Assembly: GCA_016946835.1 (NCBI GenBank)
Contig: JACVTC010000060.1
Coordinates: 274,001 to 338,000, forward strand
Reading direction: 5' to 3'
Source: Neocallimastix lanati (nom. inval.)
Taxonomy: Eukaryota > Neocallimastigomycota > Neocallimastigomycetes > Neocallimastigales > Neocallimastigaceae
DNA length: 64,000 nt
Positions within the stretch are counted from its first letter, which is position 1, and the number at the start of each line of letters is the position of its first letter. The position numbers were made by a program, and so were the translations under genes. Under the pieces are notes generated by a model. The model was not told the DNA's origin. It made no database searches and saw only the letters and a program-made list of their open reading frames with translations. Shown here piece by piece: positions 1-64,000 of the stretch.

Positions 1-120
1 AAAGTTACTACAAAAACTAAAGTTTTCCAAAGTTTTTTTTTTTTTTTTTTTTTATTATAACTTTTATTATTATTAATATTAATATTAAATTATTAATTAT
101 TATTATTTAACAAAACTTAT

Positions 121-291
121 GGATAATCTGATAGTATACCCTGTCTGACGTGCAGCTTGCCTCTTCACGGCGTCATGCCACGCGGGTACCACGGCTACTG
201 TATTCAATATAAAATACAGCAGTCCAGAGCCTACTAGCCCAATTACTATGTAGGTTAAACTTAGCCCGGAAATCTATATCCAAGGCTTTGT
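121..291 (-). other. GC-richer structured leader block, copy 1 (element Z)
   Basis: About 170 nt with far more G+C than the surroundings, repeated with substitutions at 7686-7838 in the leader of A. A hairpin CTGTATT / 8-nt loop / AATACAG lies at 198-219. The A copy has CTATATT / same loop / AATATAG, so one G-C pair has become A-T with pairing kept. This suggests an RNA structure in the element leader, perhaps for packaging or translation. I recognise no RNA family. Confidence 0.55.
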
Positions 292-342
292 TAAATAATT
301 TAATTAATAAATAATATTAAATTTTATTTTTCTAATATTCCC

Positions 343-356
343 CGATATCTCCACCA
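343..356 (-). promoter_or_regulatory. Primer-binding site of element Z
   Basis: The plus strand reads CGATATCTCCACCA, which has the form of a tRNA 3' end including CCA; the element strand therefore carries TGGTGGAGATATCG. The identical 14 nt occur at the same place in A (8512-8525) and B (22003-22016). The primer tRNA should begin 5'-GGAGATA; I could not assign its amino acid. Confidence 0.8.
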
Positions 357-363
357 TAAATTA

Positions 364-1201
364 TGTTATGGTTCGGGTTTTATTAGAATTTTATTTAATT
401 ATTTATTTTTAATATTTTTCTGTCTACATTTTAATTATTGAAAAACTTCACTTATTTATACTTTTTGAAAAAAAATAAATATGTAAAGCCTTTCTACATT
501 TTATTATCATATTTAAAAAAAATATTTACTATTACTAATTACTTAAAATTTTATATTAATTTAAATTAACTAATTCATAAGTATTTTTATTTTAATAAAT
601 TTTGTTTATATAATTTTATATTATTTTTCATATACTAAAACTAAATTATTTAATATATACGAAAAGTAACAAGCAAAATTTAAAAAGATTTTACAGAAAA
701 ATAAAGTTATTTTAATCAAGAATGTTAATATAATATTCTTATATTTTATATAAAATAAATTTAAAAACTATAATATATTTAATATTTATTATTAATCAAT
801 TAAGATTTGATTTTATTTGTGGGGAATAAAAATATAAAATAATCAATTTAAAAATAAAATAAAATACTAAAAAGAATACAAGTTTAATATTGATACAATA
901 TAATAATAATATAATAATATATTTGAAAATAAAAATAAAATATTAATATTGATAATAAACACTTTAATAAAATAATAAAATTTAAGGTTAAATTATAGAT
1001 ATTGATATTAATAATAAAAATATAAAATTATTGATAATATTTTAGAAACTTTTAATAAAAATATAAAAAAAATAAATATATTTAGAAAATATTTTAGTAT
1101 AGAAAATATAGTAAAGTAATATTAAGTAAAGAATAATATAATGGATTCTAAAATAAGTTGAAATTCTAATTAATAATCCATTATATGTTCGTTCTTTACC
1201 A
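364..1201 (-). repeat. 5' LTR of element Z
   Basis: On the plus strand it begins TGTTATGGTTCGGG and ends TTCTTTACCA. The inner end lies 7 nt from the PBS. The outer 75 bp can fold back on itself: GTAAAGAA and ATAATGGATT near 1126-1144 pair with AATCCATTAT and TTCTTTAC at 1176-1200. The right LTR of element B has the same outer end and a similar foldback. Only one copy lies in the window, so the boundaries rest on TG/CA ends, PBS position and comparison with B. Confidence 0.65.
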
Positions 1202-1205
1202 AAAA

Positions 1206-1516
1206 TGTTAAGGTTTTAGAGAATTAAATAAAAATAAAGTAAGGAAACACAAATTTTATTTATTTATTTATTTTATTTATTTATTTTATTAAATTTATTT
1301 GATTTTATTTGATGATATTTAAAAATTAGTAGCAAAATTTACAACTATTTATACTTTTTTTTTCAAGGCATAAAAGTTGTTCTTGCCACTAAATTACATT
1401 TTATTATTATTTTTCTTTTTATATATAAAAACTATTAAATTTAAATTGATTTTTATAATCAATTATATAAAATTTAATTATAACAATATAAATAAAATAC
1501 ATTTATAATATTAATA

Positions 1517-1571
<55 letters not shown>

Positions 1572-2059
1572 CTATCTAAAATATTACTAATAAGAATTTA
1601 TTTAATTGGCTAAAATTTTTATTACAATCTGTTAAAATATTCAAATAAAAATAAAAATACTATTCTAATATAAAGGTTTTTAATAAAATAAAATATTTTT
1701 CAATATAAAATAAAACATTTCGATATAAAATTTTATAATAAAAGTTAAAATATAATATATAAATTTTTAATTATCAATATATAAAAATATTATTAATACA
1801 AATTTTCATTATTAATATAAAAATAAAAAAAATAAGATTTATTATTAATATTGTTAATATAAGTTTTAAATATATAAAAATATTACTATTAATATAAGAT
1901 TTAATATAAAAATTATAAAGTTTAATATAATTTTTGATCTAATTTTTAATCTTTGAATTTAAAAATTTATTAAAGTACAAAAATAATAATGTACACATAA
2001 TGTATTAGAAATAAATCGTAGATTTAATTAAGAATGCATTATTTAGTACATTCTTATCA
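1206..2059 (-). repeat. 3' LTR of element A (left copy)
   Basis: 854 bp, beginning TGTTAAGGTTTTAG and ending GTACATTCTTATCA on the plus strand, matched by 8532-9383. Contains a T run of nearly 50 bases at about 1520-1566. Confidence 0.9.
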
Positions 2060-2072
2060 AGATGCCCCGACG
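2060..2072 (-). promoter_or_regulatory. Probable polypurine tract of element A
   Basis: On the element strand CGTCGGGGCATCT lies directly before the 3' LTR and just after the pol stop. A G-run followed by CAT next to the LTR start resembles the plus-strand primer of Ty3-type elements. Assigned by position and purine content only. Confidence 0.4.
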
Positions 2073-2077
2073 AAGAC

Positions 2078-5000
2078 TCAAGCTTCTCTGTAAGCGGAGT
2101 TAAACTTTACTAAATTTTTAAAATGAACATTCCTATCGAGTTGTTTCCCAGTTTTCTGATCGATTAAGGTTGCCGTGTTGAATTGAATTTTTAAAATTTT
2201 AAATGGTCCATTGTAATATGGTTCTAGCTTAGTGCGGCTAAAGTTTCTAACAAGAACAAGATCACCAGCTTTTAATTCTTTTCCTTTTTTCATACTTATT
2301 TGTTCTTCTCGTCTTGTTGCCCAATACTTGTTAGCATTCTTCACATTTTCGCATGCTTCTCTAGTCCATTGATAATGACGAACAAATTTTTCCATTAAAA
2401 TTTCATCATACGATTTACCTGCATTTTCAATTGTTCTTATGGCTATATCATAAGGCTGTTGGTCTTCTCTTCCATATACTAATTCAAAACTAGAATGTCC
2501 GGTAGCTGTGTTTTTGGTAGTTCGAAGTGCCCATAAAGCAGAAGGTAAAACTTCATCCCAATCTTGATTTTTCCTTCCTAATAAACGAAGTAATTTTCCA
2601 ATTTCTTTATTTCGGTTTTCAGTGAGACCATTGGATTCAGGGTGATAGGTAGCTATGAATTTTACATAAACATCATAAAGATCAAGAAAGATTTTAGTCA
2701 TATCAGAAGTGAATTGGACTCCATTATCTGTAGTAATAACTTGAGGCACACCATGTCTTGCAAAAACGTTTATTAAAAATTTAATTATATCAGAGGAAGT
2801 TATGTTTTCAGTGGGTTCGGCTTCAACCCATTTGGTAAAGTAATCAACAGTTACTATAATATATTGATTATTATTTCTTGTTTTTGGTAACGGTCCTATA
2901 ATATCTAATCCTAAATGCACAAAGGGACCCTCCACTTTAGTTGGATGGTTTTCGGTTGGTTCTGGATATGGTTGAGGACGATTTAACTGGCATTTTTCAC
3001 AATTACTAACAATTCTTTTGATATCTTTAATCATATGATTCCAATAAAAGTTTTTCTTAAGTCTTTGATATGTTTTGTAATATCCTTCGTGGCCAATATT
3101 ATGAGCTTCTAAAATTAATTTAAACCTTTCATTTTCGTCCGTTATTAATTTTCTATAATTTCCATTGTCGATAAAATAATCTTCACCATCAATAACAGTA
3201 AACTTTTCATTAATAAATTCCTTTATAACTTTAGATAATAATTCTTCATTATTTCCATTAGTAATTTTTGTTAATAATATCTTTCTCTCTTCCTTACTTT
3301 TCATTCTTGAAAGAGCATCAGCTAACACATTCTTTTTGCCTGATTCATATTTTATATTAATTCCGAGCATACTAGCGGTTAGACACCATCTTGTTTGCCT
3401 TGCATTCAAAGGTTCTTTATTCTTAAATAAACCAACTAATGGTTTATGATCTGTGTAAATAGTTGTAGGTAATGGATTTCCTTCAATATAAGATTTAAAT
3501 TTAGTCATACAGTAAAACAAAGCGGTTCCTTCTAAATCGGTAATACCATAATTCTTTTCAGCTTTCTTTAAACTTCTACTTATAAAGTGTATTGGATGCT
3601 CCTTACCGGTTTCTTCTTCTTTTTGTAAAAGAACTCCACCAATTCCATTATACGAAGCATCAGTTCTAATGATAAAAGGTTTGTCAAATGACGGAAATTT
3701 TAGAATAGGTGCATTGATTAATTTTTCTTTTAGGAGTTCAAAGCTTTCTTGTTGTTCTTTATTCCATTCATATTTGGTATTCTTTTTCAATAATTTACAT
3801 AAAGGTGAGGTAATTTGAGCATATTTAGGAATAAAATCACGATAATATCCCACTGCTCCTAAAAATGATCTTAATTCATGAAGTGATGAAGGGGCTTCCC
3901 ACTTCTTAATAGCTGTTATCTTACTTTCCATGGGACTTAATCCTTTAGTAGTAAGTTTGTGACCTAATACATCAACTTCAGTTTGAAGAAAATGGCACTT
4001 TTCAATATTAATTTTTAACTTGTTTTCTTTAAATACTTCTAATACTTGTTTAATATGAATTAAATGTTCTTCGATACTTTTTGAATAGATCAAAACATCA
4101 TCAATAAATACATAAACAAATTCACCAATAAAAGGGAATAAAATTTTATTCATTTCTCTTTGGAAGGTTGAGGGAGCTCCAGTAAGTCCAAAAGGCATAA
4201 CCTTAAATTGATAATTTCCAAACTTAGTAGTGAAAGTGGTTACTTCAACGCTTTCTTCATCCATTAAGATTTGGTGAAAACCAGAAAATAAATCAAGAGT
4301 TGTAAATATTTTAGCTCCTCCGAGACTATCAAAAATTTCATCTATATATGGAACTGAATAAGAATCTTTTTCTGTCATATCATTGACTTTTCGGTAGTCA
4401 ATGCACAAGCGCCACTTTCCATTGTGTTTTAGAATGAGTACTACTGGAGATGACCATTCTGAACAGGATGGTTCTATCAATCCTTTCTTAATAAGCTTTG
4501 TAAGTTCTTCTTTTAAGATATCTGATTTTAATTTAGTTAACCTATAACTTCTTAATTTTACTGGCTTTGCATTTGCTTTCAAACGGATCTTATGTGGTGA
4601 AAGTTTAGAAGGAGTTAGTTCTTCTGTTGAAGTGGCAACTATGTCAATCATTTCTTTGAGAATTTTAATAATTTGTTCTTTATAATCTTTATTTAAGGTA
4701 CTTAAAAATTCATCACTCTCAATAAATTCCATTGGAGTTAATTCCTTTATAATTTCCTTTTCATTATTCGTTTCTTCAACTTTTCTAATAGTGCAGATTA
4801 TACTTTCTTCATCATAATATTGATTATTTATTTTAGCTATTTCTTCGTATTCACTTTCTGACAAAAGTTTACATAGACTGTTTAAGGTTGGATGAATAAA
4901 TAAACAATGATCGATTTGAGTTTTAAAGTTTATTAACATATCATAAAATGAGTCTTCTTTCTCAATAATTCTAAAGTCCGCATTAAATTCATAATTATTA

Positions 5001-6082
5001 ATTTTTACTGGTAATCGAACAATAATTCCTTCCGAGTATTCTTCATCTTGTGTTGCTAGTTGGATTCTTCCACGACTTTTTCCAACTGTTTCATATTCAC
5101 CAGGTAATTTATCAAAATACTGCTTAGTAACGATGCTTAGGTTACTACAAGAATCAATTAAAAGTTTTCCTAGTACTCCGTCAACACTTGCATCAACCAT
5201 TGCTAAGTCTTCTTCGGCTACTTCATTACTTTTACTTATGTAGCTATGGTTATAGTTATTTACTAATAAAGTTCGTGCTATTACATTGTCTACAGTTCCA
5301 ATTATTTTAGACTTTTCTAACTTTAAACCTTGAGTTAATTGTGAACGAATTTTAGGACATGCATTCAAGAGTTGACCTATCGTAATACTGGATTTAAGAT
5401 TATTTAAATCATCCATAATATTGTAAGGTTCTTTATTATTCATCATTTTGATATTCCTTTTTACTAATTGAGTATTTCCATTATTAGTTTCCTTAGTTTT
5501 TGTTGAAATTAATTTTTCCAAAGTATTAGTTTTATTTTGTTGATTATCTTTATTCATTTCTAGATCTTCTATTTCATTATCGATTACAAGTATATCTTCA
5601 GATTCAACTTTTTCCTTTCCTTTTGATGAATAATTGTTGTTTTCTTCTTTACTTTCTCTTACTCTTGTCATATTTCTTAATTCCTTTTCTTTTTGTTTTT
5701 CTTTGTTAATATTTGGTTGAGTTAAAATTGAAGGAAGTATTTGATTTTTATAAACTTTATTTGGTTTATTATGCAGCTCATTTTCTTTCTTCTTTCTTAA
5801 AGCAGGAGTTGCAAAAGGACGTGGATTATCTTTTAAACTTTTATGTACTTTCTTGGAATTATTTTCTTCTTTTTCGCTGTTATTATCATTCATTTTTCTT
5901 TTTACAGCATTTATAATGATATCATCCTCACTTTCAGTTGTGTCACTAAAATCAGATTCTTCAGATTCTTCGTTAAAGGAATTATTATCAATTGGAGTAT
6001 TCTTAGTAAAAGTATTATTTTGTAAATTATTTAATGAAGCTATTGTTTTGTCATTGGGAGTGCTTCTGCTCCCATTTAGAAG
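2078..6082 (-). CDS. pol: Pol polyprotein of element A (protease, RT, RNase H, integrase), made by -1 frameshift
   Basis: About 1334 codons counted from the slippery site; the first in-frame Met is at 5893. Counting from that Met: a retropepsin-like segment with LIDSCSNLSIV near residue 245; RT with LCIDYRKVND, MPFGLTGAP and FIDD at about 596; RNase H with RTDAS near 743; a His/Cys zinc domain (H-x3-H ... CEKC); and an integrase core with Asp in LDIIGP (about 994), Asp in TTDNG (about 1054) and Glu in the ESNGLTEN segment (about 1088). There is no chromodomain. The N-terminal 230 residues are polar and contain a TIGQLLNACP motif also present in B and, less closely, E. The protease has D-S-C where D-T/S-G is usual. 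The frame is fully open. Confidence 0.92.
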   Translation of the reverse strand, partial: LLNGSRSTPNDKTIASLNNLQNNTFTKNTPIDNNSFNEESEESDFSDTTESEDDIIINAVKRKMNDNNSEKEENNSKKVHKSLKDNPRPFATPALRKKKENELHNKPNKVYKNQILPSILTQPNINKEKQKEKELRNMTRVRESKEENNNYSSKGKEKVESEDILVIDNEIEDLEMNKDNQQNKTNTLEKLISTKTKETNNGNTQLVKRNIKMMNNKEPYNIMDDLNNLKSSITIGQLLNACPKIRSQLTQGLKLEKSKIIGTVDNVIARTLLVNNYNHSYISKSNEVAEEDLAMVDASVDGVLGKLLIDSCSNLSIVTKQYFDKLPGEYETVGKSRGRIQLATQDEEYSEGIIVRLPVKINNYEFNADFRIIEKEDSFYDMLINFKTQIDHCLFIHPTLNSLCKLLSESEYEEIAKINNQYYDEESIICTIRKVEETNNEKEIIKELTPMEFIESDEFLSTLNKDYKEQIIKILKEMIDIVATSTEELTPSKLSPHKIRLKANAKPVKLRSYRLTKLKSDILKEELTKLIKKGLIEPSCSEWSSPVVLILKHNGKWRLCIDYRKVNDMTEKDSYSVPYIDEIFDSLGGAKIFTTLDLFSGFHQILMDEESVEVTTFTTKFGNYQFKVMPFGLTGAPSTFQREMNKILFPFIGEFVYVFIDDVLIYSKSIEEHLIHIKQVLEVFKENKLKINIEKCHFLQTEVDVLGHKLTTKGLSPMESKITAIKKWEAPSSLHELRSFLGAVGYYRDFIPKYAQITSPLCKLLKKNTKYEWNKEQQESFELLKEKLINAPILKFPSFDKPFIIRTDASYNGIGGVLLQKEEETGKEHPIHFISRSLKKAEKNYGITDLEGTALFYCMTKFKSYIEGNPLPTTIYTDHKPLVGLFKNKEPLNARQTRWCLTASMLGINIKYESGKKNVLADALSRMKSKEERKILLTKITNGNNEELLSKVIKEFINEKFTVIDGEDYFIDNGNYRKLITDENERFKLILEAHNIGHEGYYKTYQRLKKNFYWNHMIKDIKRIVSNCEKCQLNRPQPYPEPTENHPTKVEGPFVHLGLDIIGPLPKTRNNNQYIIVTVDYFTKWVEAEPTENITSSDIIKFLINVFARHGVPQVITTDNGVQFTSDMTKIFLDLYDVYVKFIATYHPESNGLTENRNKEIGKLLRLLGRKNQDWDEVLPSALWALRTTKNTATGHSSFELVYGREDQQPYDIAIRTIENAGKSYDEILMEKFVRHYQWTREACENVKNANKYWATRREEQISMKKGKELKAGDLVLVRNFSRTKLEPYYNGPFKILKIQFNTATLIDQKTGKQLDRNVHFKNLVKFNSAYREA

Positions 6083-6088
6083 TTTAAA
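6055..6088 (-). promoter_or_regulatory. -1 ribosomal frameshift signal of element A
   Basis: On the minus strand the gag codons TTA AAC are preceded by T, giving the heptamer TTTAAAC (6088-6082) in the correct phase. Seven nt later is a 6-bp stem TGGGAG / 8-nt loop / CTCCCA (6074-6055). The gag stop TAA lies in the spacer. Slippage by one base enters pol exactly. The same layout occurs in E and, weakened, in B. Confidence 0.85.
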
Positions 6089-6987
6089 GACTTTTTGGAA
6101 TATATTTCTTTTTTATTTTTTTCCATAATCTTATTTAATTGAGGGCAATAGTATGAGTAATGACCTTCTTCCTTACAGAAGAAGCAAGTTTTAACGGATA
6201 AATTTCTCATTTTCTGGGTTGATTCTTCTATAATATCTTGAGGTTTCGGTTTATTATTTGTTTGATTTGTTTGGAAAGTTTCGTTTCTTCTTTTAGGATA
6301 AAGTCTTGAAGTAGTACTGTTTTGATTATTTTGATTATGTTGGGAATTATTAACATTATAGGTATTAATATTATTGTTCCTTACAGAAAGTCTATCTACT
6401 TTCTCGGCAATTTTGAAAGCTTTATCCATACTTATATCATCTTTAAGGGATAATTTCTTCCAGGCTTCATAATTATTTTGAATAGAATCAATATAATCTA
6501 GTACACCAATGCGCTTTCTTCTCTTTTTATCAAGTTTAGTGTACAAAGTTCTATATCTTACATTAAAGTCTTTAATCTTTTCGTTTCTTTTAATTCGCAT
6601 TGCACGAAGTTCTTTAAGAAGTAAATTTTGGTCTTCTTTAATACCGTAAAAATTTTCAAGACTTGAAATAATTTTTTCAAGGGAAGGAAATTTAATATCA
6701 TCATCAACATTTTCTTCTTCATCATCATCTTCTTCTTCATCTGATGAATCATCACTTTCATCATCACTATCTTCTCCCAAATCTTCAATAACGCGTTGTA
6801 CTTCACCAGAGCTGGTAAGTAAACAAGCATTAAATATTGTTTCTGGATCTGTAATACCTTGTATCTTGATCCAAAGTTTTAATTCAGTAGCCCAGGACTT
6901 AATATCTAAATTGTCCTTGCTAAGTTTCACAATATCTCTTAATTCTTTTTTCAATTCTTTAAAGCTCAAAGTTGTTTCCTTGGACAT
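6076..6987 (-). CDS. gag: Gag nucleocapsid/capsid protein of element A
   Basis: 303 residues from the ATG at 6987-6985; an upstream TTG extension is unlikely to be used. The N-terminal half is a helical capsid-like region related to the gag of B (FKELKKELRDI, RDIVKLSKDNLD). An acidic stretch rich in Asp and Glu lies near residues 97-125. Conserved blocks YGIKEDQNLLLKELRAMRIK and RNEKIKDFN follow. One CCHC zinc knuckle, CFFCKEEGHYSYYC, lies near the C terminus and would bind element RNA. The last codons form the frameshift site, so most ribosomes should stop here and a minority make Gag-Pol. Confidence 0.9.
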   Translation of the reverse strand: MSKETTLSFKELKKELRDIVKLSKDNLDIKSWATELKLWIKIQGITDPETIFNACLLTSSGEVQRVIEDLGEDSDDESDDSSDEEEDDDEEENVDDDIKFPSLEKIISSLENFYGIKEDQNLLLKELRAMRIKRNEKIKDFNVRYRTLYTKLDKKRRKRIGVLDYIDSIQNNYEAWKKLSLKDDISMDKAFKIAEKVDRLSVRNNNINTYNVNNSQHNQNNQNSTTSRLYPKRRNETFQTNQTNNKPKPQDIIEESTQKMRNLSVKTCFFCKEEGHYSYYCPQLNKIMEKNKKEIYSKKSLNF

Positions 6988-7160
6988 TTTGTTTAAATAT
7001 TTCTTGTTGTATATTAATGAGGTGATTAAATAAGAATAAATTTGGAAATACAACTTTAAAAATATAATTTAATAGGTAATTTAATATCGAATCAATTTTT
7101 AAAACAATATATTTTAGTAACTTTTGAAAATAATAATTTTATTTGCTTTCTTTAGTAGAT

Positions 7161-7510
7161 ATAAGCTCGAAATCCTTATCGACAACTTAGTAGAAATTAT
7201 AAAGCACGAGGTTCTTTTCGACTACTTTATTAAGAATAATTTTAAGTTCGAAATCTTTATCGACAACTTAATAGAATAATTTTAAGTTCGAAGTCTTTAT
7301 CGACAACTTAATAGAATAATTTTAAGTTCGAAATCTTTATCGACAACTTAATAGAATAATTTTAAGTTCGAAATCTTTATCGACAACTTAATAGAATAAT
7401 TTTAAGTTCGAAATCTTTATCGACAACTTAATGGAATAATTTTAAGTTCGAAATCTTTATCGACAACTTAATGGAATAATTTTAAGTTCGAAATCTTTAT
7501 CGACCACTTG
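7161..7510 (-). repeat. 40-bp tandem hairpin repeats in the leader of element A
   Basis: Seven copies of a 40-bp unit start at 7241 and every 40 bp to 7481, with two decayed copies from about 7161. Each contains TTAAGTTCGA and TCGACAACTTAA, which pair around a short loop, so the leader RNA would carry a row of nearly identical hairpins just upstream of gag. The copies differ by single substitutions (AAGTCTTT versus AAATCTTT; AATAG versus AATGG). Confidence 0.85.
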
Positions 7511-7685
7511 AATTTTGTAATTTAGTATATTTGTAGTAATAAATTTAGAAGCAAAGTTTTATTTGTTATTTTCACCTTTCAAAAATTTTTCTTTTTAAAC
7601 GATAAATATTGTATTGTTATAGCTAATAAAATTATTAATTAATTATAATTATTAAATACAAAAAAAAATAATCTTTATTGTCGTA

Positions 7686-7838
7686 CAATCTGATAGTACA
7701 CACTGTCTGACGTGCAGCTTACCTAATGGTGTCATGCCACGCGTGTGCCACGATTACTATATTCAATATAAAATATAGCAGTTCAGAGCCCACTAGCCCA
7801 ATTACTATGTAGGATAAACTTAATCCGATAATCTATGT
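7686..7838 (-). other. GC-richer structured leader block, copy 2 (element A)
   Basis: Homologue of 121-291, including the shared GACGTGCAGCTT and GTCATGCCACGCG segments and the hairpin CTATATT / CAATATAA / AATATAG at 7757-7778. It lies about 670 nt upstream of the PBS in plus coordinates, that is, between PBS and gag in the element. Confidence 0.55.
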
Positions 7839-8087
7839 ACGGAATAAAAAAAATTTTAAAAGTATTCAATAATATTTTTATTAACTAATAAAAATTAACT
7901 AAAAACACAATATTTTCAAAGTAAATTAAGATTCTTTTACAGGAATTATTAAACAAATAAAGTATCAGTAATAAAAAAAAATAAAAAAAATTTAAATGGC
8001 GAAGTTAGCCAAAGTCTGATACTTTATATAATAAAGTGCCTTATAACTAGCACAAAGAAAAGTAAAAAAAAATATATATAAAAAAAA

Positions 8088-8345
8088 CAATCTTACGCCT
8101 TCGGTGACGTAAGCTCCTTATTCGCCAGTGCTTGGAAAGTACCCGCACCTTCGTGTGTTGAAACGTTGAAGGCTGAACTATTATTACCGGGTCGGTAACC
8201 AAATACCTTCGTCTACTTTCCAATTAATCTCCAAATTAACTACTATTCAATAACCTACTATGAATAGAGTTAATTTGTTGCTATCTGAGAATACACTGTG
8301 TATGAGCTCTATCCGCTCCTTGTTATAATTTTACAAAATTTGTTT
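8088..8345 (-). other. Second GC-richer block in the leader of element A
   Basis: A patch of balanced base composition inside an A/T leader, without a long frame on either strand. It includes inverted repeats such as CTTACGCC ... GACGTAAG near 8092-8111. Slightly downstream, GTTAATC / AAAG / GATTAAC at about 8416-8433 is a perfect 7-bp hairpin. It is absent from the shorter leader of Z. Function unknown. Confidence 0.4.
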
Positions 8346-8511
8346 TTTTAGAATCTTAATTTTACTTATTTAAAAAAAATTTTTTTTATATATATATATC
8401 AAACAAGCGCCATGGGTTAATCAAAGGATTAACGACTTACTTGTTTATCAATATAAAATAAAAAAAATTAAAAAAATCTATGTTATTTACTATTATTTCT
8501 ATTTAATTCCC

Positions 8512-8525
8512 CGATATCTCCACCA
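8512..8525 (-). promoter_or_regulatory. Primer-binding site of element A
   Basis: Plus strand CGATATCTCCACCA, six nt from the inner edge of the 5' LTR; identical to the PBS of Z and B. It indicates priming from a tRNA 3' end with CCA. Confidence 0.85.
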
Positions 8526-8531
8526 TATAAA

Positions 8532-8842
8532 TGTTAAGGTTTTAGAGAATTAAATAAAAATAAAGTAAGGAAACACAAATTTTATTTATTTATTTATTTT
8601 ATTTATTTATTTTATTAAATTTATTTGATTTTATTTGATGATATTTAAAAATTAGTAGCAAAATTTACAACTATTTATACTTTTTTTTTCAAGGCATAAA
8701 AGTTGTTCTTGCCACTAAATTACATTTTATTATTATTTTTCTTTTTATATATAAAAACTATTAAATTTAAATTGATTTTTATAATCAATTATATAAAATT
8801 TAATTATAACAATATAAATAAAATACATTTATAATATTAATA

Positions 8843-8895
<53 letters not shown>

Positions 8896-9383
8896 CTATC
8901 TAAAATATTACTAATAAGAATTTATTTAATTGGCTAAAATTTTTATTACAATCTGTTAAAATATTCAAATAAAAATAAAAATACTATTCTAATATAAAGG
9001 TTTTTAATAAAATAAAATATTTTTCAATATAAAATAAAACATTTCGATATAAAATTTTATAATAAAAGTTAAAATATAATATATAAATTTTTAATTATCA
9101 ATATATAAAAATATTATTAATACAAATTTTCATTATTAATATAAAAATAAAAAAAATAAGATTTATTATTAATATTGTTAATATAAGTTTTAAATATATA
9201 AAAATATTACTATTAATATAAGATTTAATATAAAAATTATAAAGTTTAATATAATTTTTGATCTAATTTTTAATCTTTGAATTTAAAAATTTATTAAAGT
9301 ACAAAAATAATAATGTACACATAATGTATTAGAAATAAATCGTAGATTTAATTAAGAATGCATTATTTAGTACATTCTTATCA
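8532..9383 (-). repeat. 5' LTR of element A (right copy)
   Basis: 852 bp matching 1206-2059 essentially throughout. On the element strand it starts TGATAAGAATG and ends CCTTAACA. It ends 14 nt before the mature 5' end of tRNA-Arg 1, so it now supplies the upstream flank of that gene. Confidence 0.9.
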
Positions 9384-9397
9384 AAAAAATGGAAATG

Positions 9398-9471
9398 GCT
9401 CGCGTAGCCTAATCGGATAGGGCGTCAGACTTCTAATCTGAAGATTGCGGGTTCAAGTCCCGCCGTGAGTG
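9398..9471 (+). tRNA. tRNA-Arg(UCU) copy 1
   Basis: Full 74-nt cloverleaf: acceptor GCTCGCG pairs with CGTGAGT, anticodon loop CTTCTAA with anticodon TCT, T arm GCGGG-TTCAAGT-CCCGC, discriminator G. No intron and no encoded CCA. T runs follow from about +6, suited to Pol III termination. The native 5' flank has been replaced by element A. Confidence 0.97.
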
Positions 9472-9846
9472 CTTATTTTTAATTTTATTTTTTTTTTATT
9501 CTATTTTATTTTATTGCTTAATTTTTTTTTTTTTTTAAAAAAAAAAATTTATATTATTTAACGTTCTGGAGGGCAAGGTTCTTTGCTAATGAACTTTTTA
9601 TTTCTTTTTTTAAATATAATTCACTTTTTTTTATTTGGAGTAATTACTTTTTTTATTACATATTTTTACTATTTAAGAAAAAAATTATTATTATGCTACA
9701 ATTTTGATAAATAATATATATATATGTATATTTTTCATTTTTATTAATTTTTTTTTTTTTTTTTTAAAAAATAATATTCATGCAATTAATAGTAAAAAAA
9801 AAAAAGTTAAAAATTCGCAGTAATGGCAACTGTTAAGAAAACACAA
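9472..9846. other. Type II tRNA spacer
   Basis: A/T-rich spacer containing CTGGAGGGCAAGGTTC and TGCTAATGAACTTTTT, and ending in the conserved AGTAATGGCAACTGTTAAGA block (9819-9838) that normally precedes the next tRNA-Arg. Related spacers follow tRNA 3 and the tRNA pseudogene. No coding potential. Confidence 0.7.
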
Positions 9847-10776
9847 TGTAAAGAATAATAATTAATTTTTATTAAAATAAAAAATAATTATTAATCTTTA
9901 TTAAATAAAATAATAATTATTTAATAAATTTTATTAACTTTATTATAAAATATTTTTAATATAAAATTATTATTAATAATTTAAAATTAATATTTTAAAA
10001 TTATTATTCTTTATCATTGTATTAATTAATAATATTAAAATAATTAAACATTAATATTTTTTATATTTGTTAAAATTCATTTGATAATTAAATGTTAAGT
10101 TTTAATTTAAATAATTGTTACATTAATATAATTTTAAACAAATCTAATATAAATTATAGAATTATAATTTAGAAATAATTATAAAATTATATTAAAAATC
10201 ATAATGTAACAAATCAAATGAAAAAAGAATAATTAATATTTAAAAAATTAATTAAAATAAAACAATGTCATGTATAATTGACATTGTTTAAATAAAACAA
10301 ATGTTAATTGAAGTTTTCCGATTGGAAAATATCGGTTTTTATTCAATTAACATATGATCAATTTTATTAATAATTGATCATTAAACTTTTTAGGTTTTTC
10401 TCCCAAATCTTTTCCTAAAAAGTTATTCATTAAGATTTGGAACTTTACTATAAATAATTCTTGATTTTCTTTATTTTGAAAATCAAGAGTTATTATTATA
10501 AGAATATAATTATAATAATAAACAAAATAAATTTTTAATTATTTTAGAAATAACAAAATCTTAATAAAAATTATTTTTTAATAAAAAATATTTTAATAAA
10601 AATAAAAATTTTATGAAATATTGGTATAATTAAATCTCTTATAATAAACTCCTCCATCTATTTTGTGTGTTAAGTATTTTCTTTTACTTCTGTTTTATTC
10701 CTCAATTAATATTAATTATTAGTATTAATTGTAGAAAAGGGTTAAATTTAATTAAGTTTAAATTTAATTCTTTACA
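9847..10776. repeat. G-type solo LTR 1
   Basis: 930 bp with a perfect 10-bp terminal inverted repeat, TGTAAAGAAT ... ATTCTTTACA. Interior blocks are homologous to 23599-24616 (for example TTTTTAGGTTTTTCTCCCAA and GAAAATCAAGAGTTATTATT). A TATAAAT at 10449 is followed by a perfect 10-bp hairpin CTTGATTTTC / GAAAATCAAG at 10460-10487. It begins right after the conserved pre-tRNA block, the same insertion position as copy 2. No exact target duplication. Confidence 0.65.
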
Positions 10777-13200
10777 AACAATTGATACGGGCTGGGGTTG
10801 AAACACTAAGATATTCAAAACAAAAAAAAAATAAATATTAACACATAACTATAAAAATAAATTTGGAAACAAAAAAAAATTAAATTTTAAAATATTCTTT
10901 ATTTAAATTTAAAATTAAAATTATTTGTTCCCAGTATTAAAAAGAAAGAAATTTATTCTTCTTTTTATACTTTTATTTTAATACATTTTATTTATTATTA
11001 ATATATTCTTTATAAAAAAAAAACTATTATAACTATTTTATTTTAATTTTTAACTATTATTTTAAATTATTTTTTAAAAAAAAAAAAATAACATTTATTA
11101 AATTAAAATATAAAAAATTAATTTAGAGCTTGTATCACGAAGGGCATTCCGGGCGGTAGCTTCTTCTTGATATTGTTTTTCAGAGAGAGAATTATACAGA
11201 ATTGATATTTTTTGTATTTTAGATCATTTTTTTTATTATTGAAATTCTGTATTTTAGTTCATTTTTATTTTTAATAAAGATTTAATTTATTTTTGATTTT
11301 TGATTTATTTTTAGTTTATTTCAAAGGTTTAGAAAATATTATACAGAAACTTATAATTCTGTATTTTATATCAAATATTTATTGAAATAGGTTTTTATTA
11401 TTCTTAATATAAAAATAGGAATTAGTAATGATTTAAATATTATATAATTTTTAATAAGAATATTTAGTAATAATTTTTATTATATTTAATATTAATAAAA
11501 TATTTAATAATTATTTTTATTAGATTTGATATTAATAAAAGATTTTAATAAGAATATTTAATAATAATTTTTATTATATTTAATATTAATAAAAGAATTT
11601 TATAAGAATATTTAATAATAATTTTTATTATAAAAGATTTTAATAAGAATATTTAATAATAATTTTTATTATATTTGATATTAATAAAAGATTTTAATAA
11701 AAATATTTAATAATAATTTTTATTAGATTTGATATTAATAAAAGAATTTTATAAGAATATTTAATAATAATTTTTATTATATTTGATATTAATAAAAGAA
11801 TTTTATAAGAATATTTAATAATAATTTTTATTATATTTAATATTAATAAAAGATTTTAATAAGAATATTTAATAATAATTTTTATTAGATTTAATATTAA
11901 TAAAAGAATTTTATAAGAATATTTAATAATAATTTTTATTATAAAAGATTTTAATAAGAATATTTAATAATAATTTTTATTATATTTAATATTAATAAAA
12001 GAATTTTATAAGAATATTTAATAATAATTTTTATTATATTTAATATTAATAAAAGAATTTTATAAGAATATTTAATAATAATTTTTATTATATTTGATAT
12101 TAATAAAAGATTTTTATTAGAATATTTAATAATAATTTTTATTATATTTGATATTAATAAAAGAAATTTTTAAGAATATTTAATAATAATTTTTATTATA
12201 TTTAATATTAATAAAAGAAATTTATAAGAATATTTAATAATAATTTTTATTATATTTGATATTAATAAAAGATTTTAATAAGAATATTTAATAATAATTT
12301 TTATTATATTTGATATTAATAAAAGAATTTTATAAGAATATTTAATAATAATTTTTATTATATTTAATATTAATAAAAGATTTTAATAAGAATATTTAAT
12401 AATAATTTTTATTAGATTTGATATTAATAAAAGAATTTTATAAGAATATTTAATAATAATTTTTATTATAAAAGATTTTAATAAGAATATTTAATAATAA
12501 TTTTTATTATATTTAATATTAATAAAAGCATTTTATAAGAATATTTAATAATAATTTTTATTATATTTGATATTAAAGATTTTTATTAGAATATTTAATA
12601 ATAATTTTTATTATATTTGATATTAATAAAAGAATTTTATAAGAATATTTAATAATTATTTTTATTATATTTAATATTAATAAAAGATTTTAATAAGAAT
12701 ATTTAATAATAATTTTTATTAGATTTGATATTAATAAAAGAATTTTATAAGAATATTTAATAATAATTTTTATTATAAAAGATTTTAATAAGAATATTTA
12801 ATAATAATTTTTATTATATTTAATATTAATAAAAGAAATTTTTAAGAATATTTAATAATAATTTTTATTATAATTTTTATTATAAAAGATTTTAATAAGA
12901 ATATTTAATAATAATTTTTATTATATTTAATATTAATAAAAGAATTTTATAAGAATATTTAATAATAATTTTTATTATATTTAATATTAATAAAAGAAAT
13001 TTTTAAGAATATTTAATAATAATTTTTATTATATTTAATATTAATAAAAGAAATTTATAAGAATATTTAATAATAATTTTTATTATATTTGATATTAATA
13101 AAAGATTTTAATAAGAATATTTAATAATAATTTTATTTTATTATTATTAAGAGTATTTAATAGGAAATACAAGGTATTTCGTGACACCCCGTATCGCAAC
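10777..13200. other. Remnant interior with GC islands around a minisatellite
   Basis: No gene. It starts with TGATACGGGCTGGGGTTGAA (10783), has a GC-richer patch at 11127-11160 with GGGCATTCCGGGCGG, and ends with GTGACACCCCGTATCGCA (about 13180-13197). The first and last patches are imperfect inverted copies (ATACGGG / CCCGTAT). They may be the leader ends of degraded elements belonging to the LTRs on either side. Confidence 0.4.
11441..13138. repeat. Minisatellite, about 57-bp unit, roughly 30 copies
   Basis: The unit AATATTTAATAATAATTTTT plus ATTATATTTAATATTAATAA plus AAGATTTTAATAAG is repeated throughout, with variants (GATATTAATAAAAG, AAGAATTTTATAAG) and shortened units that skip the middle block. 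The order of variants recurs in longer blocks, suggesting higher-order duplication. Confidence 0.9.
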
Positions 13201-14618
13201 TGATAAGAAATTATTAATAACTTACTTTAGTTTATTAATAACTCTTTATCAAAGTTATAAATTTTAAGATAATTAAAATATATTTTATTATAAAACTTTT
13301 TAAAATTGATTTATTAGAAACAATGAAGTTATTTTAATACATAAATTTTATTTAATTTTTAAATATTAATTTTTATTAAATTTTAAATTTATAATATTAA
13401 ATAAATACTTTTAAATTTAAATAAGATAAAATAAGTATTTATTGAACAAGTTTTGATAAACAAAAATGTTAACAAAAATGTTGTTCTTTTAAATAAGAAT
13501 TATTACATGTTTTTATAATTTTCGTTAAGATTAAACTATATAATTAACTATCTAATTTAATTACTATTTATATCTTTTAGAAATATTAAAAAAAGAAAAA
13601 GTATTACTATTTTAATTCTATTTAAAGTCTTATTTTCTATTTTTAAAAAAAAGAATTAGTTTTAAGTCTTTAAAATAAAATAACTATTTACTAATTATAT
13701 CAAATAATAACAAATATTTATGTAATAAAATATATTTTACATAATAAAATTATTTAAATTTAATTTCTATATTAATTATTTAAATTTACATTGTTCTTTT
13801 ATTAATCTTAAAATTTTATTTGAAAATACTAACTTTTTATAATAATTATTTATAATTTTATAGTTTAGTAAATTATTATTATAAATTATTAATTTTAGTT
13901 TATTAATTAATTTTAAATTATAAATTTCATCTTTTATCACAACTTTGACAAATGTTGATTATTATCTTAATTTAGAATTTACTTCTAAAAGTGATAATAA
14001 TTTGTCAATTAAAAGGGCAGTTATTAACACAAAAATGTTAATTAAAACACTACAGTTTAAAATAAGAAAAGAATATTTGTTTTTTTTTATAATAAAACTT
14101 TATTTATCAATATAATATTGTACTTTTTATTATTTTGAATATTTATATTCTTAATAAAAAGTATTTAAAATAAATGAGAATAAAAGAAAATAATTTATTA
14201 AAACTTAAATTTTAAATTTTTAATTCTTGAATTCTGATTTTTTATTTTTAAAGAAATATTTACATGTTTTTATATTTTTCTTTTAAGTTTAAATTATTAA
14301 AAATAAAACTATATAATTATTTTAAGTAAACACTTTTAAGATAAAATAAACAATTTTGTTATTATTAATAAGTTTCTTTTTAATTAATATTAATATCAAT
14401 TTAAACTGAGATTTAATTTAAAATCGTTAAAGTAAAATAAAAGAATAATTTAATATAGAATACATTGTTCTTTAAATTAAAATAATATTTATTTAATAAT
14501 TTTAAATCTTTTAATTTATTTTTATTAAAATATTATTTTATAATTATCAATAACTAATTAAGAGGGTTATTATTCCATTTTATTGATTTTTCTTAATTTA
14601 TAATTTGGTTATTTATCA
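13201..14618 (-). repeat. Solo LTR related to the E family
   Basis: Begins TGATAAGAAATTATT and ends GGTTATTTATCA, terminal TGATAA/TTATCA like the LTRs of E. Internal blocks such as ATATTTACATGTTTTTATAT followed by TTTTCTTT (14256 onward) match the LTR at 35663 and the left LTR of B in this orientation. It ends 13 nt before tRNA-Arg 2, within the E-family zone. CAACT occurs at both ends but overlaps the LTR termini, so the target duplication is not secure. Confidence 0.6.
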
Positions 14619-14631
14619 ACTTTTAGTAATG

Positions 14632-14705
14632 GCTCGCGTAGCCTAATCGGATAGGGCGTCAGACTTCTAATCTGAAGATTGCGGGTTCAAGTCCCGCCGT
14701 GAGTG
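14632..14705 (+). tRNA. tRNA-Arg(UCU) copy 2
   Basis: Same 74-nt sequence as copy 1 with anticodon TCT. A run of seven Ts follows immediately. Its upstream flank is the E-related solo LTR; its downstream spacer is only about 120 bp before the left LTR of element B. Confidence 0.97.
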
Positions 14706-14823
14706 TTTTTTTCAATTTTATTTTTTTTTTTAAATTTAAATTTATTTTTTTTTTTAAAATTAATTTTATTTTTTAATTAAGTTAAAAATTAGTAATAATG
14801 GCTATTGTTAAAAAAACTTAATA

Positions 14824-15575
14824 TGATAAATTTTAGAAATTATCTTAATTTTAATATAGAATTAAAAAGTGATAATTTCTATTTATTTTAATAATAACTG
14901 TATAAGTTATTTATGAATTAAAATAATGGTTTATTAAAAATAACACTAAAAATTTGATTTATTAGAACACTTGTTTTCTAATATTTTATTTTAGAAATCT
15001 TTTATTAGAATTTATTAAACATTATAAAATTTAAAAGTGATTATTAAAATTATAAAATTAATTAATTAATTAATAATAATAATAATATTTACATGAAATA
15101 TTTACAAGTATTTATAATTTTCTTTAAAATTAAACTATTTATAATTTATAAATAATAAGAATAATTAAATAAAATAAAAGTAATAAAATTAATAATAAAA
15201 TAAATATTTAATAATAAAATAAATAAATTTGTTTATTATAAAAATAATTAAAAATATTTTGTTATTTAAATTAATTAATTTTGTTATTATATAAATGTTA
15301 TTTAATTATAAAATTAATTATAAAAATTATTATAAAACTAATTATAAAAATTAATTATTTTATTTTAAATTTAATCTTAATATTTTTATTTTGAAAAATA
15401 TATAGTATTTCTTTCATATCTGAGTATTAATGTAATTTTTAAGTGTAATTTATTTGTTTTATTTAATAATTAATTAATTTTTTTATTTAATTAAATTATT
15501 ATTAAACTTGGCTAAGGTTAGTTTTGATTTTATGTATAATAAAATTTCAAGATTTATTAATTTTGTTATTTATCA
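14824..15575 (-). repeat. Left (3') LTR of element B, E-type
   Basis: 752 bp. Its minus strand begins TGATAAATAACAAAATTAAT and matches the 760-bp LTRs of E across their length, ending in TTATCA on the plus strand. It is unlike the LTR at the other end of B. Confidence 0.85.
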
Positions 15576-15587
15576 ATTCCTCGGCGG

Positions 15588-16568
15588 TTAAGATTGAACT
15601 TCGTCCCTTGAAGTTAATTCTTTTTCTGGAATGATATAAGGAAAAACATTTTTAATATGTACATTTCGATCAAGAAGTTTTCCTGTTTGAGGATCTTCGA
15701 GGACAACTGTATTGAATTTTTGTTTGTTAACTACTTTATATGGTCCATAAAAGTAAGGATTTAACTTACTTCTTCCAATTAATCTTATCATCACATAATC
15801 TCCGGGTTTATAATTTTTCTTTAGTGATTTCGATAGTCCAATGCGATGTTCCCAATATTGATTTGCGTAATCCGAATATTCTGTTGCTTGTTTCACCCAA
15901 TTCTGATGTCTTAGGAATCTTCTAAAAATATATTCTTCATCTGATTCATTTGGATCTTTGTAAACATCTGGAAACATTACTTCTAATGGCCAGGTGTCTT
16001 TTCTCCCATAAAGTAATTCAAAGCTGCTAAATTTTGTTTTGGAATTTTTTGTTGTTCTAAGAGCCCATAAGGCGGATGGTAAAACTTCATCCCAATCCTT
16101 ATTCTTAGAACCCAACAACCTCAATAACTTTTCGATCTCTTTATTACGGTTTTCCGTAAGTCCATTACTTTCTGGATGATATGTGGAAATAAACTTCACA
16201 TATACATCATAGAGATCTAAAAATATTTTCGTCATGTCCGAGGTGAACTGAACACCATTGTCAGTTGTTATTACCTGTGGAACACCATGACGAGCAAACA
16301 CATTAATTAAGAACTTAATCACATCATGTGATGTTATATTTTCCGTGGGTTCTGCTTCAACCCATTTGGTGAAGTAATCCACCACAACCATAATATATTG
16401 ATTATTATTTTTAGTTTTAATCAAAGGTCCAATAATATCTAAATCCAAATGTATAAAAGGACCTTCTACTTTAGTTGGAATATTTTCTGTAGGTTCTGGA
16501 TATGGTTGTGACATATTCATCTGACATTTGTCACAACTTTGCACCACTCTTTTAATATCCATCACCAT
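15588..16568 (-). pseudogene. Integrase portion of element B pol, E-like C terminus
   Basis: 326 codons after the amber at 16574-16572. The His/Cys domain tail (CDKC) and catalytic core (LDIIGP, TTDNGVQF, ESNGLTEN) follow A closely. From about ALWALRTTKN onward the protein switches to the E version (KTKFSSFELLYGRKDTW ... TSRDEVQS), differing from E at only two or three residues. The switch maps to about 16055-16070. A Met at the N-terminal end exists but is unlikely to be a natural start. Confidence 0.85.
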
Positions 16569-16574
16569 ATTATT

Positions 16575-18599
16575 CTAATAAAAACTTTTATGAAGCCTTT
16601 GATAAGTCTTATAATATCCCTCATGACCTATCTTATGGGCTTCTAAAATAAGTTTTACTCTTTCCGTTTGATCAGTAATTAATTTACGATAGTTATTACC
16701 ATCAACAAAGTAATCTTCACCATCTATCGTAACAAATTTTTCATTTATAAAGTCTTTAATAGTTTTAGAAAGCAACTCTTCTTCTTCCTTTGAAGTTAAC
16801 TTAGTTGCCAATACCACAGAATCATCTCTTTTCTTCATCCTAAATAATGCATCGGCTAACACATTTTTCTTACCCATTTGATATTGAATTTCAACACCAA
16901 GGGTACTAACAGTTAAGCACCATCTTGCTTGCCTAGCATTATTAGGTTCCTTATTTTTAAAGAAACTGATTAAAGGTTTATGATCTGTTATTACTACTGT
17001 TTTATTAGGATTTCCTAATATATAAGATTTCAACTTAGTAATACAATAAATTAATGAAGCTCCTTCCAAGTCAGTAATGACATAATTTTTCTCGGCTTTA
17101 CTTAAACTTCTACTTATATAATGAACTGGATGTTCCTTTTTGGTTTCTAAATCTTCTTGGAGTAATACTCCTCCAATACCTTCATAGGAATCATACGTTC
17201 TAATTATAAACCTTTGATTAAAACTTGGATATTTTAAAATTGGAGCATTTATTAATTTTTCTTTTAACAGATCAAAACTTAGTTGATGTTCAGTATTCCA
17301 TTTATATTTAACATTCTTTCTTAATAATTTACATAAAGGAGCAGAGATTTGAGCATATTTATCAATAAAGTTTCTATAATATCCTACAGCTTGAAGAAAA
17401 GATCGTAATTCATAAACATCAACAGGTGCTACCCACTCCTTGATAGCCTTAATTTTGCTATCCTGGGAACTTAAACCTTTCACTGATGCCTTATGACCTA
17501 AGACTTCTACTTCAGTCTGCATAAAGGCACATTTTTCAATGTTAATTTTCAATTTGTGTTGGCGAAATACTTCCAACACTTGTCTAATGTGGCTTATATG
17601 TTCTTCTATACTCTTAGAGTATATTAAAATATCATCTATAAAGTTAAAAACAAACTTTCCTATAAATGGGAAAAGAATCCTATTCATTTCCCTTTGAAAT
17701 GTAGCTGGGGCTCCGGTTAAACTAAAAGGCATAACCTTGAATTGATAGTTACCAAATTTTGTGGTGAAGGTGGTAATTTCTACACTTTCCTCATCCATCA
17801 AAATTTGATGATAACCAGAGTAAAGATCCATTGTTGTAAAAATCTGTGCCCCATCTAAACTATCAAATATCTCATCAATGTAAGGTAATGAATAAGAATC
17901 TTTAACTGTTAAATCATTAACCTTACGATAATCAATACATAATCGCCATTTACCGTTCTTCTTCGGTACTAACACTATTGGCGATGACCATTCGGAACAA
18001 GAAGGTTCAATTAATTTCTTATTAATTAATTTAATTAATTCCTCCTTAAGTATATCCGACTTAAATTTTACTAATCTGTAGCACCTTTGCTTAACTGGTT
18101 TCGCACCAGGAATTAAATTAATTTTATGTTGAGGAAGATCAGAAGGTGTTAATTCTTCTGAAGAAGTAGCAACTATTTCTAAGTTCTCCTCCAGAATTTT
18201 AATTATTTCATCTTTATATTTTTCGTTTAAAGTATTTAGGAAAATTTCATGATGAATATATTGCTTTGGGGATAATCCTTCAATTTTCTTTAAATCATTC
18301 TTTTTGGAATCCTCATCCAAAGCCTTAATCATACACAACAACTTTTCTTCATCTTCATAATCATTATTAATAGGTGCAATAACGTCAATTACTCCTTCTG
18401 GAGTAATTTGACACAAACTATATAAAATGGGGTGGATAAATAACTTATAATCAATCTGGGTTTTTAAGTTAATTAGAATATCGTAAAAAGGTTCCTCCTT
18501 TTCTACTATTCTACAATTAACCATTAATACAAGATTATTAATTTTTACTGGCACCCGAATGATATAACTTTCCGAGTAATCATCATTCTTAGACCACAT
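16575..18599 (-). pseudogene. RT and RNase H portion of element B pol
   Basis: 674 codons. RT carries LCIDYRKVND, MPFSLTGAP (Ser where A has Gly) and FIDD; RNase H has IRTYDS where A has IRTDAS, altering the region of the first catalytic Asp. It ends in TAG where A has TGG (Trp), a single-base nonsense change. The apparent start at 18599 is only the edge of the inverted segment. Homologous to A throughout, about 60-65% by eye. Confidence 0.88.
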
Positions 18600-18600
18600 T

Positions 18601-18795
18601 TATAAAAGTAAATGTAACGAACCAAGTGAAGAGGATATTGCCATGGTTGATGTTACAGTTGAAGGTGTTTCGGGGAAGGCTTTAATTGATTCATGTAGTA
18701 ATTTAAGTATAATTACTCAACAATTTTTAGATAAGCTTCCGTCCGAATATGAACCTATTGATATTAGTCGTGGCAGAATTAGGTTGGCAACTATG
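18601..18795 (+). pseudogene. Inverted protease segment of element B
   Basis: This 195-bp piece encodes, on the opposite strand to the rest of B, the residues that A has between its VVNN-like block and the end of the RGRIQLAT block, including the protease motif ALIDSCSNLSI. The flanking minus-strand frames stop and resume at exactly the matching points. It is therefore an in-place inversion that removes the protease from the pol frame. As in A the motif is D-S-C. Confidence 0.88.
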
Positions 18796-19667
18796 TTATT
18801 AACGACCACAGTCGTGGCTGACACTTTATCCAACACCCCAGAGATATTAGATTGGTCCCTATCCAATTTAATACCCTGTGACACCTTATATCTTAATTTT
18901 GGAGCAGCATCCAATAACTGTCCAAAAGTAATATTGCAATGGGCAGAATTTAAATCTTTAAGAATATCATATTCTCCTTCCCCCGATTGCATCTTAATTT
19001 TCCTAGATACCCTAGAACTTTTAGTTTCTTTTTGAGTATCTTTATCTTTACTATTTAACACCCTTGTTAAATCAATTACTTTATTATTCTCCTTCACAAT
19101 ACTTTTATTATTATCATTATTTTCTTTCATTAAATTTTTATTCTTTCTTTTATTATTATTTACATTATTTTTAATAACTTCATCATTCACTAATGAATTA
19201 TTATTAATATTATCATTATTATTATCATTACTATTATTATTACTATAATTAGTATTACTATTACTAGCTCTTTCATTATCACGAATTTTTCTTTCAATCT
19301 CTTTTTCTTTTTCAATTCGTGGTTGAGCTAAAATAGATGGTTTAATTTGTTTAACAATTTTATTACTTATATTATTTTCTTTTACTTCTCGTTCTTTCTG
19401 TTTTCGTAATGCAGGAGTTATTATAGGTTTAGGATTCTCCTTCAACGACTTATGAATCCTTTTCTCTGCACTACCTTCATCATTGTTAACATCATAAATT
19501 TTACGTTTAGATGCTCCTACTAAATAATCAACTTTCTTTTTATTAACCACCCTTTTATTAGCAGGAGTTTCTTCAATATTAGAAAGACGAGAATTTTTAA
19601 TTTCTTTTTGATATTTAATTGAAGCTGCTTTATTAAGTATGGGAGAGCTTCTTATCCCATTACTCAA
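18796..19667 (-). pseudogene. N-terminal pol segment of element B
   Basis: Entered by -1 frameshift at 19667; the first codon is TTG, so no independent start is expected. About 290 codons, polar and Asn-rich, with ITFGQLLDAAPKLRYKVSQG matching A's TIGQLLNACP block. The open frame continues into the inverted segment only as nonsense protein (to 18717). Confidence 0.8.
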
Positions 19668-19673
19668 TTTAAA
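19640..19673 (-). promoter_or_regulatory. -1 frameshift signal of element B
   Basis: Heptamer TTTAAAT (19673-19667) in phase with gag codons TTA AAT, a 7-nt spacer holding the stop TGA, then TGGGA ... TCCCA. The sixth stem pair found in A and E is lost (T opposite C), giving a 5-bp stem and 10-nt loop. Confidence 0.75.
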
Positions 19674-20347
19674 CGTTTATTGTTTCTAATTTCCTTCCTA
19701 TTTTTCTCAACAATTGCTCTCAACTTTGGGCAATTGTTTTGATAATGACCTGGTTCTTTACAGAAATAACAAGCCTTTATTGTTAAACTTCTCATTTTTC
19801 TTGTTAATTCCTCTATGTCATTATCTTCTTTAGGTTTAATATTAACTTTTTGTTCTAATTTATTTTTAATAGGAGGATGAAAATTAACTCTATTACTAAA
19901 AGAAGATGTATTTGCAGAAGGTGAAGGGGTAGAAGGATGTCTTCTTTGATTACTACCCATATAATTTAACCTATCTGCTTTTTCAGCAATTTTAAAGGCT
20001 TTTGACAGAGAAATGTTATCAAATAAGGTTAGACGTTTCCAGGCTTCAACATTGTTTTCAATGGAGTCTGTGTAATCTAAAACACTTATCTGACTTCTTT
20101 TCTTTTTGTTTAATTTTAAATATAAAGTTTTATACTTAATATTAAAATCTTTAATTCTTTCATTTCTCTTAATTCTGAGAGCACGTAGCTCTCTTAATAA
20201 ATTATTTTGATCCTCCCTAATGCCATAAAATTCTTCTATAGCTTTTACAATTCTATTAAGGGAAGGATAAGCCTTATTCTTTTTATCAATTTCTTTATCT
20301 TCTTCATTATCATCATCCTCATTTTCATCATCAATATCCTTATAATT

Positions 20348-20382
<35 letters not shown>

Positions 20383-20635
20383 TATCATCATCATCATCAC
20401 TATCACTATCATCATCTTTATCATTATCATCCATTAATTCTTGGATGACTTTCCTGGTTTCACCAATTGAGGTTAAAACACAGGCATAAAATATAATCTT
20501 GGAGTCTTCAACATGTTCAAGCTTTATCCAAAGCTCTAAATCAGACTTCCAAGTTTTAACATCTAAATTTTCTTTGGATATTTTTTCAATATCCTTAAGT
20601 TCCTTTTTTAAATCTTTAAAATTAATTGTACTCAT
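19664..20635 (-). CDS. gag: Gag protein of element B
   Basis: 323 residues from the ATG at 20635-20633, itself preceded by an A/T run. Open and complete. Same organisation as A gag: helical N-terminal region, acidic block, YGIREDQNNLLRELRALRIK, RNERIKDFN and one CCHC knuckle CYFCKEPGHYQNNC. The acidic block is much enlarged and is almost pure Asp where an ATC microsatellite (about 20347-20424) is read on the minus strand. Although pol is broken, gag could still be made. Confidence 0.85.
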
Positions 20636-20756
20636 TTTAAAAAAAAAAAAAAACACACTTTTAAAAAAAAAATAAAATAAAAAAAAATTTTTTTATTAAT
20701 TATTTAATTGCTATATTTATTTATTTATTTATTTATTTATTTACAATTAAAATTAT

Positions 20757-20860
20757 ATATTTAAGTAATTTATATCTCTAGTGAGACGTTTCCGGCTAGT
20801 GTATATTTAATTTTTCTATATACACCCGTACTCCCCCTCCTGGACACTAGAATAAATATA
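20757..20860 (-). other. Structured leader block of element B
   Basis: Between gag and PBS. Nested inverted repeats: TCTAGTG (about 20777) pairs with CACTAGA (about 20846), and inside them GTGTATAT pairs with ATATACAC around an A/T loop (about 20799-20827). Suggests a folded leader RNA; no known family recognised. Confidence 0.5.
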
Positions 20861-21022
20861 AATTAATAAACTAGTTGGAGTGTTTACTATTCTTTCAAGC
20901 TATTAACCCCTTTCGTTTATCTTTACCTAAATAAAAAATATATATATATACAATTATTTACAAGAAAAATTATTAATATAGCAATTAAAAATATTTAAAA
21001 ACACAAAAATTAATATTATTAT

Positions 21023-21058
<36 letters not shown>

Positions 21059-21180
21059 TTATTTATTTGTTATCGGTTATTATTACAATATTCACAATTA
21101 CCATTACAATTATTATTAAGTTTATATAATTACAACTTAAAAAAAAAAATAAACTTAATTAAAAATAAGGTAAATTAACA

Positions 21181-21480
21181 AACCTAATACAACTTGAAAA
21201 ACCGCTATCTATTACAACTGCCGACCACGCAGAGGGACCTTAGTATTTCGGTATACTAAGTTAATTTAACCTGAGTCAGGTATGTGGACACCCAAACCGT
21301 GTTGAACGTATAATGGGTGGCTTATAAGTTAATTTCTGCTTCCCAACAGTATTTAACTTATATCTGGCCGGTGGCTAATATGTTTCAGTATTAACCCCTT
21401 CCACAAATACCCAATTAAACCACTCGCAATTATAACAAAAATTATAACTGCTATCTTACGCAGTATCCCAGTATATGGTT
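21181..21480 (-). other. GC-richer leader block of element B
   Basis: About 300 nt of balanced composition within A/T DNA. Contains a hairpin CTTAGTAT / TTCG core / ATACTAAG (about 21239-21261). No frame worth calling. Likely the untranslated leader; function unknown. Confidence 0.4.
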
Positions 21481-21729
21481 TTATTTGGAGCACGCGAAGA
21501 CCAAATAAAACTGATGTTAATTTTTATTACAACCACAACAACAACAACAACAATCACAACAACAACACCAACCACAACACAAAAACCGATAACTAAAAAA
21601 ATAATTAATGATGATGATGATATAAAAAGTGTGAAAATTTTTTTTTTTTTTTTTGATATTTAATTAATTTTAATTTAATTTAATTCAATTTAGTTTTTAT
21701 AAAAAAAAATTATTATTTTTTTTTTTTCA

Positions 21730-21862
21730 GTAGTTCCAAAAGTTCCAGTAGTTCCGTAGCTTCTAAGGTTCCAGTAACTTCCAAAAGTTCCTGTAGTTCC
21801 GTAGCTTCTAAGGTTCCAGTAACTTCCAAAAGTTCCTGTAGTTTAGTAGCTTCCAAGGTTCC
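21730..21862 (-). repeat. 45-bp tandem repeats in the leader of element B
   Basis: Almost three copies of a unit containing AGTTCCGTAGCTTCTAAGGT and AACTTCCAAAAGTTCCTGT. Confidence 0.85.
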
Positions 21863-22000
21863 TTCTTCTTCTTCTTCTACTTCTTCTTCTCTTTCTTCTT
21901 CTTCTACTTCTTCTTCTCTTTCTTCTTCTTCTACTTCTTCTTCTCTTTCTTCTTCTTCTACTTCTTCTTCTCTTTCTTCTTCTTCTTCTTCTTCTTCTTC
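21863..22000 (-). repeat. TTC-rich 27-bp tandem repeats next to the PBS of element B
   Basis: TACTTCTTCTTCTCTTTCTT plus CTTCTTC repeated four times, ending in a pure TTC run that touches the PBS. On the element strand this is a long GAA/GAG purine tract directly downstream of the PBS. Confidence 0.85.
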
Positions 22001-22002
22001 CT

Positions 22003-22016
22003 CGATATCTCCACCA
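22003..22016 (-). promoter_or_regulatory. Primer-binding site of element B
   Basis: Plus strand CGATATCTCCACCA, four nt from the LTR; the same site as in Z and A. Confidence 0.85.
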
Positions 22017-22020
22017 ATTT

Positions 22021-23028
22021 TGGTAGACTCGGGGTTGACACGTATAGAATTAAAATCAAGCAGGGGGGACGAGTATTACCCTGCTTTGATTTTAAATAAA
22101 AAAAATTTCTTTTTATTTATTTATTATTTATTAATATTAAAATTTATTTTTTTAAAGTACAAATATTTAATTTTTAAGAAATATTTACAATATTTATATT
22201 TTTTTATGAATTTAAAGTATAATTATTTGTTTATAATTTAAGTAATTTTATAGAATTATTGAATTAATTTTATATCAATAATTCATTTTTGTTTTAATTT
22301 TTATAAATATAATAATATAATATTCAAATATAATTTAATTAAAAATAATTATAAAATAAATATATAGAAAATAGTTTTTACTATTTTCTTTGATATTTTT
22401 AAGTTAAATAAATTGTTTTTAAAGATTAATATAATAAATTTAATAATCTTTAATTATTTTAAATAATACTTGTAATTATTTTCAAAATAAAATAAAATTT
22501 TTATAATATTTAATTAATAAATTTGAAAATATTTAAATAATAATTTTTTATAATAAGTAATAATTTTTAATAATAATTTTTAATAATAAATTTAATTAAT
22601 AATCTTAATAATTTTATAATAATATTTAATAGTTATAATAAATAAATTTTTATAATAATATTTAATAATTTTAATAATTTTATAATATTAATAGTTTATA
22701 ATAATTTTTAGAATAATATTTAATTAATAATTTTAATAATTTTATAATAATTTTTATAATAATATTTAATTAATAGTTTTAATAATTTAGTATCTTAAAA
22801 GTATAATTTTAATATTTACAATTGTATTTTAATATATACATATATTTAATAATATAACAATAAAGTAATTAATTAAAATTGATTTACATTATTTACAAGT
22901 TAAAATTAATTTATATCAAAATAAATTAAAATTTATTATTAAGTTTAGGTTATCAAGAATATAGGAAAGTACAATTTAGTAAAGAATTATTAATAATAAA
23001 ATAAAGGTTATTAATTCATTCTTTACCA
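22021..23028 (-). repeat. Right (5') LTR of element B
   Basis: 1008 bp, plus strand TGGTAGACTCGGGG ... ATTCTTTACCA, with TGGTA/TACCA termini. The outer end shares TTCTTTACCA with the LTR of Z. It ends 29 nt before tRNA-Arg 3, just at ACTGTTAA. Confidence 0.75.
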
Positions 23029-23057
23029 ACTGTTAAAAAAATTCGTATTTGAAAATG

Positions 23058-23131
23058 GCTCGCGTAGCCTAATCGGATAGGGCGTCAGACTTCTAATCTG
23101 AAGATTGCGGGTTTAAGTCCCGCCGTGAGTG
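23058..23131 (+). tRNA. tRNA-Arg(UCU) copy 3, T-loop variant
   Basis: 74 nt, same as the consensus except that the T loop reads TTTAAGT instead of TTCAAGT. This changes the invariant C56 and the B box (GGTTTAAGTCC), so Pol III recruitment and folding could be weakened. Other stems and anticodon TCT are intact. Confidence 0.9.
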
Positions 23132-23598
23132 TTTGATTCTTATATTTTATTATTTTTTTTATATATTAATTTTTATTTTTTTATTATCTTTTTTTTTTTA
23201 AGAAAAAATTTTTTAGGATTTTTATAAATTTGAAGGGTGAGATTCCTTGCTAATGAACTTTTTCGTTTTTTTTTTTTTAATTATAATTATTCACTTTTTT
23301 ATTTTGAGTATTTACTTTTTTTTATTTTATATTTACTATTTCAAAAAAATAAATAATTTGTACTAATAATACTTTTTTCTTAATAAATTTATTATCATTT
23401 TTTTTTAATAATTACATGTATATTATTTTCCAGAAAAAAAAAATTAAGTTAAAAATTCGCGGTAATGACAACTGTTAAGAAAATTAATAAATTATTATTT
23501 TTTTTTTTTTTTTGTAAAATAATATACATGCATTTAATAATAAATAAAAAAAATAAAGTTAAAAATTGGCAATTATGGCAGCTGTTAAGAAAACTCAA
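23132..23598. other. Type II tRNA spacer after copy 3
   Basis: Contains GAAGGGTGAGATTCCTTGCT, two copies of the pre-tRNA block (ATTCGCGGTAATGACAACTG near 23454 and ATGGCAGCTGTTAAGAAAAC near 23575), and nothing coding. Confidence 0.6.
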
Positions 23599-24616
23599 TG
23601 TAAGAAATCATAATTATTCAATAATGAATAATTAATATTTCTTATAATTAATGAAAAATAATTAATAATTTATAATTATTTATAAAATAATAATTATTTT
23701 TAAAAAATATTTATTTAAATAATAATTAATATATTCATTGATTTTAACTTATAAATTTATTTAATAGTTATATTTTCATATATTGATCTAAATTTATTTA
23801 CATATTATAATTTATACATTTATATAAATAATATAAAATTTATTTACGTATTATTATTATTCATTTAAATAGAATTTTTACAAAAAATTATGTAAATTTG
23901 TATTTAATATTTTACCATAAAAATATTAGTTATTTTAATTAAAATGAATTATGTATTTTATAATGTATTATAAACTATAAATGTGTCTAATCTATCATAT
24001 TATTTAATCTTTATTTTTTAAATGAAAAAAAAAAAAAAAAAAAAAATCTTTTTTTAATTAATTCCTATCCTATCAATATTTAATATTTTAATAATTAATT
24101 AGAAAATCGGTAATTAATGTTTTTCCTAACAAATAGGTTTTCTTTAATTATACGATGATCAATATGATTAGAATATTGATCGAAAAACTATTTAGGTTTT
24201 TCTTCTAATCTTTTCCTAAATAGATTTTTTGTTAAGATTAGTAAATAAATTTATTTAACCGATTAATTTTTTTAAAAAAATATAAATAGGACTCTTGAAT
24301 TCTCTTTGAGAAATCAAGAGTTATTATTTTAAGAAAATATAATAAATAATAACAAATAAAATAAATTTTTTTTTATATATCAAAAAACTATTATTAATCA
24401 TAAAAGCTTTTTTTATTTTAAAAATATTTACAACTACTATTCTACTGTAGCTTGGTTATTGTTTATTATATTTACTTATAATAAACTCGTCATAATTTAA
24501 GTATAATTTTTATTTTTTAATTTTTATTTTCTCAATTTTAATATTATGTAAAAATAATATTAAAATTGTAGATAATAGTTATATTAATTAATTTTAGTTT
24601 TAGTATAGCTATTACA
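23599..24616. repeat. G-type solo LTR 2
   Basis: About 1018 bp, TGTAAGAAAT ... AGCTATTACA, flanked by CTCAA on the left and CTCAG on the right (four of five positions agree). Interior is homologous to 9847-10776, including a TATAAAT followed by a hairpin CTCTTGA...TCAAGAG near 24298-24321. It lies 17 nt upstream of the tRNA pseudogene. Confidence 0.65.
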
Positions 24617-24633
24617 CTCAGTTTTTGTAAATG

Positions 24634-24690
24634 GCTCGCGTAGCCTAATCGGATAGGTGAAGATTGCGGGTTCAAGTCCCGCCGTGAGTG
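24634..24690 (+). pseudogene. tRNA-Arg pseudogene lacking the anticodon arm
   Basis: 57 nt. Identical to the tRNA-Arg(UCU) consensus except for loss of 17 nt (GCGTCAGACTTCTAATC) covering the 3' end of the D stem and most of the anticodon arm. Acceptor and T arm are intact, as is the B box. It cannot decode but could still be transcribed. Confidence 0.95.
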
Positions 24691-27600
24691 TTTCTTTTTT
24701 TATTTTTCCATTTTTTTTAATTTTTTTATTTTATTGTTTAATTTTTTTTTTTTTTTTTAAGAAAAAATTTTTTATAATATTTAATAATCTGGAGGGTGAG
24801 ATTCATTGCTAATGAATTTTTTCGTTTTTTTTTTTTTAATTATAATTATTCACTTTTTTTTTATTTTGAGTAATTACTTTTTTTTATTTTATATTTACTA
24901 TTTCAAAAAAATAAATAATTTGTACTAATAATACTTTTTTCTTAATAAATTTATTATCATTTTTTTTTTAATAATTACATGCATATTATTTTCCAGAAAA
25001 AAAAAATTAAGTTAAAAATTCGCAGTAATGGCAACTGTTAAGAAAATTAATAAATTATTATTTTTTTATTTTTTTGTAAAATAATCCATTATATGTTTGT
25101 TCTTTACCACAATTAATATGAAATAGGAATTTATCTTGTTTCCCATTTCATAACTATTATGATTTTTATACTTGTCCATAACAAGTCTTTATATATTTAA
25201 ATAATAACACTTAAATAAAAATATTTAATTCATTTTTAAATAAATTATTGTTTTATTAATATTCTAATATTTATAGGTAATTAGTAAACCTTTAATACAA
25301 TTCTTTTATAACATAATTCTAATAATCAAAATATAAAATTAATCAATATTAATTCTAATTTTATTAAAATATTATATACTAATTTTACTGGATAATTAGG
25401 AACATTTATTAAAGTATTATTTCTAATAACTATTTATACTAATTCTTCATTTTAAAATTATGTTTATAAACAATTATTTATAAAATTATTTAACTATTTA
25501 ATATTTATAATATATTTATTTCTTATTTTTCTTATTAACTTTATTTATATTAATTATTAATTAAATATTTCGTTTCTTATCACAATGTAAGAATCTATAA
25601 TTATTTTTAACAAAATAATTATATTTTCTTAGTTAGGTTATAATTAATATAACTTTTATTTAACTCATATTTCATTTATACACCTAATTATAATTAATAA
25701 TTTATTTAATTATATATTAAAATTTTATTTAGTTTAATATTAAAAATTTATTTAATTAAATAATTTTTATACATTTAAAATACTATTAAATTTATTTAAT
25801 TATTCACTTAATTATTAAATTTATTAGTTTTAGTTTTCTCTCACTTATTAAATCATAAACTAAAACACTATTCTGTATTCTATCATGTATTCCGTATTGT
25901 ATTAATCATGTATTTTATTATTAATGTATTGTTTTATATTTTTTATGTAAAGTTCTATAAAATAGAACTAAATAGATTAAATTTTAAATTTTATGATCGA
26001 AATAATTTTCATTATTTTATTCTTTTATTTTCGATCATTATATTAGATTAAGTAATCGGTTAATTAAGGTTTTTCCAATTATTTCTTAAAAGTAATCGGT
26101 TTTACTTAATTAACGCGATGATAGATATGGATAGAATATCAATCAAAAAACTTATTAGGTCAATAATCTTATTAGGTTATTAGGTTATTAGGTCAATAAT
26201 CTTATTTTTTTTTTTTTCTAAATATAATTGTACAATTTTTTATTTTAAAAAATTAATTTTAATTTCATAAATAATATTATTTAAAAAAAAAATTATTAGT
26301 ATGTTCCAATTTGGTTAAGTAGTATATGTTTTTATAATTTCTTTATTATTATTAACATTTCTTTTTTTAAAAAAATTTTTTTTCTTTAAAATACTATTTA
26401 TATAATTATAAAAAAAAGAAAAAAGAAATTTTAAGTTTCTCGGATTTTTGAGAAAGGTTACGGATTGATTATCGAAAAGATTCTCGATTTTGGAGAGGTT
26501 AAGATGATGTTATAATTATAATAATCAATTAAATTTAAATAATTAACGACACACAATGATTTTTAATTAAGAAATTCAATAATTAAAATTTTAAGTTTTA
26601 TTAGAACTTTATTTAATATATTAATAATAAAATTTACTAAAATTAATATTTAGAATTATTACTGTTATATAATTAATATTAACATTATAGATTACGTAAA
26701 GGTTATTAGGTTATTAGGTTAATAATCTTACTAAGATTTTAAAGGATGGAATTTCAATTCCTTTATATACTAATCTAAAATAATATTTAACAATATAATT
26801 AAACAATACTCTTAATCTTAATATATTCATAAATGTATATAAACTATATAAAATATAATAATAAAATAATATTGATAAAAATCTTTTAAAAAATAACTTT
26901 ATAATTATTCATAAAACAATTTAATAATAAAACTATTTAATAATTAAATAATATAAAATAAAATAAAAATAAAATGAATTAAAATATTAAAAACTAATTA
27001 AAAGTCTCTTTTTGAAATCTTTAGAATTATAAAGATTTCCTAAGAAACTTTTAGAAATTGTTGAATAAATTTATGTTATAATAATTTATATAAAATTTGT
27101 AAATGTATTTCAAATATTATAAAATATTACTAATTACTAATTCTGTATTTTTAAATTATTAATATTTGTTTTTTTAAAAAATTTGAAATATAAAATTCAA
27201 GTTAAAAATTTTATCTATATAATTTATTGATTAATTATCAATAGTCTATTTAAAAATTTTTAAATTATTTTTTATAATTAAAATTTCTTTAAAGTCTAAT
27301 ATCTCGTCTTCTAGTTTTCCAATAGGGTTAAAATTAATATATGTTGTAGTTCTCAGTCGTAGCTTTCTAATGAATATAATTTTAGTGGGAAATCACTGTG
27401 TAATATTTCCATTTTTTATCGAGTTATCGTTATTTTTCTTCTAAATATTTTTGTCAATTTTTTAAGGGTTAAATTAAATTAATTTAAATTATCTTTAATA
27501 AATTAGTCTAAACCCTTTTGTTTCTAATTATTTAATATTCCTAATTTTTATTTTTAATAACTAAAATCAAATTTAAGATAATTTTTGTTAATAATGAAAT

Positions 27601-27724
27601 TAAATTTCAATTGATCCTATTAGTGAATTTCAATTCTAAATCCACTAATATTCGTGATAATAAGTAAATACAGCTAGAGTTCACAATAATGGCAGCAGTT
27701 ATAAAAATTTTAATTTCAGAAATG
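24691..27724. other. Three kb of decayed LTR fragments, no gene
   Basis: Begins as a type II spacer. At 25081-25109 it has a short copy of the Z LTR end (ATAATCCATTATATG then TTCTTTACCA). From 25586 (TGTAAGAATCTATAATTATT) to about 26220 it resembles the G-type LTRs (GTAATCGGTTAATTAAGG, CGATGATAGATATGGATAGA). Repeats of TTATTAGGTTATTAGGT occur at 26155-26205 and 26700-26730. The remainder is unassigned A/T-rich DNA. Confidence 0.5.
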
Positions 27725-27798
27725 GCTCGCGTAGCCTAATCGGATAGGGCGTCAGACTTCTAATCTGAAGATTGCGGGTTCAAGTCCCGCCGTGAGTG
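27725..27798 (+). tRNA. tRNA-Arg(UCU) copy 4
   Basis: Consensus 74-nt gene. Preceded by ATGGCAGCAGTTATAAAAAT and followed by TTTC and a long T run. First gene of the main tandem array. Confidence 0.97.
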
Positions 27799-28264
27799 TT
27801 TCTTTTTTTTTTTTTTCATTTTTCATAAATTTTTTTAATTCGGAAATGGAAGATGAATTTTTTTTTCTGAATTTATTTATGCACTCTTTATTTTGAACAA
27901 TAAGTTTTTATTTCACTTTACTAATTAAAAAGTATTATTATGACATAATTTGGACTATTAATTTTTTTTTTTTTTTTTATTTTTAAAAAATAATATAAAT
28001 GTAATTAATAAAAAAAAAAATTTTTTTCCTAAATTTATTTATATACTCTTTATGTTGAATAAATATTTTTTATTTCATATTACTATTTAAAAAAAAATTA
28101 TTATATTCTAATTTGGAAAAATAATATTTATTTTTATTTTTTTTTATTATTATTTTTTTTTATTAAAAATATATATTCATATAATTAATAAATGAATGAA
28201 TAAATAAATACAACTAAATTTCACAATAATGGCAGCTGTTATAAAAATTTTAATTTCAGAAATG

Positions 28265-28338
28265 GCTCGCGTAGCCTAATCGGATAGGGCGTCAGACTTC
28301 TAATCTGAAGATTGCGGGTTCAAGTCCCGCCGTGAGTG
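28265..28338 (+). tRNA. tRNA-Arg(UCU) copy 5
   Basis: Consensus gene with TATAAAAA about 25 nt upstream and TTTTTT directly downstream. Its downstream unit is interrupted by element C. Confidence 0.97.
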
Positions 28339-28712
28339 TTTTTTATCATTTTTTTATAAATTTTTTTAATTCGGAAATGGAAGATGAACTTTATTTTTCT
28401 GAATTTATTTATGCACTCTTTATTTTGAACAATAAGTTTTTATTTCACTTTACTAATTAAAAAGTATTATTATGACATAATTTGGACTATTAATATTTTT
28501 TTTTTTTTTTTTTATTTTTAAAAAATAATATAAATGTAATTAATAAAAAAAAAATTTTTTTTTCCTAAATTTATTTATATACTCTTTATGTTGAATAAAT
28601 ATTTTTTATTTCATATTACTATTTAAAAAGAAAAAATATTATAATCTAATTTGGAAAAATAATATTTATTTTTATTTTTTTTATTATTATTTTTTTTTTA
28701 TTAAAAATATAT

Positions 28713-29429
28713 TGTTGAAATTATAACTGAATTGAAATCTCAATTTCAGTTATTTACATTTCAATAATTAAAAATATTATTTATTTAATTATAAATAATA
28801 TATATATTTAATATATATATTTAAATAATTAATAATTAATATAAATTCTTGTTTAATATTTAAAGGGATATCTTAGGCCTAATAATTCTGAGAATATTAA
28901 TAAATAAGGTTTATATTAATAATTAATTTCAATGATACATTTGACGTCACGTGTATTTTATTTATATTATGTTTTTATATATGTTTACAACATATCTATA
29001 TTAAATTCAATTATTCAAATTAATTATATAATTAAATTTATCCTTATATTTTATTATTATTTATATTATTATTATCTTATAATTAAATATTATTATTATG
29101 TAACTTACAAAGTATAAAAGAAAGATGTAAAAATCTATCTTTTATGTTCTTTGTAAGGTTATTGTAAAATTACCTTAATAGTAATATATTATAGATATTT
29201 TATTATTAAATAAAATCAATAAATTTAAAATCAAATTAATTTGATAATTCTAATTATCAAAGTTTATTATAAATAAATTTTTATTAAACTAAACATTTAA
29301 ATATTTATTATTATTATTATATATCTATATAGTATATTACTATATAGACATATCGACTTAGTGAATATTTTTATTAAAACATATTATTTTATTTAAATTT
29401 AAATTAAAAATTATATCAAAATCTTAACA
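28713..29429 (+). repeat. 5' LTR of element C
   Basis: 717 bp, TGTTGAAATTATAACTGAAT ... ATCTTAACA. Its start folds back: ACTGAATTGAAAT with ATTTCAGTT. Contains TATAAAAG at 29113. Confidence 0.88.
29113..29164 (+). promoter_or_regulatory. Promoter and predicted self-priming 5' end of element C RNA
   Basis: TATAAAAG (29113-29120) is followed 40 nt after its start by GTAAGGTTATTG (29153-29164). That 12-mer is the exact complement of the last two LTR bases plus the PBS (CAATAACCTTAC, 29428-29439). If transcription starts at or near 29153, the RNA 5' end can pair with the PBS as in Tf1. The site is kept in the 3' LTR (about 35332-35343). Confidence 0.75.
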
Positions 29430-29439
29430 ATAACCTTAC
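29430..29439 (+). promoter_or_regulatory. Self-complementary primer-binding site of element C
   Basis: ATAACCTTAC immediately after the 5' LTR. It does not start with TGG and does not match a tRNA 3' end, but pairs perfectly with 29153-29162. Confidence 0.75.
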
Positions 29440-29463
29440 CCTAGTTTTAGTTGCTACCTTGAT

Positions 29464-30387
29464 ATGTCTTACTATACGAACGTCTGGGCTAGTGAAATAC
29501 CTGACATAGATAACAAGAATATTATTAATCAACTTTCTAATTTAACTATAATATTTAATGAAAAATTAGATATAAAAATTGGTACCAACGATGAACCCTC
29601 TTCCAGCCAAACTGTACTACAAAATCAAGATGATAACGCATCTATTTCTACAAGACGTGATGCAGACAATGATGTTATCATGAAAAATAACTATTCTAAT
29701 AACTTACAACAAGTACCTGAACCTGGATTCTTTTCTGGAAACACTAATGACACAGATTTATTTTGTCAATTATGTGAAGATACTTTCTCAACTTATCCCA
29801 ACTTAGGATTACCAGAAGAAGTAAAAATAAATTTTGTCAAATCTCGTTTGAGAGACGGTGCAAGAAATTGGTATATTGCTACCTATAACGAGAACAATCA
29901 TCCAGGAACACTAAAGAAATTATTAAGTGATATAAAGAAAACTTTTACGAATGTTGCAAGTAAAAAATTGGCTAAAATCCAGTTAGTAAAATTAAAACAT
30001 TCGTATGGGAAAATAAATGATTATATAGAAAAGTTTAGAACGTTAACTACTGGTCTGTCTTGGGATGAAGAAGCTTTAGTCTTATTTTTCTATAATGGAC
30101 TTCACCCAAAGTTCCAAGAAGAAATAGATAAAATGGAAGAATTCCCTACAAAGCTTGGTGATATTTATACTAAGTGCATCTTATTTGAAAATAATATTAA
30201 AAGTAAGGACCAATTAAGAAATAATATTGGTAATAAAAATTTGAGAAAGAAACATTCAAGCCCACATGTAAACAATAGCAAGAATTATAATAATAATTAT
30301 TATTATTATACTAAAAATAAATCTAGCAATAATTATTTTAATAATAATAACAATAATAATAATCAACATAATAACCAAAAAAACTAA
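29464..30387 (+). CDS. gag: Gag protein of element C
   Basis: 307 residues from the ATG at 29464, the first ATG after the LTR. Residues about 85-235 form a retrotransposon gag (capsid) domain: PGFFSGNTNDTDLFCQLCED, then RLRDGARNWY, then YIEKFRTLTTGLSWDEEALV. The C terminus is a low-complexity Asn/Tyr/Lys tail and has no CCHC knuckle; positive charge may replace it for RNA binding. Stop TAA follows directly on the slippery AAAAAAC. Retrotransposon gag forms the particle that encloses RNA and Pol. Confidence 0.88.
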   Translation: MSYYTNVWASEIPDIDNKNIINQLSNLTIIFNEKLDIKIGTNDEPSSSQTVLQNQDDNASISTRRDADNDVIMKNNYSNNLQQVPEPGFFSGNTNDTDLFCQLCEDTFSTYPNLGLPEEVKINFVKSRLRDGARNWYIATYNENNHPGTLKKLLSDIKKTFTNVASKKLAKIQLVKLKHSYGKINDYIEKFRTLTTGLSWDEEALVLFFYNGLHPKFQEEIDKMEEFPTKLGDIYTKCILFENNIKSKDQLRNNIGNKNLRKKHSSPHVNNSKNYNNNYYYYTKNKSSNNYFNNNNNNNNQHNNQKN

Positions 30388-30411
30388 TTGATGGACTTCA
30401 AAAGGAGTCCA
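30378..30411 (+). promoter_or_regulatory. -1 ribosomal frameshift signal of element C
   Basis: Heptamer AAAAAAC (30378-30384) in the X XXY YYZ phase of the gag frame (AAA AAC, then stop TAA). Seven nt later TGGACTTC / AAAA / GGAGTCCA (30392-30411) forms an 8-bp stem with one T-G pair. The -1 frame is open from here into the protease. Confidence 0.88.
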
Positions 30412-33400
30412 GAATATCAAAAAATTTAAAAACAATTTATTATAATTTTCCTACACTTGATTCAATCAATGAATCAAATCTCCCATCTGCATTCCTTTTA
30501 TTCAAATCTTATATTCTTATTAAATTCTTAAATAATTTTTCAATTAAAAATGAAAAAATTCAAAAATTAACTTCTGAATCTATGTTAGATTCAGGATCCT
30601 TTTGCAATTTTATCACAGAAAAATTAGCAAATAAATTAAAACTAAATATTCAAAAAACAAAAAATAAAATCCTAGTTAAAGGTATTTCAGGCAGAACTAC
30701 CAAATTAGATCAATTTGTTTGGTTAAATTTTCAAATTAAATTTTTTAAAAATAATAAATTTTATTTTCAAGATTTTAAAGAAAAATTTTTAATCTCAAAT
30801 TGTATTCCTACTGATTTACTTTTTGGAAATCAGTTTATTAGGAAATTCAAAATACATTACAATTATAAAAATAATACCTTATATTCTTATTTAAATTATA
30901 ATTCTTTAAATGATCATAAAAATAAATCCATAAAATATAAGGGAAATAATTTTCATTTAAACTCGTTGAAAAGAAAAATTTATAAAAAAAAATTTTTTAA
31001 AAGAAAAATAAAAAATAAATTTTATTATAAAAATTTTTCAAAAAATCGATCAAAAAATAATTCAAAAAATATCTCCAAAAAATTTAATTTAAAAAATTTA
31101 AAAAATTTTTCAAAAAATCCAAAGTTTAATAAATATAAAAATTCTATTAATAAAAATTCTAAAATTTATGTATATGTAAAATATTTAAATAAATCTAAAA
31201 GTAAATTTTCTTCCAAAAAATTTAACAAAAATCATCGAGATTTATATAATAATAAAAAAGAATTTAGTTATAATTTTTTAATATATTGTTTTCTTTCAAC
31301 TAAAGATAAAGTTGAAATTGAAAATGAGGAACCAAAAATAGAAGAAATTCCTCATCAATATCAAGATTTAGCAATCGTATTTAGCAAAAAAGAGGCAGAT
31401 AAATTACCTCCTCACCGTTTAACCGACTGTAAGATTGTTTTAGAAAAAGACGCTACACTCCATTACGGCCCAATTTATCCATTAACTGAAGAAGAATCAC
31501 AAGTTCTTAAGGACTATATAAAAGAAAATTTAGAAAAAGGATTTATTAGACCATCAGAATCTCCTGCTGGATATCCTGTCCTTTTTCAAAAGAAAAAAGA
31601 TGGTTCCCTTCGGTTATGTGTAGACTATAAAAAATTAAATGCAGTAACTATAAGAAATTCATATCCTCTCCCTCTAATAACAGATATAATAGAAAAAGTA
31701 AAGGGAGCAAAATATTTTACGAAATTGGATTTACGTTCAGCTTATAATTTAATAAGAATAAAAGAGGGTGATGAATATAAAACTGCGTTTAGAACTAAAT
31801 ATGGTCATTATGAATATTTAGTTATGCCGTTTGGATTAAAAAATGCAACTGCCACTTTCCAATCATTTATTAACTCTATTCTTAGACCATACTTGGAAAA
31901 ATGTGTAATCTTATATTTAGATGATATTTTAATTTATTCCAAAGATTTAGAGGAACATCATAATCAAGTCAGAAACGTCCTTCAAACTTTAATTAATAAT
32001 AATTTATATGCAAAATTAGAAAAATGTGAATTTGACCAGAATAAAGTTGAATTTTTAGGTTACATTTTATCTGGTGATGGTGTATCTACTGACCCAAAGA
32101 AAATTAAATCTATAGAAGAGTGGCCAAGGCCAGAGAATTTAAAAGATGTTCAAAGATTTATTGGCCTATGTAATTACTATAGAAGATTTGTTAAAGATTT
32201 TGCAAAAATTGCAAAACCTTTACATAATTTAACAAGAAAGAATATTAAATTTTTATGGACGAATGAATGTGAATATGCTTTTAAGGAATTAAAGAAAAGA
32301 TTAATTACTTCTCCAATTCTACTTCATCCTGATATTACAAAACCTTTTATAGAAGTATGTGATTCAAGTAATTATGCTATTGGTGCTGTTCTATCTCAAA
32401 GGGATAAAGATAATAATTTACATCCAGTAGCATATTATTCTAGAAGTTTACTAAACGCCGAAATAAATTATACAATTACTGATAAAGAACTACTCGCTAT
32501 AAGGGATGCTTTTATTGCTTGGAGACATCTACTTCTTGGTGCTAAATACCAAATTACTGTTTATACGGATCATAGGAACTTAATATACACATTAGGAGGA
32601 AAGGTTGCAAATCAAAGACAACATAGATGGTACCTTTTCTTCCAAGAATATAATTTTATAATAAAGTATAGGCAGGGAAACAAAAACGGAAAACCTGACA
32701 GTCTATCTAGGAGACCTGATTATATTAAAAATAACATTGAAGAAAAACCTGAAAATATTTTAGATATTAAAAATGTTAAAGAATTTCCATGTTTTGTTAG
32801 CATTGTTAGTGATCTTTTAGAAAGAATTATTGATGCTACTAAGTCTGACGCTACAGCTGAAGATATTCGACTTTACTTTAGTCCTCAAAATGTAAAAAAT
32901 AATATGTCCTATAAGCCCTTCAGAAAAATGGAAAAGTTTAAATTAAAAGACAATTTAATATTTTATAATAATCTAGTCTATATTCCTGAAGTTCTCCGAC
33001 TAGAAATATTAACTAAGTATCATGAAAAGCCCGCAGCCGGTCATTTAGGAATTAGAAGAACTTTAGAGTTAATAACAAGAAACTTTTGGTGGCCTAAAAT
33101 AAAAGAAGATGTAACCAAATATGTAAACTCTTGTCAATCCTGTGCAAGAAACAAAATAAATAGACACAGAAAATATGGTCTTCTACAACCTTTGGATACT
33201 CCCGAAAGACCTTGGAAATCTATTGAAATCGACTTTCTATGCGGTCTTCCTGATTCTAAAGGATATACAGTAATAATGGTAGTTGTCGATCGATTTTCTA
33301 AAATGATCCACTTAATTCCCTTTAAACAAATACCTGATGCAAAACAAACTGCTAAAGCTTTTATGAATAATATCTTTAAACTACATGGTTTACCTCAAGA

Positions 33401-34280
33401 TATTTACACAGACAGAGGATCGCAATTTACAAGTGCTCTTTGGAATGAATTTATGCACTTATTAAAAATTAAAAATAATATAGCTACCACAGATCATCAT
33501 GAAACCGTCGGACAAGTTGAAAGGTGTAATTCTTTTATTGAACAATATCTTAGGGCTTATTCAAGAGCTTATTATCATGATGACTGGATAGATTGGATCT
33601 ACCTTGCAGAATTTGCATATAATAATTCGGTTAACGAATCTACTAAGGAAACTCCTTTCTTTATAAATTATGGGTTCCATCCTTCCATGGACGAATTCTT
33701 TTTATTACCTCAAATGGATACTAATTTTAAATATATAAAAAATGTAAATACTAGTTTTAATCACATTAAAGACGTCTTACTACGTTCCAAAGAATTATAT
33801 AAAAGGCATGCTGATAAGAAAAGATTAGAACCTCCTGTTTTTAAAGAAGGTGACTTAGTATGGGTTCAAACTCCTCCTTCTCTTAATATCGAAGATTATT
33901 CTAAATTATCACCTTGTAAGTACGGACCCTATAAAGTACTTGAAGCTTTAGATAATAATAATTATAAAATAGATTTAAAAAGATCTCCTTTCCCTAAACA
34001 CCATCCAATATTCCATATATCTGAGCTCGAGCCTTTCATTCCTACTCCTTCAGAATATAGAAAAAGAAGATCTCATAATGAATCTATTAAGGATATTATA
34101 GAAATAGCAGGATTTAGGACCAATTATAAAAAAAAATGTTATGAATATCGTGTAAGGTATAAATATAAAAATTCATATGATTGGGTTCCTTCAGAAGAAG
34201 TTGAAAATAACCCAAGAAATCAAGAGATTTATTTATTATATTTAAAGAATGGAAGGAAATTTACTTCGATTGCATATAAT

Positions 34281-34283
<3 letters not shown>
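30384..34283 (+). CDS. pol: Pol polyprotein of element C with C-terminal chromodomain
   Basis: 1299 codons from the frameshift point. Residues counted from there: protease MLDSGSFCNFI (about 68); a very basic, Lys/Asn/Phe-rich linker of some 130 residues; RT with LCVDYKKLN, MPFGLKNA and YLDD (about 510); RNase H with CDSSNYAIG (about 658); integrase zinc domain H-x6-H ... C-x2-C (about 878-922); core Asp in IDFLCGLP, Asp in TDRGSQF, Glu in VGQVERCN (about 948, 1007, 1045); and a chromodomain near 1237-1285 (YEYRVRYKYKNSYDWVPSEE). Chromodomains in this group bind histone marks and steer insertion. The first Met, at 30582, is probably not used. Confidence 0.92.
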
Positions 34284-34331
<48 letters not shown>

Positions 34332-34901
34332 GAAATTTTATTTTTTATTATTAATTTAACTTTTACTTTATTATTATCTATTTTTTTAGTTAATTTTAAT
34401 TTTTCAATATTTCTAAAATGAAATTTCAATTTCAAAATTTCAAAATTTCAAAATTCAAAAATTCAAAAAATATAGCTATATTACACTATTAACAATCAAT
34501 TTATAATTCAACATAATCAAAATTTTATAAATTATTATAATTTTCATTTTTTTTAAAATTTAATGCAACAAATTAAGAAGTTAATTGAAATTAAATTTCA
34601 AAATTTCAATTTCAAAAATTCTAAATCAAATTCATTCAAAAATGGTACCATTATATTCACAACCATCAATTTTATTAACTAAATTTTAATTTTACTAAAT
34701 TTTAGAAATTTCAAAATTTCAATGAAATGGTCACTTGAAATGGGGTTTTTTATAAAAATTTAAAAGGACTCAAGTGACCTTCTTCCTTTGAAATTAAAAA
34801 ATTTTTTAATTTATGAAATTTCAAAATTTTTTTAATAAAAATTTAGACCTCCATATCGTTACACAAAAATCGTCTTGAATCCGATTTTTATGGGAGGGCG
34901 T
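34284..34901 (+). other. 3' untranslated region and polypurine tract of element C
   Basis: An A run of about 40 (34288-34327), then A/T DNA with repeated GAAATTTCAAAATTTC-like motifs. It ends with ATGGGAGGGCGT directly before the 3' LTR, a likely plus-strand primer (34891-34901). No gene. Confidence 0.6.
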
Positions 34902-35608
34902 TGTTGAAATTATAACTGAATTGAAATCTCAATTTCAGTTATTTACATTTCAATAATTAAAAATATTATTTATTTAATTATAAATAATATATATATTTAA
35001 ATAATTAATAATTAATATAAATTCTTGTTTAATTTTAAAGGGTTATCTTAGGCCTAATAATTCTGAGAATATTAATAAATAAGGTTTATATTAATAATTA
35101 ATTTCAATGATACATTTGACGTCACGTGTATTTTATTTATATTATGTTTTTATATATGTTTACAACATATTTTAAATTCAATTATTCAAATTAATTATAT
35201 AATTAAATTTATCCTTATATTTTATTAGTATTTATATTACTATATTATTACTATCTTATAATTAAATATTATTATTATGTAACTTACAAAGTATAAAAGA
35301 AAGATGTAAAAATCTATCTTTTATGTTCTTTGTAAGGTTATTGTAAAATTACCTTAATAGTAATATATTATAGATATTTTATTATTAAATAAAATCAATA
35401 AATTTAAAATCAAATTAATTTGATAATTCTAATTATCAAAGTTTATTATAAATAAATTTTCATTAAACTAAACATTTAAATATTTATTATTATTATTATA
35501 TATCTATATAGTATATTACTATATAGACATATCGACTTAGTGAATATTTTTATTAAAACATATTATTTTATTTAAATTTAAATTAAAAATTATATCAAAA
35601 TCTTAACA
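34902..35608 (+). repeat. 3' LTR of element C
   Basis: 707 bp copy of 28713-29429 with small indels in the A/T tracts; TATAAAAG and GTAAGGTTATTG are conserved. Confidence 0.88.
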
Positions 35609-36584
35609 ATAAATAAATACAACTAAATTTCACAATAATGGCAGCTGTTATAAAAATTTCAATGATTTATACCTAATATTCTTAATCTACAAAAATTAAA
35701 TTTTGCAGAAGTGAATAAAAGGATAAATACTGAATAAAAATTGATTTAAGGAATTTAAAAAAATAAATATGTTTTATTATTAAACACAAAAATGTTTTAT
35801 TAAAAAAATTTATTTTTATTTTAATATTAATCTTTATTTATTTAATAATTAATTTTGTTTAAATTAATAAAATAATTGTTAAAACTAATAAAATAATAAA
35901 ATGAAATATTTATTATTTATACTAATTTATTTTAAATTTTAATAATAAAATTGATTATTAATAACTAATAAAATATTTATAATAATTTATTAACTAATTA
36001 ATAATCATAAAAAATTGATTATTAAAAACTAATAAAATATCTATAATAATTTATTAAATAATTAATAATCATACTTTTTGATTATTAAAACTAATAAAAT
36101 ATTTATAATAATTTATTAACTAATTAATAATAAAGAATAATTTATAAGAAATATTTACATGTTTTTATATTTTTCTTTGATTTTAAACTATTTACATTAA
36201 AAATAATAAAATTAATAAAAGAGAAATAAAGAATAATTTATTATTAAATTAAACAATATTTACAATTAAAATGTTAATAAAGATAAGTTTTAAAATGTTA
36301 TTTTAATTACAATTTGTTTATAAAAGTTGAGTTATAAAATAAATAAAATAATCATTATTTTAAATAAAAGTAACTTAAAAAATTATTTAACTAGTTAATT
36401 TTAATTTTGAGATGTTTATAAGTTTGTTTATTTGTTATTTATAATTTATTAAATTTGTTTATTATTTTGTTTATTTGTAGTCGTAGAAAAATATTATTTA
36501 TTAATTTATTTTAGTTTTTAATTAAAATTATTAATGATTAATTAATTTATTATTATTTTATTTTAATTATCTTTATTTAATTAA

Positions 36585-36659
36585 GCCATGTTGGTCCAGT
36601 CGGTTAGGACGATACAGGTCACTGTAGAGGGCGGGGTTCGAATCCTCGGCATGGCACCA
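36585..36659 (+). other. tRNA-like head of the SINE with encoded CCA
   Basis: Acceptor GCCATGT pairs with GCATGGC (one T-G pair), D and T arms are good, and ACCA follows the acceptor stem although eukaryotic tRNA genes normally do not encode CCA. The anticodon arm is distorted: TACAG and CTGTA leave only GTCA between them, so there is no normal seven-base loop. It is best read as a promoter head copied from a mature tRNA, not a working tRNA gene. Confidence 0.75.
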
Positions 36660-37032
36660 AATAATCGGATGAGGTTTCTATCCTGGGATATCATGAGACC
36701 ACACGTGATGTCCATAAGGCTTTCCCTCAGATGATTATTTCACCCAACCCTGATACTACGCTTTGAATTGAAGCATAGACCTTGATGATTGTAAAATTTC
36801 CAATCGCCAATGATTACACCCACTAGGGAGGAGTTAATGGTTCCGTTCTGATGCTCGTGGTCATTAGAGATATATGTAGGAACGTTAGGAATGCATCTCC
36901 GGGCAGTGTGTAACGACGATTGAGAGCGGCGAAGCTGATACAATATGCCAATAACTCATCACCTTACAGTTAATTAATAACTGTATGGCCATATGGGAGA
37001 TGGGTACCCATATGTGCAAGTCTATGTTTTGT
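36585..37032 (+). mobile_element. tRNA-derived SINE, full length with target duplication
   Basis: 448 bp of balanced base composition in A/T DNA, flanked by the 13-bp direct repeat TTTATTTAATTAA (36572-36584 and 37033-37045). The head is tRNA-like with A box TGGTCCAGTCGG and a perfect B box GGTTCGAATCC. The body of about 370 bp matches no family I know. The 3' end is a short TTTTGT tail. A 67-codon minus-strand frame inside it (36740-36943) is not supported as a gene. A partner LINE is not in the window. Confidence 0.8.
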
Positions 37033-37186
37033 TTTATTTAATTAATTTTTCTTAAATATGGATTTAATTTTTTTTTAGAATGAATTAATTTTTGGGTTAA
37101 GCTAGAAAACTTTAATAACATGAATTTGTTTTTTATTATTTATTTTAATTTAATAATTTTGTTATTTATAATCAATTTAAGAAATG

Positions 37187-37260
37187 GCTCGCGTAGCCTA
37201 ATCGGATAGGGCGTCAGACTTCTAATCTGAAGATTGCGGGTTCAAGTCCCGCCGTGAGTG
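37187..37260 (+). tRNA. tRNA-Arg(UCU) copy 6
   Basis: Consensus gene; seven Ts follow. The 12 nt before it are native, then the E-related solo LTR. Confidence 0.97.
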
Positions 37261-37713
37261 TTTTTTTATCATTTTTTTATAAATTTTTTAATTCGGAAAT
37301 GGAAGATGAACTTTTTTTTTCTGAATTTATTTATGCACTCTTTATTTTGAACAATAAGTTTTTATTTCACTTTACTAATTAAAATGTATTATTATGATAC
37401 TATTTGGACTATTAATATATTTTTTTTTTTTTTAAAAAATAATATAAATATAATTAATAAAAAAAATTTTTTTTCCTAAATTTATTTATATACTCTTTAT
37501 GTTGAATAAATATTTTTTATTTCATATTACTATTTAAAAAGAAAAAATATTATAATCTAATTTGGAAAAATAATATTTATTTTTATTTTTTATTATTATT
37601 ATTTTTTTTTATTAAAAATATATATTCATATAATTAATAAATGAATGAATAAATAAATACAACTAAATTTCACAATAATGGCAGCCATTATAAAAATTTC
37701 AATTCCGGAAGTG

Positions 37714-37787
37714 GCTCGCGTAGCCTAATCGGATAGGGCGTCAGACTTCTAATCTGAAGATTGCGGGTTCAAGTCCCGCCGTGAGTG
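37714..37787 (+). tRNA. tRNA-Arg(UCU) copy 7
   Basis: Consensus gene with the intact upstream block ATGGCAGCCATTATAAAAAT and TTTTTT downstream. Confidence 0.97.
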
Positions 37788-38205
37788 TTTTTTATCATTT
37801 TTTTATAAATTTTTTAATTCGGAAATGGAAGATGAACTTTTTTTTTCTGAATTTATTTATGCACTCTTTATTTTGAACAATAAGTTTTTATTTCACTTTA
37901 CTAATTAAAATGTATTATTATAACATAATTTGGACTATTAATATTTTTTTTTTTTTTTTTAAAAAATAATATAAATATAATTAATAAAAAAAAAATTTTT
38001 TTCCTAAATTTATTTATATACTCTTTATGTTGAATAAATATTTATTATTTCATATTACAATTTAAAAAAATATTATAATCTAATTTGGAAAAATAATATT
38101 TATTTTTATTTTTTTTTATTATTATTTTTTTTTTATTAAAAATATATATTCATATAATTAATAAATGAATGAATAAATAAATACAACTAAAGTTCGCAAT
38201 AGTGG

Positions 38206-39146
38206 TGTAAAATATTTAATAATTTGAATACGTATTTAAATGTAATGTAATGTAAATTATTGTGGATAAAAATGTTTTCCAAATTTTTAATATAAATTTA
38301 AATGTATTCCAAATTATTAATTTAATTAATTTTCTCAAAAATGTATGACTAAATTATTTGGAGAATTTACATCATTATTACTCACTTTGAATCATGAAAC
38401 TTTGTAAATTAAAAATAATTAGTCATGAAACTTGTAAATTAAAAATAATTAGTCATAAATTAGTTAAATTAAAATAATCAAAGAAAAATTGCCTTTTCCG
38501 TTTGTTTACAAAAACTTGCCGTTTTGTTTATTTATTTTTAGAAATATTAGATAGTTTTAAATAGTTTTTATATTAAAATAACTCATAAAAATTCATGTAA
38601 TTTATTATTAAATGTAATTACAAATATATAATAATATTTTAGTTAGTTTATTACAATCTATTCAATTTAAATTTTAATTTTCAAAAAGTATAAAATGAGT
38701 TAATTTTCAACTATTGAACGATAGTTGGAAAATAGTATAGAAAATAGTATAGTTTAGTTAGAAAATAGAATAGTATAGGAAATATTATAGATAAGATAGA
38801 TAGTACAAATTTTATATTTTATTAATTAGTATTATAACTATTATTAGAATAGTTATCTTTTATAAAACAAATTTTATTTTAAATTTTATTTTAAAATCTT
38901 AACTGCTAGTAGGCTTTCCGGTAAAGGACTCTACGGTACCCAGTTAAGTGATTGTTGATTTTAGAATAGTTAAATTCAACAAATAAGAAATATTAATAAA
39001 AGGATTTTTTTATAAAACAAAAAATTAAATTAGTTTTTTAGTTTTAGTGTTTTAGTTAATAATTAATTATAGTGTTGATATAATAAAATAGTGTAAAATA
39101 AATTATAGTCTGTCCTCGCCGACCTAAGCTATTATTTTATTTTACA
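38206..39146 (+). repeat. 5' LTR of element D
   Basis: 941 bp, TGTAAAATATTTAATAATTT ... TTATTTTACA, with 6-bp inverted ends TGTAAA/TTTACA (8 bp counting ATTT). Copy at 43897-44837. Confidence 0.92.
38689..38734 (+). promoter_or_regulatory. Promoter and predicted self-priming 5' end of element D RNA
   Basis: TATAAAAT at 38689 is followed 35 nt later by AGTTGGAAAAT (38724-38734), the exact reverse complement of the 11 nt directly after the LTR. A start at 38724 would give an RNA whose first 11 nt pair with the PBS. Confidence 0.75.
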
Positions 39147-39157
39147 ATTTTCCAACT
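39147..39157 (+). promoter_or_regulatory. Self-complementary primer-binding site of element D
   Basis: ATTTTCCAACT, beginning at the first base after the 5' LTR; pairs over 11 bp with 38724-38734. No TGG start and no likely tRNA match. Confidence 0.75.
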
Positions 39158-39294
39158 CGTTAGATTAGTATAGTTTACCTTTGTGTAGGATAGACTAGTA
39201 ATAGTATAAAAATTTTTTTTGAAATAATAATTAAAAAGTGGATTTAGTAATACTTTATAGTTTAATTTATAGTTTAATAAATAATAATAATAAG

Positions 39295-42200
39295 ATGAAT
39301 TACATAAATGTCAACAATCAACATCCAGGAGCTAGGGGAGACTTTGACGCAGCCTCTGAAGCCAGCTCCATGGAAATAGAAAATGAGGTTGGTAATAACG
39401 TCAATACCAGGGCACGCCTCATTCCGAAACCAAAAGCATTCTCTGGAAGAAGAAACGAACTACCAGCCTTCCTTGGTCAAATCAACCGATATTTTAAGTA
39501 CAATTTAGACGAAGAAGCTGCTGCTGATGACGAATTCAAGATTGATATTATAAGTAGTTATTTGGAGGGAAACGCTGCTGAATGGTTTGCTGATCTAGTT
39601 AAAGAAGAAAGTCCACTATTGGAAAATTACGAGAATTTTATTGACGCTTTGCAACAACGTTACAAATCCTGTGCGAGTTCAGATGTCGCGAACAGTCGAC
39701 TTACCAAGATACGTAGCCAACAATTTAGAACAATAGCCGAATACTGCAATCAGTTCGAGAAAATAGCCAGAGATTCATCATTTAATGACGAAGCTAAAAT
39801 CCATTTTTTCATTGAGGGTTTACCAACAAGAGAAAAAGAAAGAACCAAACTAATTTATCCTAGAATTAGAAGAATTAATGAACTAATTAATGTTGTAGCT
39901 GCTAATGCTGAAGAAGACCGTCGTGTTAACGGAAATGACCCAATGGATATAGATCAAAGAAGAATTAGACCTTTTCGTAGGGATTTAGGATCAAGTCGTT
40001 ACCAAAATAATTACCGAAGTAGCCAAAATTACAGGGATTCTTCACCAAAGAGGTCAAACAAACCGAAGAAGTGTTTTATATGTAAGAGCACAAGCCACTT
40101 AAAGGAAAACTGTCCCAAGCAACAGGACAAAATTAGAAGAAGAGAAAAGATCTTACAGATTAAATTGAGCGAGAAAAGTTTAGCTCACACTTACAATGTT
40201 GTTTTTAAGTACAAAAATGGTTTTATTATGTCCGCAATTCTAGATACTGGCTCAGATCTTAATATTATGGATAGAGCTACCGCCGATAAATACCAGATCC
40301 CAGTACAACGAATCCTCCATGAGAAAAACGTTATCGGATTTAACGGAAATGGAACAATTCGTTATGAAACCATTCCATTAACTATGGTCATGTGTCAACA
40401 TATCGAAACCATTCAATTTTACATTTATAGTTTACCAAAAGGAATTTCGGTTATTTTAGGAAATCCATGGTTGAAGAAGCATTGCCCAACAATTGAATTT
40501 GATAAAGGTAATATCAGATTCAGTTCCCAATACTGCAAGAGAAATTGTTGTGCCACCGCTGAAGATATTATGAGAAGAACAACTGAAGAAAAGAAGAAAA
40601 AAGATGAAATCCGCCGAAGTAAGATACAATTAGCTAGAGAAATTATTAATAATTATAATGATGTATTAGATAGTTTAGATAATAATGATGTTAAAAAATT
40701 AGTCGATAATAAAAATAAATTATGTAGTAAAAAATCACGTAATATAAAGGCTATTATGAAAAAAGCTTTAGTTAAAAAAGAAAAATGTATTAAAAGAAAA
40801 GAATTAAATAAAGGAAAATTTGAAAATTATGCTTTCTGTTATGTTTTAAAAAATGAAAATAAAGATAAAAGTGTTATTAAATGTGATTATAATAATGAAA
40901 GTGTTAAAGAAAATAAAAGTTTGGAAAGAATACCAAAACAATATGAGAAATTTAAAAATGTGTTTGATGAACAAGAGTGTAACGAATTACCACCACATCG
41001 TCCATACGACTGTAAAATTAGATTAAAGGATGATGTAGACTTATTTTATGGACCATTATATCCATTAACGGAAGAAGAACGTGAAGCTTTAAAAGAATAT
41101 ATCAAAGAAAATTTAGAAAAAGGCTTCATTAGACCTTCAACATCTCCTGCTGGTGCTCCAATTCTATTCGTTAGAAAAAAGGATGGAAGTTTAAGACTTT
41201 GTGTCGATTATCGAAGACTTAATGAAAATACTATAAGGGATTCCTATCCACTCCCTTTAATCACCGAGCTTTTTGACAGATTGAGAGAAGCTAAGTATTT
41301 TACTAAGTTAGATTTAAAATCAGCTTATAACCTGGTAAGAATACGTGAAGGTGATGAATATAAAACAGCATTTCGAACAAGATATGGTCATTTCGAATAT
41401 CTTGTTATGCCATTTGGTTTGAAGAATGCTCCAGCAACTTTCCAACACTTTATTAATGACGTTTTAGGAGAATACTTAGATGAATTTGCTTTTGCCTATA
41501 TCGATGATATACTTATTTATTCTGAGACATTAGAAGAACACCGTACACATGTTAAGAAAATACTTAAGAAATTACAAGAAAGTGGTCTTTATGCAAAATT
41601 AAGTAAGAGTGAATTTGAAGTCCAGAAAACAACATTCTTGGGGCACGTAATATCCAATCAAGGAATTTCCATGGATCCGGATAAAGTTAAGTCTATCTTA
41701 GAATGGCCAATACCAACTACAGTCAAAGAAGTACAATCATTTATAGGTTTATGCAACTACTACCGAAGATTCATCCCAAACTTTGCTAAAATTGCTAAGC
41801 CGTTACACAACTTGACAAGAAAAGATGTTAAATATGAATGGACTGAAGAATGTTCTGTCGCATTCGATACTTTAAAGAAACTCTTTACAAAAGAACCAAT
41901 ACTTGTTCATGCAGATCCAGAATTACCGTTTATAGTAGAGACAGATGCAAGTAATTTTGCAATCGGTGCTGTGTTATCTCAAAGACAAAAATATACAAAC
42001 GCATTACATCCAATTTGTTATTATTCAAGAGGTTTAATAAAATCTGAAAAGAATTATCCAATATATGACAAGGAATTATTAGCTGTCAAGTGTGCGTTAC
42101 AAGAATGGAGACATTACTTAGAAGGGGCTAAGCATCAATTTACAATTTATACCGATCATAAAAATTTAACTTTTCCACGTAAACCTGAGTTGTTATCTCA

Positions 42201-43863
42201 ACGTCAAATAAGATGGAACTTATTCTTATCTCGATTTGATTACAAAATACAATATAGACCAGGAAAAGAAGGTGGAAAATCAGATGCTTTTTCGAGAAGA
42301 CCAGATTATGAAAATCAAGAAATAGATGATGAAAAAGAAATTTCAGCTTGTCTTACAATACAAGAAGCTACAGAAGATTTATGTTTAGTTGCAATTCAAG
42401 GGAACTTAAAAGATGAATTGATAAAAGAAATTAAAGATGATGAAGTCATACAAGAATTAATCAAGATCAAAAAAGGAGAATCTACTTCTAATAATAAATA
42501 TAAAAATAAAATGAAAGACTTTACTATTGACGAAGAAGGTTTATTATTATATAAGGGTTTAATTTTCGTTCCAAAGAAGATGAGAAATATTATCATTGCT
42601 ATTCATCATGATAATCCAGTTCAAGGTCATTTTGGTATTCTCAAAACCAAAGAAATTATAAGTAGAAATTTTGTTTGGTTTAAGATGACTTCCGATATTG
42701 TTAAGTATATCGCATCATGCAAAACATGTGCTCGAGTAAAAGATGATCGCCACCGTCCTTATGGATTACTTCAACCTCTTCCTACTCCAAAAAGACCATG
42801 GTCCTCAGTCTCAATGGATTTTATAACTGATTTACCTAAGTCAAGAGACAAAACAGTTATAATGGTCGTAGTTGATAGATTAACAAAGATGGCTCACTTT
42901 ATTCCATTTAGGAGTATACCTACTACTCAAATCGCTGCTGATGTATTTTTTAGAGAAGTTTTTCGTTTACACGGATTACCAGAAGATATTACTTCCGATA
43001 GAGGATCTCAATTCACCTCCGAATTCTGGCAAAGACTTTGTAGTTTATTAGATATTCGTCAAAATTTGTCAACAGCACATCACCCTCAAACAGATGGTCA
43101 AACTGAACGAGTTAATGGTATATTAGAACAATTTTTAAGGTGCTATATTAACAAAAGAAAAAATAACTGGATGGACATTCTTCCTTATGCTGAATTCGCA
43201 TATAATAACACATTACAACAATCGACTAATCAGACACCATTCTTCTCAAATTATGGTTTTAATCCAAAATTCAATCCAGTTATACCTGCTGATAGCAGAA
43301 GAACAAGTACCATTGACCATGTTGAACAAATAAGGAAAAACATGCAATTCCTCAAGAAAAATTTAGAAAAAGCTAAGGAAAGATATAAGAGATATGCAGA
43401 TCACTTAAGAATTGTAGGACCAAAATTAAAAGTAGGTGATAAAGTTTGGTTAAAGCGTCCAGACTTACTTCCAAAAGGTCCTTCTAAATTGACTAACAGA
43501 AAACTCGGTCCTTTTAAAATTATTGAAAAAACAGGCCCTGTTTCTTATAAATTAGAATTACCTGATACTATTAAATGCCATAATGTTTTCCATATTTCAA
43601 ATCTAGAACCTTACAATGAAAGAGAATTTGATGAATCAAGTACAAGTACTATTACTCGAATTACTTCGATCGCTACTGATACTGAAGGAAAGGAACCTTT
43701 GAAGATTGTTGCCGCTAAAGTTGTTAACAATAAACCTTTTTACTTTATGTTATGGAAAGGACTTCCAGCTACTGAATGTACTTGGTTGTCTGAAGATGAA
43801 ATCACTGATCCTCAATTAGTTCAAGAGTTCAATAAAACAAATAGAGTTCCTTCTAGATTATAA
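39295..43863 (+). CDS. gag-pol: Gag-Pol polyprotein of element D with chromodomain
   Basis: 1522 residues from the ATG at 39295; a GTG at 39238 is in frame but ATG is preferred. In order: gag domain (about 40-200, IPKPKAFSGRRNELPAFLGQ), CCHC knuckle CFICKSTSHLKENC (about 260), protease ILDTGSDLNIM (about 314), RT with LCVDYRRLNE, MPFGLKNAPA and YIDD (about 734), RNase H VETDASNFAIG (about 880), integrase zinc domain H-x4-H ... C-x2-C (about 1105-1145), core Asp in MDFITDLP, Asp in TSDRGSQF, Glu in DGQTERVN (about 1173, 1232, 1269), and a C-terminal chromodomain (about 1470 on, FYFMLWKGLPATECTWLSED). All catalytic residues are present. With no frameshift, Gag and Pol would be made in equal amounts, as in Tf1. 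Confidence 0.95.
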   Translation: MNYINVNNQHPGARGDFDAASEASSMEIENEVGNNVNTRARLIPKPKAFSGRRNELPAFLGQINRYFKYNLDEEAAADDEFKIDIISSYLEGNAAEWFADLVKEESPLLENYENFIDALQQRYKSCASSDVANSRLTKIRSQQFRTIAEYCNQFEKIARDSSFNDEAKIHFFIEGLPTREKERTKLIYPRIRRINELINVVAANAEEDRRVNGNDPMDIDQRRIRPFRRDLGSSRYQNNYRSSQNYRDSSPKRSNKPKKCFICKSTSHLKENCPKQQDKIRRREKILQIKLSEKSLAHTYNVVFKYKNGFIMSAILDTGSDLNIMDRATADKYQIPVQRILHEKNVIGFNGNGTIRYETIPLTMVMCQHIETIQFYIYSLPKGISVILGNPWLKKHCPTIEFDKGNIRFSSQYCKRNCCATAEDIMRRTTEEKKKKDEIRRSKIQLAREIINNYNDVLDSLDNNDVKKLVDNKNKLCSKKSRNIKAIMKKALVKKEKCIKRKELNKGKFENYAFCYVLKNENKDKSVIKCDYNNESVKENKSLERIPKQYEKFKNVFDEQECNELPPHRPYDCKIRLKDDVDLFYGPLYPLTEEEREALKEYIKENLEKGFIRPSTSPAGAPILFVRKKDGSLRLCVDYRRLNENTIRDSYPLPLITELFDRLREAKYFTKLDLKSAYNLVRIREGDEYKTAFRTRYGHFEYLVMPFGLKNAPATFQHFINDVLGEYLDEFAFAYIDDILIYSETLEEHRTHVKKILKKLQESGLYAKLSKSEFEVQKTTFLGHVISNQGISMDPDKVKSILEWPIPTTVKEVQSFIGLCNYYRRFIPNFAKIAKPLHNLTRKDVKYEWTEECSVAFDTLKKLFTKEPILVHADPELPFIVETDASNFAIGAVLSQRQKYTNALHPICYYSRGLIKSEKNYPIYDKELLAVKCALQEWRHYLEGAKHQFTIYTDHKNLTFPRKPELLSQRQIRWNLFLSRFDYKIQYRPGKEGGKSDAFSRRPDYENQEIDDEKEISACLTIQEATEDLCLVAIQGNLKDELIKEIKDDEVIQELIKIKKGESTSNNKYKNKMKDFTIDEEGLLLYKGLIFVPKKMRNIIIAIHHDNPVQGHFGILKTKEIISRNFVWFKMTSDIVKYIASCKTCARVKDDRHRPYGLLQPLPTPKRPWSSVSMDFITDLPKSRDKTVIMVVVDRLTKMAHFIPFRSIPTTQIAADVFFREVFRLHGLPEDITSDRGSQFTSEFWQRLCSLLDIRQNLSTAHHPQTDGQTERVNGILEQFLRCYINKRKNNWMDILPYAEFAYNNTLQQSTNQTPFFSNYGFNPKFNPVIPADSRRTSTIDHVEQIRKNMQFLKKNLEKAKERYKRYADHLRIVGPKLKVGDKVWLKRPDLLPKGPSKLTNRKLGPFKIIEKTGPVSYKLELPDTIKCHNVFHISNLEPYNEREFDESSTSTITRITSIATDTEGKEPLKIVAAKVVNNKPFYFMLWKGLPATECTWLSEDEITDPQLVQEFNKTNRVPSRL

Positions 43864-43887
43864 GTCGCTCAGGGGCTCGACTTAAAC

Positions 43888-43896
43888 AGAGGGGCA
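43888..43896 (+). promoter_or_regulatory. Polypurine tract of element D
   Basis: AGAGGGGCA directly before the TG of the 3' LTR, 33 nt after the stop codon. Typical position and composition for plus-strand priming. Confidence 0.7.
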
Positions 43897-44837
43897 TGTA
43901 AAATATTTAATAATTTGAATACGTATTTAAATGTAATGTAATGTAAATTATTGTGGATAAAAATGTTTTCCAAATTTTTAATATAAATTTAAATGTATTC
44001 CAAATTATTAATTTAATTAATTTTCTCTAAAATGTATGACTAAATTATTTGGAGAATTTACATCATTATTACTCACTTTGAATCATGGAACTTTGTAAAT
44101 TAAAAATAATTAGTCATGAAACTTGTAAATTAAAAATAATTAGTCATAAATTAGTTAAATTAAAATAATCAAAGAAAAATTGCCTTTTCCGTTTGTTTAC
44201 AAAAACTTGCCGTTTTGTTTATTTATTTTTAGAAATATTAGATAGTTTTAAATAGTTTTTATATTAAAATAACTCATAAAAATTCATGTAATTTATTATT
44301 AAATGTAATTACAAATATATAATAATATTTTAGTTAGTTTATTACAATCTATTCAATTTAAATTTTAATTTTCAAAAAGTATAAAATGAGTTAATTTTCA
44401 ACTATTGAACGATAGTTGGAAAATAGTATAGAAAATAGTATAGTTTAGTTAGAAAATAGAATAGTATAGGAAATATTATAGATAAGATAGATAGTACAAA
44501 TTTTATATTTTATTAATTAGTATTATAACTATTATTAGAATAGTTATCTTTTATAAAACAAATTTTATTTTAAATTTTATTTTAAAATCTTAACTGCTAG
44601 TAGGCTTTCCGGTAAAGGACCCTACGGTACCCAGTTAAGTGATTGTTGATTTTAGAATAGTTAAATTCAACAAATAAGAAATATTAATAAAAGGATTTTT
44701 TTATAAAACAAAAAATTAAACTAGTTTTTTAGTTTTAGTGTTTTAGTTAATAATTAATTATAGTGTTGATATAATAAAATAGTGTAAAATAAATTATAGT
44801 CTGTCCTCGCCGACCTAAGCTATTATTTTATTTTACA
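43897..44837 (+). repeat. 3' LTR of element D
   Basis: 941 bp, about 99.6% like the 5' copy by eye (for example GGACTCTACGG versus GGACCCTACGG). Confidence 0.92.
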
Positions 44838-44865
44838 TGTTATAAAAATTTCAACTTCGGAAATG

Positions 44866-44939
44866 GCTCGCGTAGCCTAATCGGATAGGGCGTCAGACTT
44901 CTAATCTGAAGATTGCGGGTTCAAGTCCCGCCGTGAGTG
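44866..44939 (+). tRNA. tRNA-Arg(UCU) copy 8
   Basis: Consensus gene. Only TGTTATAAAAATTTCAACTT and eight further bases separate it from the 3' LTR of D, so the TATAAAAA stretch is kept. Confidence 0.97.
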
Positions 44940-45247
44940 TTTAATTTTTTATCATTTTTTTATAAATTTTTTAATTCGGAAATGGAAGGTGAACTTTTTT
45001 TTCTGAATTTATTTATGCACTCTTTATTTTGAACAATAAGTTTTTATTTCACTTTACTAATTAAAATGTATTATTATGATACTATTTGGACTATTAATAT
45101 TTTTTTTTTTTTTTTTTTAAAAAATAATATAAATATAATTAATAAAAAAAAATTTTTTTTCCTAAATTTATTTATATACTCTTTATGTTGAATAAATATT
45201 TTTTTATTTCATATTACTATTTAAAAAGAAAAAATATTATAATCTAA

Positions 45248-45974
45248 TTTTAAATATATATTCCTTTGTAAATTATTGAAATTGAAATTTTGAAATTTAA
45301 TTGAAATTAACATTTCAATTTTTTACCATTAATTTTGAATTTATTGAAAATTTTAAAAATATAGTAAATAATAAATATATTAAAATATAAAATTAATATT
45401 AAATCGTTGAATATATAATTTTTATTAAATTTTGAAATTTCGTAATGTGAAATTTTTAAATGTCGAAATTTTAAATTTTAAAATCTATAATTTCTAATTT
45501 TCTAAATTTTGAAATTGTAATTGAAAATTTTATCAATTTAATTATTGAATATATTTTATCAATATAACTTATTGAATATATTTTATCAATATAACTTATT
45601 GAATAAATTATAATATTCAATTTAATATGTTATTAATCTTGATAATTATGAAAGCGTCCTTATCATAATTATCATTTTATCATCGAAGAATATTATAGAG
45701 AAAAGCGTCCTTTTCAATATAATATTAAACAAATTTTAATTAATCTATTAAATTTCAAATATTGAATCAATTTAGAATGCTCCTCCTTCCTTCTTTCATA
45801 TTATTATTTTTCTATGATTAATTCAGAAATTTAAAATTTAATAAATTTAATGTAATTTTGCTATTTATAAATTTATAACTGATGTTTAAAAGTAAATTAT
45901 TATTGCAATTCAATAGAAGAGAATATTTATTTATTTGTTTAAAATATAGAATTGATTGATTTTATGTAATAGAA

Positions 45975-46029
<55 letters not shown>

Positions 46030-46345
46030 TTTTTAATATTTAAAATTTAAATTATAAAATTGTATATATTTATTAGTACATAACGTTTTTGGAATTTTAA
46101 CGATTGTTTTAAGAAATATAATTTTGTTTATTTTTTGAATAATTTGTAATTATTACTTTTGTAATACAATATTTAAAATGAATAAAATTTACTTAAACTT
46201 TTAATATAGAAATTAAAAATTGACTTTAATAAACGATATAATGTTTGATTAAATTGTAAAAATATTTTAATAAAAAGCGAGACATGAGGATTATAAGAGT
46301 AGTACAGTGCAGTATAAGTAGTTTAATTAATAAATTAATTATTAT
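45248..46345. other. A/T region left of the element F frame
   Basis: No gene. Contains repeated GAAATT/AATTTC motifs (45280-45540), a repeat of ATTGAATATATTTTATCAAT at about 45544-45600, paired GCGTCCTT motifs at 45654 and 45705, and an (AT)n run followed by T at 45977-46034. Confidence 0.5.
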
Positions 46346-47146
46346 TTATTGAAATTCATATATTATATAGATCTTATTCCCATGATAGGGAGGAGAGAAG
46401 TCTGATTCATGTGAATTTACCTTTATCTTTGTTTCTTTGAACTTTTGAATAACTTTTTGTATAACTGGGGTGTTAATTACTGTAACTGATACTCCTTTAT
46501 GAATTTTTTCATTGTTGTTTGAAGTGTGGGATGTAGGTTTTGGTTTGGTTCTTCGTTTAGGCTTTCTTCTCAAGGTTAGTTTAGTTTCTACTTTTGCTTT
46601 CATGTTAGTTATCCTTTTATTGCTATTATCGTTATTGTTATTATCATTATTGTTATTGATTAGATGATTATCACACTGATATGGGTTTTCAATATTTTCT
46701 TTTTTGTTATGGATAACTTCAGCTTTTTTGTATAAGCTTATATCGTGAATTTTATTATCAGCATTATTCTTCATTTCATTAATACCTTCTTTTTGTTTCG
46801 TACTTGATTTTGGTTCTATATAATTTAAGGACCTATTAACTTGGACAAGGAATAAGGAACTTCTTCTACGTAATTGTTCTAATAAATTAATTTGATTTAT
46901 AATGTCCTGACAAGTTTTACTTTCTAAAGAATTTTCTTTCTCCAACTGTTTTACTTTTGATTTAAGGACGTGAATAAGTTTTTGAATTCTTATTAATTCA
47001 TCCAATCGATCATGAAGTTCTTTCTCAGCCTTACCAATAAACCTGTTGTATTCACTAATGGGAATCATATCTTTATCCTTCATTGGGATAGATATATCAT
47101 TTCTTTTAAATGATATATCTGAAGTAATTTTTATAAGTTTAGGCAT
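46346..47146 (-). CDS. Unrecognised 266-residue protein in the gag position of element F
   Basis: The ATG at 47146 is the first after the PBS, where C has gag. I recognise no family. Residues about 40-110 are heptad-like and should form a coiled coil (LHDRLDELIRIQKLIHVLKS, VKQLEKENSL). An Asn-rich stretch lies near 165-178, followed by a strongly basic segment (LTLRRKPKRRTKPKP, about 191-205). There is no CCHC knuckle, protease or RT motif. Its codon use is less extreme than the flanks and the frame is unbroken. A coiled coil plus a basic tail could serve as a minimal RNA-binding gag; alternatively it is an acquired or accessory protein. Confidence 0.65.
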   Translation of the reverse strand: MPKLIKITSDISFKRNDISIPMKDKDMIPISEYNRFIGKAEKELHDRLDELIRIQKLIHVLKSKVKQLEKENSLESKTCQDIINQINLLEQLRRRSSLFLVQVNRSLNYIEPKSSTKQKEGINEMKNNADNKIHDISLYKKAEVIHNKKENIENPYQCDNHLINNNNDNNNNDNSNKRITNMKAKVETKLTLRRKPKRRTKPKPTSHTSNNNEKIHKGVSVTVINTPVIQKVIQKFKETKIKVNSHESDFSPPYHGNKIYIIYEFQ

Positions 47147-47170
47147 CTTAAGGTAATCGATAGATTGTTG

Positions 47171-47180
47171 GTAGGATTAT
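47171..47180 (-). promoter_or_regulatory. Self-complementary primer-binding site of element F
   Basis: Element strand ATAATCCTAC, directly after the LTR. With the last two LTR bases (CA) it pairs over 12 bp with GTAGGATTATTG in the LTR (47405-47394). Same geometry as in C with a different sequence. Confidence 0.72.
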
Positions 47181-47837
47181 TGTCAAAGTTTTAAGATAAT
47201 TTGGTCTTAACGATTAGGTCAAGATGCCAAATTATAGTAATTAATTAATAATTTAATTATACTCTTATTTTAAACATATTATTATTAGTAAATTGTATAA
47301 TTAAGTTTTTTATTTGAAATATAAATTTTATTTAATCTTAATAATATTTTATTACATTATTATTTTATATAATTATTACTATAATTTAAATTACAATAAT
47401 CCTACAAAGGATTAATCAAAAGATTTAAACATGTATTTATATAAAATAATTAATTATTAAAATATTAATATTAATATGAATATGTAATAGTATTAATATA
47501 AGTTTGATATTGATAATATAAAATAAGATAATAATATAAATATTTAATATAAATAAAAATAAGAATTAAATATTGCTAAATATTATAATTTATAATTAAA
47601 ATATAATATGTAGAAATTAATTTAATATAACAATCACGTGTTTACATTATTTAATATATATTAAATTCAATATGTTAATAATATTTAGTAATTAGTTGGC
47701 CTAGACTAATTCCTAAATATTTTAATAAAGTTAATTTAATAATAATTATTATATTATTATTTTTTATTAATATTGAAATTCAAATAACTGAATTATCGAA
47801 ATTGAAATTGAATTGAAATTCAGTTATTATCTTAACA
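47181..47837 (-). repeat. LTR of element F
   Basis: 657 bp; element strand TGTTAAGATAATAACTGAAT ... ACTTTGACA. It starts like the LTR of C (TGTTGAAATTATAACTGAAT) and likewise folds back through ACTGAATT/AATTCAGT. A TATAAATA on the element strand (47441-47434) lies 36 nt upstream of GTAGGATTATTG. Confidence 0.7.
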
Positions 47838-47903
47838 AATGATAAATAATGTTAAAAATTCACAGTAATGGCAACTGTTAAGAAAATTTAAATTATGAAA
47901 AAG

Positions 47904-47977
47904 GCTCGCGTAGCCTAATCGGATAGGGCGTCAGACTTCTAATCTGAAGATTGCGGGTTCAAGTCCCGCCGTGAGTG
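47904..47977 (+). tRNA. tRNA-Arg(UCU) copy 9
   Basis: Consensus gene, preceded by a type-b flank (CACAGTAATGGCAACTGTTA) and followed by TTTTTT. Confidence 0.97.
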
Positions 47978-48422
47978 TTTTTTATCATTTTTTTATAAAT
48001 TTTTTAATTCGGAAATGAAATATGAACTTTTTTTTTCTGAATTTATTTATGCACTCTTTATTTTGAACAATAAGTTTTTATGTCACTTTACTAATTAAAA
48101 TGTATTATTATGACACTATTTGGACTATTAATATATATTTTTTTTTTTTTATTTTTAAAAAATAATATAAATGTAATTAATAAAAAAAAAAATTTTTTTC
48201 CTAAATTTATTTATATACTCTTTATGTTGAATAAATATTTTTTATTTCATATTACAATTTAAAAAAAAATTATATTCTAATTTGGAAAAATAATATTTAT
48301 TTTTATTTTTTTTTATTATTATTTTTTTTATTAAAAATATATATTCATATAATTAATAAATGAATGAATAAATAAATACAACTAAATTTCACAATAATGG
48401 CAGCCATTATAAAAATTTCAAT

Positions 48423-48913
48423 TGATAAATAACAAAATTAATAAATCTTGAAAATTTATTATACATAAAATCAAAACTAACCTTAGCCAAGTTTAATAAT
48501 AATTTAATAAAATAAAAAAAAATTAATTAATTAATTAAATAAAACAAATAAATTACACTTAAAAATTACATTAATACTCAGATATGAAAGAAATATTATA
48601 TATTTTTCAAAATAAAAATATTAAGATTAAATTTAAAATAAAATAATTAATTTTTATAATTAGTTTTATAATAATTTTTATAATTAATTTTATAATTAAA
48701 TAACAATTTTATAATAACAAAATTTATTAATTTAAATAACAAAATATTTTTAATTATTTTTATAATAAACAAATTTATTTATTTTATTATTAATTATTTA
48801 TTTTATTATTAATTTTATTACTTTTATTTTATTTAATTATTCTTTTTATTTATAAATTATAAATAGTTTAATTTTAAAGAAAAATATAAATACTTGTAAA
48901 TATTTCATGTAAA

Positions 48914-48947
<34 letters not shown>

Positions 48948-49182
48948 TAATTTTATAATTTTAATAATCACTTTTAATTTTTATAATGTTTAATAAATTT
49001 TAATAAAAGATTTATAAAATAAAATATTAGAAAACAAGTGTTCTAATAAACCAAATTTTTAGTGTTATTTTTAATAAAACATTTTTAATTCATAAATAAC
49101 TTATACAGTTATTATTAAAATAAATTGAAATTATCACTTTTTAATTCTATATTAAAATTAAGATAATTTCTAAAATTTATCA
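48423..49182 (+). repeat. 5' LTR of element E
   Basis: 760 bp with 8-bp inverted ends TGATAAAT/ATTTATCA. Same sequence as 54955-55714. Confidence 0.93.
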
Positions 49183-49922
49183 GTTGTCCTTCGAACCGGA
49201 GAGGCAGCTAACTTATTATTAATAAGTATTATTTATTAACACTAGAGTATGAACTAGTATAAAAATTCATAATAATAAAATAAAGGATAAATAATATTTA
49301 TTATATAATAATAATTAAAAATTAAAACTAGAGTATGAACTAGTATAAAAATTCATAATTTAAAATTAAAAATAAAATATATATATATATGTATATATAT
49401 ATAATAATATAATAATAATATAATAAATAGAAATTAAATTAATATTGGGAAGAAAGCCATTTATATTAAGAAGAAAATAATAAATAAATAGGAAAAGAAC
49501 GACAAATATAAGGAAAGGAAACGATAGATAATATTTTGAAAAAAAAAAAAAAAAAAAAAAAAAAAATTCTATTTTAATTTTAAAGAATTATATAGGTTTA
49601 TATTTTATTAATCATAAACTATTGGAGCTTGACTCTAGGTCGCGATTAATAAGATATAAATTAGAGTAGCAAGAGAGAGTATTGGGTCCTGATTATAGAG
49701 AGTAGAGGTTAGACAGAACTGAAAATTGTACTGGAGAGTAATTGATTGGTTATATCGATACTTTGGTGAGAGATCCAGAGAAACGGAAAACTTTATAACC
49801 AGTCGAATGAAAACAGCACAAGAGAGTAAGTAGAGTCTAATGAGGTCGAAAATATAATCAGAACGCCAAGAAAATCTATTACTGCTACATATATAATTCG
49901 AGGTTCTTAAATAAATAAATAA

Positions 49923-49975
<53 letters not shown>

Positions 49976-50182
49976 ATAATAACTAATTAAAGAAACGTAT
50001 AATAAGTGAATGAATAAATATATTGAAATTGAATATATAAAATTTTAATTAATTAAAAATTTGATTAAATAATTAAATTTAAATATATAAATATTTTGTT
50101 AGCGAATAAATTATTATATAAAATAAAGTATATAAATTATATTAAAGAAAAAAACAAAAATACTTCTAAATTCCAGAGTAAA
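49183..50182 (+). other. Long 5' leader of element E
   Basis: 1000 nt without a gene. It starts GTTGTCCTTCGAACCGGAGA, where the PBS should be; this neither begins with TGG nor complements the LTR, so the primer is unclear. Then two copies of ACTAGAGTATGAACTAGTAT (49242 and 49326), A runs at about 49541-49565 and 49926-49973, and a purine-rich, GC-richer block (49600-49890) where TGGTTATA (49757) can pair with TATAACCA (49795). Confidence 0.55.
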
Positions 50183-51076
50183 ATGTCCGATTTAAAATCA
50201 ATTAATTTCAACAGAATTCCTATATTAGGTCAACCGACTGTAGAATTTGATGATTGGAATTTCTCATATACTCGTTGGTGTAATTCCAATAAAATTGATG
50301 AAGAAGAAAAGATAGAATGTTTAATTTCAATTACTACTGGTATTGCAAGAAAGATAGTAATAAATTCATTAAATAAAACTACCCCAGATAAATATGATAC
50401 CATTATAAGTAAATTACAGGAACATTACAAGGGTCCTCTTCCTAAAAATTCAAGGTTATTAGAACTTTCAACAGCTACAATTAAGAAAGGTGAAAGTGTT
50501 GCAGAATTCAACATAAGGTTTGAAACACTTTTAAATAAAATTAGAATTGATTTAAATAAGGAAGTTATAATCTCTTATTATATTAATGCATTTCGGGCTT
50601 TAACTAAAACCTATGAGGCTTTATTAGAAGCAGAACCGCAAAACTTAAAAGATGTAATGCAAATAACGTCTAAAAAGGAGAAGATATATAAATTAGTAGA
50701 ATCAAATAGGTCTAAAGATAAAGGAGAACCAAACAAAAGAAAAATAAAATCTAACACTCAAAATAATTATGGAACATATTATACAAGTACTTATAATAAA
50801 AATAATTCATTTAATAATAAGAATAATAATATAAATAATAGTCACAACAATAATTACCAAAAATATAATAATAATATAAAACCTACTCATAATTATATTA
50901 ATCAAAATGTTGAAAATAGAAAAATCACATTGAAACCTACACAACTCCAAGATGATGAATTGCAAGAAATAACTCAGAAACTTGCTGATTTAAAAATCAA
51001 TGTATGTTTAAATTGTCAAAGAATAGGTCATGTTAAAGATGATTGCCCTGAATTAGAAGAAGAATGTTTAAATTAA
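50183..51076 (+). CDS. gag: Gag protein of element E
   Basis: 297 residues from the ATG at 50183; an in-frame upstream TTG is ignored. Capsid-like helical region with FDDWNFSYTRWCNSNKIDEE, ITTGIARKIVINSLN and VAEFNIRFETLLNKIR; an Asn-rich segment (about 190-240); then one CCHC knuckle CLNCQRIGHVKDDC near the C terminus. The last codons TGT TTA AAT overlap the frameshift site. Only distantly related to gag of A and B. Confidence 0.9.
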   Translation: MSDLKSINFNRIPILGQPTVEFDDWNFSYTRWCNSNKIDEEEKIECLISITTGIARKIVINSLNKTTPDKYDTIISKLQEHYKGPLPKNSRLLELSTATIKKGESVAEFNIRFETLLNKIRIDLNKEVIISYYINAFRALTKTYEALLEAEPQNLKDVMQITSKKEKIYKLVESNRSKDKGEPNKRKIKSNTQNNYGTYYTSTYNKNNSFNNKNNNINNSHNNNYQKYNNNIKPTHNYINQNVENRKITLKPTQLQDDELQEITQKLADLKINVCLNCQRIGHVKDDCPELEEECLN

Positions 51077-51100
51077 ATTATGGGAGTAAGCAATCTCCCA
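51067..51100 (+). promoter_or_regulatory. -1 ribosomal frameshift signal of element E
   Basis: Heptamer TTTAAAT (51067-51073) in gag phase TTA AAT, stop TAA next, then after 7 nt the stem TGGGAG (51081-51086), 8-nt loop, CTCCCA (51095-51100). Same heptamer type, spacer and stem sequence as in A. Confidence 0.87.
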
Positions 51101-54100
51101 AAATAACTAAAATTGCATCATCGAATCAATCAATAAATTACCTTAATAAGGAAAATAATCAAATCCCTCAAATTAATGTAGCCCAGAAAAAGAAAGTGCC
51201 TACAAGTACTTTGGATAAGAATAAAATCTCTCCAAATAATAAAAGTATAGTTAAACCATCCATTCTCAATCAACCAAATATTAAGAAAGTTAAACAACAA
51301 AAGAAAGCAATTAGGAATACAAGAAGAAGAAAAATAAGTGAAGAACTTAATAATGAAAAACAAAATGACCATGAATTAAATGATAATGAGGAAATTATTA
51401 TTGATGAACCATATAATACAAAGGAAAATACAAAAGATTCTGAAATGAAAAATAATTCAGAAATCAATAATGGAAATAATAATGAAAGTAATAATGAAAA
51501 TAATAAAAATAATGTAATTAACATAATTGATGAACATAGAAAAATAAATAATGAAAATAATACCAAAGACGTTCTAACACATAGTCAATCTCTCAGTCAA
51601 ACTAAACAAACCAGAAAAAGAAGTATGACAGATATACAAATGTTAGAATCAGGTAATAAATTTAGTATAATTAAGGAAGCCAACATCTTGTTTCCGAAAA
51701 TTAGTCTTGCACAATTACTTTCTATTAGTCCTACTCTTAGGAAGGAATTAGGACAAGGTTGTAAGCCAAAGATAGAAAATGTATTATGCTCTCTTTATAA
51801 TATTCCTATTCCAATCTTCATTGGAAAAACGAAAGAAGTATTTTTAAAAATTCTTTACGATACAGGAGCAAATGTAAATGTTATAACAACAGGATGTTTA
51901 AATAAATTTAATGATGTGAAAATTGAAGAAGATATAATAGAACAAAATATTACTTTAGCAAATGGATCTACAGTACCTACTAAATACTATGTTCCATTGA
52001 AAATTAACATTAATGATTCTTGCAACATTTATGAAAAATTTTATATTATAAATCAAGATAATCCATACTTTGATATTATTTTTGGAAGAAGTATCCAAAA
52101 GAAATATAGATTACTTATTGATCCAGATGATGATTTCATATATCAGAAAACAAGAAAAGGTCTTAAAAAGATAATCCAGATAATTAACTCAAATAATACA
52201 AATAATATTCCCTTAATGAATGCTATTTATGTATCTAAAGAAGATGAAGAAATTCGTGAATTTAACTCTACCTTAAACGAAATTCTCAATTCTGTTCCAG
52301 ATAAAGTTAAATCAAAATTTGAAAGTCTTATTAATCAATACAAAAATTGTATGGCAACATCACTAAGTCAGCTAACAACTGCTAACCTTGAACCACATTC
52401 AATAATTACTACTACTGAAAAACCTATTAAGCTAAAACCTTATAAATTATCAAAAGAGCATTCTGATATTCTAAAAGAAGAAATTATATCCTTACTTAAT
52501 AAAGGCTTAATTATTCCCTCGCATTCCCCTTGGTCATTTCCTGTTTTATTAGTCAGAAAGAAAAATGGGAAATGGAGACTATGTATAGATTACAGAAGGC
52601 TTAATGAAATCACTATTAAAGATTCATATGCACTCCCTTTCATCGATGAACTTGTCTCTTCAGTTAGAGGTGCTAAAATATTTTCAGCCCTTGACTTATA
52701 TTCGGGTTATCACCAAATCCCAATGAATCCCAGAGATATCGAAAAAACTTCTTTCACAACAAAATTTGGAAACTATAATTTTGTTGTTATGCCTTTCGGT
52801 TTAACTAATGCTCCCGCTACCTTTCAAAGGGAGATGAACAGAATCCTTTTACCCCTCATTGGTAAATGCTTATTCGTTTACATCGATGACATAGTTGTAT
52901 ATTCTACTTCTATTGAAGAACATCTTGAACATTTAAAACAAGTATTTGAAATATTCTCCAAGTATAATCTCTCCCTCAATCTTCAAAAATGCAAATTTTT
53001 CCAAGAATCAATTGAAGTCTTAGGTCATGTTCTTACCCCTAATGGTTTAAAAACTGTTCCTTCTAAAGTTCAAAGTATAGCCCTTTGGGAAGCTCCCAAA
53101 AATGTTAATGAACTCAGGTCTTTCCTTGGTCTTGCTAGTTATTACAGAAAATTTATACAAAATTTCTCTATAAGAGCTGACTCTCTTTTTAAACTACTTA
53201 AGAAAAATCAACCATATATATGGACTTCTGATCGTAATGAAGCTTTTGAAGACATACGTCACTGTTTATTGTCTGACCCTATATTATGTTATCCTGACTT
53301 TGATAAAGTATTTATAGTTAGAACAGACGCCTCTACTCAAGGTATCGGTGCTGTCCTCTTACAGGTGGAGGAAGACAAATTGGAACACCCAATTTGTTGT
53401 GTAAGTCGTACTTTATCACCTCCAGAAAGAAATTACTCTGTAACTGATCTTGAAGGTTTGGCTATTAATTACGCAATCCAAAAATTCCGTCAGTACTTAA
53501 TTAGTAACAAGAAACCAACTATATTCATTACGGATCATAAACCACTCTTAGGATTTTACAAAAATACTATTCCAAATAAAGGAAGACACATGCGTTGGAT
53601 AGAAGAATTTAACAAATATAAAATTGAAATAAAATATGAAAAAGGAAAGAAAAATGTTTTCGCAGACGCTCTTTCAAGACTACCTTCAAAAGACAGCGAA
53701 GATATTATAAAATGTATTAATACAATTTTAGCTGATCTTAATCCAAAAGATTTAAACCTACCAGAAGGAATAATCAAATACTTCACTAAGAATTATCAAG
53801 TTGTTGATAACACCTTATATTATAAGAAAGATGATACTTATTTAAAAGTTATCTACCGTGATGAAGACAAAAAGGATATAATTAATCGTGCTCATTCTGT
53901 AGGACATGAAGGAGCCGAAAAAACTGTAAACAGAATACTAAATTCATATTATTGGCCCGGCATTTGGAATGACGTTAGGATGTGGATCAAATCTTGCAGA
54001 AAATGTCAACTTTGTAGACCAAAACCAATCCCGAAAAACACTGCAGATAATGTAACACCAGTTGAACAACCATTTACTCGTGTTGGACTTGATACGATTG

Positions 54101-54942
54101 GTCCTCTTCCAATTATTAAAAATGGAAATATGTATATTATTACATTGGTTGACTACTTCACAAAATGGGTTGAAGCTAAAGCCATTCCAAACACAAAGAC
54201 TGAAGAAGTTATAAAATTTTTAACTGAAGTTATATCAAGACATGGTCCTCCAGAAATAATTGTTACAGATAATGGAAGTTCGTTCGCATCAGATATTACT
54301 AAAATGATGATCGATCTTTATGGGTCATGGGTGCACTTTGTATCTCCACATCATCCAGAATCAAATGGTATGATTGAAAACCGTAATAGAGAAGTAGAGA
54401 AAATTCTAAGACTCTTAGTTGAAAACGAAAGTGAATGGGATGAATATTTACCATCCGCACTTTGGGCTCTTAGAACAACAAAAAATTCCAAAACAAAATT
54501 TAGCAGCTTTGAATTACTTTATGGGAGAAAAGACACCTGGCCATTAGAAGTAATGTTTCCAGATATTTACAAAGATCCAAATGAAACAGATGAAGAATAT
54601 ATTTTTAGAAGATTCCTAAGACATCAGAATTGGGTGAAACAAGCAACAGAATATTCGGATTACGCAAATCAATATTGGGAACATCGCATTGGACTATCGA
54701 AATCACTAAAGAAAAATTATAAACCCGGAGATTATGTGATGATAAGATTAATTGGAAGAAGTAAGTTAAATCCTTACTTTTATGGACCATATAAAGTAGT
54801 TAACAAACAAAAATTCAATACAGTTGTCCTCGAAGATCCTCAAACAGGAAAACTTCTTGATCGAAATGTACATATTAAAAATGTTTTTCCTTATATCATT
54901 CCAGAAAAAGAATTAACTTCAAGGGACGAAGTTCAATCTTAA
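51073..54942 (+). CDS. pol: Pol polyprotein of element E
   Basis: 1289 codons from the frameshift point. About 250 polar N-terminal residues include SLAQLLSISPTLRKELGQG, a distant match to A's block. Then protease LYDTGANVNV (about 262), RT with LCIDYRRLNE, MPFGLTNAPA and YIDD (about 602), RNase H VRTDASTQGIG (about 749), integrase zinc domain (H-x3-H ... C-x2-C, about 942-979), core Asp in LDTIGP, Asp in VTDNGSSF, Glu in ESNGMIENRN (about 1005, 1064, 1098), and a C-terminal region (KSLKKNYKPGDYVMIRLIG) without a chromodomain. The last 150 residues recur almost unchanged in B. All catalytic residues are present. Confidence 0.94.
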   Translation, partial: LNYGSKQSPKITKIASSNQSINYLNKENNQIPQINVAQKKKVPTSTLDKNKISPNNKSIVKPSILNQPNIKKVKQQKKAIRNTRRRKISEELNNEKQNDHELNDNEEIIIDEPYNTKENTKDSEMKNNSEINNGNNNESNNENNKNNVINIIDEHRKINNENNTKDVLTHSQSLSQTKQTRKRSMTDIQMLESGNKFSIIKEANILFPKISLAQLLSISPTLRKELGQGCKPKIENVLCSLYNIPIPIFIGKTKEVFLKILYDTGANVNVITTGCLNKFNDVKIEEDIIEQNITLANGSTVPTKYYVPLKININDSCNIYEKFYIINQDNPYFDIIFGRSIQKKYRLLIDPDDDFIYQKTRKGLKKIIQIINSNNTNNIPLMNAIYVSKEDEEIREFNSTLNEILNSVPDKVKSKFESLINQYKNCMATSLSQLTTANLEPHSIITTTEKPIKLKPYKLSKEHSDILKEEIISLLNKGLIIPSHSPWSFPVLLVRKKNGKWRLCIDYRRLNEITIKDSYALPFIDELVSSVRGAKIFSALDLYSGYHQIPMNPRDIEKTSFTTKFGNYNFVVMPFGLTNAPATFQREMNRILLPLIGKCLFVYIDDIVVYSTSIEEHLEHLKQVFEIFSKYNLSLNLQKCKFFQESIEVLGHVLTPNGLKTVPSKVQSIALWEAPKNVNELRSFLGLASYYRKFIQNFSIRADSLFKLLKKNQPYIWTSDRNEAFEDIRHCLLSDPILCYPDFDKVFIVRTDASTQGIGAVLLQVEEDKLEHPICCVSRTLSPPERNYSVTDLEGLAINYAIQKFRQYLISNKKPTIFITDHKPLLGFYKNTIPNKGRHMRWIEEFNKYKIEIKYEKGKKNVFADALSRLPSKDSEDIIKCINTILADLNPKDLNLPEGIIKYFTKNYQVVDNTLYYKKDDTYLKVIYRDEDKKDIINRAHSVGHEGAEKTVNRILNSYYWPGIWNDVRMWIKSCRKCQLCRPKPIPKNTADNVTPVEQPFTRVGLDTIGPLPIIKNGNMYIITLVDYFTKWVEAKAIPNTKTEEVIKFLTEVISRHGPPEIIVTDNGSSFASDITKMMIDLYGSWVHFVSPHHPESNGMIENRNREVEKILRLLVENESEWDEYLPSALWALRTTKNSKTKFSSFELLYGRKDTWPLEVMFPDIYKDPNETDEEYIFRRFLRHQNWVKQATEYSDYANQYWEHRIGLSKSLKKNYKPGDYVMIRLIGRSKLNPYFYGPYKVVNKQKFNTVVLEDPQTGKLLDRNVHIKNVFPYIIPEKELTSRDEVQS

Positions 54943-54954
54943 CCGCCGAGGAAT

Positions 54955-55445
54955 TGATAAATAACAAAATTAATAAATCTTGAAAATTTATTATACATAA
55001 AATCAAAACTAACCTTAGCCAAGTTTAATAATAATTTAATAAAATAAAAAAAAATTAATTAATTAATTAAATAAAACAAATAAATTACACTTAAAAATTA
55101 CATTAATACTCAGATATGAAAGAAATATTATATATTTTTCAAAATAAAAATATTAAGATTAAATTTAAAATAAAATAATTAATTTTTATAATTAGTTTTA
55201 TAATAATTTTTATAATTAATTTTATAATTAAATAACAATTTTATAATAACAAAATTTATTAATTTAAATAACAAAATATTTTTAATTATTTTTATAATAA
55301 ACAAATTTATTTATTTTATTATTAATTATTTATTTTATTATTAATTTTATTACTTTTATTTTATTTAATTATTCTTTTTATTTATAAATTATAAATAGTT
55401 TAATTTTAAAGAAAAATATAAATACTTGTAAATATTTCATGTAAA

Positions 55446-55479
<34 letters not shown>

Positions 55480-55714
55480 TAATTTTATAATTTTAATAAT
55501 CACTTTTAATTTTTATAATGTTTAATAAATTTTAATAAAAGATTTATAAAATAAAATATTAGAAAACAAGTGTTCTAATAAACCAAATTTTTAGTGTTAT
55601 TTTTAATAAAACATTTTTAATTCATAAATAACTTATACAGTTATTATTAAAATAAATTGAAATTATCACTTTTTAATTCTATATTAAAATTAAGATAATT
55701 TCTAAAATTTATCA
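54955..55714 (+). repeat. 3' LTR of element E
   Basis: 760 bp, same sequence as the 5' LTR. Preceded by CCGCCGAGGAAT, a weak polypurine tract. Confidence 0.93.
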
Positions 55715-55728
55715 CAATTTCAGAAATG

Positions 55729-55802
55729 GCTCGCGTAGCCTAATCGGATAGGGCGTCAGACTTCTAATCTGAAGATTGCGGGTTCAAGTCCCGCCGTGAG
55801 TG
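55729..55802 (+). tRNA. tRNA-Arg(UCU) copy 10
   Basis: Consensus gene with element E 14 nt upstream; TTTC and a long T run downstream. Confidence 0.97.
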
Positions 55803-56270
55803 TTTCTTTTTTTTTTTTTTATTTTTTTATAAATTTTTTAATTCGGAAATGGAAGATGAACTTTTTTTTTCTGAATTTATTTATGCACTCTTTATTTTGA
55901 ACAATAAGTTTTTATGTCACTTTACTAATTAAAATGTATTATTATGACACTATTTGGACTATTAATATATTTTTTTTTTTTTTTTATTTTTAAAAAATAA
56001 TATAAATGTAATTAATAAAAAAAAAAATTTTTTTTTCCTAAATTTATTTATATACTCTTTATGTTGAATAAATATTTTTTATTTCATATTACAATTTAAA
56101 AAAAAATTATATTCTAATTTGGAAAAATAATATTTATTTTTATTTTTTTTTATTATTATTTTTTTTTATTAAAAATATATATTCAGATAATTAATAAATG
56201 AATGAATAAATAAATACAACTAAATTTCACAATAATGGCAGCCATTATAAAAATTTCAATTTCGGAAGTG

Positions 56271-56344
56271 GCTCGCGTAGCCTAATCGGATAGGGCGTCA
56301 GACTTCTAATCTGAAGATTGCGGGTTCAAGTCCCGCCGTGAGTG
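56271..56344 (+). tRNA. tRNA-Arg(UCU) copy 11
   Basis: Consensus gene in an intact unit; flank ATGGCAGCCATTATAAAAAT. Shows the empty version of the site used by element E. Confidence 0.97.
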
Positions 56345-56800
56345 TTTTTTATCATTTTTTTATAAATTTTTTAATTCAGAAATGGAAGATGAACTTTTTT
56401 TTTCTGAATTTATTTATGCACTCTTTATTTTGAACAATAAGTTTTTATTTCACTTTACTAATTAAAAAGTATTATTATGACATAATTTGGACTATTAATA
56501 TTTTTTTTTTTTTTTTATTTTTAAAAAATAATATAAATGTAATTAATAAAAAAAAAAATTTTTTTCCTAAATTTATTTATATACTCTTTATGTTGAATAA
56601 ATATTTTTTATTTCATATTACTATTTAAAAAAAAATTATATTCTAATTTGGAAAAATAATATTTATTTTTATTTTTTTTTATTATTATTTTTTTTTTATT
56701 AAAAATATATATTCATATAATTAATAAATGAAAGAATAAATAAATACAACTAAATTTCACAATAATGGCAGCTGTTATAAAAATTTCAATTTCAAAAGTG

Positions 56801-56874
56801 GCTCGCGTAGCCTAATCGGATAGGGCGTCAGACTTCTAATCTGAAGATTGCGGGTTCAAGTCCCGCCGTGAGTG
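56801..56874 (+). tRNA. tRNA-Arg(UCU) copy 12
   Basis: Consensus gene; upstream GGCAGCTGTTATAAAAATTT. Confidence 0.97.
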
Positions 56875-57343
56875 TTTCTTATTTTTTTTTTTATTTTTTT
56901 ATAAATTTTTTAATTCGGAAATGGAAGATGAACTTTTTTTTTCTGAATTTATTTATGCACTCTTTATTTTGAACAATAAGTTTTTATTTCACTTTACTAA
57001 TTAAAATGTATTATTATAACATAATTTGGACTATTAATATTTTTTTTTTTTTAAAAAATAATATAAATATAATTAATAAAAAAAAAATTTTTTTCCTAAA
57101 TTTATTTATATACTCTTTAAGTTGAATAAATATTTTTTTATTTCATATTACTATTTAAAAAAAATTATTATATTCTAATTTGGAAGAATAATATTTATTT
57201 TTATTTTTTTTAATTAATTTTTTTTTTTTTTTATTAAAAATATATATTCATATAATTAATAAATGAATGAATAATGAAATGATAAATAATGTTAAAAATT
57301 CGCAGTAATGGCAACTGTTAAGAAAATTTAAATTTTGAAAATG

Positions 57344-57417
57344 GCTCGCGTAGCTTAATCGGATAGGGCGTCAGACTTCTAATCTGAAGATTGCGGGTTC
57401 AAGTCCCGCCGTGAGTG
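57344..57417 (+). tRNA. tRNA-Arg(UCU) copy 13, D-stem variant
   Basis: One change, GCTTAATC for GCCTAATC, turning a C-G pair of the D stem into T-G and altering the A box slightly; still foldable. Type-b flank (CGCAGTAATGGCAACTGTTA). Confidence 0.95.
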
Positions 57418-57888
57418 TTTCTTTTTTTTTTTTTTATTTTTTTATAAATTTTTTAATTCGGAAATGGAAGATGAACTTTTTTTTTTTCTGAATTTATTTA
57501 TGCACTCTTTATTTTGAACAATAAGTTTTTATTTCACTTTACTAATTAAAAAGTATTATTATGATACTATTTGAACTATTAATATATTTTTTTTTTTTTT
57601 TTTTATTTTTAAAAAATAATATAAATGTAATTAATAAAAAAAAAATTTTTTTTCCTAAATTTATTTATATACTCTTTATGTTGAATAAATATTTTTTATT
57701 TCATATTACAATTTAAAAAAAAAATTATATTCTAATTTGGAAAAATAATATTTATTTTTATTTTTTTTTATTATTATTTTTTTTTATTAAAAATATATAT
57801 TCATATAATTAATAAATGAAAGAATAAATAAATACAACTAAATTTCACAATAATGGCAGCTGTTATAAAAATTCAAATTTCAAAAGTG

Positions 57889-57962
57889 GCTCGCGTAGCC
57901 TAATCGGATAGGGCGTCAGACTTCTAATCTGAAGATTGCGGGTTCAAGTCCCGCCGTGAGTG
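57889..57962 (+). tRNA. tRNA-Arg(UCU) copy 14
   Basis: Consensus gene; type-a flank with GGCAGCTGTTATAAAAATTC. Confidence 0.97.
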
Positions 57963-58440
57963 TTTCTTTTTTTTTTTTTATTTTTTTATAAATTTTTTAA
58001 TTCGGAAATGGAAGATGAACTTTTTTTTTCTGAATTTATTTATGCACTCTTTATTTTGAACAATAAGTTTTTATGTCACTTTACTAATTAAAATGTATTA
58101 TTATGACACTATTTGGACTATTAATATATATTTTTTTTTTTTTTTTATTTTTAAAAAATAATATAAATGTAATTAATAAAAAAAAAAATTTTTTTTTCCT
58201 AAATTTATTTATATACTCTTTATGTTGAATAAATATTTTTTATTTCATATTACAATTTAAAAAAAAATTATATTCTAATTTGGAAAAATAATATTTATTT
58301 TTATTTTTTTTTATTATTATTTTTTTTTTATTAAAAATATATATTCATATAATTAATAAATGAAAGAATAATGAAATGATAAATAATGTTAAAAATTCGC
58401 AGTAATGGCAACTGTTAAGAAAATTTAAATTTTGAAAATG

Positions 58441-58514
58441 GCTCGCGTAGCCTAATCGGATAGGGCGTCAGACTTCTAATCTGAAGATTGCGGGTTCAAG
58501 TCCCGCCGTGAGTG
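58441..58514 (+). tRNA. tRNA-Arg(UCU) copy 15
   Basis: Consensus gene; type-b flank GGCAACTGTTAAGAAAATTT. Confidence 0.97.
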
Positions 58515-58993
58515 TTTCTTTTTTTTTTTTTTATTTTTTTATAAATTTTTTAATTCGGAAATGGAAGATGAACTTTTTTTTTCTGAATTTATTTATGCAC
58601 TCTTTATTTTGAACAATAAGTTTTTATGTCACTTTACTAATTAAAATGTATTATTATGACACTATTTGGACTATTAATATATATTTTTTTTTTTTTTTTA
58701 TTTTTAAAAAATAATATAAATGTAATTAATAAAAAAAAAAATTTTTTTTTCCTAAATTTATTTATATACTCTTTATGTTGAATAAATATTTTTTATTTCA
58801 TATTACAATTTAAAAAAAAATTATATTCTAATTTGGAAAAATAATATTTATTTTTATTTTTTTTTATTATTATTTTTTTTTTATTAAAAATATATATTCA
58901 TATAATTAATAAATGAAAGAATAATGAAATGATAAATAATGTTAAAAATTCGCAGTAATGGCAACTGTTAAGAAAATTTAAATTTTGAAAATG

Positions 58994-59067
58994 GCTCGCG
59001 TAGCCTAATCGGATAGGGCGTCAGACTTCTAATCTGAAGATTGCGGGTTCAAGTCCCGCCGTGAGTG
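58994..59067 (+). tRNA. tRNA-Arg(UCU) copy 16
   Basis: Consensus gene; its upstream unit is almost identical to that of copy 15, suggesting recent unit duplication. Confidence 0.97.
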
Positions 59068-59496
59068 TTTCTTTTTTTTTTTTTTATTTTTTTATAAATT
59101 TTTTAATTCGGAAATGGAAGATGAACTTTTTTTTTTCTGAATTTATTTATGCACTCTTTATTTTGAACAATAAGTTTTTATTTCACTTTACTAATTAAAA
59201 AGTATTATTATGACATAATTTGGACTATTAATATTTTTTTTTTTTTTTTTATTTTTAAAAAATAATATAAATGTAATTAATAAAAAAAAAAATTTTTTTC
59301 CTAAATTTATTTATATACTCTTTATGTTGAATAAATATTTTTTATTTCATATTACTATTTAAAAAAAAATTATATTCTAATTTGGAAAAATAATATTTAT
59401 TTTTATTTTTTTTTATTATTATTTTTTTTTTATTAAAAATATATATTCATATAATTAATAAATGAATGAATAAATAAATACAACTAAAGTTCACAA

Positions 59497-59523
59497 TAAT
59501 GGCAGCTGTTATAAAAATTTCAA
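59497..59523 (+). promoter_or_regulatory. Conserved upstream element of the tRNA-Arg units (example)
   Basis: TAATGGCAGCTGTTATAAAA ends about 18 nt before the mature tRNA and is followed by a CAA at about -14. Versions of TAATGGCARCTGTTA(T/A) precede nearly every copy whose flank is not replaced by an LTR, although most spacer bases are free to vary. A TATA-like box and a CAA start motif are used by tRNA genes of fission yeast and plants; a similar role here is inferred. Confidence 0.6.
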
Positions 59524-59534
59524 TTTCAGAAGTG

Positions 59535-59608
59535 GCTCGCGTAGCCTAATCGGATAGGGCGTCAGACTTCTAATCTGAAGATTGCGGGTTCAAGTCCCGC
59601 CGTGAGTG
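59535..59608 (+). tRNA. tRNA-Arg(UCU) copy 17, last of the array
   Basis: Consensus gene. The usual spacer is lost soon after it; downstream is TTTC, T runs, then unrelated simple-sequence DNA. Confidence 0.97.
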
Positions 59609-60040
59609 TTTCTTTTTTTCTTTCTTTAGAAAATTTTATAATTACTTTTTATTTCATGGTACTATTTAAAAAGAATTATTATGTTTCAATTTGAAAAAAT
59701 ATATATATATTATATATATATATACTTTTTGTATTAATTTTTTTTATTTATTTTTAAACCTAAAAAAAAAAAAAAAAAATAATTAATAATTTAATAAAAA
59801 AAAATTTTTAATTATATTTTTCTGAAATGTAATTAAGAAAAGTAGGAAAAGTAAATTTATTATCAATTTTTATTTTTATTTTTTTTTTTGAAAGCATGGA
59901 AAGTAAGAAGGGTTAATTTATTATTAATTTTTATTTTTATTCTTTTTTATTATTTGACTTGAGGTCAAGAGAAATAAAAGAGATAAATTTTTTATTATTA
60001 TTTTTCTCTTTTGAGTTGAGGTCAATAAAATTTTAATAAG
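59609..60040. other. Array edge, no gene
   Basis: A/T-rich DNA with two related segments containing TTTGACTTGAGGTCAAGAGA (59952) and TTTTGAGTTGAGGTCAATAA (60008). These are short palindromes (TTGACTTGAGGTCAA). Nothing coding. Confidence 0.5.
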
Positions 60041-60153
60041 AAAGATAAATTTATTATTATTATTTATTATTTATTATTCAATTATTTATTATTAATATTT
60101 ATTATTATTAATATTTATTATTATTATTTATTATTATTAATATTTATTATTTA

Positions 60154-60189
<36 letters not shown>

Positions 60190-60660
60190 ATTTATTATTA
60201 TTATTATTATTATTAATATTTATTATTATTATTATTATTATTAATATTTATTATTATTATTATTATTATTAATATTTATTATTATTATTATTATTATTTA
60301 TTATTTATTATTATTTATTATTTATTATTATTTATTATTTATTATTATTTATTATTTATTATTATTATTTATTATTTATTATTATTATTTATTATTAATA
60401 TTTATTATTCAATTATTTATTATTATTATTTATTATTATTATTTATTATTAATATTTATTATTCAATTATTTATTATTATTATTTATTATTATTTATTAT
60501 TTATTATTTATTTATTATTTATTATTATTATTTATTATTATTATTTATTATTATTATTATTATTTATTATTATTTATTATTTATTATTTGATTATTAATT
60601 ATTTAATTATTTATTATTATTTGATTATTAATTATTCCATTATTTATTATTATATGATTA
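60040..60660. repeat. TTA/TTATTTA simple-sequence tract
   Basis: About 620 bp of TTATTA repeats with TTTA and AATATT interruptions arranged in higher-order blocks. Confidence 0.95.
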
Positions 60661-61550
60661 TTATTATTGTTAGCTTTATTAAATTTGGATGATCTATAAT
60701 AATATTCCTTGATATACCAAAAGGAAAATTAAGTGTATGATCCATCTTTTCAAGCTTTAAATAAATGATGATATAAAACAAATAGGTGTAGTTAACATAT
60801 TTGTATATTTAATAATAATTATTAATTATTAAAATATAATATCTCTTCTGTCAATAATAATATTTGAAATAATTTTATTATTCATCTATGATTCAATATT
60901 TATATATATATTATTCATTATAATATGAAATATATTAAATTAAATAGTTAATTTCTTCTAAATATATAATAAGAATATTATTATATATATAATTTAACTA
61001 TTCATATTTATTTTAAAGTTTATATTAAAAATCCATCATTCTTCTATATATTATAATATAATGAAATAATTTTAGTTATTTTAATTATAATTAAATATAT
61101 ATAGTTGATATTATTTATTATATTCATATTTATTATATAATTATATTCTTATATATTTAACTTTTATTATTCTTATTTTCATTTTTAAGAATTATATAGT
61201 TATATTTATTATATTTATTATTTGTAATATATATATATATAATATATTATATTATACTTCAATATTATACTCAGAGATATATTTATATTTTAAATGTATA
61301 TTTATTATTATTTAATATTTGATAAATGATTATTAAAAGATTTCCTAATAATGAATAAGGACTCTTCTTTACCTGTAAAAGAAGACTCTTGGCTGATTGT
61401 GTTTTTATAAATTGAAAATATATGAATGAATAAAGGTTAATTTAAATATAATAGATGCTATTAAAAATTAGGGAGCACATAAAAGTCCCGCATTTCAATG
61501 ATGATATAAAATAAAATAGGTGTAGTTAACCTATTTGTATATTTAATATT
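60660..61550. other. A/T-rich region with dispersed duplications, no gene
   Basis: GATGATATAAAA...ATAGGTGTAGTTAAC followed by TATTTGTATATTTAATA occurs at about 60768-60815 and again at 61500-61545. GCACATAAAAGTCCCGCAT then TCAATGAT occurs at 61475 and 62105. Confidence 0.55.
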
Positions 61551-61815
61551 ACTTATTAAATATTAAAATTTATATTCTTTTTGATAATACTTATTAAATA
61601 TTAAAATTTATATTCTTTTTGATAATACTTATTAAATATTAAAATTTATATTCTTTTTGATAATACTTATTAAATATTAAAATTTATATTCTTTTTGATA
61701 ATACTTATTAAATATTAAAATTTATATTCTTTTTGATAATACTTATTAAATATTAAAATTTATATTCTTTTTGATAATACTTATTAAATATTAAAATTTA
61801 TATTCTTTTTGATAA
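61551..61815. repeat. 38-bp tandem repeat, seven copies
   Basis: TATTAAATATTAAAATTTAT plus ATTCTTTTTGATAATACT repeated with no visible differences, so recently expanded. Confidence 0.95.
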
Positions 61816-62338
61816 TAATTATTTTATTTAATTTTATTTCAATAGGTATTATTATAATTATAATAATTATAATACTTTATTTCCTATAAAATTTATATAG
61901 TTCTATAGATTAGAATATATAATTAATAGATTACCTATTTCTTATCAATAGATTAAATTATTTATATTAGAAATAGAGAACTCTCTTGTAGAATTTTTAG
62001 GAATTAGAATTATTATTTTAATTGTAAGAATATTATAATTTTATTAATAAAATTTACTAAACAGCCATTATTTTAAAAAAAACCCACTGCTTATATAAAT
62101 TATTGCACATAAAAGTCCCGCATATCAATGATAAAGTCACATGTATTACATGTGTTTTCCATAACATAGAATAAATTAAAAATTAATTAAATAAATATTT
62201 AAAGATAATTAATACATAAAAGAAATTATTAAATATAAATAAATAAATATGAATATAAATAAATACTATAAATAAATACATAAATTAAATATAGAGAAAA
62301 ACTATGAGTGCAGCAATAATTGAATAATAAAAAAAATA
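61816..62338. other. A/T-rich intergenic DNA, no gene
   Basis: Contains the second GCACATAAAAGTCCCGCAT motif (62105) and the palindrome CACATGTATTACATGTG (62138-62154). No frame of note. Confidence 0.4.
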
Positions 62339-62560
62339 ATAAAAAGAGTTTTTATTAATAAATAATAAATAATAAATAATAAAAAGAGTATTTATTAATA
62401 AATAATAAAAAGAGTATTTATTAATAAATAATAAATAATAAAAAGAGTATTTATTAATAAATAATAAATAATAAAAAGAGTATTTATTAATAAATAATAA
62501 ATAATAAAAAGAGTATTTATTAATTAATAATAAATAATAAAATAGAGTATTTATTAATAA
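62339..62560. repeat. 33-bp tandem repeat with shorter and longer variants
   Basis: AAAAAGAGTATTTATTAATA plus AATAATAAATAAT, about six copies, some with one AATAAT block more or fewer. Confidence 0.9.
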
Positions 62561-62958
62561 ATAAATATATATTATATATATATATTATATATATATATAT
62601 TATATATATATTTTTTTTTAGTATATATTTTCATATGAAGATTTGGAAATATAATTAAAAAATGTTAAAACTATTGAAAAAGGTTTAATCATCTTCATCA
62701 TGTGATATTGACATTAATTTATAATAATTTATGTTTTGAATACTAAAAACAATTTTATATTAATTAAGGTTTGAATATTTATATTTTATTTCAATTTCAA
62801 AAAAAGACATTATGGGAAGTTTTGTACTACATTATTAATATATTCTAATACATTTTAATATACATTATCAAATATAGGAACCATAATTATATTTGTGTAA
62901 GCCATATTTTAATCTCTTTTACTTAAATAGAAAATCTTTTTTTCTTTTTAATTTGAAT

Positions 62959-63298
62959 CTAGTGCATTTCTTTTCTCAATCATGCAATGTGGCTTATTTT
63001 TGTAAGTGGGTTGTTTTTTTAATAATTAAATAAATAATAAATATTCTTTTTTTTTTATAGATATAATTTATTAATATTCAAGTGTAAAAATAATAATTTA
63101 TAATTCTTTTTTATTTAGAATATATTATTATTTCTTTTGAAATAGTTATTTAATACTATTTAATTGTAAAAAAAATATATTATTATTTCTTTTAAAATAA
63201 TAATTATTTATATATTTAGTTATGATTGTATTGAATATCTTAAAAATGTATGGCTTTATTTAAAAAATATTATAAGCCACATTACATTGCAAATGCAC
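62959..63298. repeat. Inverted repeat, possible small MITE-like unit
   Basis: TAGTGCATTT and GCAATGTGGCTTAT (62960-62996) return inverted as ATAAGCCACATTACATTGC and AAATGCAC (63272-63297), about 270 bp apart, the second arm with four extra bases. No transposase and no clear target duplication. Confidence 0.4.
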
Positions 63299-63555
63299 AA
63301 TCCCCCTCAATTCTAAAATTATTTCAGTTAGAGAATATTATAATTTTTTTCAAACTCTGGAATATTCTAAAATGAATATTTATTTAACAATAAAAAAAAA
63401 AAGAATTTAATTTTATCAAGAACAAAATATTAATTTTATTATTAAAAAAAAAAATATTAATTTATTATTATTATTAAAAAAATATTAATTTATTATTATT
63501 TACTTTATTATTATTTACTTTATTATTATTTATTATTATTATAATTATAAGTTTT

Positions 63556-63582
63556 AAATAAATAAATAAATAAATAAATAAG

Positions 63583-63629
<47 letters not shown>

Positions 63630-63630
63630 G

Positions 63631-63665
<35 letters not shown>

Positions 63666-63666
63666 G

Positions 63667-63701
<35 letters not shown>

Positions 63702-63702
63702 G

Positions 63703-63733
<31 letters not shown>

Positions 63734-63734
63734 G

Positions 63735-63793
<59 letters not shown>

Positions 63794-63794
63794 G

Positions 63795-63873
<79 letters not shown>

Positions 63874-63874
63874 A
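63556..63874. repeat. AAAT tetranucleotide microsatellite
   Basis: About 320 bp of AAATAAAT with a G interruption (AAATAAGTAAAT) at several similar intervals. A 155-codon frame across it on the minus strand is an artefact of the repeat (IYLF repeats). Confidence 0.97.
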
Positions 63875-64000
63875 TTAAAAAAAAAAGTATAAATATTAAA
63901 TGTTTTTTCGTAAAAATTAAAATCTTCGAAAAATTAAACAAATATTATTTTAATTAAAAAAAAAAAAAATTTTTTTTTATTTTTAAAATAAAAGTTAATT

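Follow-up and report, generated by a model that had tools for sequence, protein, structure and literature searches.

The window, a stretch of 64,000 nucleotides of Neocallimastix lanati DNA, contains tRNA-Arg(TCT) genes and, at short distances upstream of them, the ends of LTR retrotransposons of several families. The features are as follows.

1206..9383, minus strand: element A, Ty3/gypsy, with an LTR pair (~1206-2060 and 8526-9383) and pol; its U3 end lies 14 nt before the tRNA at 9398
9398..9472, plus strand: tRNA-Arg(TCT), target of A
14618: end of an E-like LTR, 13 nt before the tRNA at 14632
14632..14705, plus strand: tRNA-Arg(TCT), target of the E-like LTR
14824..23028, minus strand: 'B', a mosaic element; its right-hand LTR, of family H, lies 29 nt before the tRNA at 23058
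23058..23131, plus strand: tRNA-Arg(TCT) behind the family H LTR
24616..24690, plus strand: LTR end (24616), 17 nt before a truncated tRNA-Arg (24634-24690)
27000..27659, plus strand: right part of a family F LTR, ending 65 nt before the tRNA at 27725; left boundary nominal
27725..27798, plus strand: tRNA-Arg(TCT), target of F
28713..35608, plus strand: element C, LTRs ~28713-29429 and 34902-35608; a later LTR follows its right end after 54 nt
36585..37039, plus strand: SINE copy (~455 nt, high copy) with a tRNA-like head, A and B boxes and an encoded CCA
37174: end of an E-like LTR, 12 nt before the tRNA at 37187
37187..37260, plus strand: tRNA-Arg(TCT) behind the E-like LTR
38206..44837, plus strand: element D, LTRs 38206-39146 and 43897-44837; 28 nt before the tRNA at 44866
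44866..44939, plus strand: tRNA-Arg(TCT), target of D
47837: end of a C-type LTR, 66 nt before the tRNA at 47904; absent from the first-pass annotation
47904..47977, plus strand: tRNA-Arg(TCT) behind the C-type LTR
48422..55714, plus strand: element E, LTRs ~48422-49182 and 54954-55714; 14 nt before the tRNA at 55729
55729..55802, plus strand: tRNA-Arg(TCT), target of E, the first of eight tandem units that extend to 59608

The distances given by the first-pass annotation for A (14 nt), E (14), the E-like LTRs (13 and 12), the G-type LTR (17), D (28) and the right end of B (29) were reproduced on re-measurement, as was its value of about 65 nt for C, counted on an intact array unit as 65 nt from the end at 35608 to the tRNA; its 66 nt for F was corrected to 65 (27659/27725). 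The placing of B as a second member of the 28-29 nt group became doubtful, since its right-hand LTR belongs to family H, which lies 29 nt from the gene in the window versus 13-16 nt in four other cases (two of them near-identical records). In this mosaic, positions 14824-16100 (LTR and integrase tail) are 97% identical to E, and RT-RH is 76% identical to A. The gap at 37174 becomes 17 nt if the degenerate end of the E-like LTR is read as ...TTATTTAT. The tRNA-like match at 36585 was rejected as a tRNA, being the head of the SINE.

LTR pairs were present in A, C, D and E, and the Pfam domain order RT - RNase H - integrase places all four in Ty3/gypsy (Metaviridae). The families fall into two clades, A/B/E and C/D, with C and D sharing 62% identity in RT-RH. 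Target site duplications (TSDs) were found for most tested pairs and were mostly 4 bp in A and E (4 bp in 3/3 tested pairs of A) and mostly 5 bp in C and D (5 bp in 10/10 pairs of D); they were absent or of another length in 2/7 E pairs, 4/8 E solo LTRs and 3/7 C solo LTRs. Element E in the window has LTRs that are 100% identical and a 4-bp TSD, CAAT. Element D encodes a single gag-pol ORF that includes a chromodomain after the integrase core, as in chromoviruses (PF00385; E 9.5e-9 for the tail, 1e-7 for the whole ORF); by our reading of the tail, this chromodomain lacks the canonical cage residues. Pfam recognized only SH3_Tf2-1 and a weak Integrase_p58_C in the tail of C, which looks chromo-like by eye, and detected no chromodomain in A or E.

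LTR-to-gene distances across the assembly

The survey was extended beyond the window to the 199-Mb assembly, using the best-scoring hits per family rather than every copy, and distance was defined as the number of nucleotides between the terminal CA of the LTR and the mature tRNA 5' end. For families A, C, D, E and F, 201 outer LTR ends were collected, and 176 distinct in their first 60 nt remained after 25 duplicates were dropped. Thirty of these 176 point towards a Pol III-type gene no more than 120 nt away, and 29 of the 30 lie within 3 nt of the window value of their own family: 14-16 nt for A (4/4 gene-facing ends), 13-14 nt for E (5/5), 28-31 nt for D (n = 11), 65-66 nt for C (n = 4) and 65-68 nt for F (5/6, the exact end of the F LTR being uncertain by 1-2 nt). 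The sixth F end, seen at L164 and again in the duplicate record L165, lies 39 nt ahead of a SINE, a distance that only a later SINE insertion would explain. With this single exception, the classes A/E (13-16), D (28-31) and C/F (65-68) do not overlap, and the sister families C and D differ in offset by ~37 nt. The peaks near -14, -28 and -65 anticipated by the first-pass annotation were therefore found in these samples of best hits, and its pattern of distances upstream of tRNA genes recurs at other loci, at other isotypes and in independent insertions, a recurrence beyond chance.

The first-pass remark on the window, that no LTR lies within a tRNA or just 3' of one, has exceptions in the genome sample: one D LTR lies inside a tRNA-Ser gene (L212L; the gene was named by reading the sequence), and an E LTR stands 3' of a tRNA-like gene (L046/L047), with the L045/L047 pair having no TSD. 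Furthermore, 81 of the 176 ends lack both a gene in the adjoining 120 nt and a listed LTR start in the adjoining 130 nt and are individually unexplained; part of these are expected, because one end per insertion must face away and the dictionary of LTR starts described below is incomplete.

It was considered whether arrays and segmental copies had multiplied a few insertions whose equal distances were simply inherited. Arrays do exist, 25 of the 201 ends were duplicates, C114 has an inverted duplicate, and near-identical records remain in a tRNA-centred set of 67 upstream regions (34 Arg, 33 Met) whose last 100 nt all differ. However, the 176 retained flanks all differ in their first 60 nt, the targets vary in isotype, TSD and host LTR, and independent TSDs and host LTRs argue against one or two ancestral insertions, making this explanation very improbable.

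The targets comprise several tRNA isotypes, tRNA-like genes with A and B boxes, and tRNA-headed SINEs; the earlier description of insertion upstream of tRNA-Arg was correct for Arg and too narrow as a rule. Before tRNA-Met the offsets were 14 for A, 13-14 for E, 29 for D, 66 for C and 67-68 for F, and before tRNA-like1 genes they were 15 for A, 14 for E and 29-31 for D. SINE copies are preceded by D at 30 (L213), C at 66 (L097) and F at 65 (L172), one case each, and five SINE leaders inspected by eye (L156-L160) had no recognisable LTR end at 14, 29 or 66. The offset of C stays at 65-66 whether box B starts 50-51 nt (L081, L097) or 71-72 nt (L093, L184) into the gene; the latter two genes are intron-bearing by reading of the sequence.

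These target comparisons also bear on selection, under which insertion would be broad upstream of the genes and the survivors would be those at harmless positions. The genome does show survivors alone; however, the sharp position at which insertions persist in front of a given gene type (tRNA-Met, tRNA-like1) differs between families, and survival should not hinge on family to within 1-2 nt. Selection as the sole cause is accordingly judged highly unlikely.

The tRNA leaders were also examined directly. In 56 non-array leaders, CA dinucleotides numbered 15 at position 14, 10 at 29 and 6-7 at 65-67, over a background of 1.65; counts also peaked at 5, 12, 24 and 43-44, with smaller peaks elsewhere, and because these extra peaks come from related leaders, this family-free test was not relied upon. 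The E_U3 word used alongside this count was one base too long, so that its values there are one too small. A word search of the leaders, with up to two mismatches allowed, gave one E_U5 match at 14 and 14 scattered matches (2-125); the scattered matches were taken as chance in AT-rich DNA, as were D_U5 at 4, D_U3 at 70 and 86, and E_U3 at 104. Kb at 66-67 was rejected as an LTR end, being an internal match in A, and C_U5 at 14 was rejected as a C end, being an A end (L145).

LTR stacks and interrupted LTRs

Where another LTR comes before any gene, the distance to that next LTR fell into the class of its family for 58 of the 65 ends (A 6/7, E 19/20, D 7/9, C 17/18, F 9/11), the outliers lying at 31, 117, 82, 112, 62, 61 and 98 nt. 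The next LTR at L100L lies at 55 with the final dictionary (41 by a word since dropped). First-order Markov resampling of the same flanks gave a mean of 2.4 flanks with a dictionary hit and a maximum of 6 in 100 rounds, versus the 65 observed. It should be noted that the dictionary of LTR starts was drawn up by visual inspection of the same flanks, with one word dropped, three added and one widened between rounds, so that the A/E values of 2-7 nt are partly built in, which applies far less to the values of C, D and F. The flanks GATACGG, GTTACGG and GTTATGG beside E were kept as LTR starts because a TG begins after a few nucleotides, as in LTRs; a novel Pol III gene was rejected there, 18 loci having no Rfam match.

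Insertions into a standing LTR leave a remainder of it, read as a dictionary match to an LTR end, of 13, 14, 16 and 16 nt for D, 49-51 nt for C in 13/13 cases, and 50, 52, 52, 56 and 110 nt for F; the same dictionary gave no such remainder for A or E. Since D, C and F leave near-constant remainders of varied host LTRs (for F in most cases, 50-56 nt), it is the distance and not the sequence that is conserved.

These data bear on the possibility that each family prefers a short motif that is fixed in tRNA leaders. The D sites before tRNA-like1 genes do fall within one conserved stretch (TSDs CCATG, CATGT, ATGTA); however, D keeps the same distance with unrelated TSDs (CAAGT, TTAGA) before tRNA-Met, as well as before Arg, Ala and a SINE, and the offsets of D, C and F are unchanged when the target is the LTR of another family. 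A target-sequence preference is thus largely contradicted and has an exceedingly small probability.

A proposed docking model and related elements elsewhere

Very probably, these Ty3/gypsy families aim their integrase at assembled Pol III promoter complexes, with each pre-integration complex docking in its own register. Distances, TSDs, sequence independence, target range and clade membership can be read from the DNA itself, which also suggests Pol III factors as the tether and the integrase tails as the contact. For A and E, together with LTR families H and I, the cut would fall about 14 nt upstream of the mature RNA 5' end, close to the transcription start as in Ty3; for D the position would be about -29, and for C and F about -66. 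Distance would be measured from the start-site side (box A/TFIIIB), because the C offset is constant despite the varying distance of box B and the D, C and F offsets are constant across sequences. That different families contact different parts of the promoter complex, as had been proposed for the window, is supported by distances that survive on another LTR's DNA, which fits docking on a protein complex; the part contacted is deduced from distance. A and E may act between TFIIIB and the start as in Ty3, C and F on the upstream side of TFIIIB, and D inside or against its footprint.

Instead of TFIIIB itself, the first nucleosome upstream of the gene could fix the -66 register through its edge. 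Ty1 uses nucleosomes upstream of Pol III genes, as described in the available part of that account (PMC5911963), with an insertion window of ~1 kb, whereas C lies at 65-66 nt and leaves remainders of 49-51 nt on varied sequence; a nucleosome ruler is therefore considered unlikely, although with an appreciable probability.

Under docking on the Pol III complex, older LTRs would be pushed outward by new -14 insertions, and D, C and F would be able to insert into an LTR already standing there, which together would yield ordered LTR stacks at Pol III genes and suggest an order of insertion within them. A broader proposal, for which we consider the chances about even, is that related families within one genome use three or more separate docking registers on the Pol III promoter complex, that the shift between the registers of C and D arose through a change in the C-terminal tail of the integrase, including its chromodomain, and that the stacks record insertion order and mark SINE and tRNA-like copies that carry a Pol III complex in vivo.

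Family-specific tRNA targeting is known from yeasts and dictyostelids; comparisons here follow the portions of the published accounts available to us. Ty3 of Saccharomyces cerevisiae resembles A and E in being a Ty3/gypsy element that inserts ahead of Pol III genes, ~15 nt away from the mature tRNA, and its integrase docks on TBP/Brf1 of TFIIIB (PMC8632968). However, Ty3 has a 5-bp TSD and a chromodomain (PMC8632968), whereas A and E have mostly 4-bp TSDs and no Pfam chromodomain, and one position is given for Ty3 in that portion versus three here. DGLT-A of dictyostelids, a Ty3/gypsy element without a chromodomain that inserts ~15 bp upstream in either orientation, also resembles A and E, and stacking of insertions at one gene has been noted for it too; its window in D. 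discoideum is 13-33 bp, whereas here 14, 29 and 66 belong to separate families with little scatter. The spacing of ~15 nt that Ty3 and DGLT-A share is found in A and E and not in C, D or F.

Skipper-2, a chromovirus of dictyostelids, is, like D, a chromodomain-bearing Ty3/gypsy element at tRNA genes, and its chromodomain lacks cage residues, as that of D does by reading of the tail; however, it inserts downstream of tRNA genes and D 28-31 nt upstream. The integration chemistry of TRE5-A of Dictyostelium differs from that of LTR elements. TRE5-A inserts at a near-fixed upstream distance, 80% within 47 +/- 3 bp, which is argued to be set by box A and not box B, similar to the families here, and it also targets A/B-box loci without tRNA context; it is a non-LTR element at -47, whereas A, C, D and E have LTR pairs and the offsets here are 14, 29 and 66, so that a TRE5-like assignment does not apply. 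Tj1 of Schizosaccharomyces japonicus is a Ty3/gypsy element with a 5-bp TSD that inserts upstream of tRNA genes and also at 5S genes, but unlike the families here it lies 5-11 bp from the mature tRNA end in one orientation only. The available parts of the literature on tRNA-targeting elements described neither three sharp LTR registers nor SINE targets nor an LTR family at -66, and titles and abstract openings revealed no apparent account of tRNA-targeted LTR elements in anaerobic gut fungi.

For Ty3, the path from a tether to a position precise to a base or two is known in structural detail, as far as the available portion describes it (PMC8632968). Related families at three positions on the same kinds of gene constitute a natural experiment, in which the parts that accompany the shift can be picked out by comparing the tails of C and D, and those of A/E with both. 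The LTR stacks would give relative insertion times, and the insertions would footprint Pol III complexes at the SINEs and tRNA-like genes of a gut fungus believed difficult to manipulate.

tRNA-Arg genes, LTR elements and their distances in the window

The window (C555:274001-338000 of an assembly of 199,045,447 bases in 762 contigs) has a GC content of 20.7% and contains 17 complete tRNA-Arg(TCT) genes, every one on the + strand, as well as a truncated copy at 24634; the final eight complete genes lie in tandem units of ~540 nt each. A [FeFe] hydrogenase encoded in this assembly shows full-length identity of 96% to a Neocallimastix frontalis entry and of 88% to one from Piromyces sp. E2; judged by this single protein, the host is an anaerobic gut fungus resembling Neocallimastix. 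Four LTR pairs were delimited by alignment, with the TG...CA ends lying a few bases inward:

1198-2060 and 8522-9384, LTR pair of element A
28712-29433 and 34901-35612, LTR pair of element C
38206-39146 and 43897-44837, LTR pair of element D
48420-49182 and 54952-55714, LTR pair of element E

The domain order of the elements (RT, RNase H, integrase; Pfam) is that of Ty3/gypsy. RT-RNase H identity is 55% between A and E, 53% between B and E, and 62% between C and D, compared to 40-43% between the A/B/E group and the C/D group. Pfam detected a chromodomain in D (E 9.5e-9) and none in C, A or E; C carries an SH3_Tf2-1 domain. Element B (14824-23028) is a mosaic in which an E-type LTR and integrase tail (14824-16100, 97% identical to E) are fused to an A-like RT (RT-RNase H 76% identical to A), and its two ends carry LTRs from two different families. 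Beside the A LTR, on its inner side, lies ACCA/GGAGATATCGGGG (8510-8530; also in sampled stretches L105 and L111), which, judged from sequence, looks like a candidate primer-binding site that would pair with the 3' end of a tRNA. Minisatellite arrays with periods of 40, 54 and 38 nt occupy 7162-7513, ~11326-13500 and 61466-61899, respectively.

Distances were counted as the nucleotides between the terminal CA of an LTR and the mature tRNA 5' end. A and E both lie at 14 nt, E-like LTRs at 13 and 12, and the LTR before the truncated tRNA at 17; D lies at 28 and the right end of B (family H) at 29, while F lies at 65 and C, as measured on the intact unit, also at 65. A C-type LTR end 66 nt before the tRNA at 47904 was absent from the first-pass annotation.

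Distance classes among sampled LTR ends

Genome searches with the LTRs returned, at first look, 3,899 candidates for E, 1,715 for A, 1,702 for C, 588 for F (query 27000-27662) and 288 for D, and only the best 40 per family were scored. Flanks were read for 30 of 40 full-length E rows (two of them window rows), 37 of 39 D rows outside the window (a tandem run on contig C173 contributing its two outer ends only), all 39 C rows, 20 of 41 A rows, and all 39 F rows at the 3' end only. After removal of internal-facing ends, 201 outer ends were obtained, window ends counted; 25 were duplicates in the first 60 nt, and 176 were kept (A 17, E 30, D 36, C 57, F 36). Of the 176 ends, 30 had a Pol III-type gene no more than 120 nt away and no listed LTR in front of it. 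The direct distances were as follows, where SINE and tRNA-like are our own labels from sequence words in the script, and the F end position may be off by 1-2 nt:

A: 14 (Arg), 14 (Glu), 15 and 16 (tRNA-like)
E: 13 (Met), 14 (Arg), 14 (Cys), 14 (Met), 14 (tRNA-like)
D: 28 and 29 (Arg), 29 (Ala), 29 and 29 (Met); 29, 29, 30, 30 and 31 (tRNA-like), 30 (SINE)
C: 65 and 66 (tRNAs read as intron-bearing; Ala and Tyr by ARAGORN), 66 (Gly), 66 (SINE)
F: 65 (Arg), 65 (SINE), 67, 68 and 68 (Met); 39 (SINE)

By the criterion of the first-pass annotation, sharp genome-wide peaks at about -14, -28 and -65 would support family-specific spacing, and the sampled ends did fall into separate classes: 29 of the 30 gene-facing ends lay no more than 3 nt from the window value of their family, with no overlap among the three classes. 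The exception, F at 39 nt, occurs at stretch L164 (of which L165 is a duplicate), where the SINE head sits within a TGATACGG-type LTR; we infer that this SINE was the later arrival.

The tRNA-centred view covered 67 upstream regions, 34 of tRNA-Arg (the window's included) and 33 of tRNA-Met, which differ in their last 100 nt, some being closely related to each other. A ends were found at 14, 14, 14, 15, 15 and 14 nt, E U3 ends at 13-15 in seven regions and at 104 in one, D ends at 28 (the window copy) and 29, and C ends at 66, 66, 66, 65 and 67. Three further families were seen: H at 13, 14, 14 and 16 (window copy 29), I at 15 and 15, and N at 64, 65, 66 and 66. The word search also gave loose matches at other positions.

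Stacked LTRs and insertion into other LTRs

At 65 further ends of the 176, another LTR starts ahead of any gene, and 81 ends had neither a gene nor a listed LTR start. The dictionary of LTR starts was built by eye from the very flanks tested and was revised during the analysis (one word removed, three added, one widened); in resampled flanks it gave a mean of 2.4 and a maximum of 6 hits over 100 rounds, compared to the 65 observed. The distance to the next LTR was 4, 4, 4, 4, 4, 6 and 31 nt for A, 2-7 in 19 of 20 for E (outlier 117), 17, 17, 19, 19, 19, 19, 19, 82 and 112 for D, 53-57 in 17 of 18 for C (outlier 62), and 54-58 in 9 of 11 for F (outliers 61 and 98). Should a -14 element have inserted in between afterwards, with a target site duplication (TSD) of 4-5 bp, the original distance would be the next-LTR value plus 14 minus 4 or 5, and on that condition the in-class values back-calculate to ~11-17 (A/E), 26-29 (D), 62-67 (C) and 63-68 (F). 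TSDs were 4 bp in all three A cases tested and in five of seven E pairs and four of eight E solo LTRs; they were 5 bp in 10 of 10 D pairs, two of which are mirror copies of one locus, and, in the first batch of C rows, in two of two pairs and four of seven solo LTRs. No common motif was apparent by eye in the D TSDs outside tRNA-like loci.

The DNA flanking D, C and F often starts with the remaining part of a different LTR, which runs out to that LTR's CA. By dictionary matches, this remainder measured 13, 14, 16 and 16 nt beside D, 49 (twice), 50 (three times) and 51 (eight times) beside C, and 50, 52, 52, 56 and 110 beside F, and no same-orientation match revealed a remainder beside A or E. 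An LTR that ends at -14 should be left with remainders of this kind when it is struck at -29 or -66. Position is thus preserved even where the DNA belongs to another element, which is strong evidence against a ruler based on a sequence motif.

To the left of A, at 1186-1205, an H-type LTR terminates (...TTCTTTACCA), separated from A by a few adenines, and we read A itself as part of a stack. At G000:C224:409757-411447, C335:826365-828110 and C429:1494-3247, two neighbouring A LTRs are separated, by their match coordinates, by 4, 4 and -1 nt, respectively, which indicates on sequence grounds repeated A insertion at one site. At L212 (G000:C68:313833-315101), a D LTR ends inside an apparent tRNA-Ser gene, in the T arm, and an A LTR starts ~12-14 nt before the 5' end of that gene. 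Four D LTRs at an equal spacing of 5,677 nt (G000:C173:20493-38450) look like tandem D elements with shared LTRs, and two D insertions at L073-L076 (G000:C114:184226-211492) have mirror-image flanks, an inverted duplication.

The ruler, its possible docking surface and the range of targets

At L081 and L097, box B starts 50-51 nt from the beginning of the gene, and at L093 and L184 71-72 nt from it, and C lies at 65-66 nt at all four loci. Because the distance is constant despite the box B shift, it is landmarks on the start side (box A, TFIIIB or start site) that set the C ruler; a start-side ruler is likewise argued for TRE5-A (PMC5391098). For Ty3, PMC8632968 describes an integrase that docks through its C-terminal parts, chromodomain included, on both TBP and Brf1; TFIIIB occupies -15 to -32 relative to the start site, and strand transfer takes place at -6/-2. 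Yeast start sites are stated to lie ~12 nt before the mature tRNA end. With start sites positioned as in yeast, the A/E cut would coincide with that of Ty3, the D cut would fall within the TFIIIB footprint, and the C/F cut would lie ~20-25 nt past its upstream edge. We infer that A/E may dock on the start-site side of TFIIIB and C/F on its upstream side, and D may meet a partial or differently bent complex. A nucleosome edge is also a possible basis of the -66 register.

Ty3/gypsy targeting of Pol III genes at element-specific distances is already known (PMC5006619, PMC5911963 and PMC4600332). Among the LTR elements tabulated there, the positions given place Beta/Tca8 at 6-30 bp and DGLT-A at 13-33 bp near the start site, Skipper-2 downstream, and Ty1 over 1 kb. 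Dissimilar from the DGLT-A window, -14, -29 and -66 belong to separate families here with little scatter; D lies upstream of its targets, unlike Skipper-2, and C stays at 65-66 nt, whereas Ty1 spreads. An LTR family at -66, a -29 class distinct from -14, and SINE targets were all absent from the excerpts of open-access literature on Pol III-targeting elements.

Three tRNA-like types (tRNA-like1-3), which we read as A and B boxes with an acceptor stem that does not close, and a tRNA-headed SINE are targeted at the same distances as tRNAs; the target need not be a true tRNA. The SINE served as target in one case each for D, C and F, and has ~1,014 first-look candidates in the genome. The tRNA-like1-3 targets are at L062, L064, L072, L078, L104, L110 and L211, and several have a conserved leader around CCATGTAACGAAATC. 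The high-copy SINE at 36585-37039 of the window is ~455 nt long, and its tRNA-like head ends in an encoded CCA; in the 40 copies that were scored, identity within the aligned portion was 91-100%, and the SINE is GC-rich although the genome is AT-rich.
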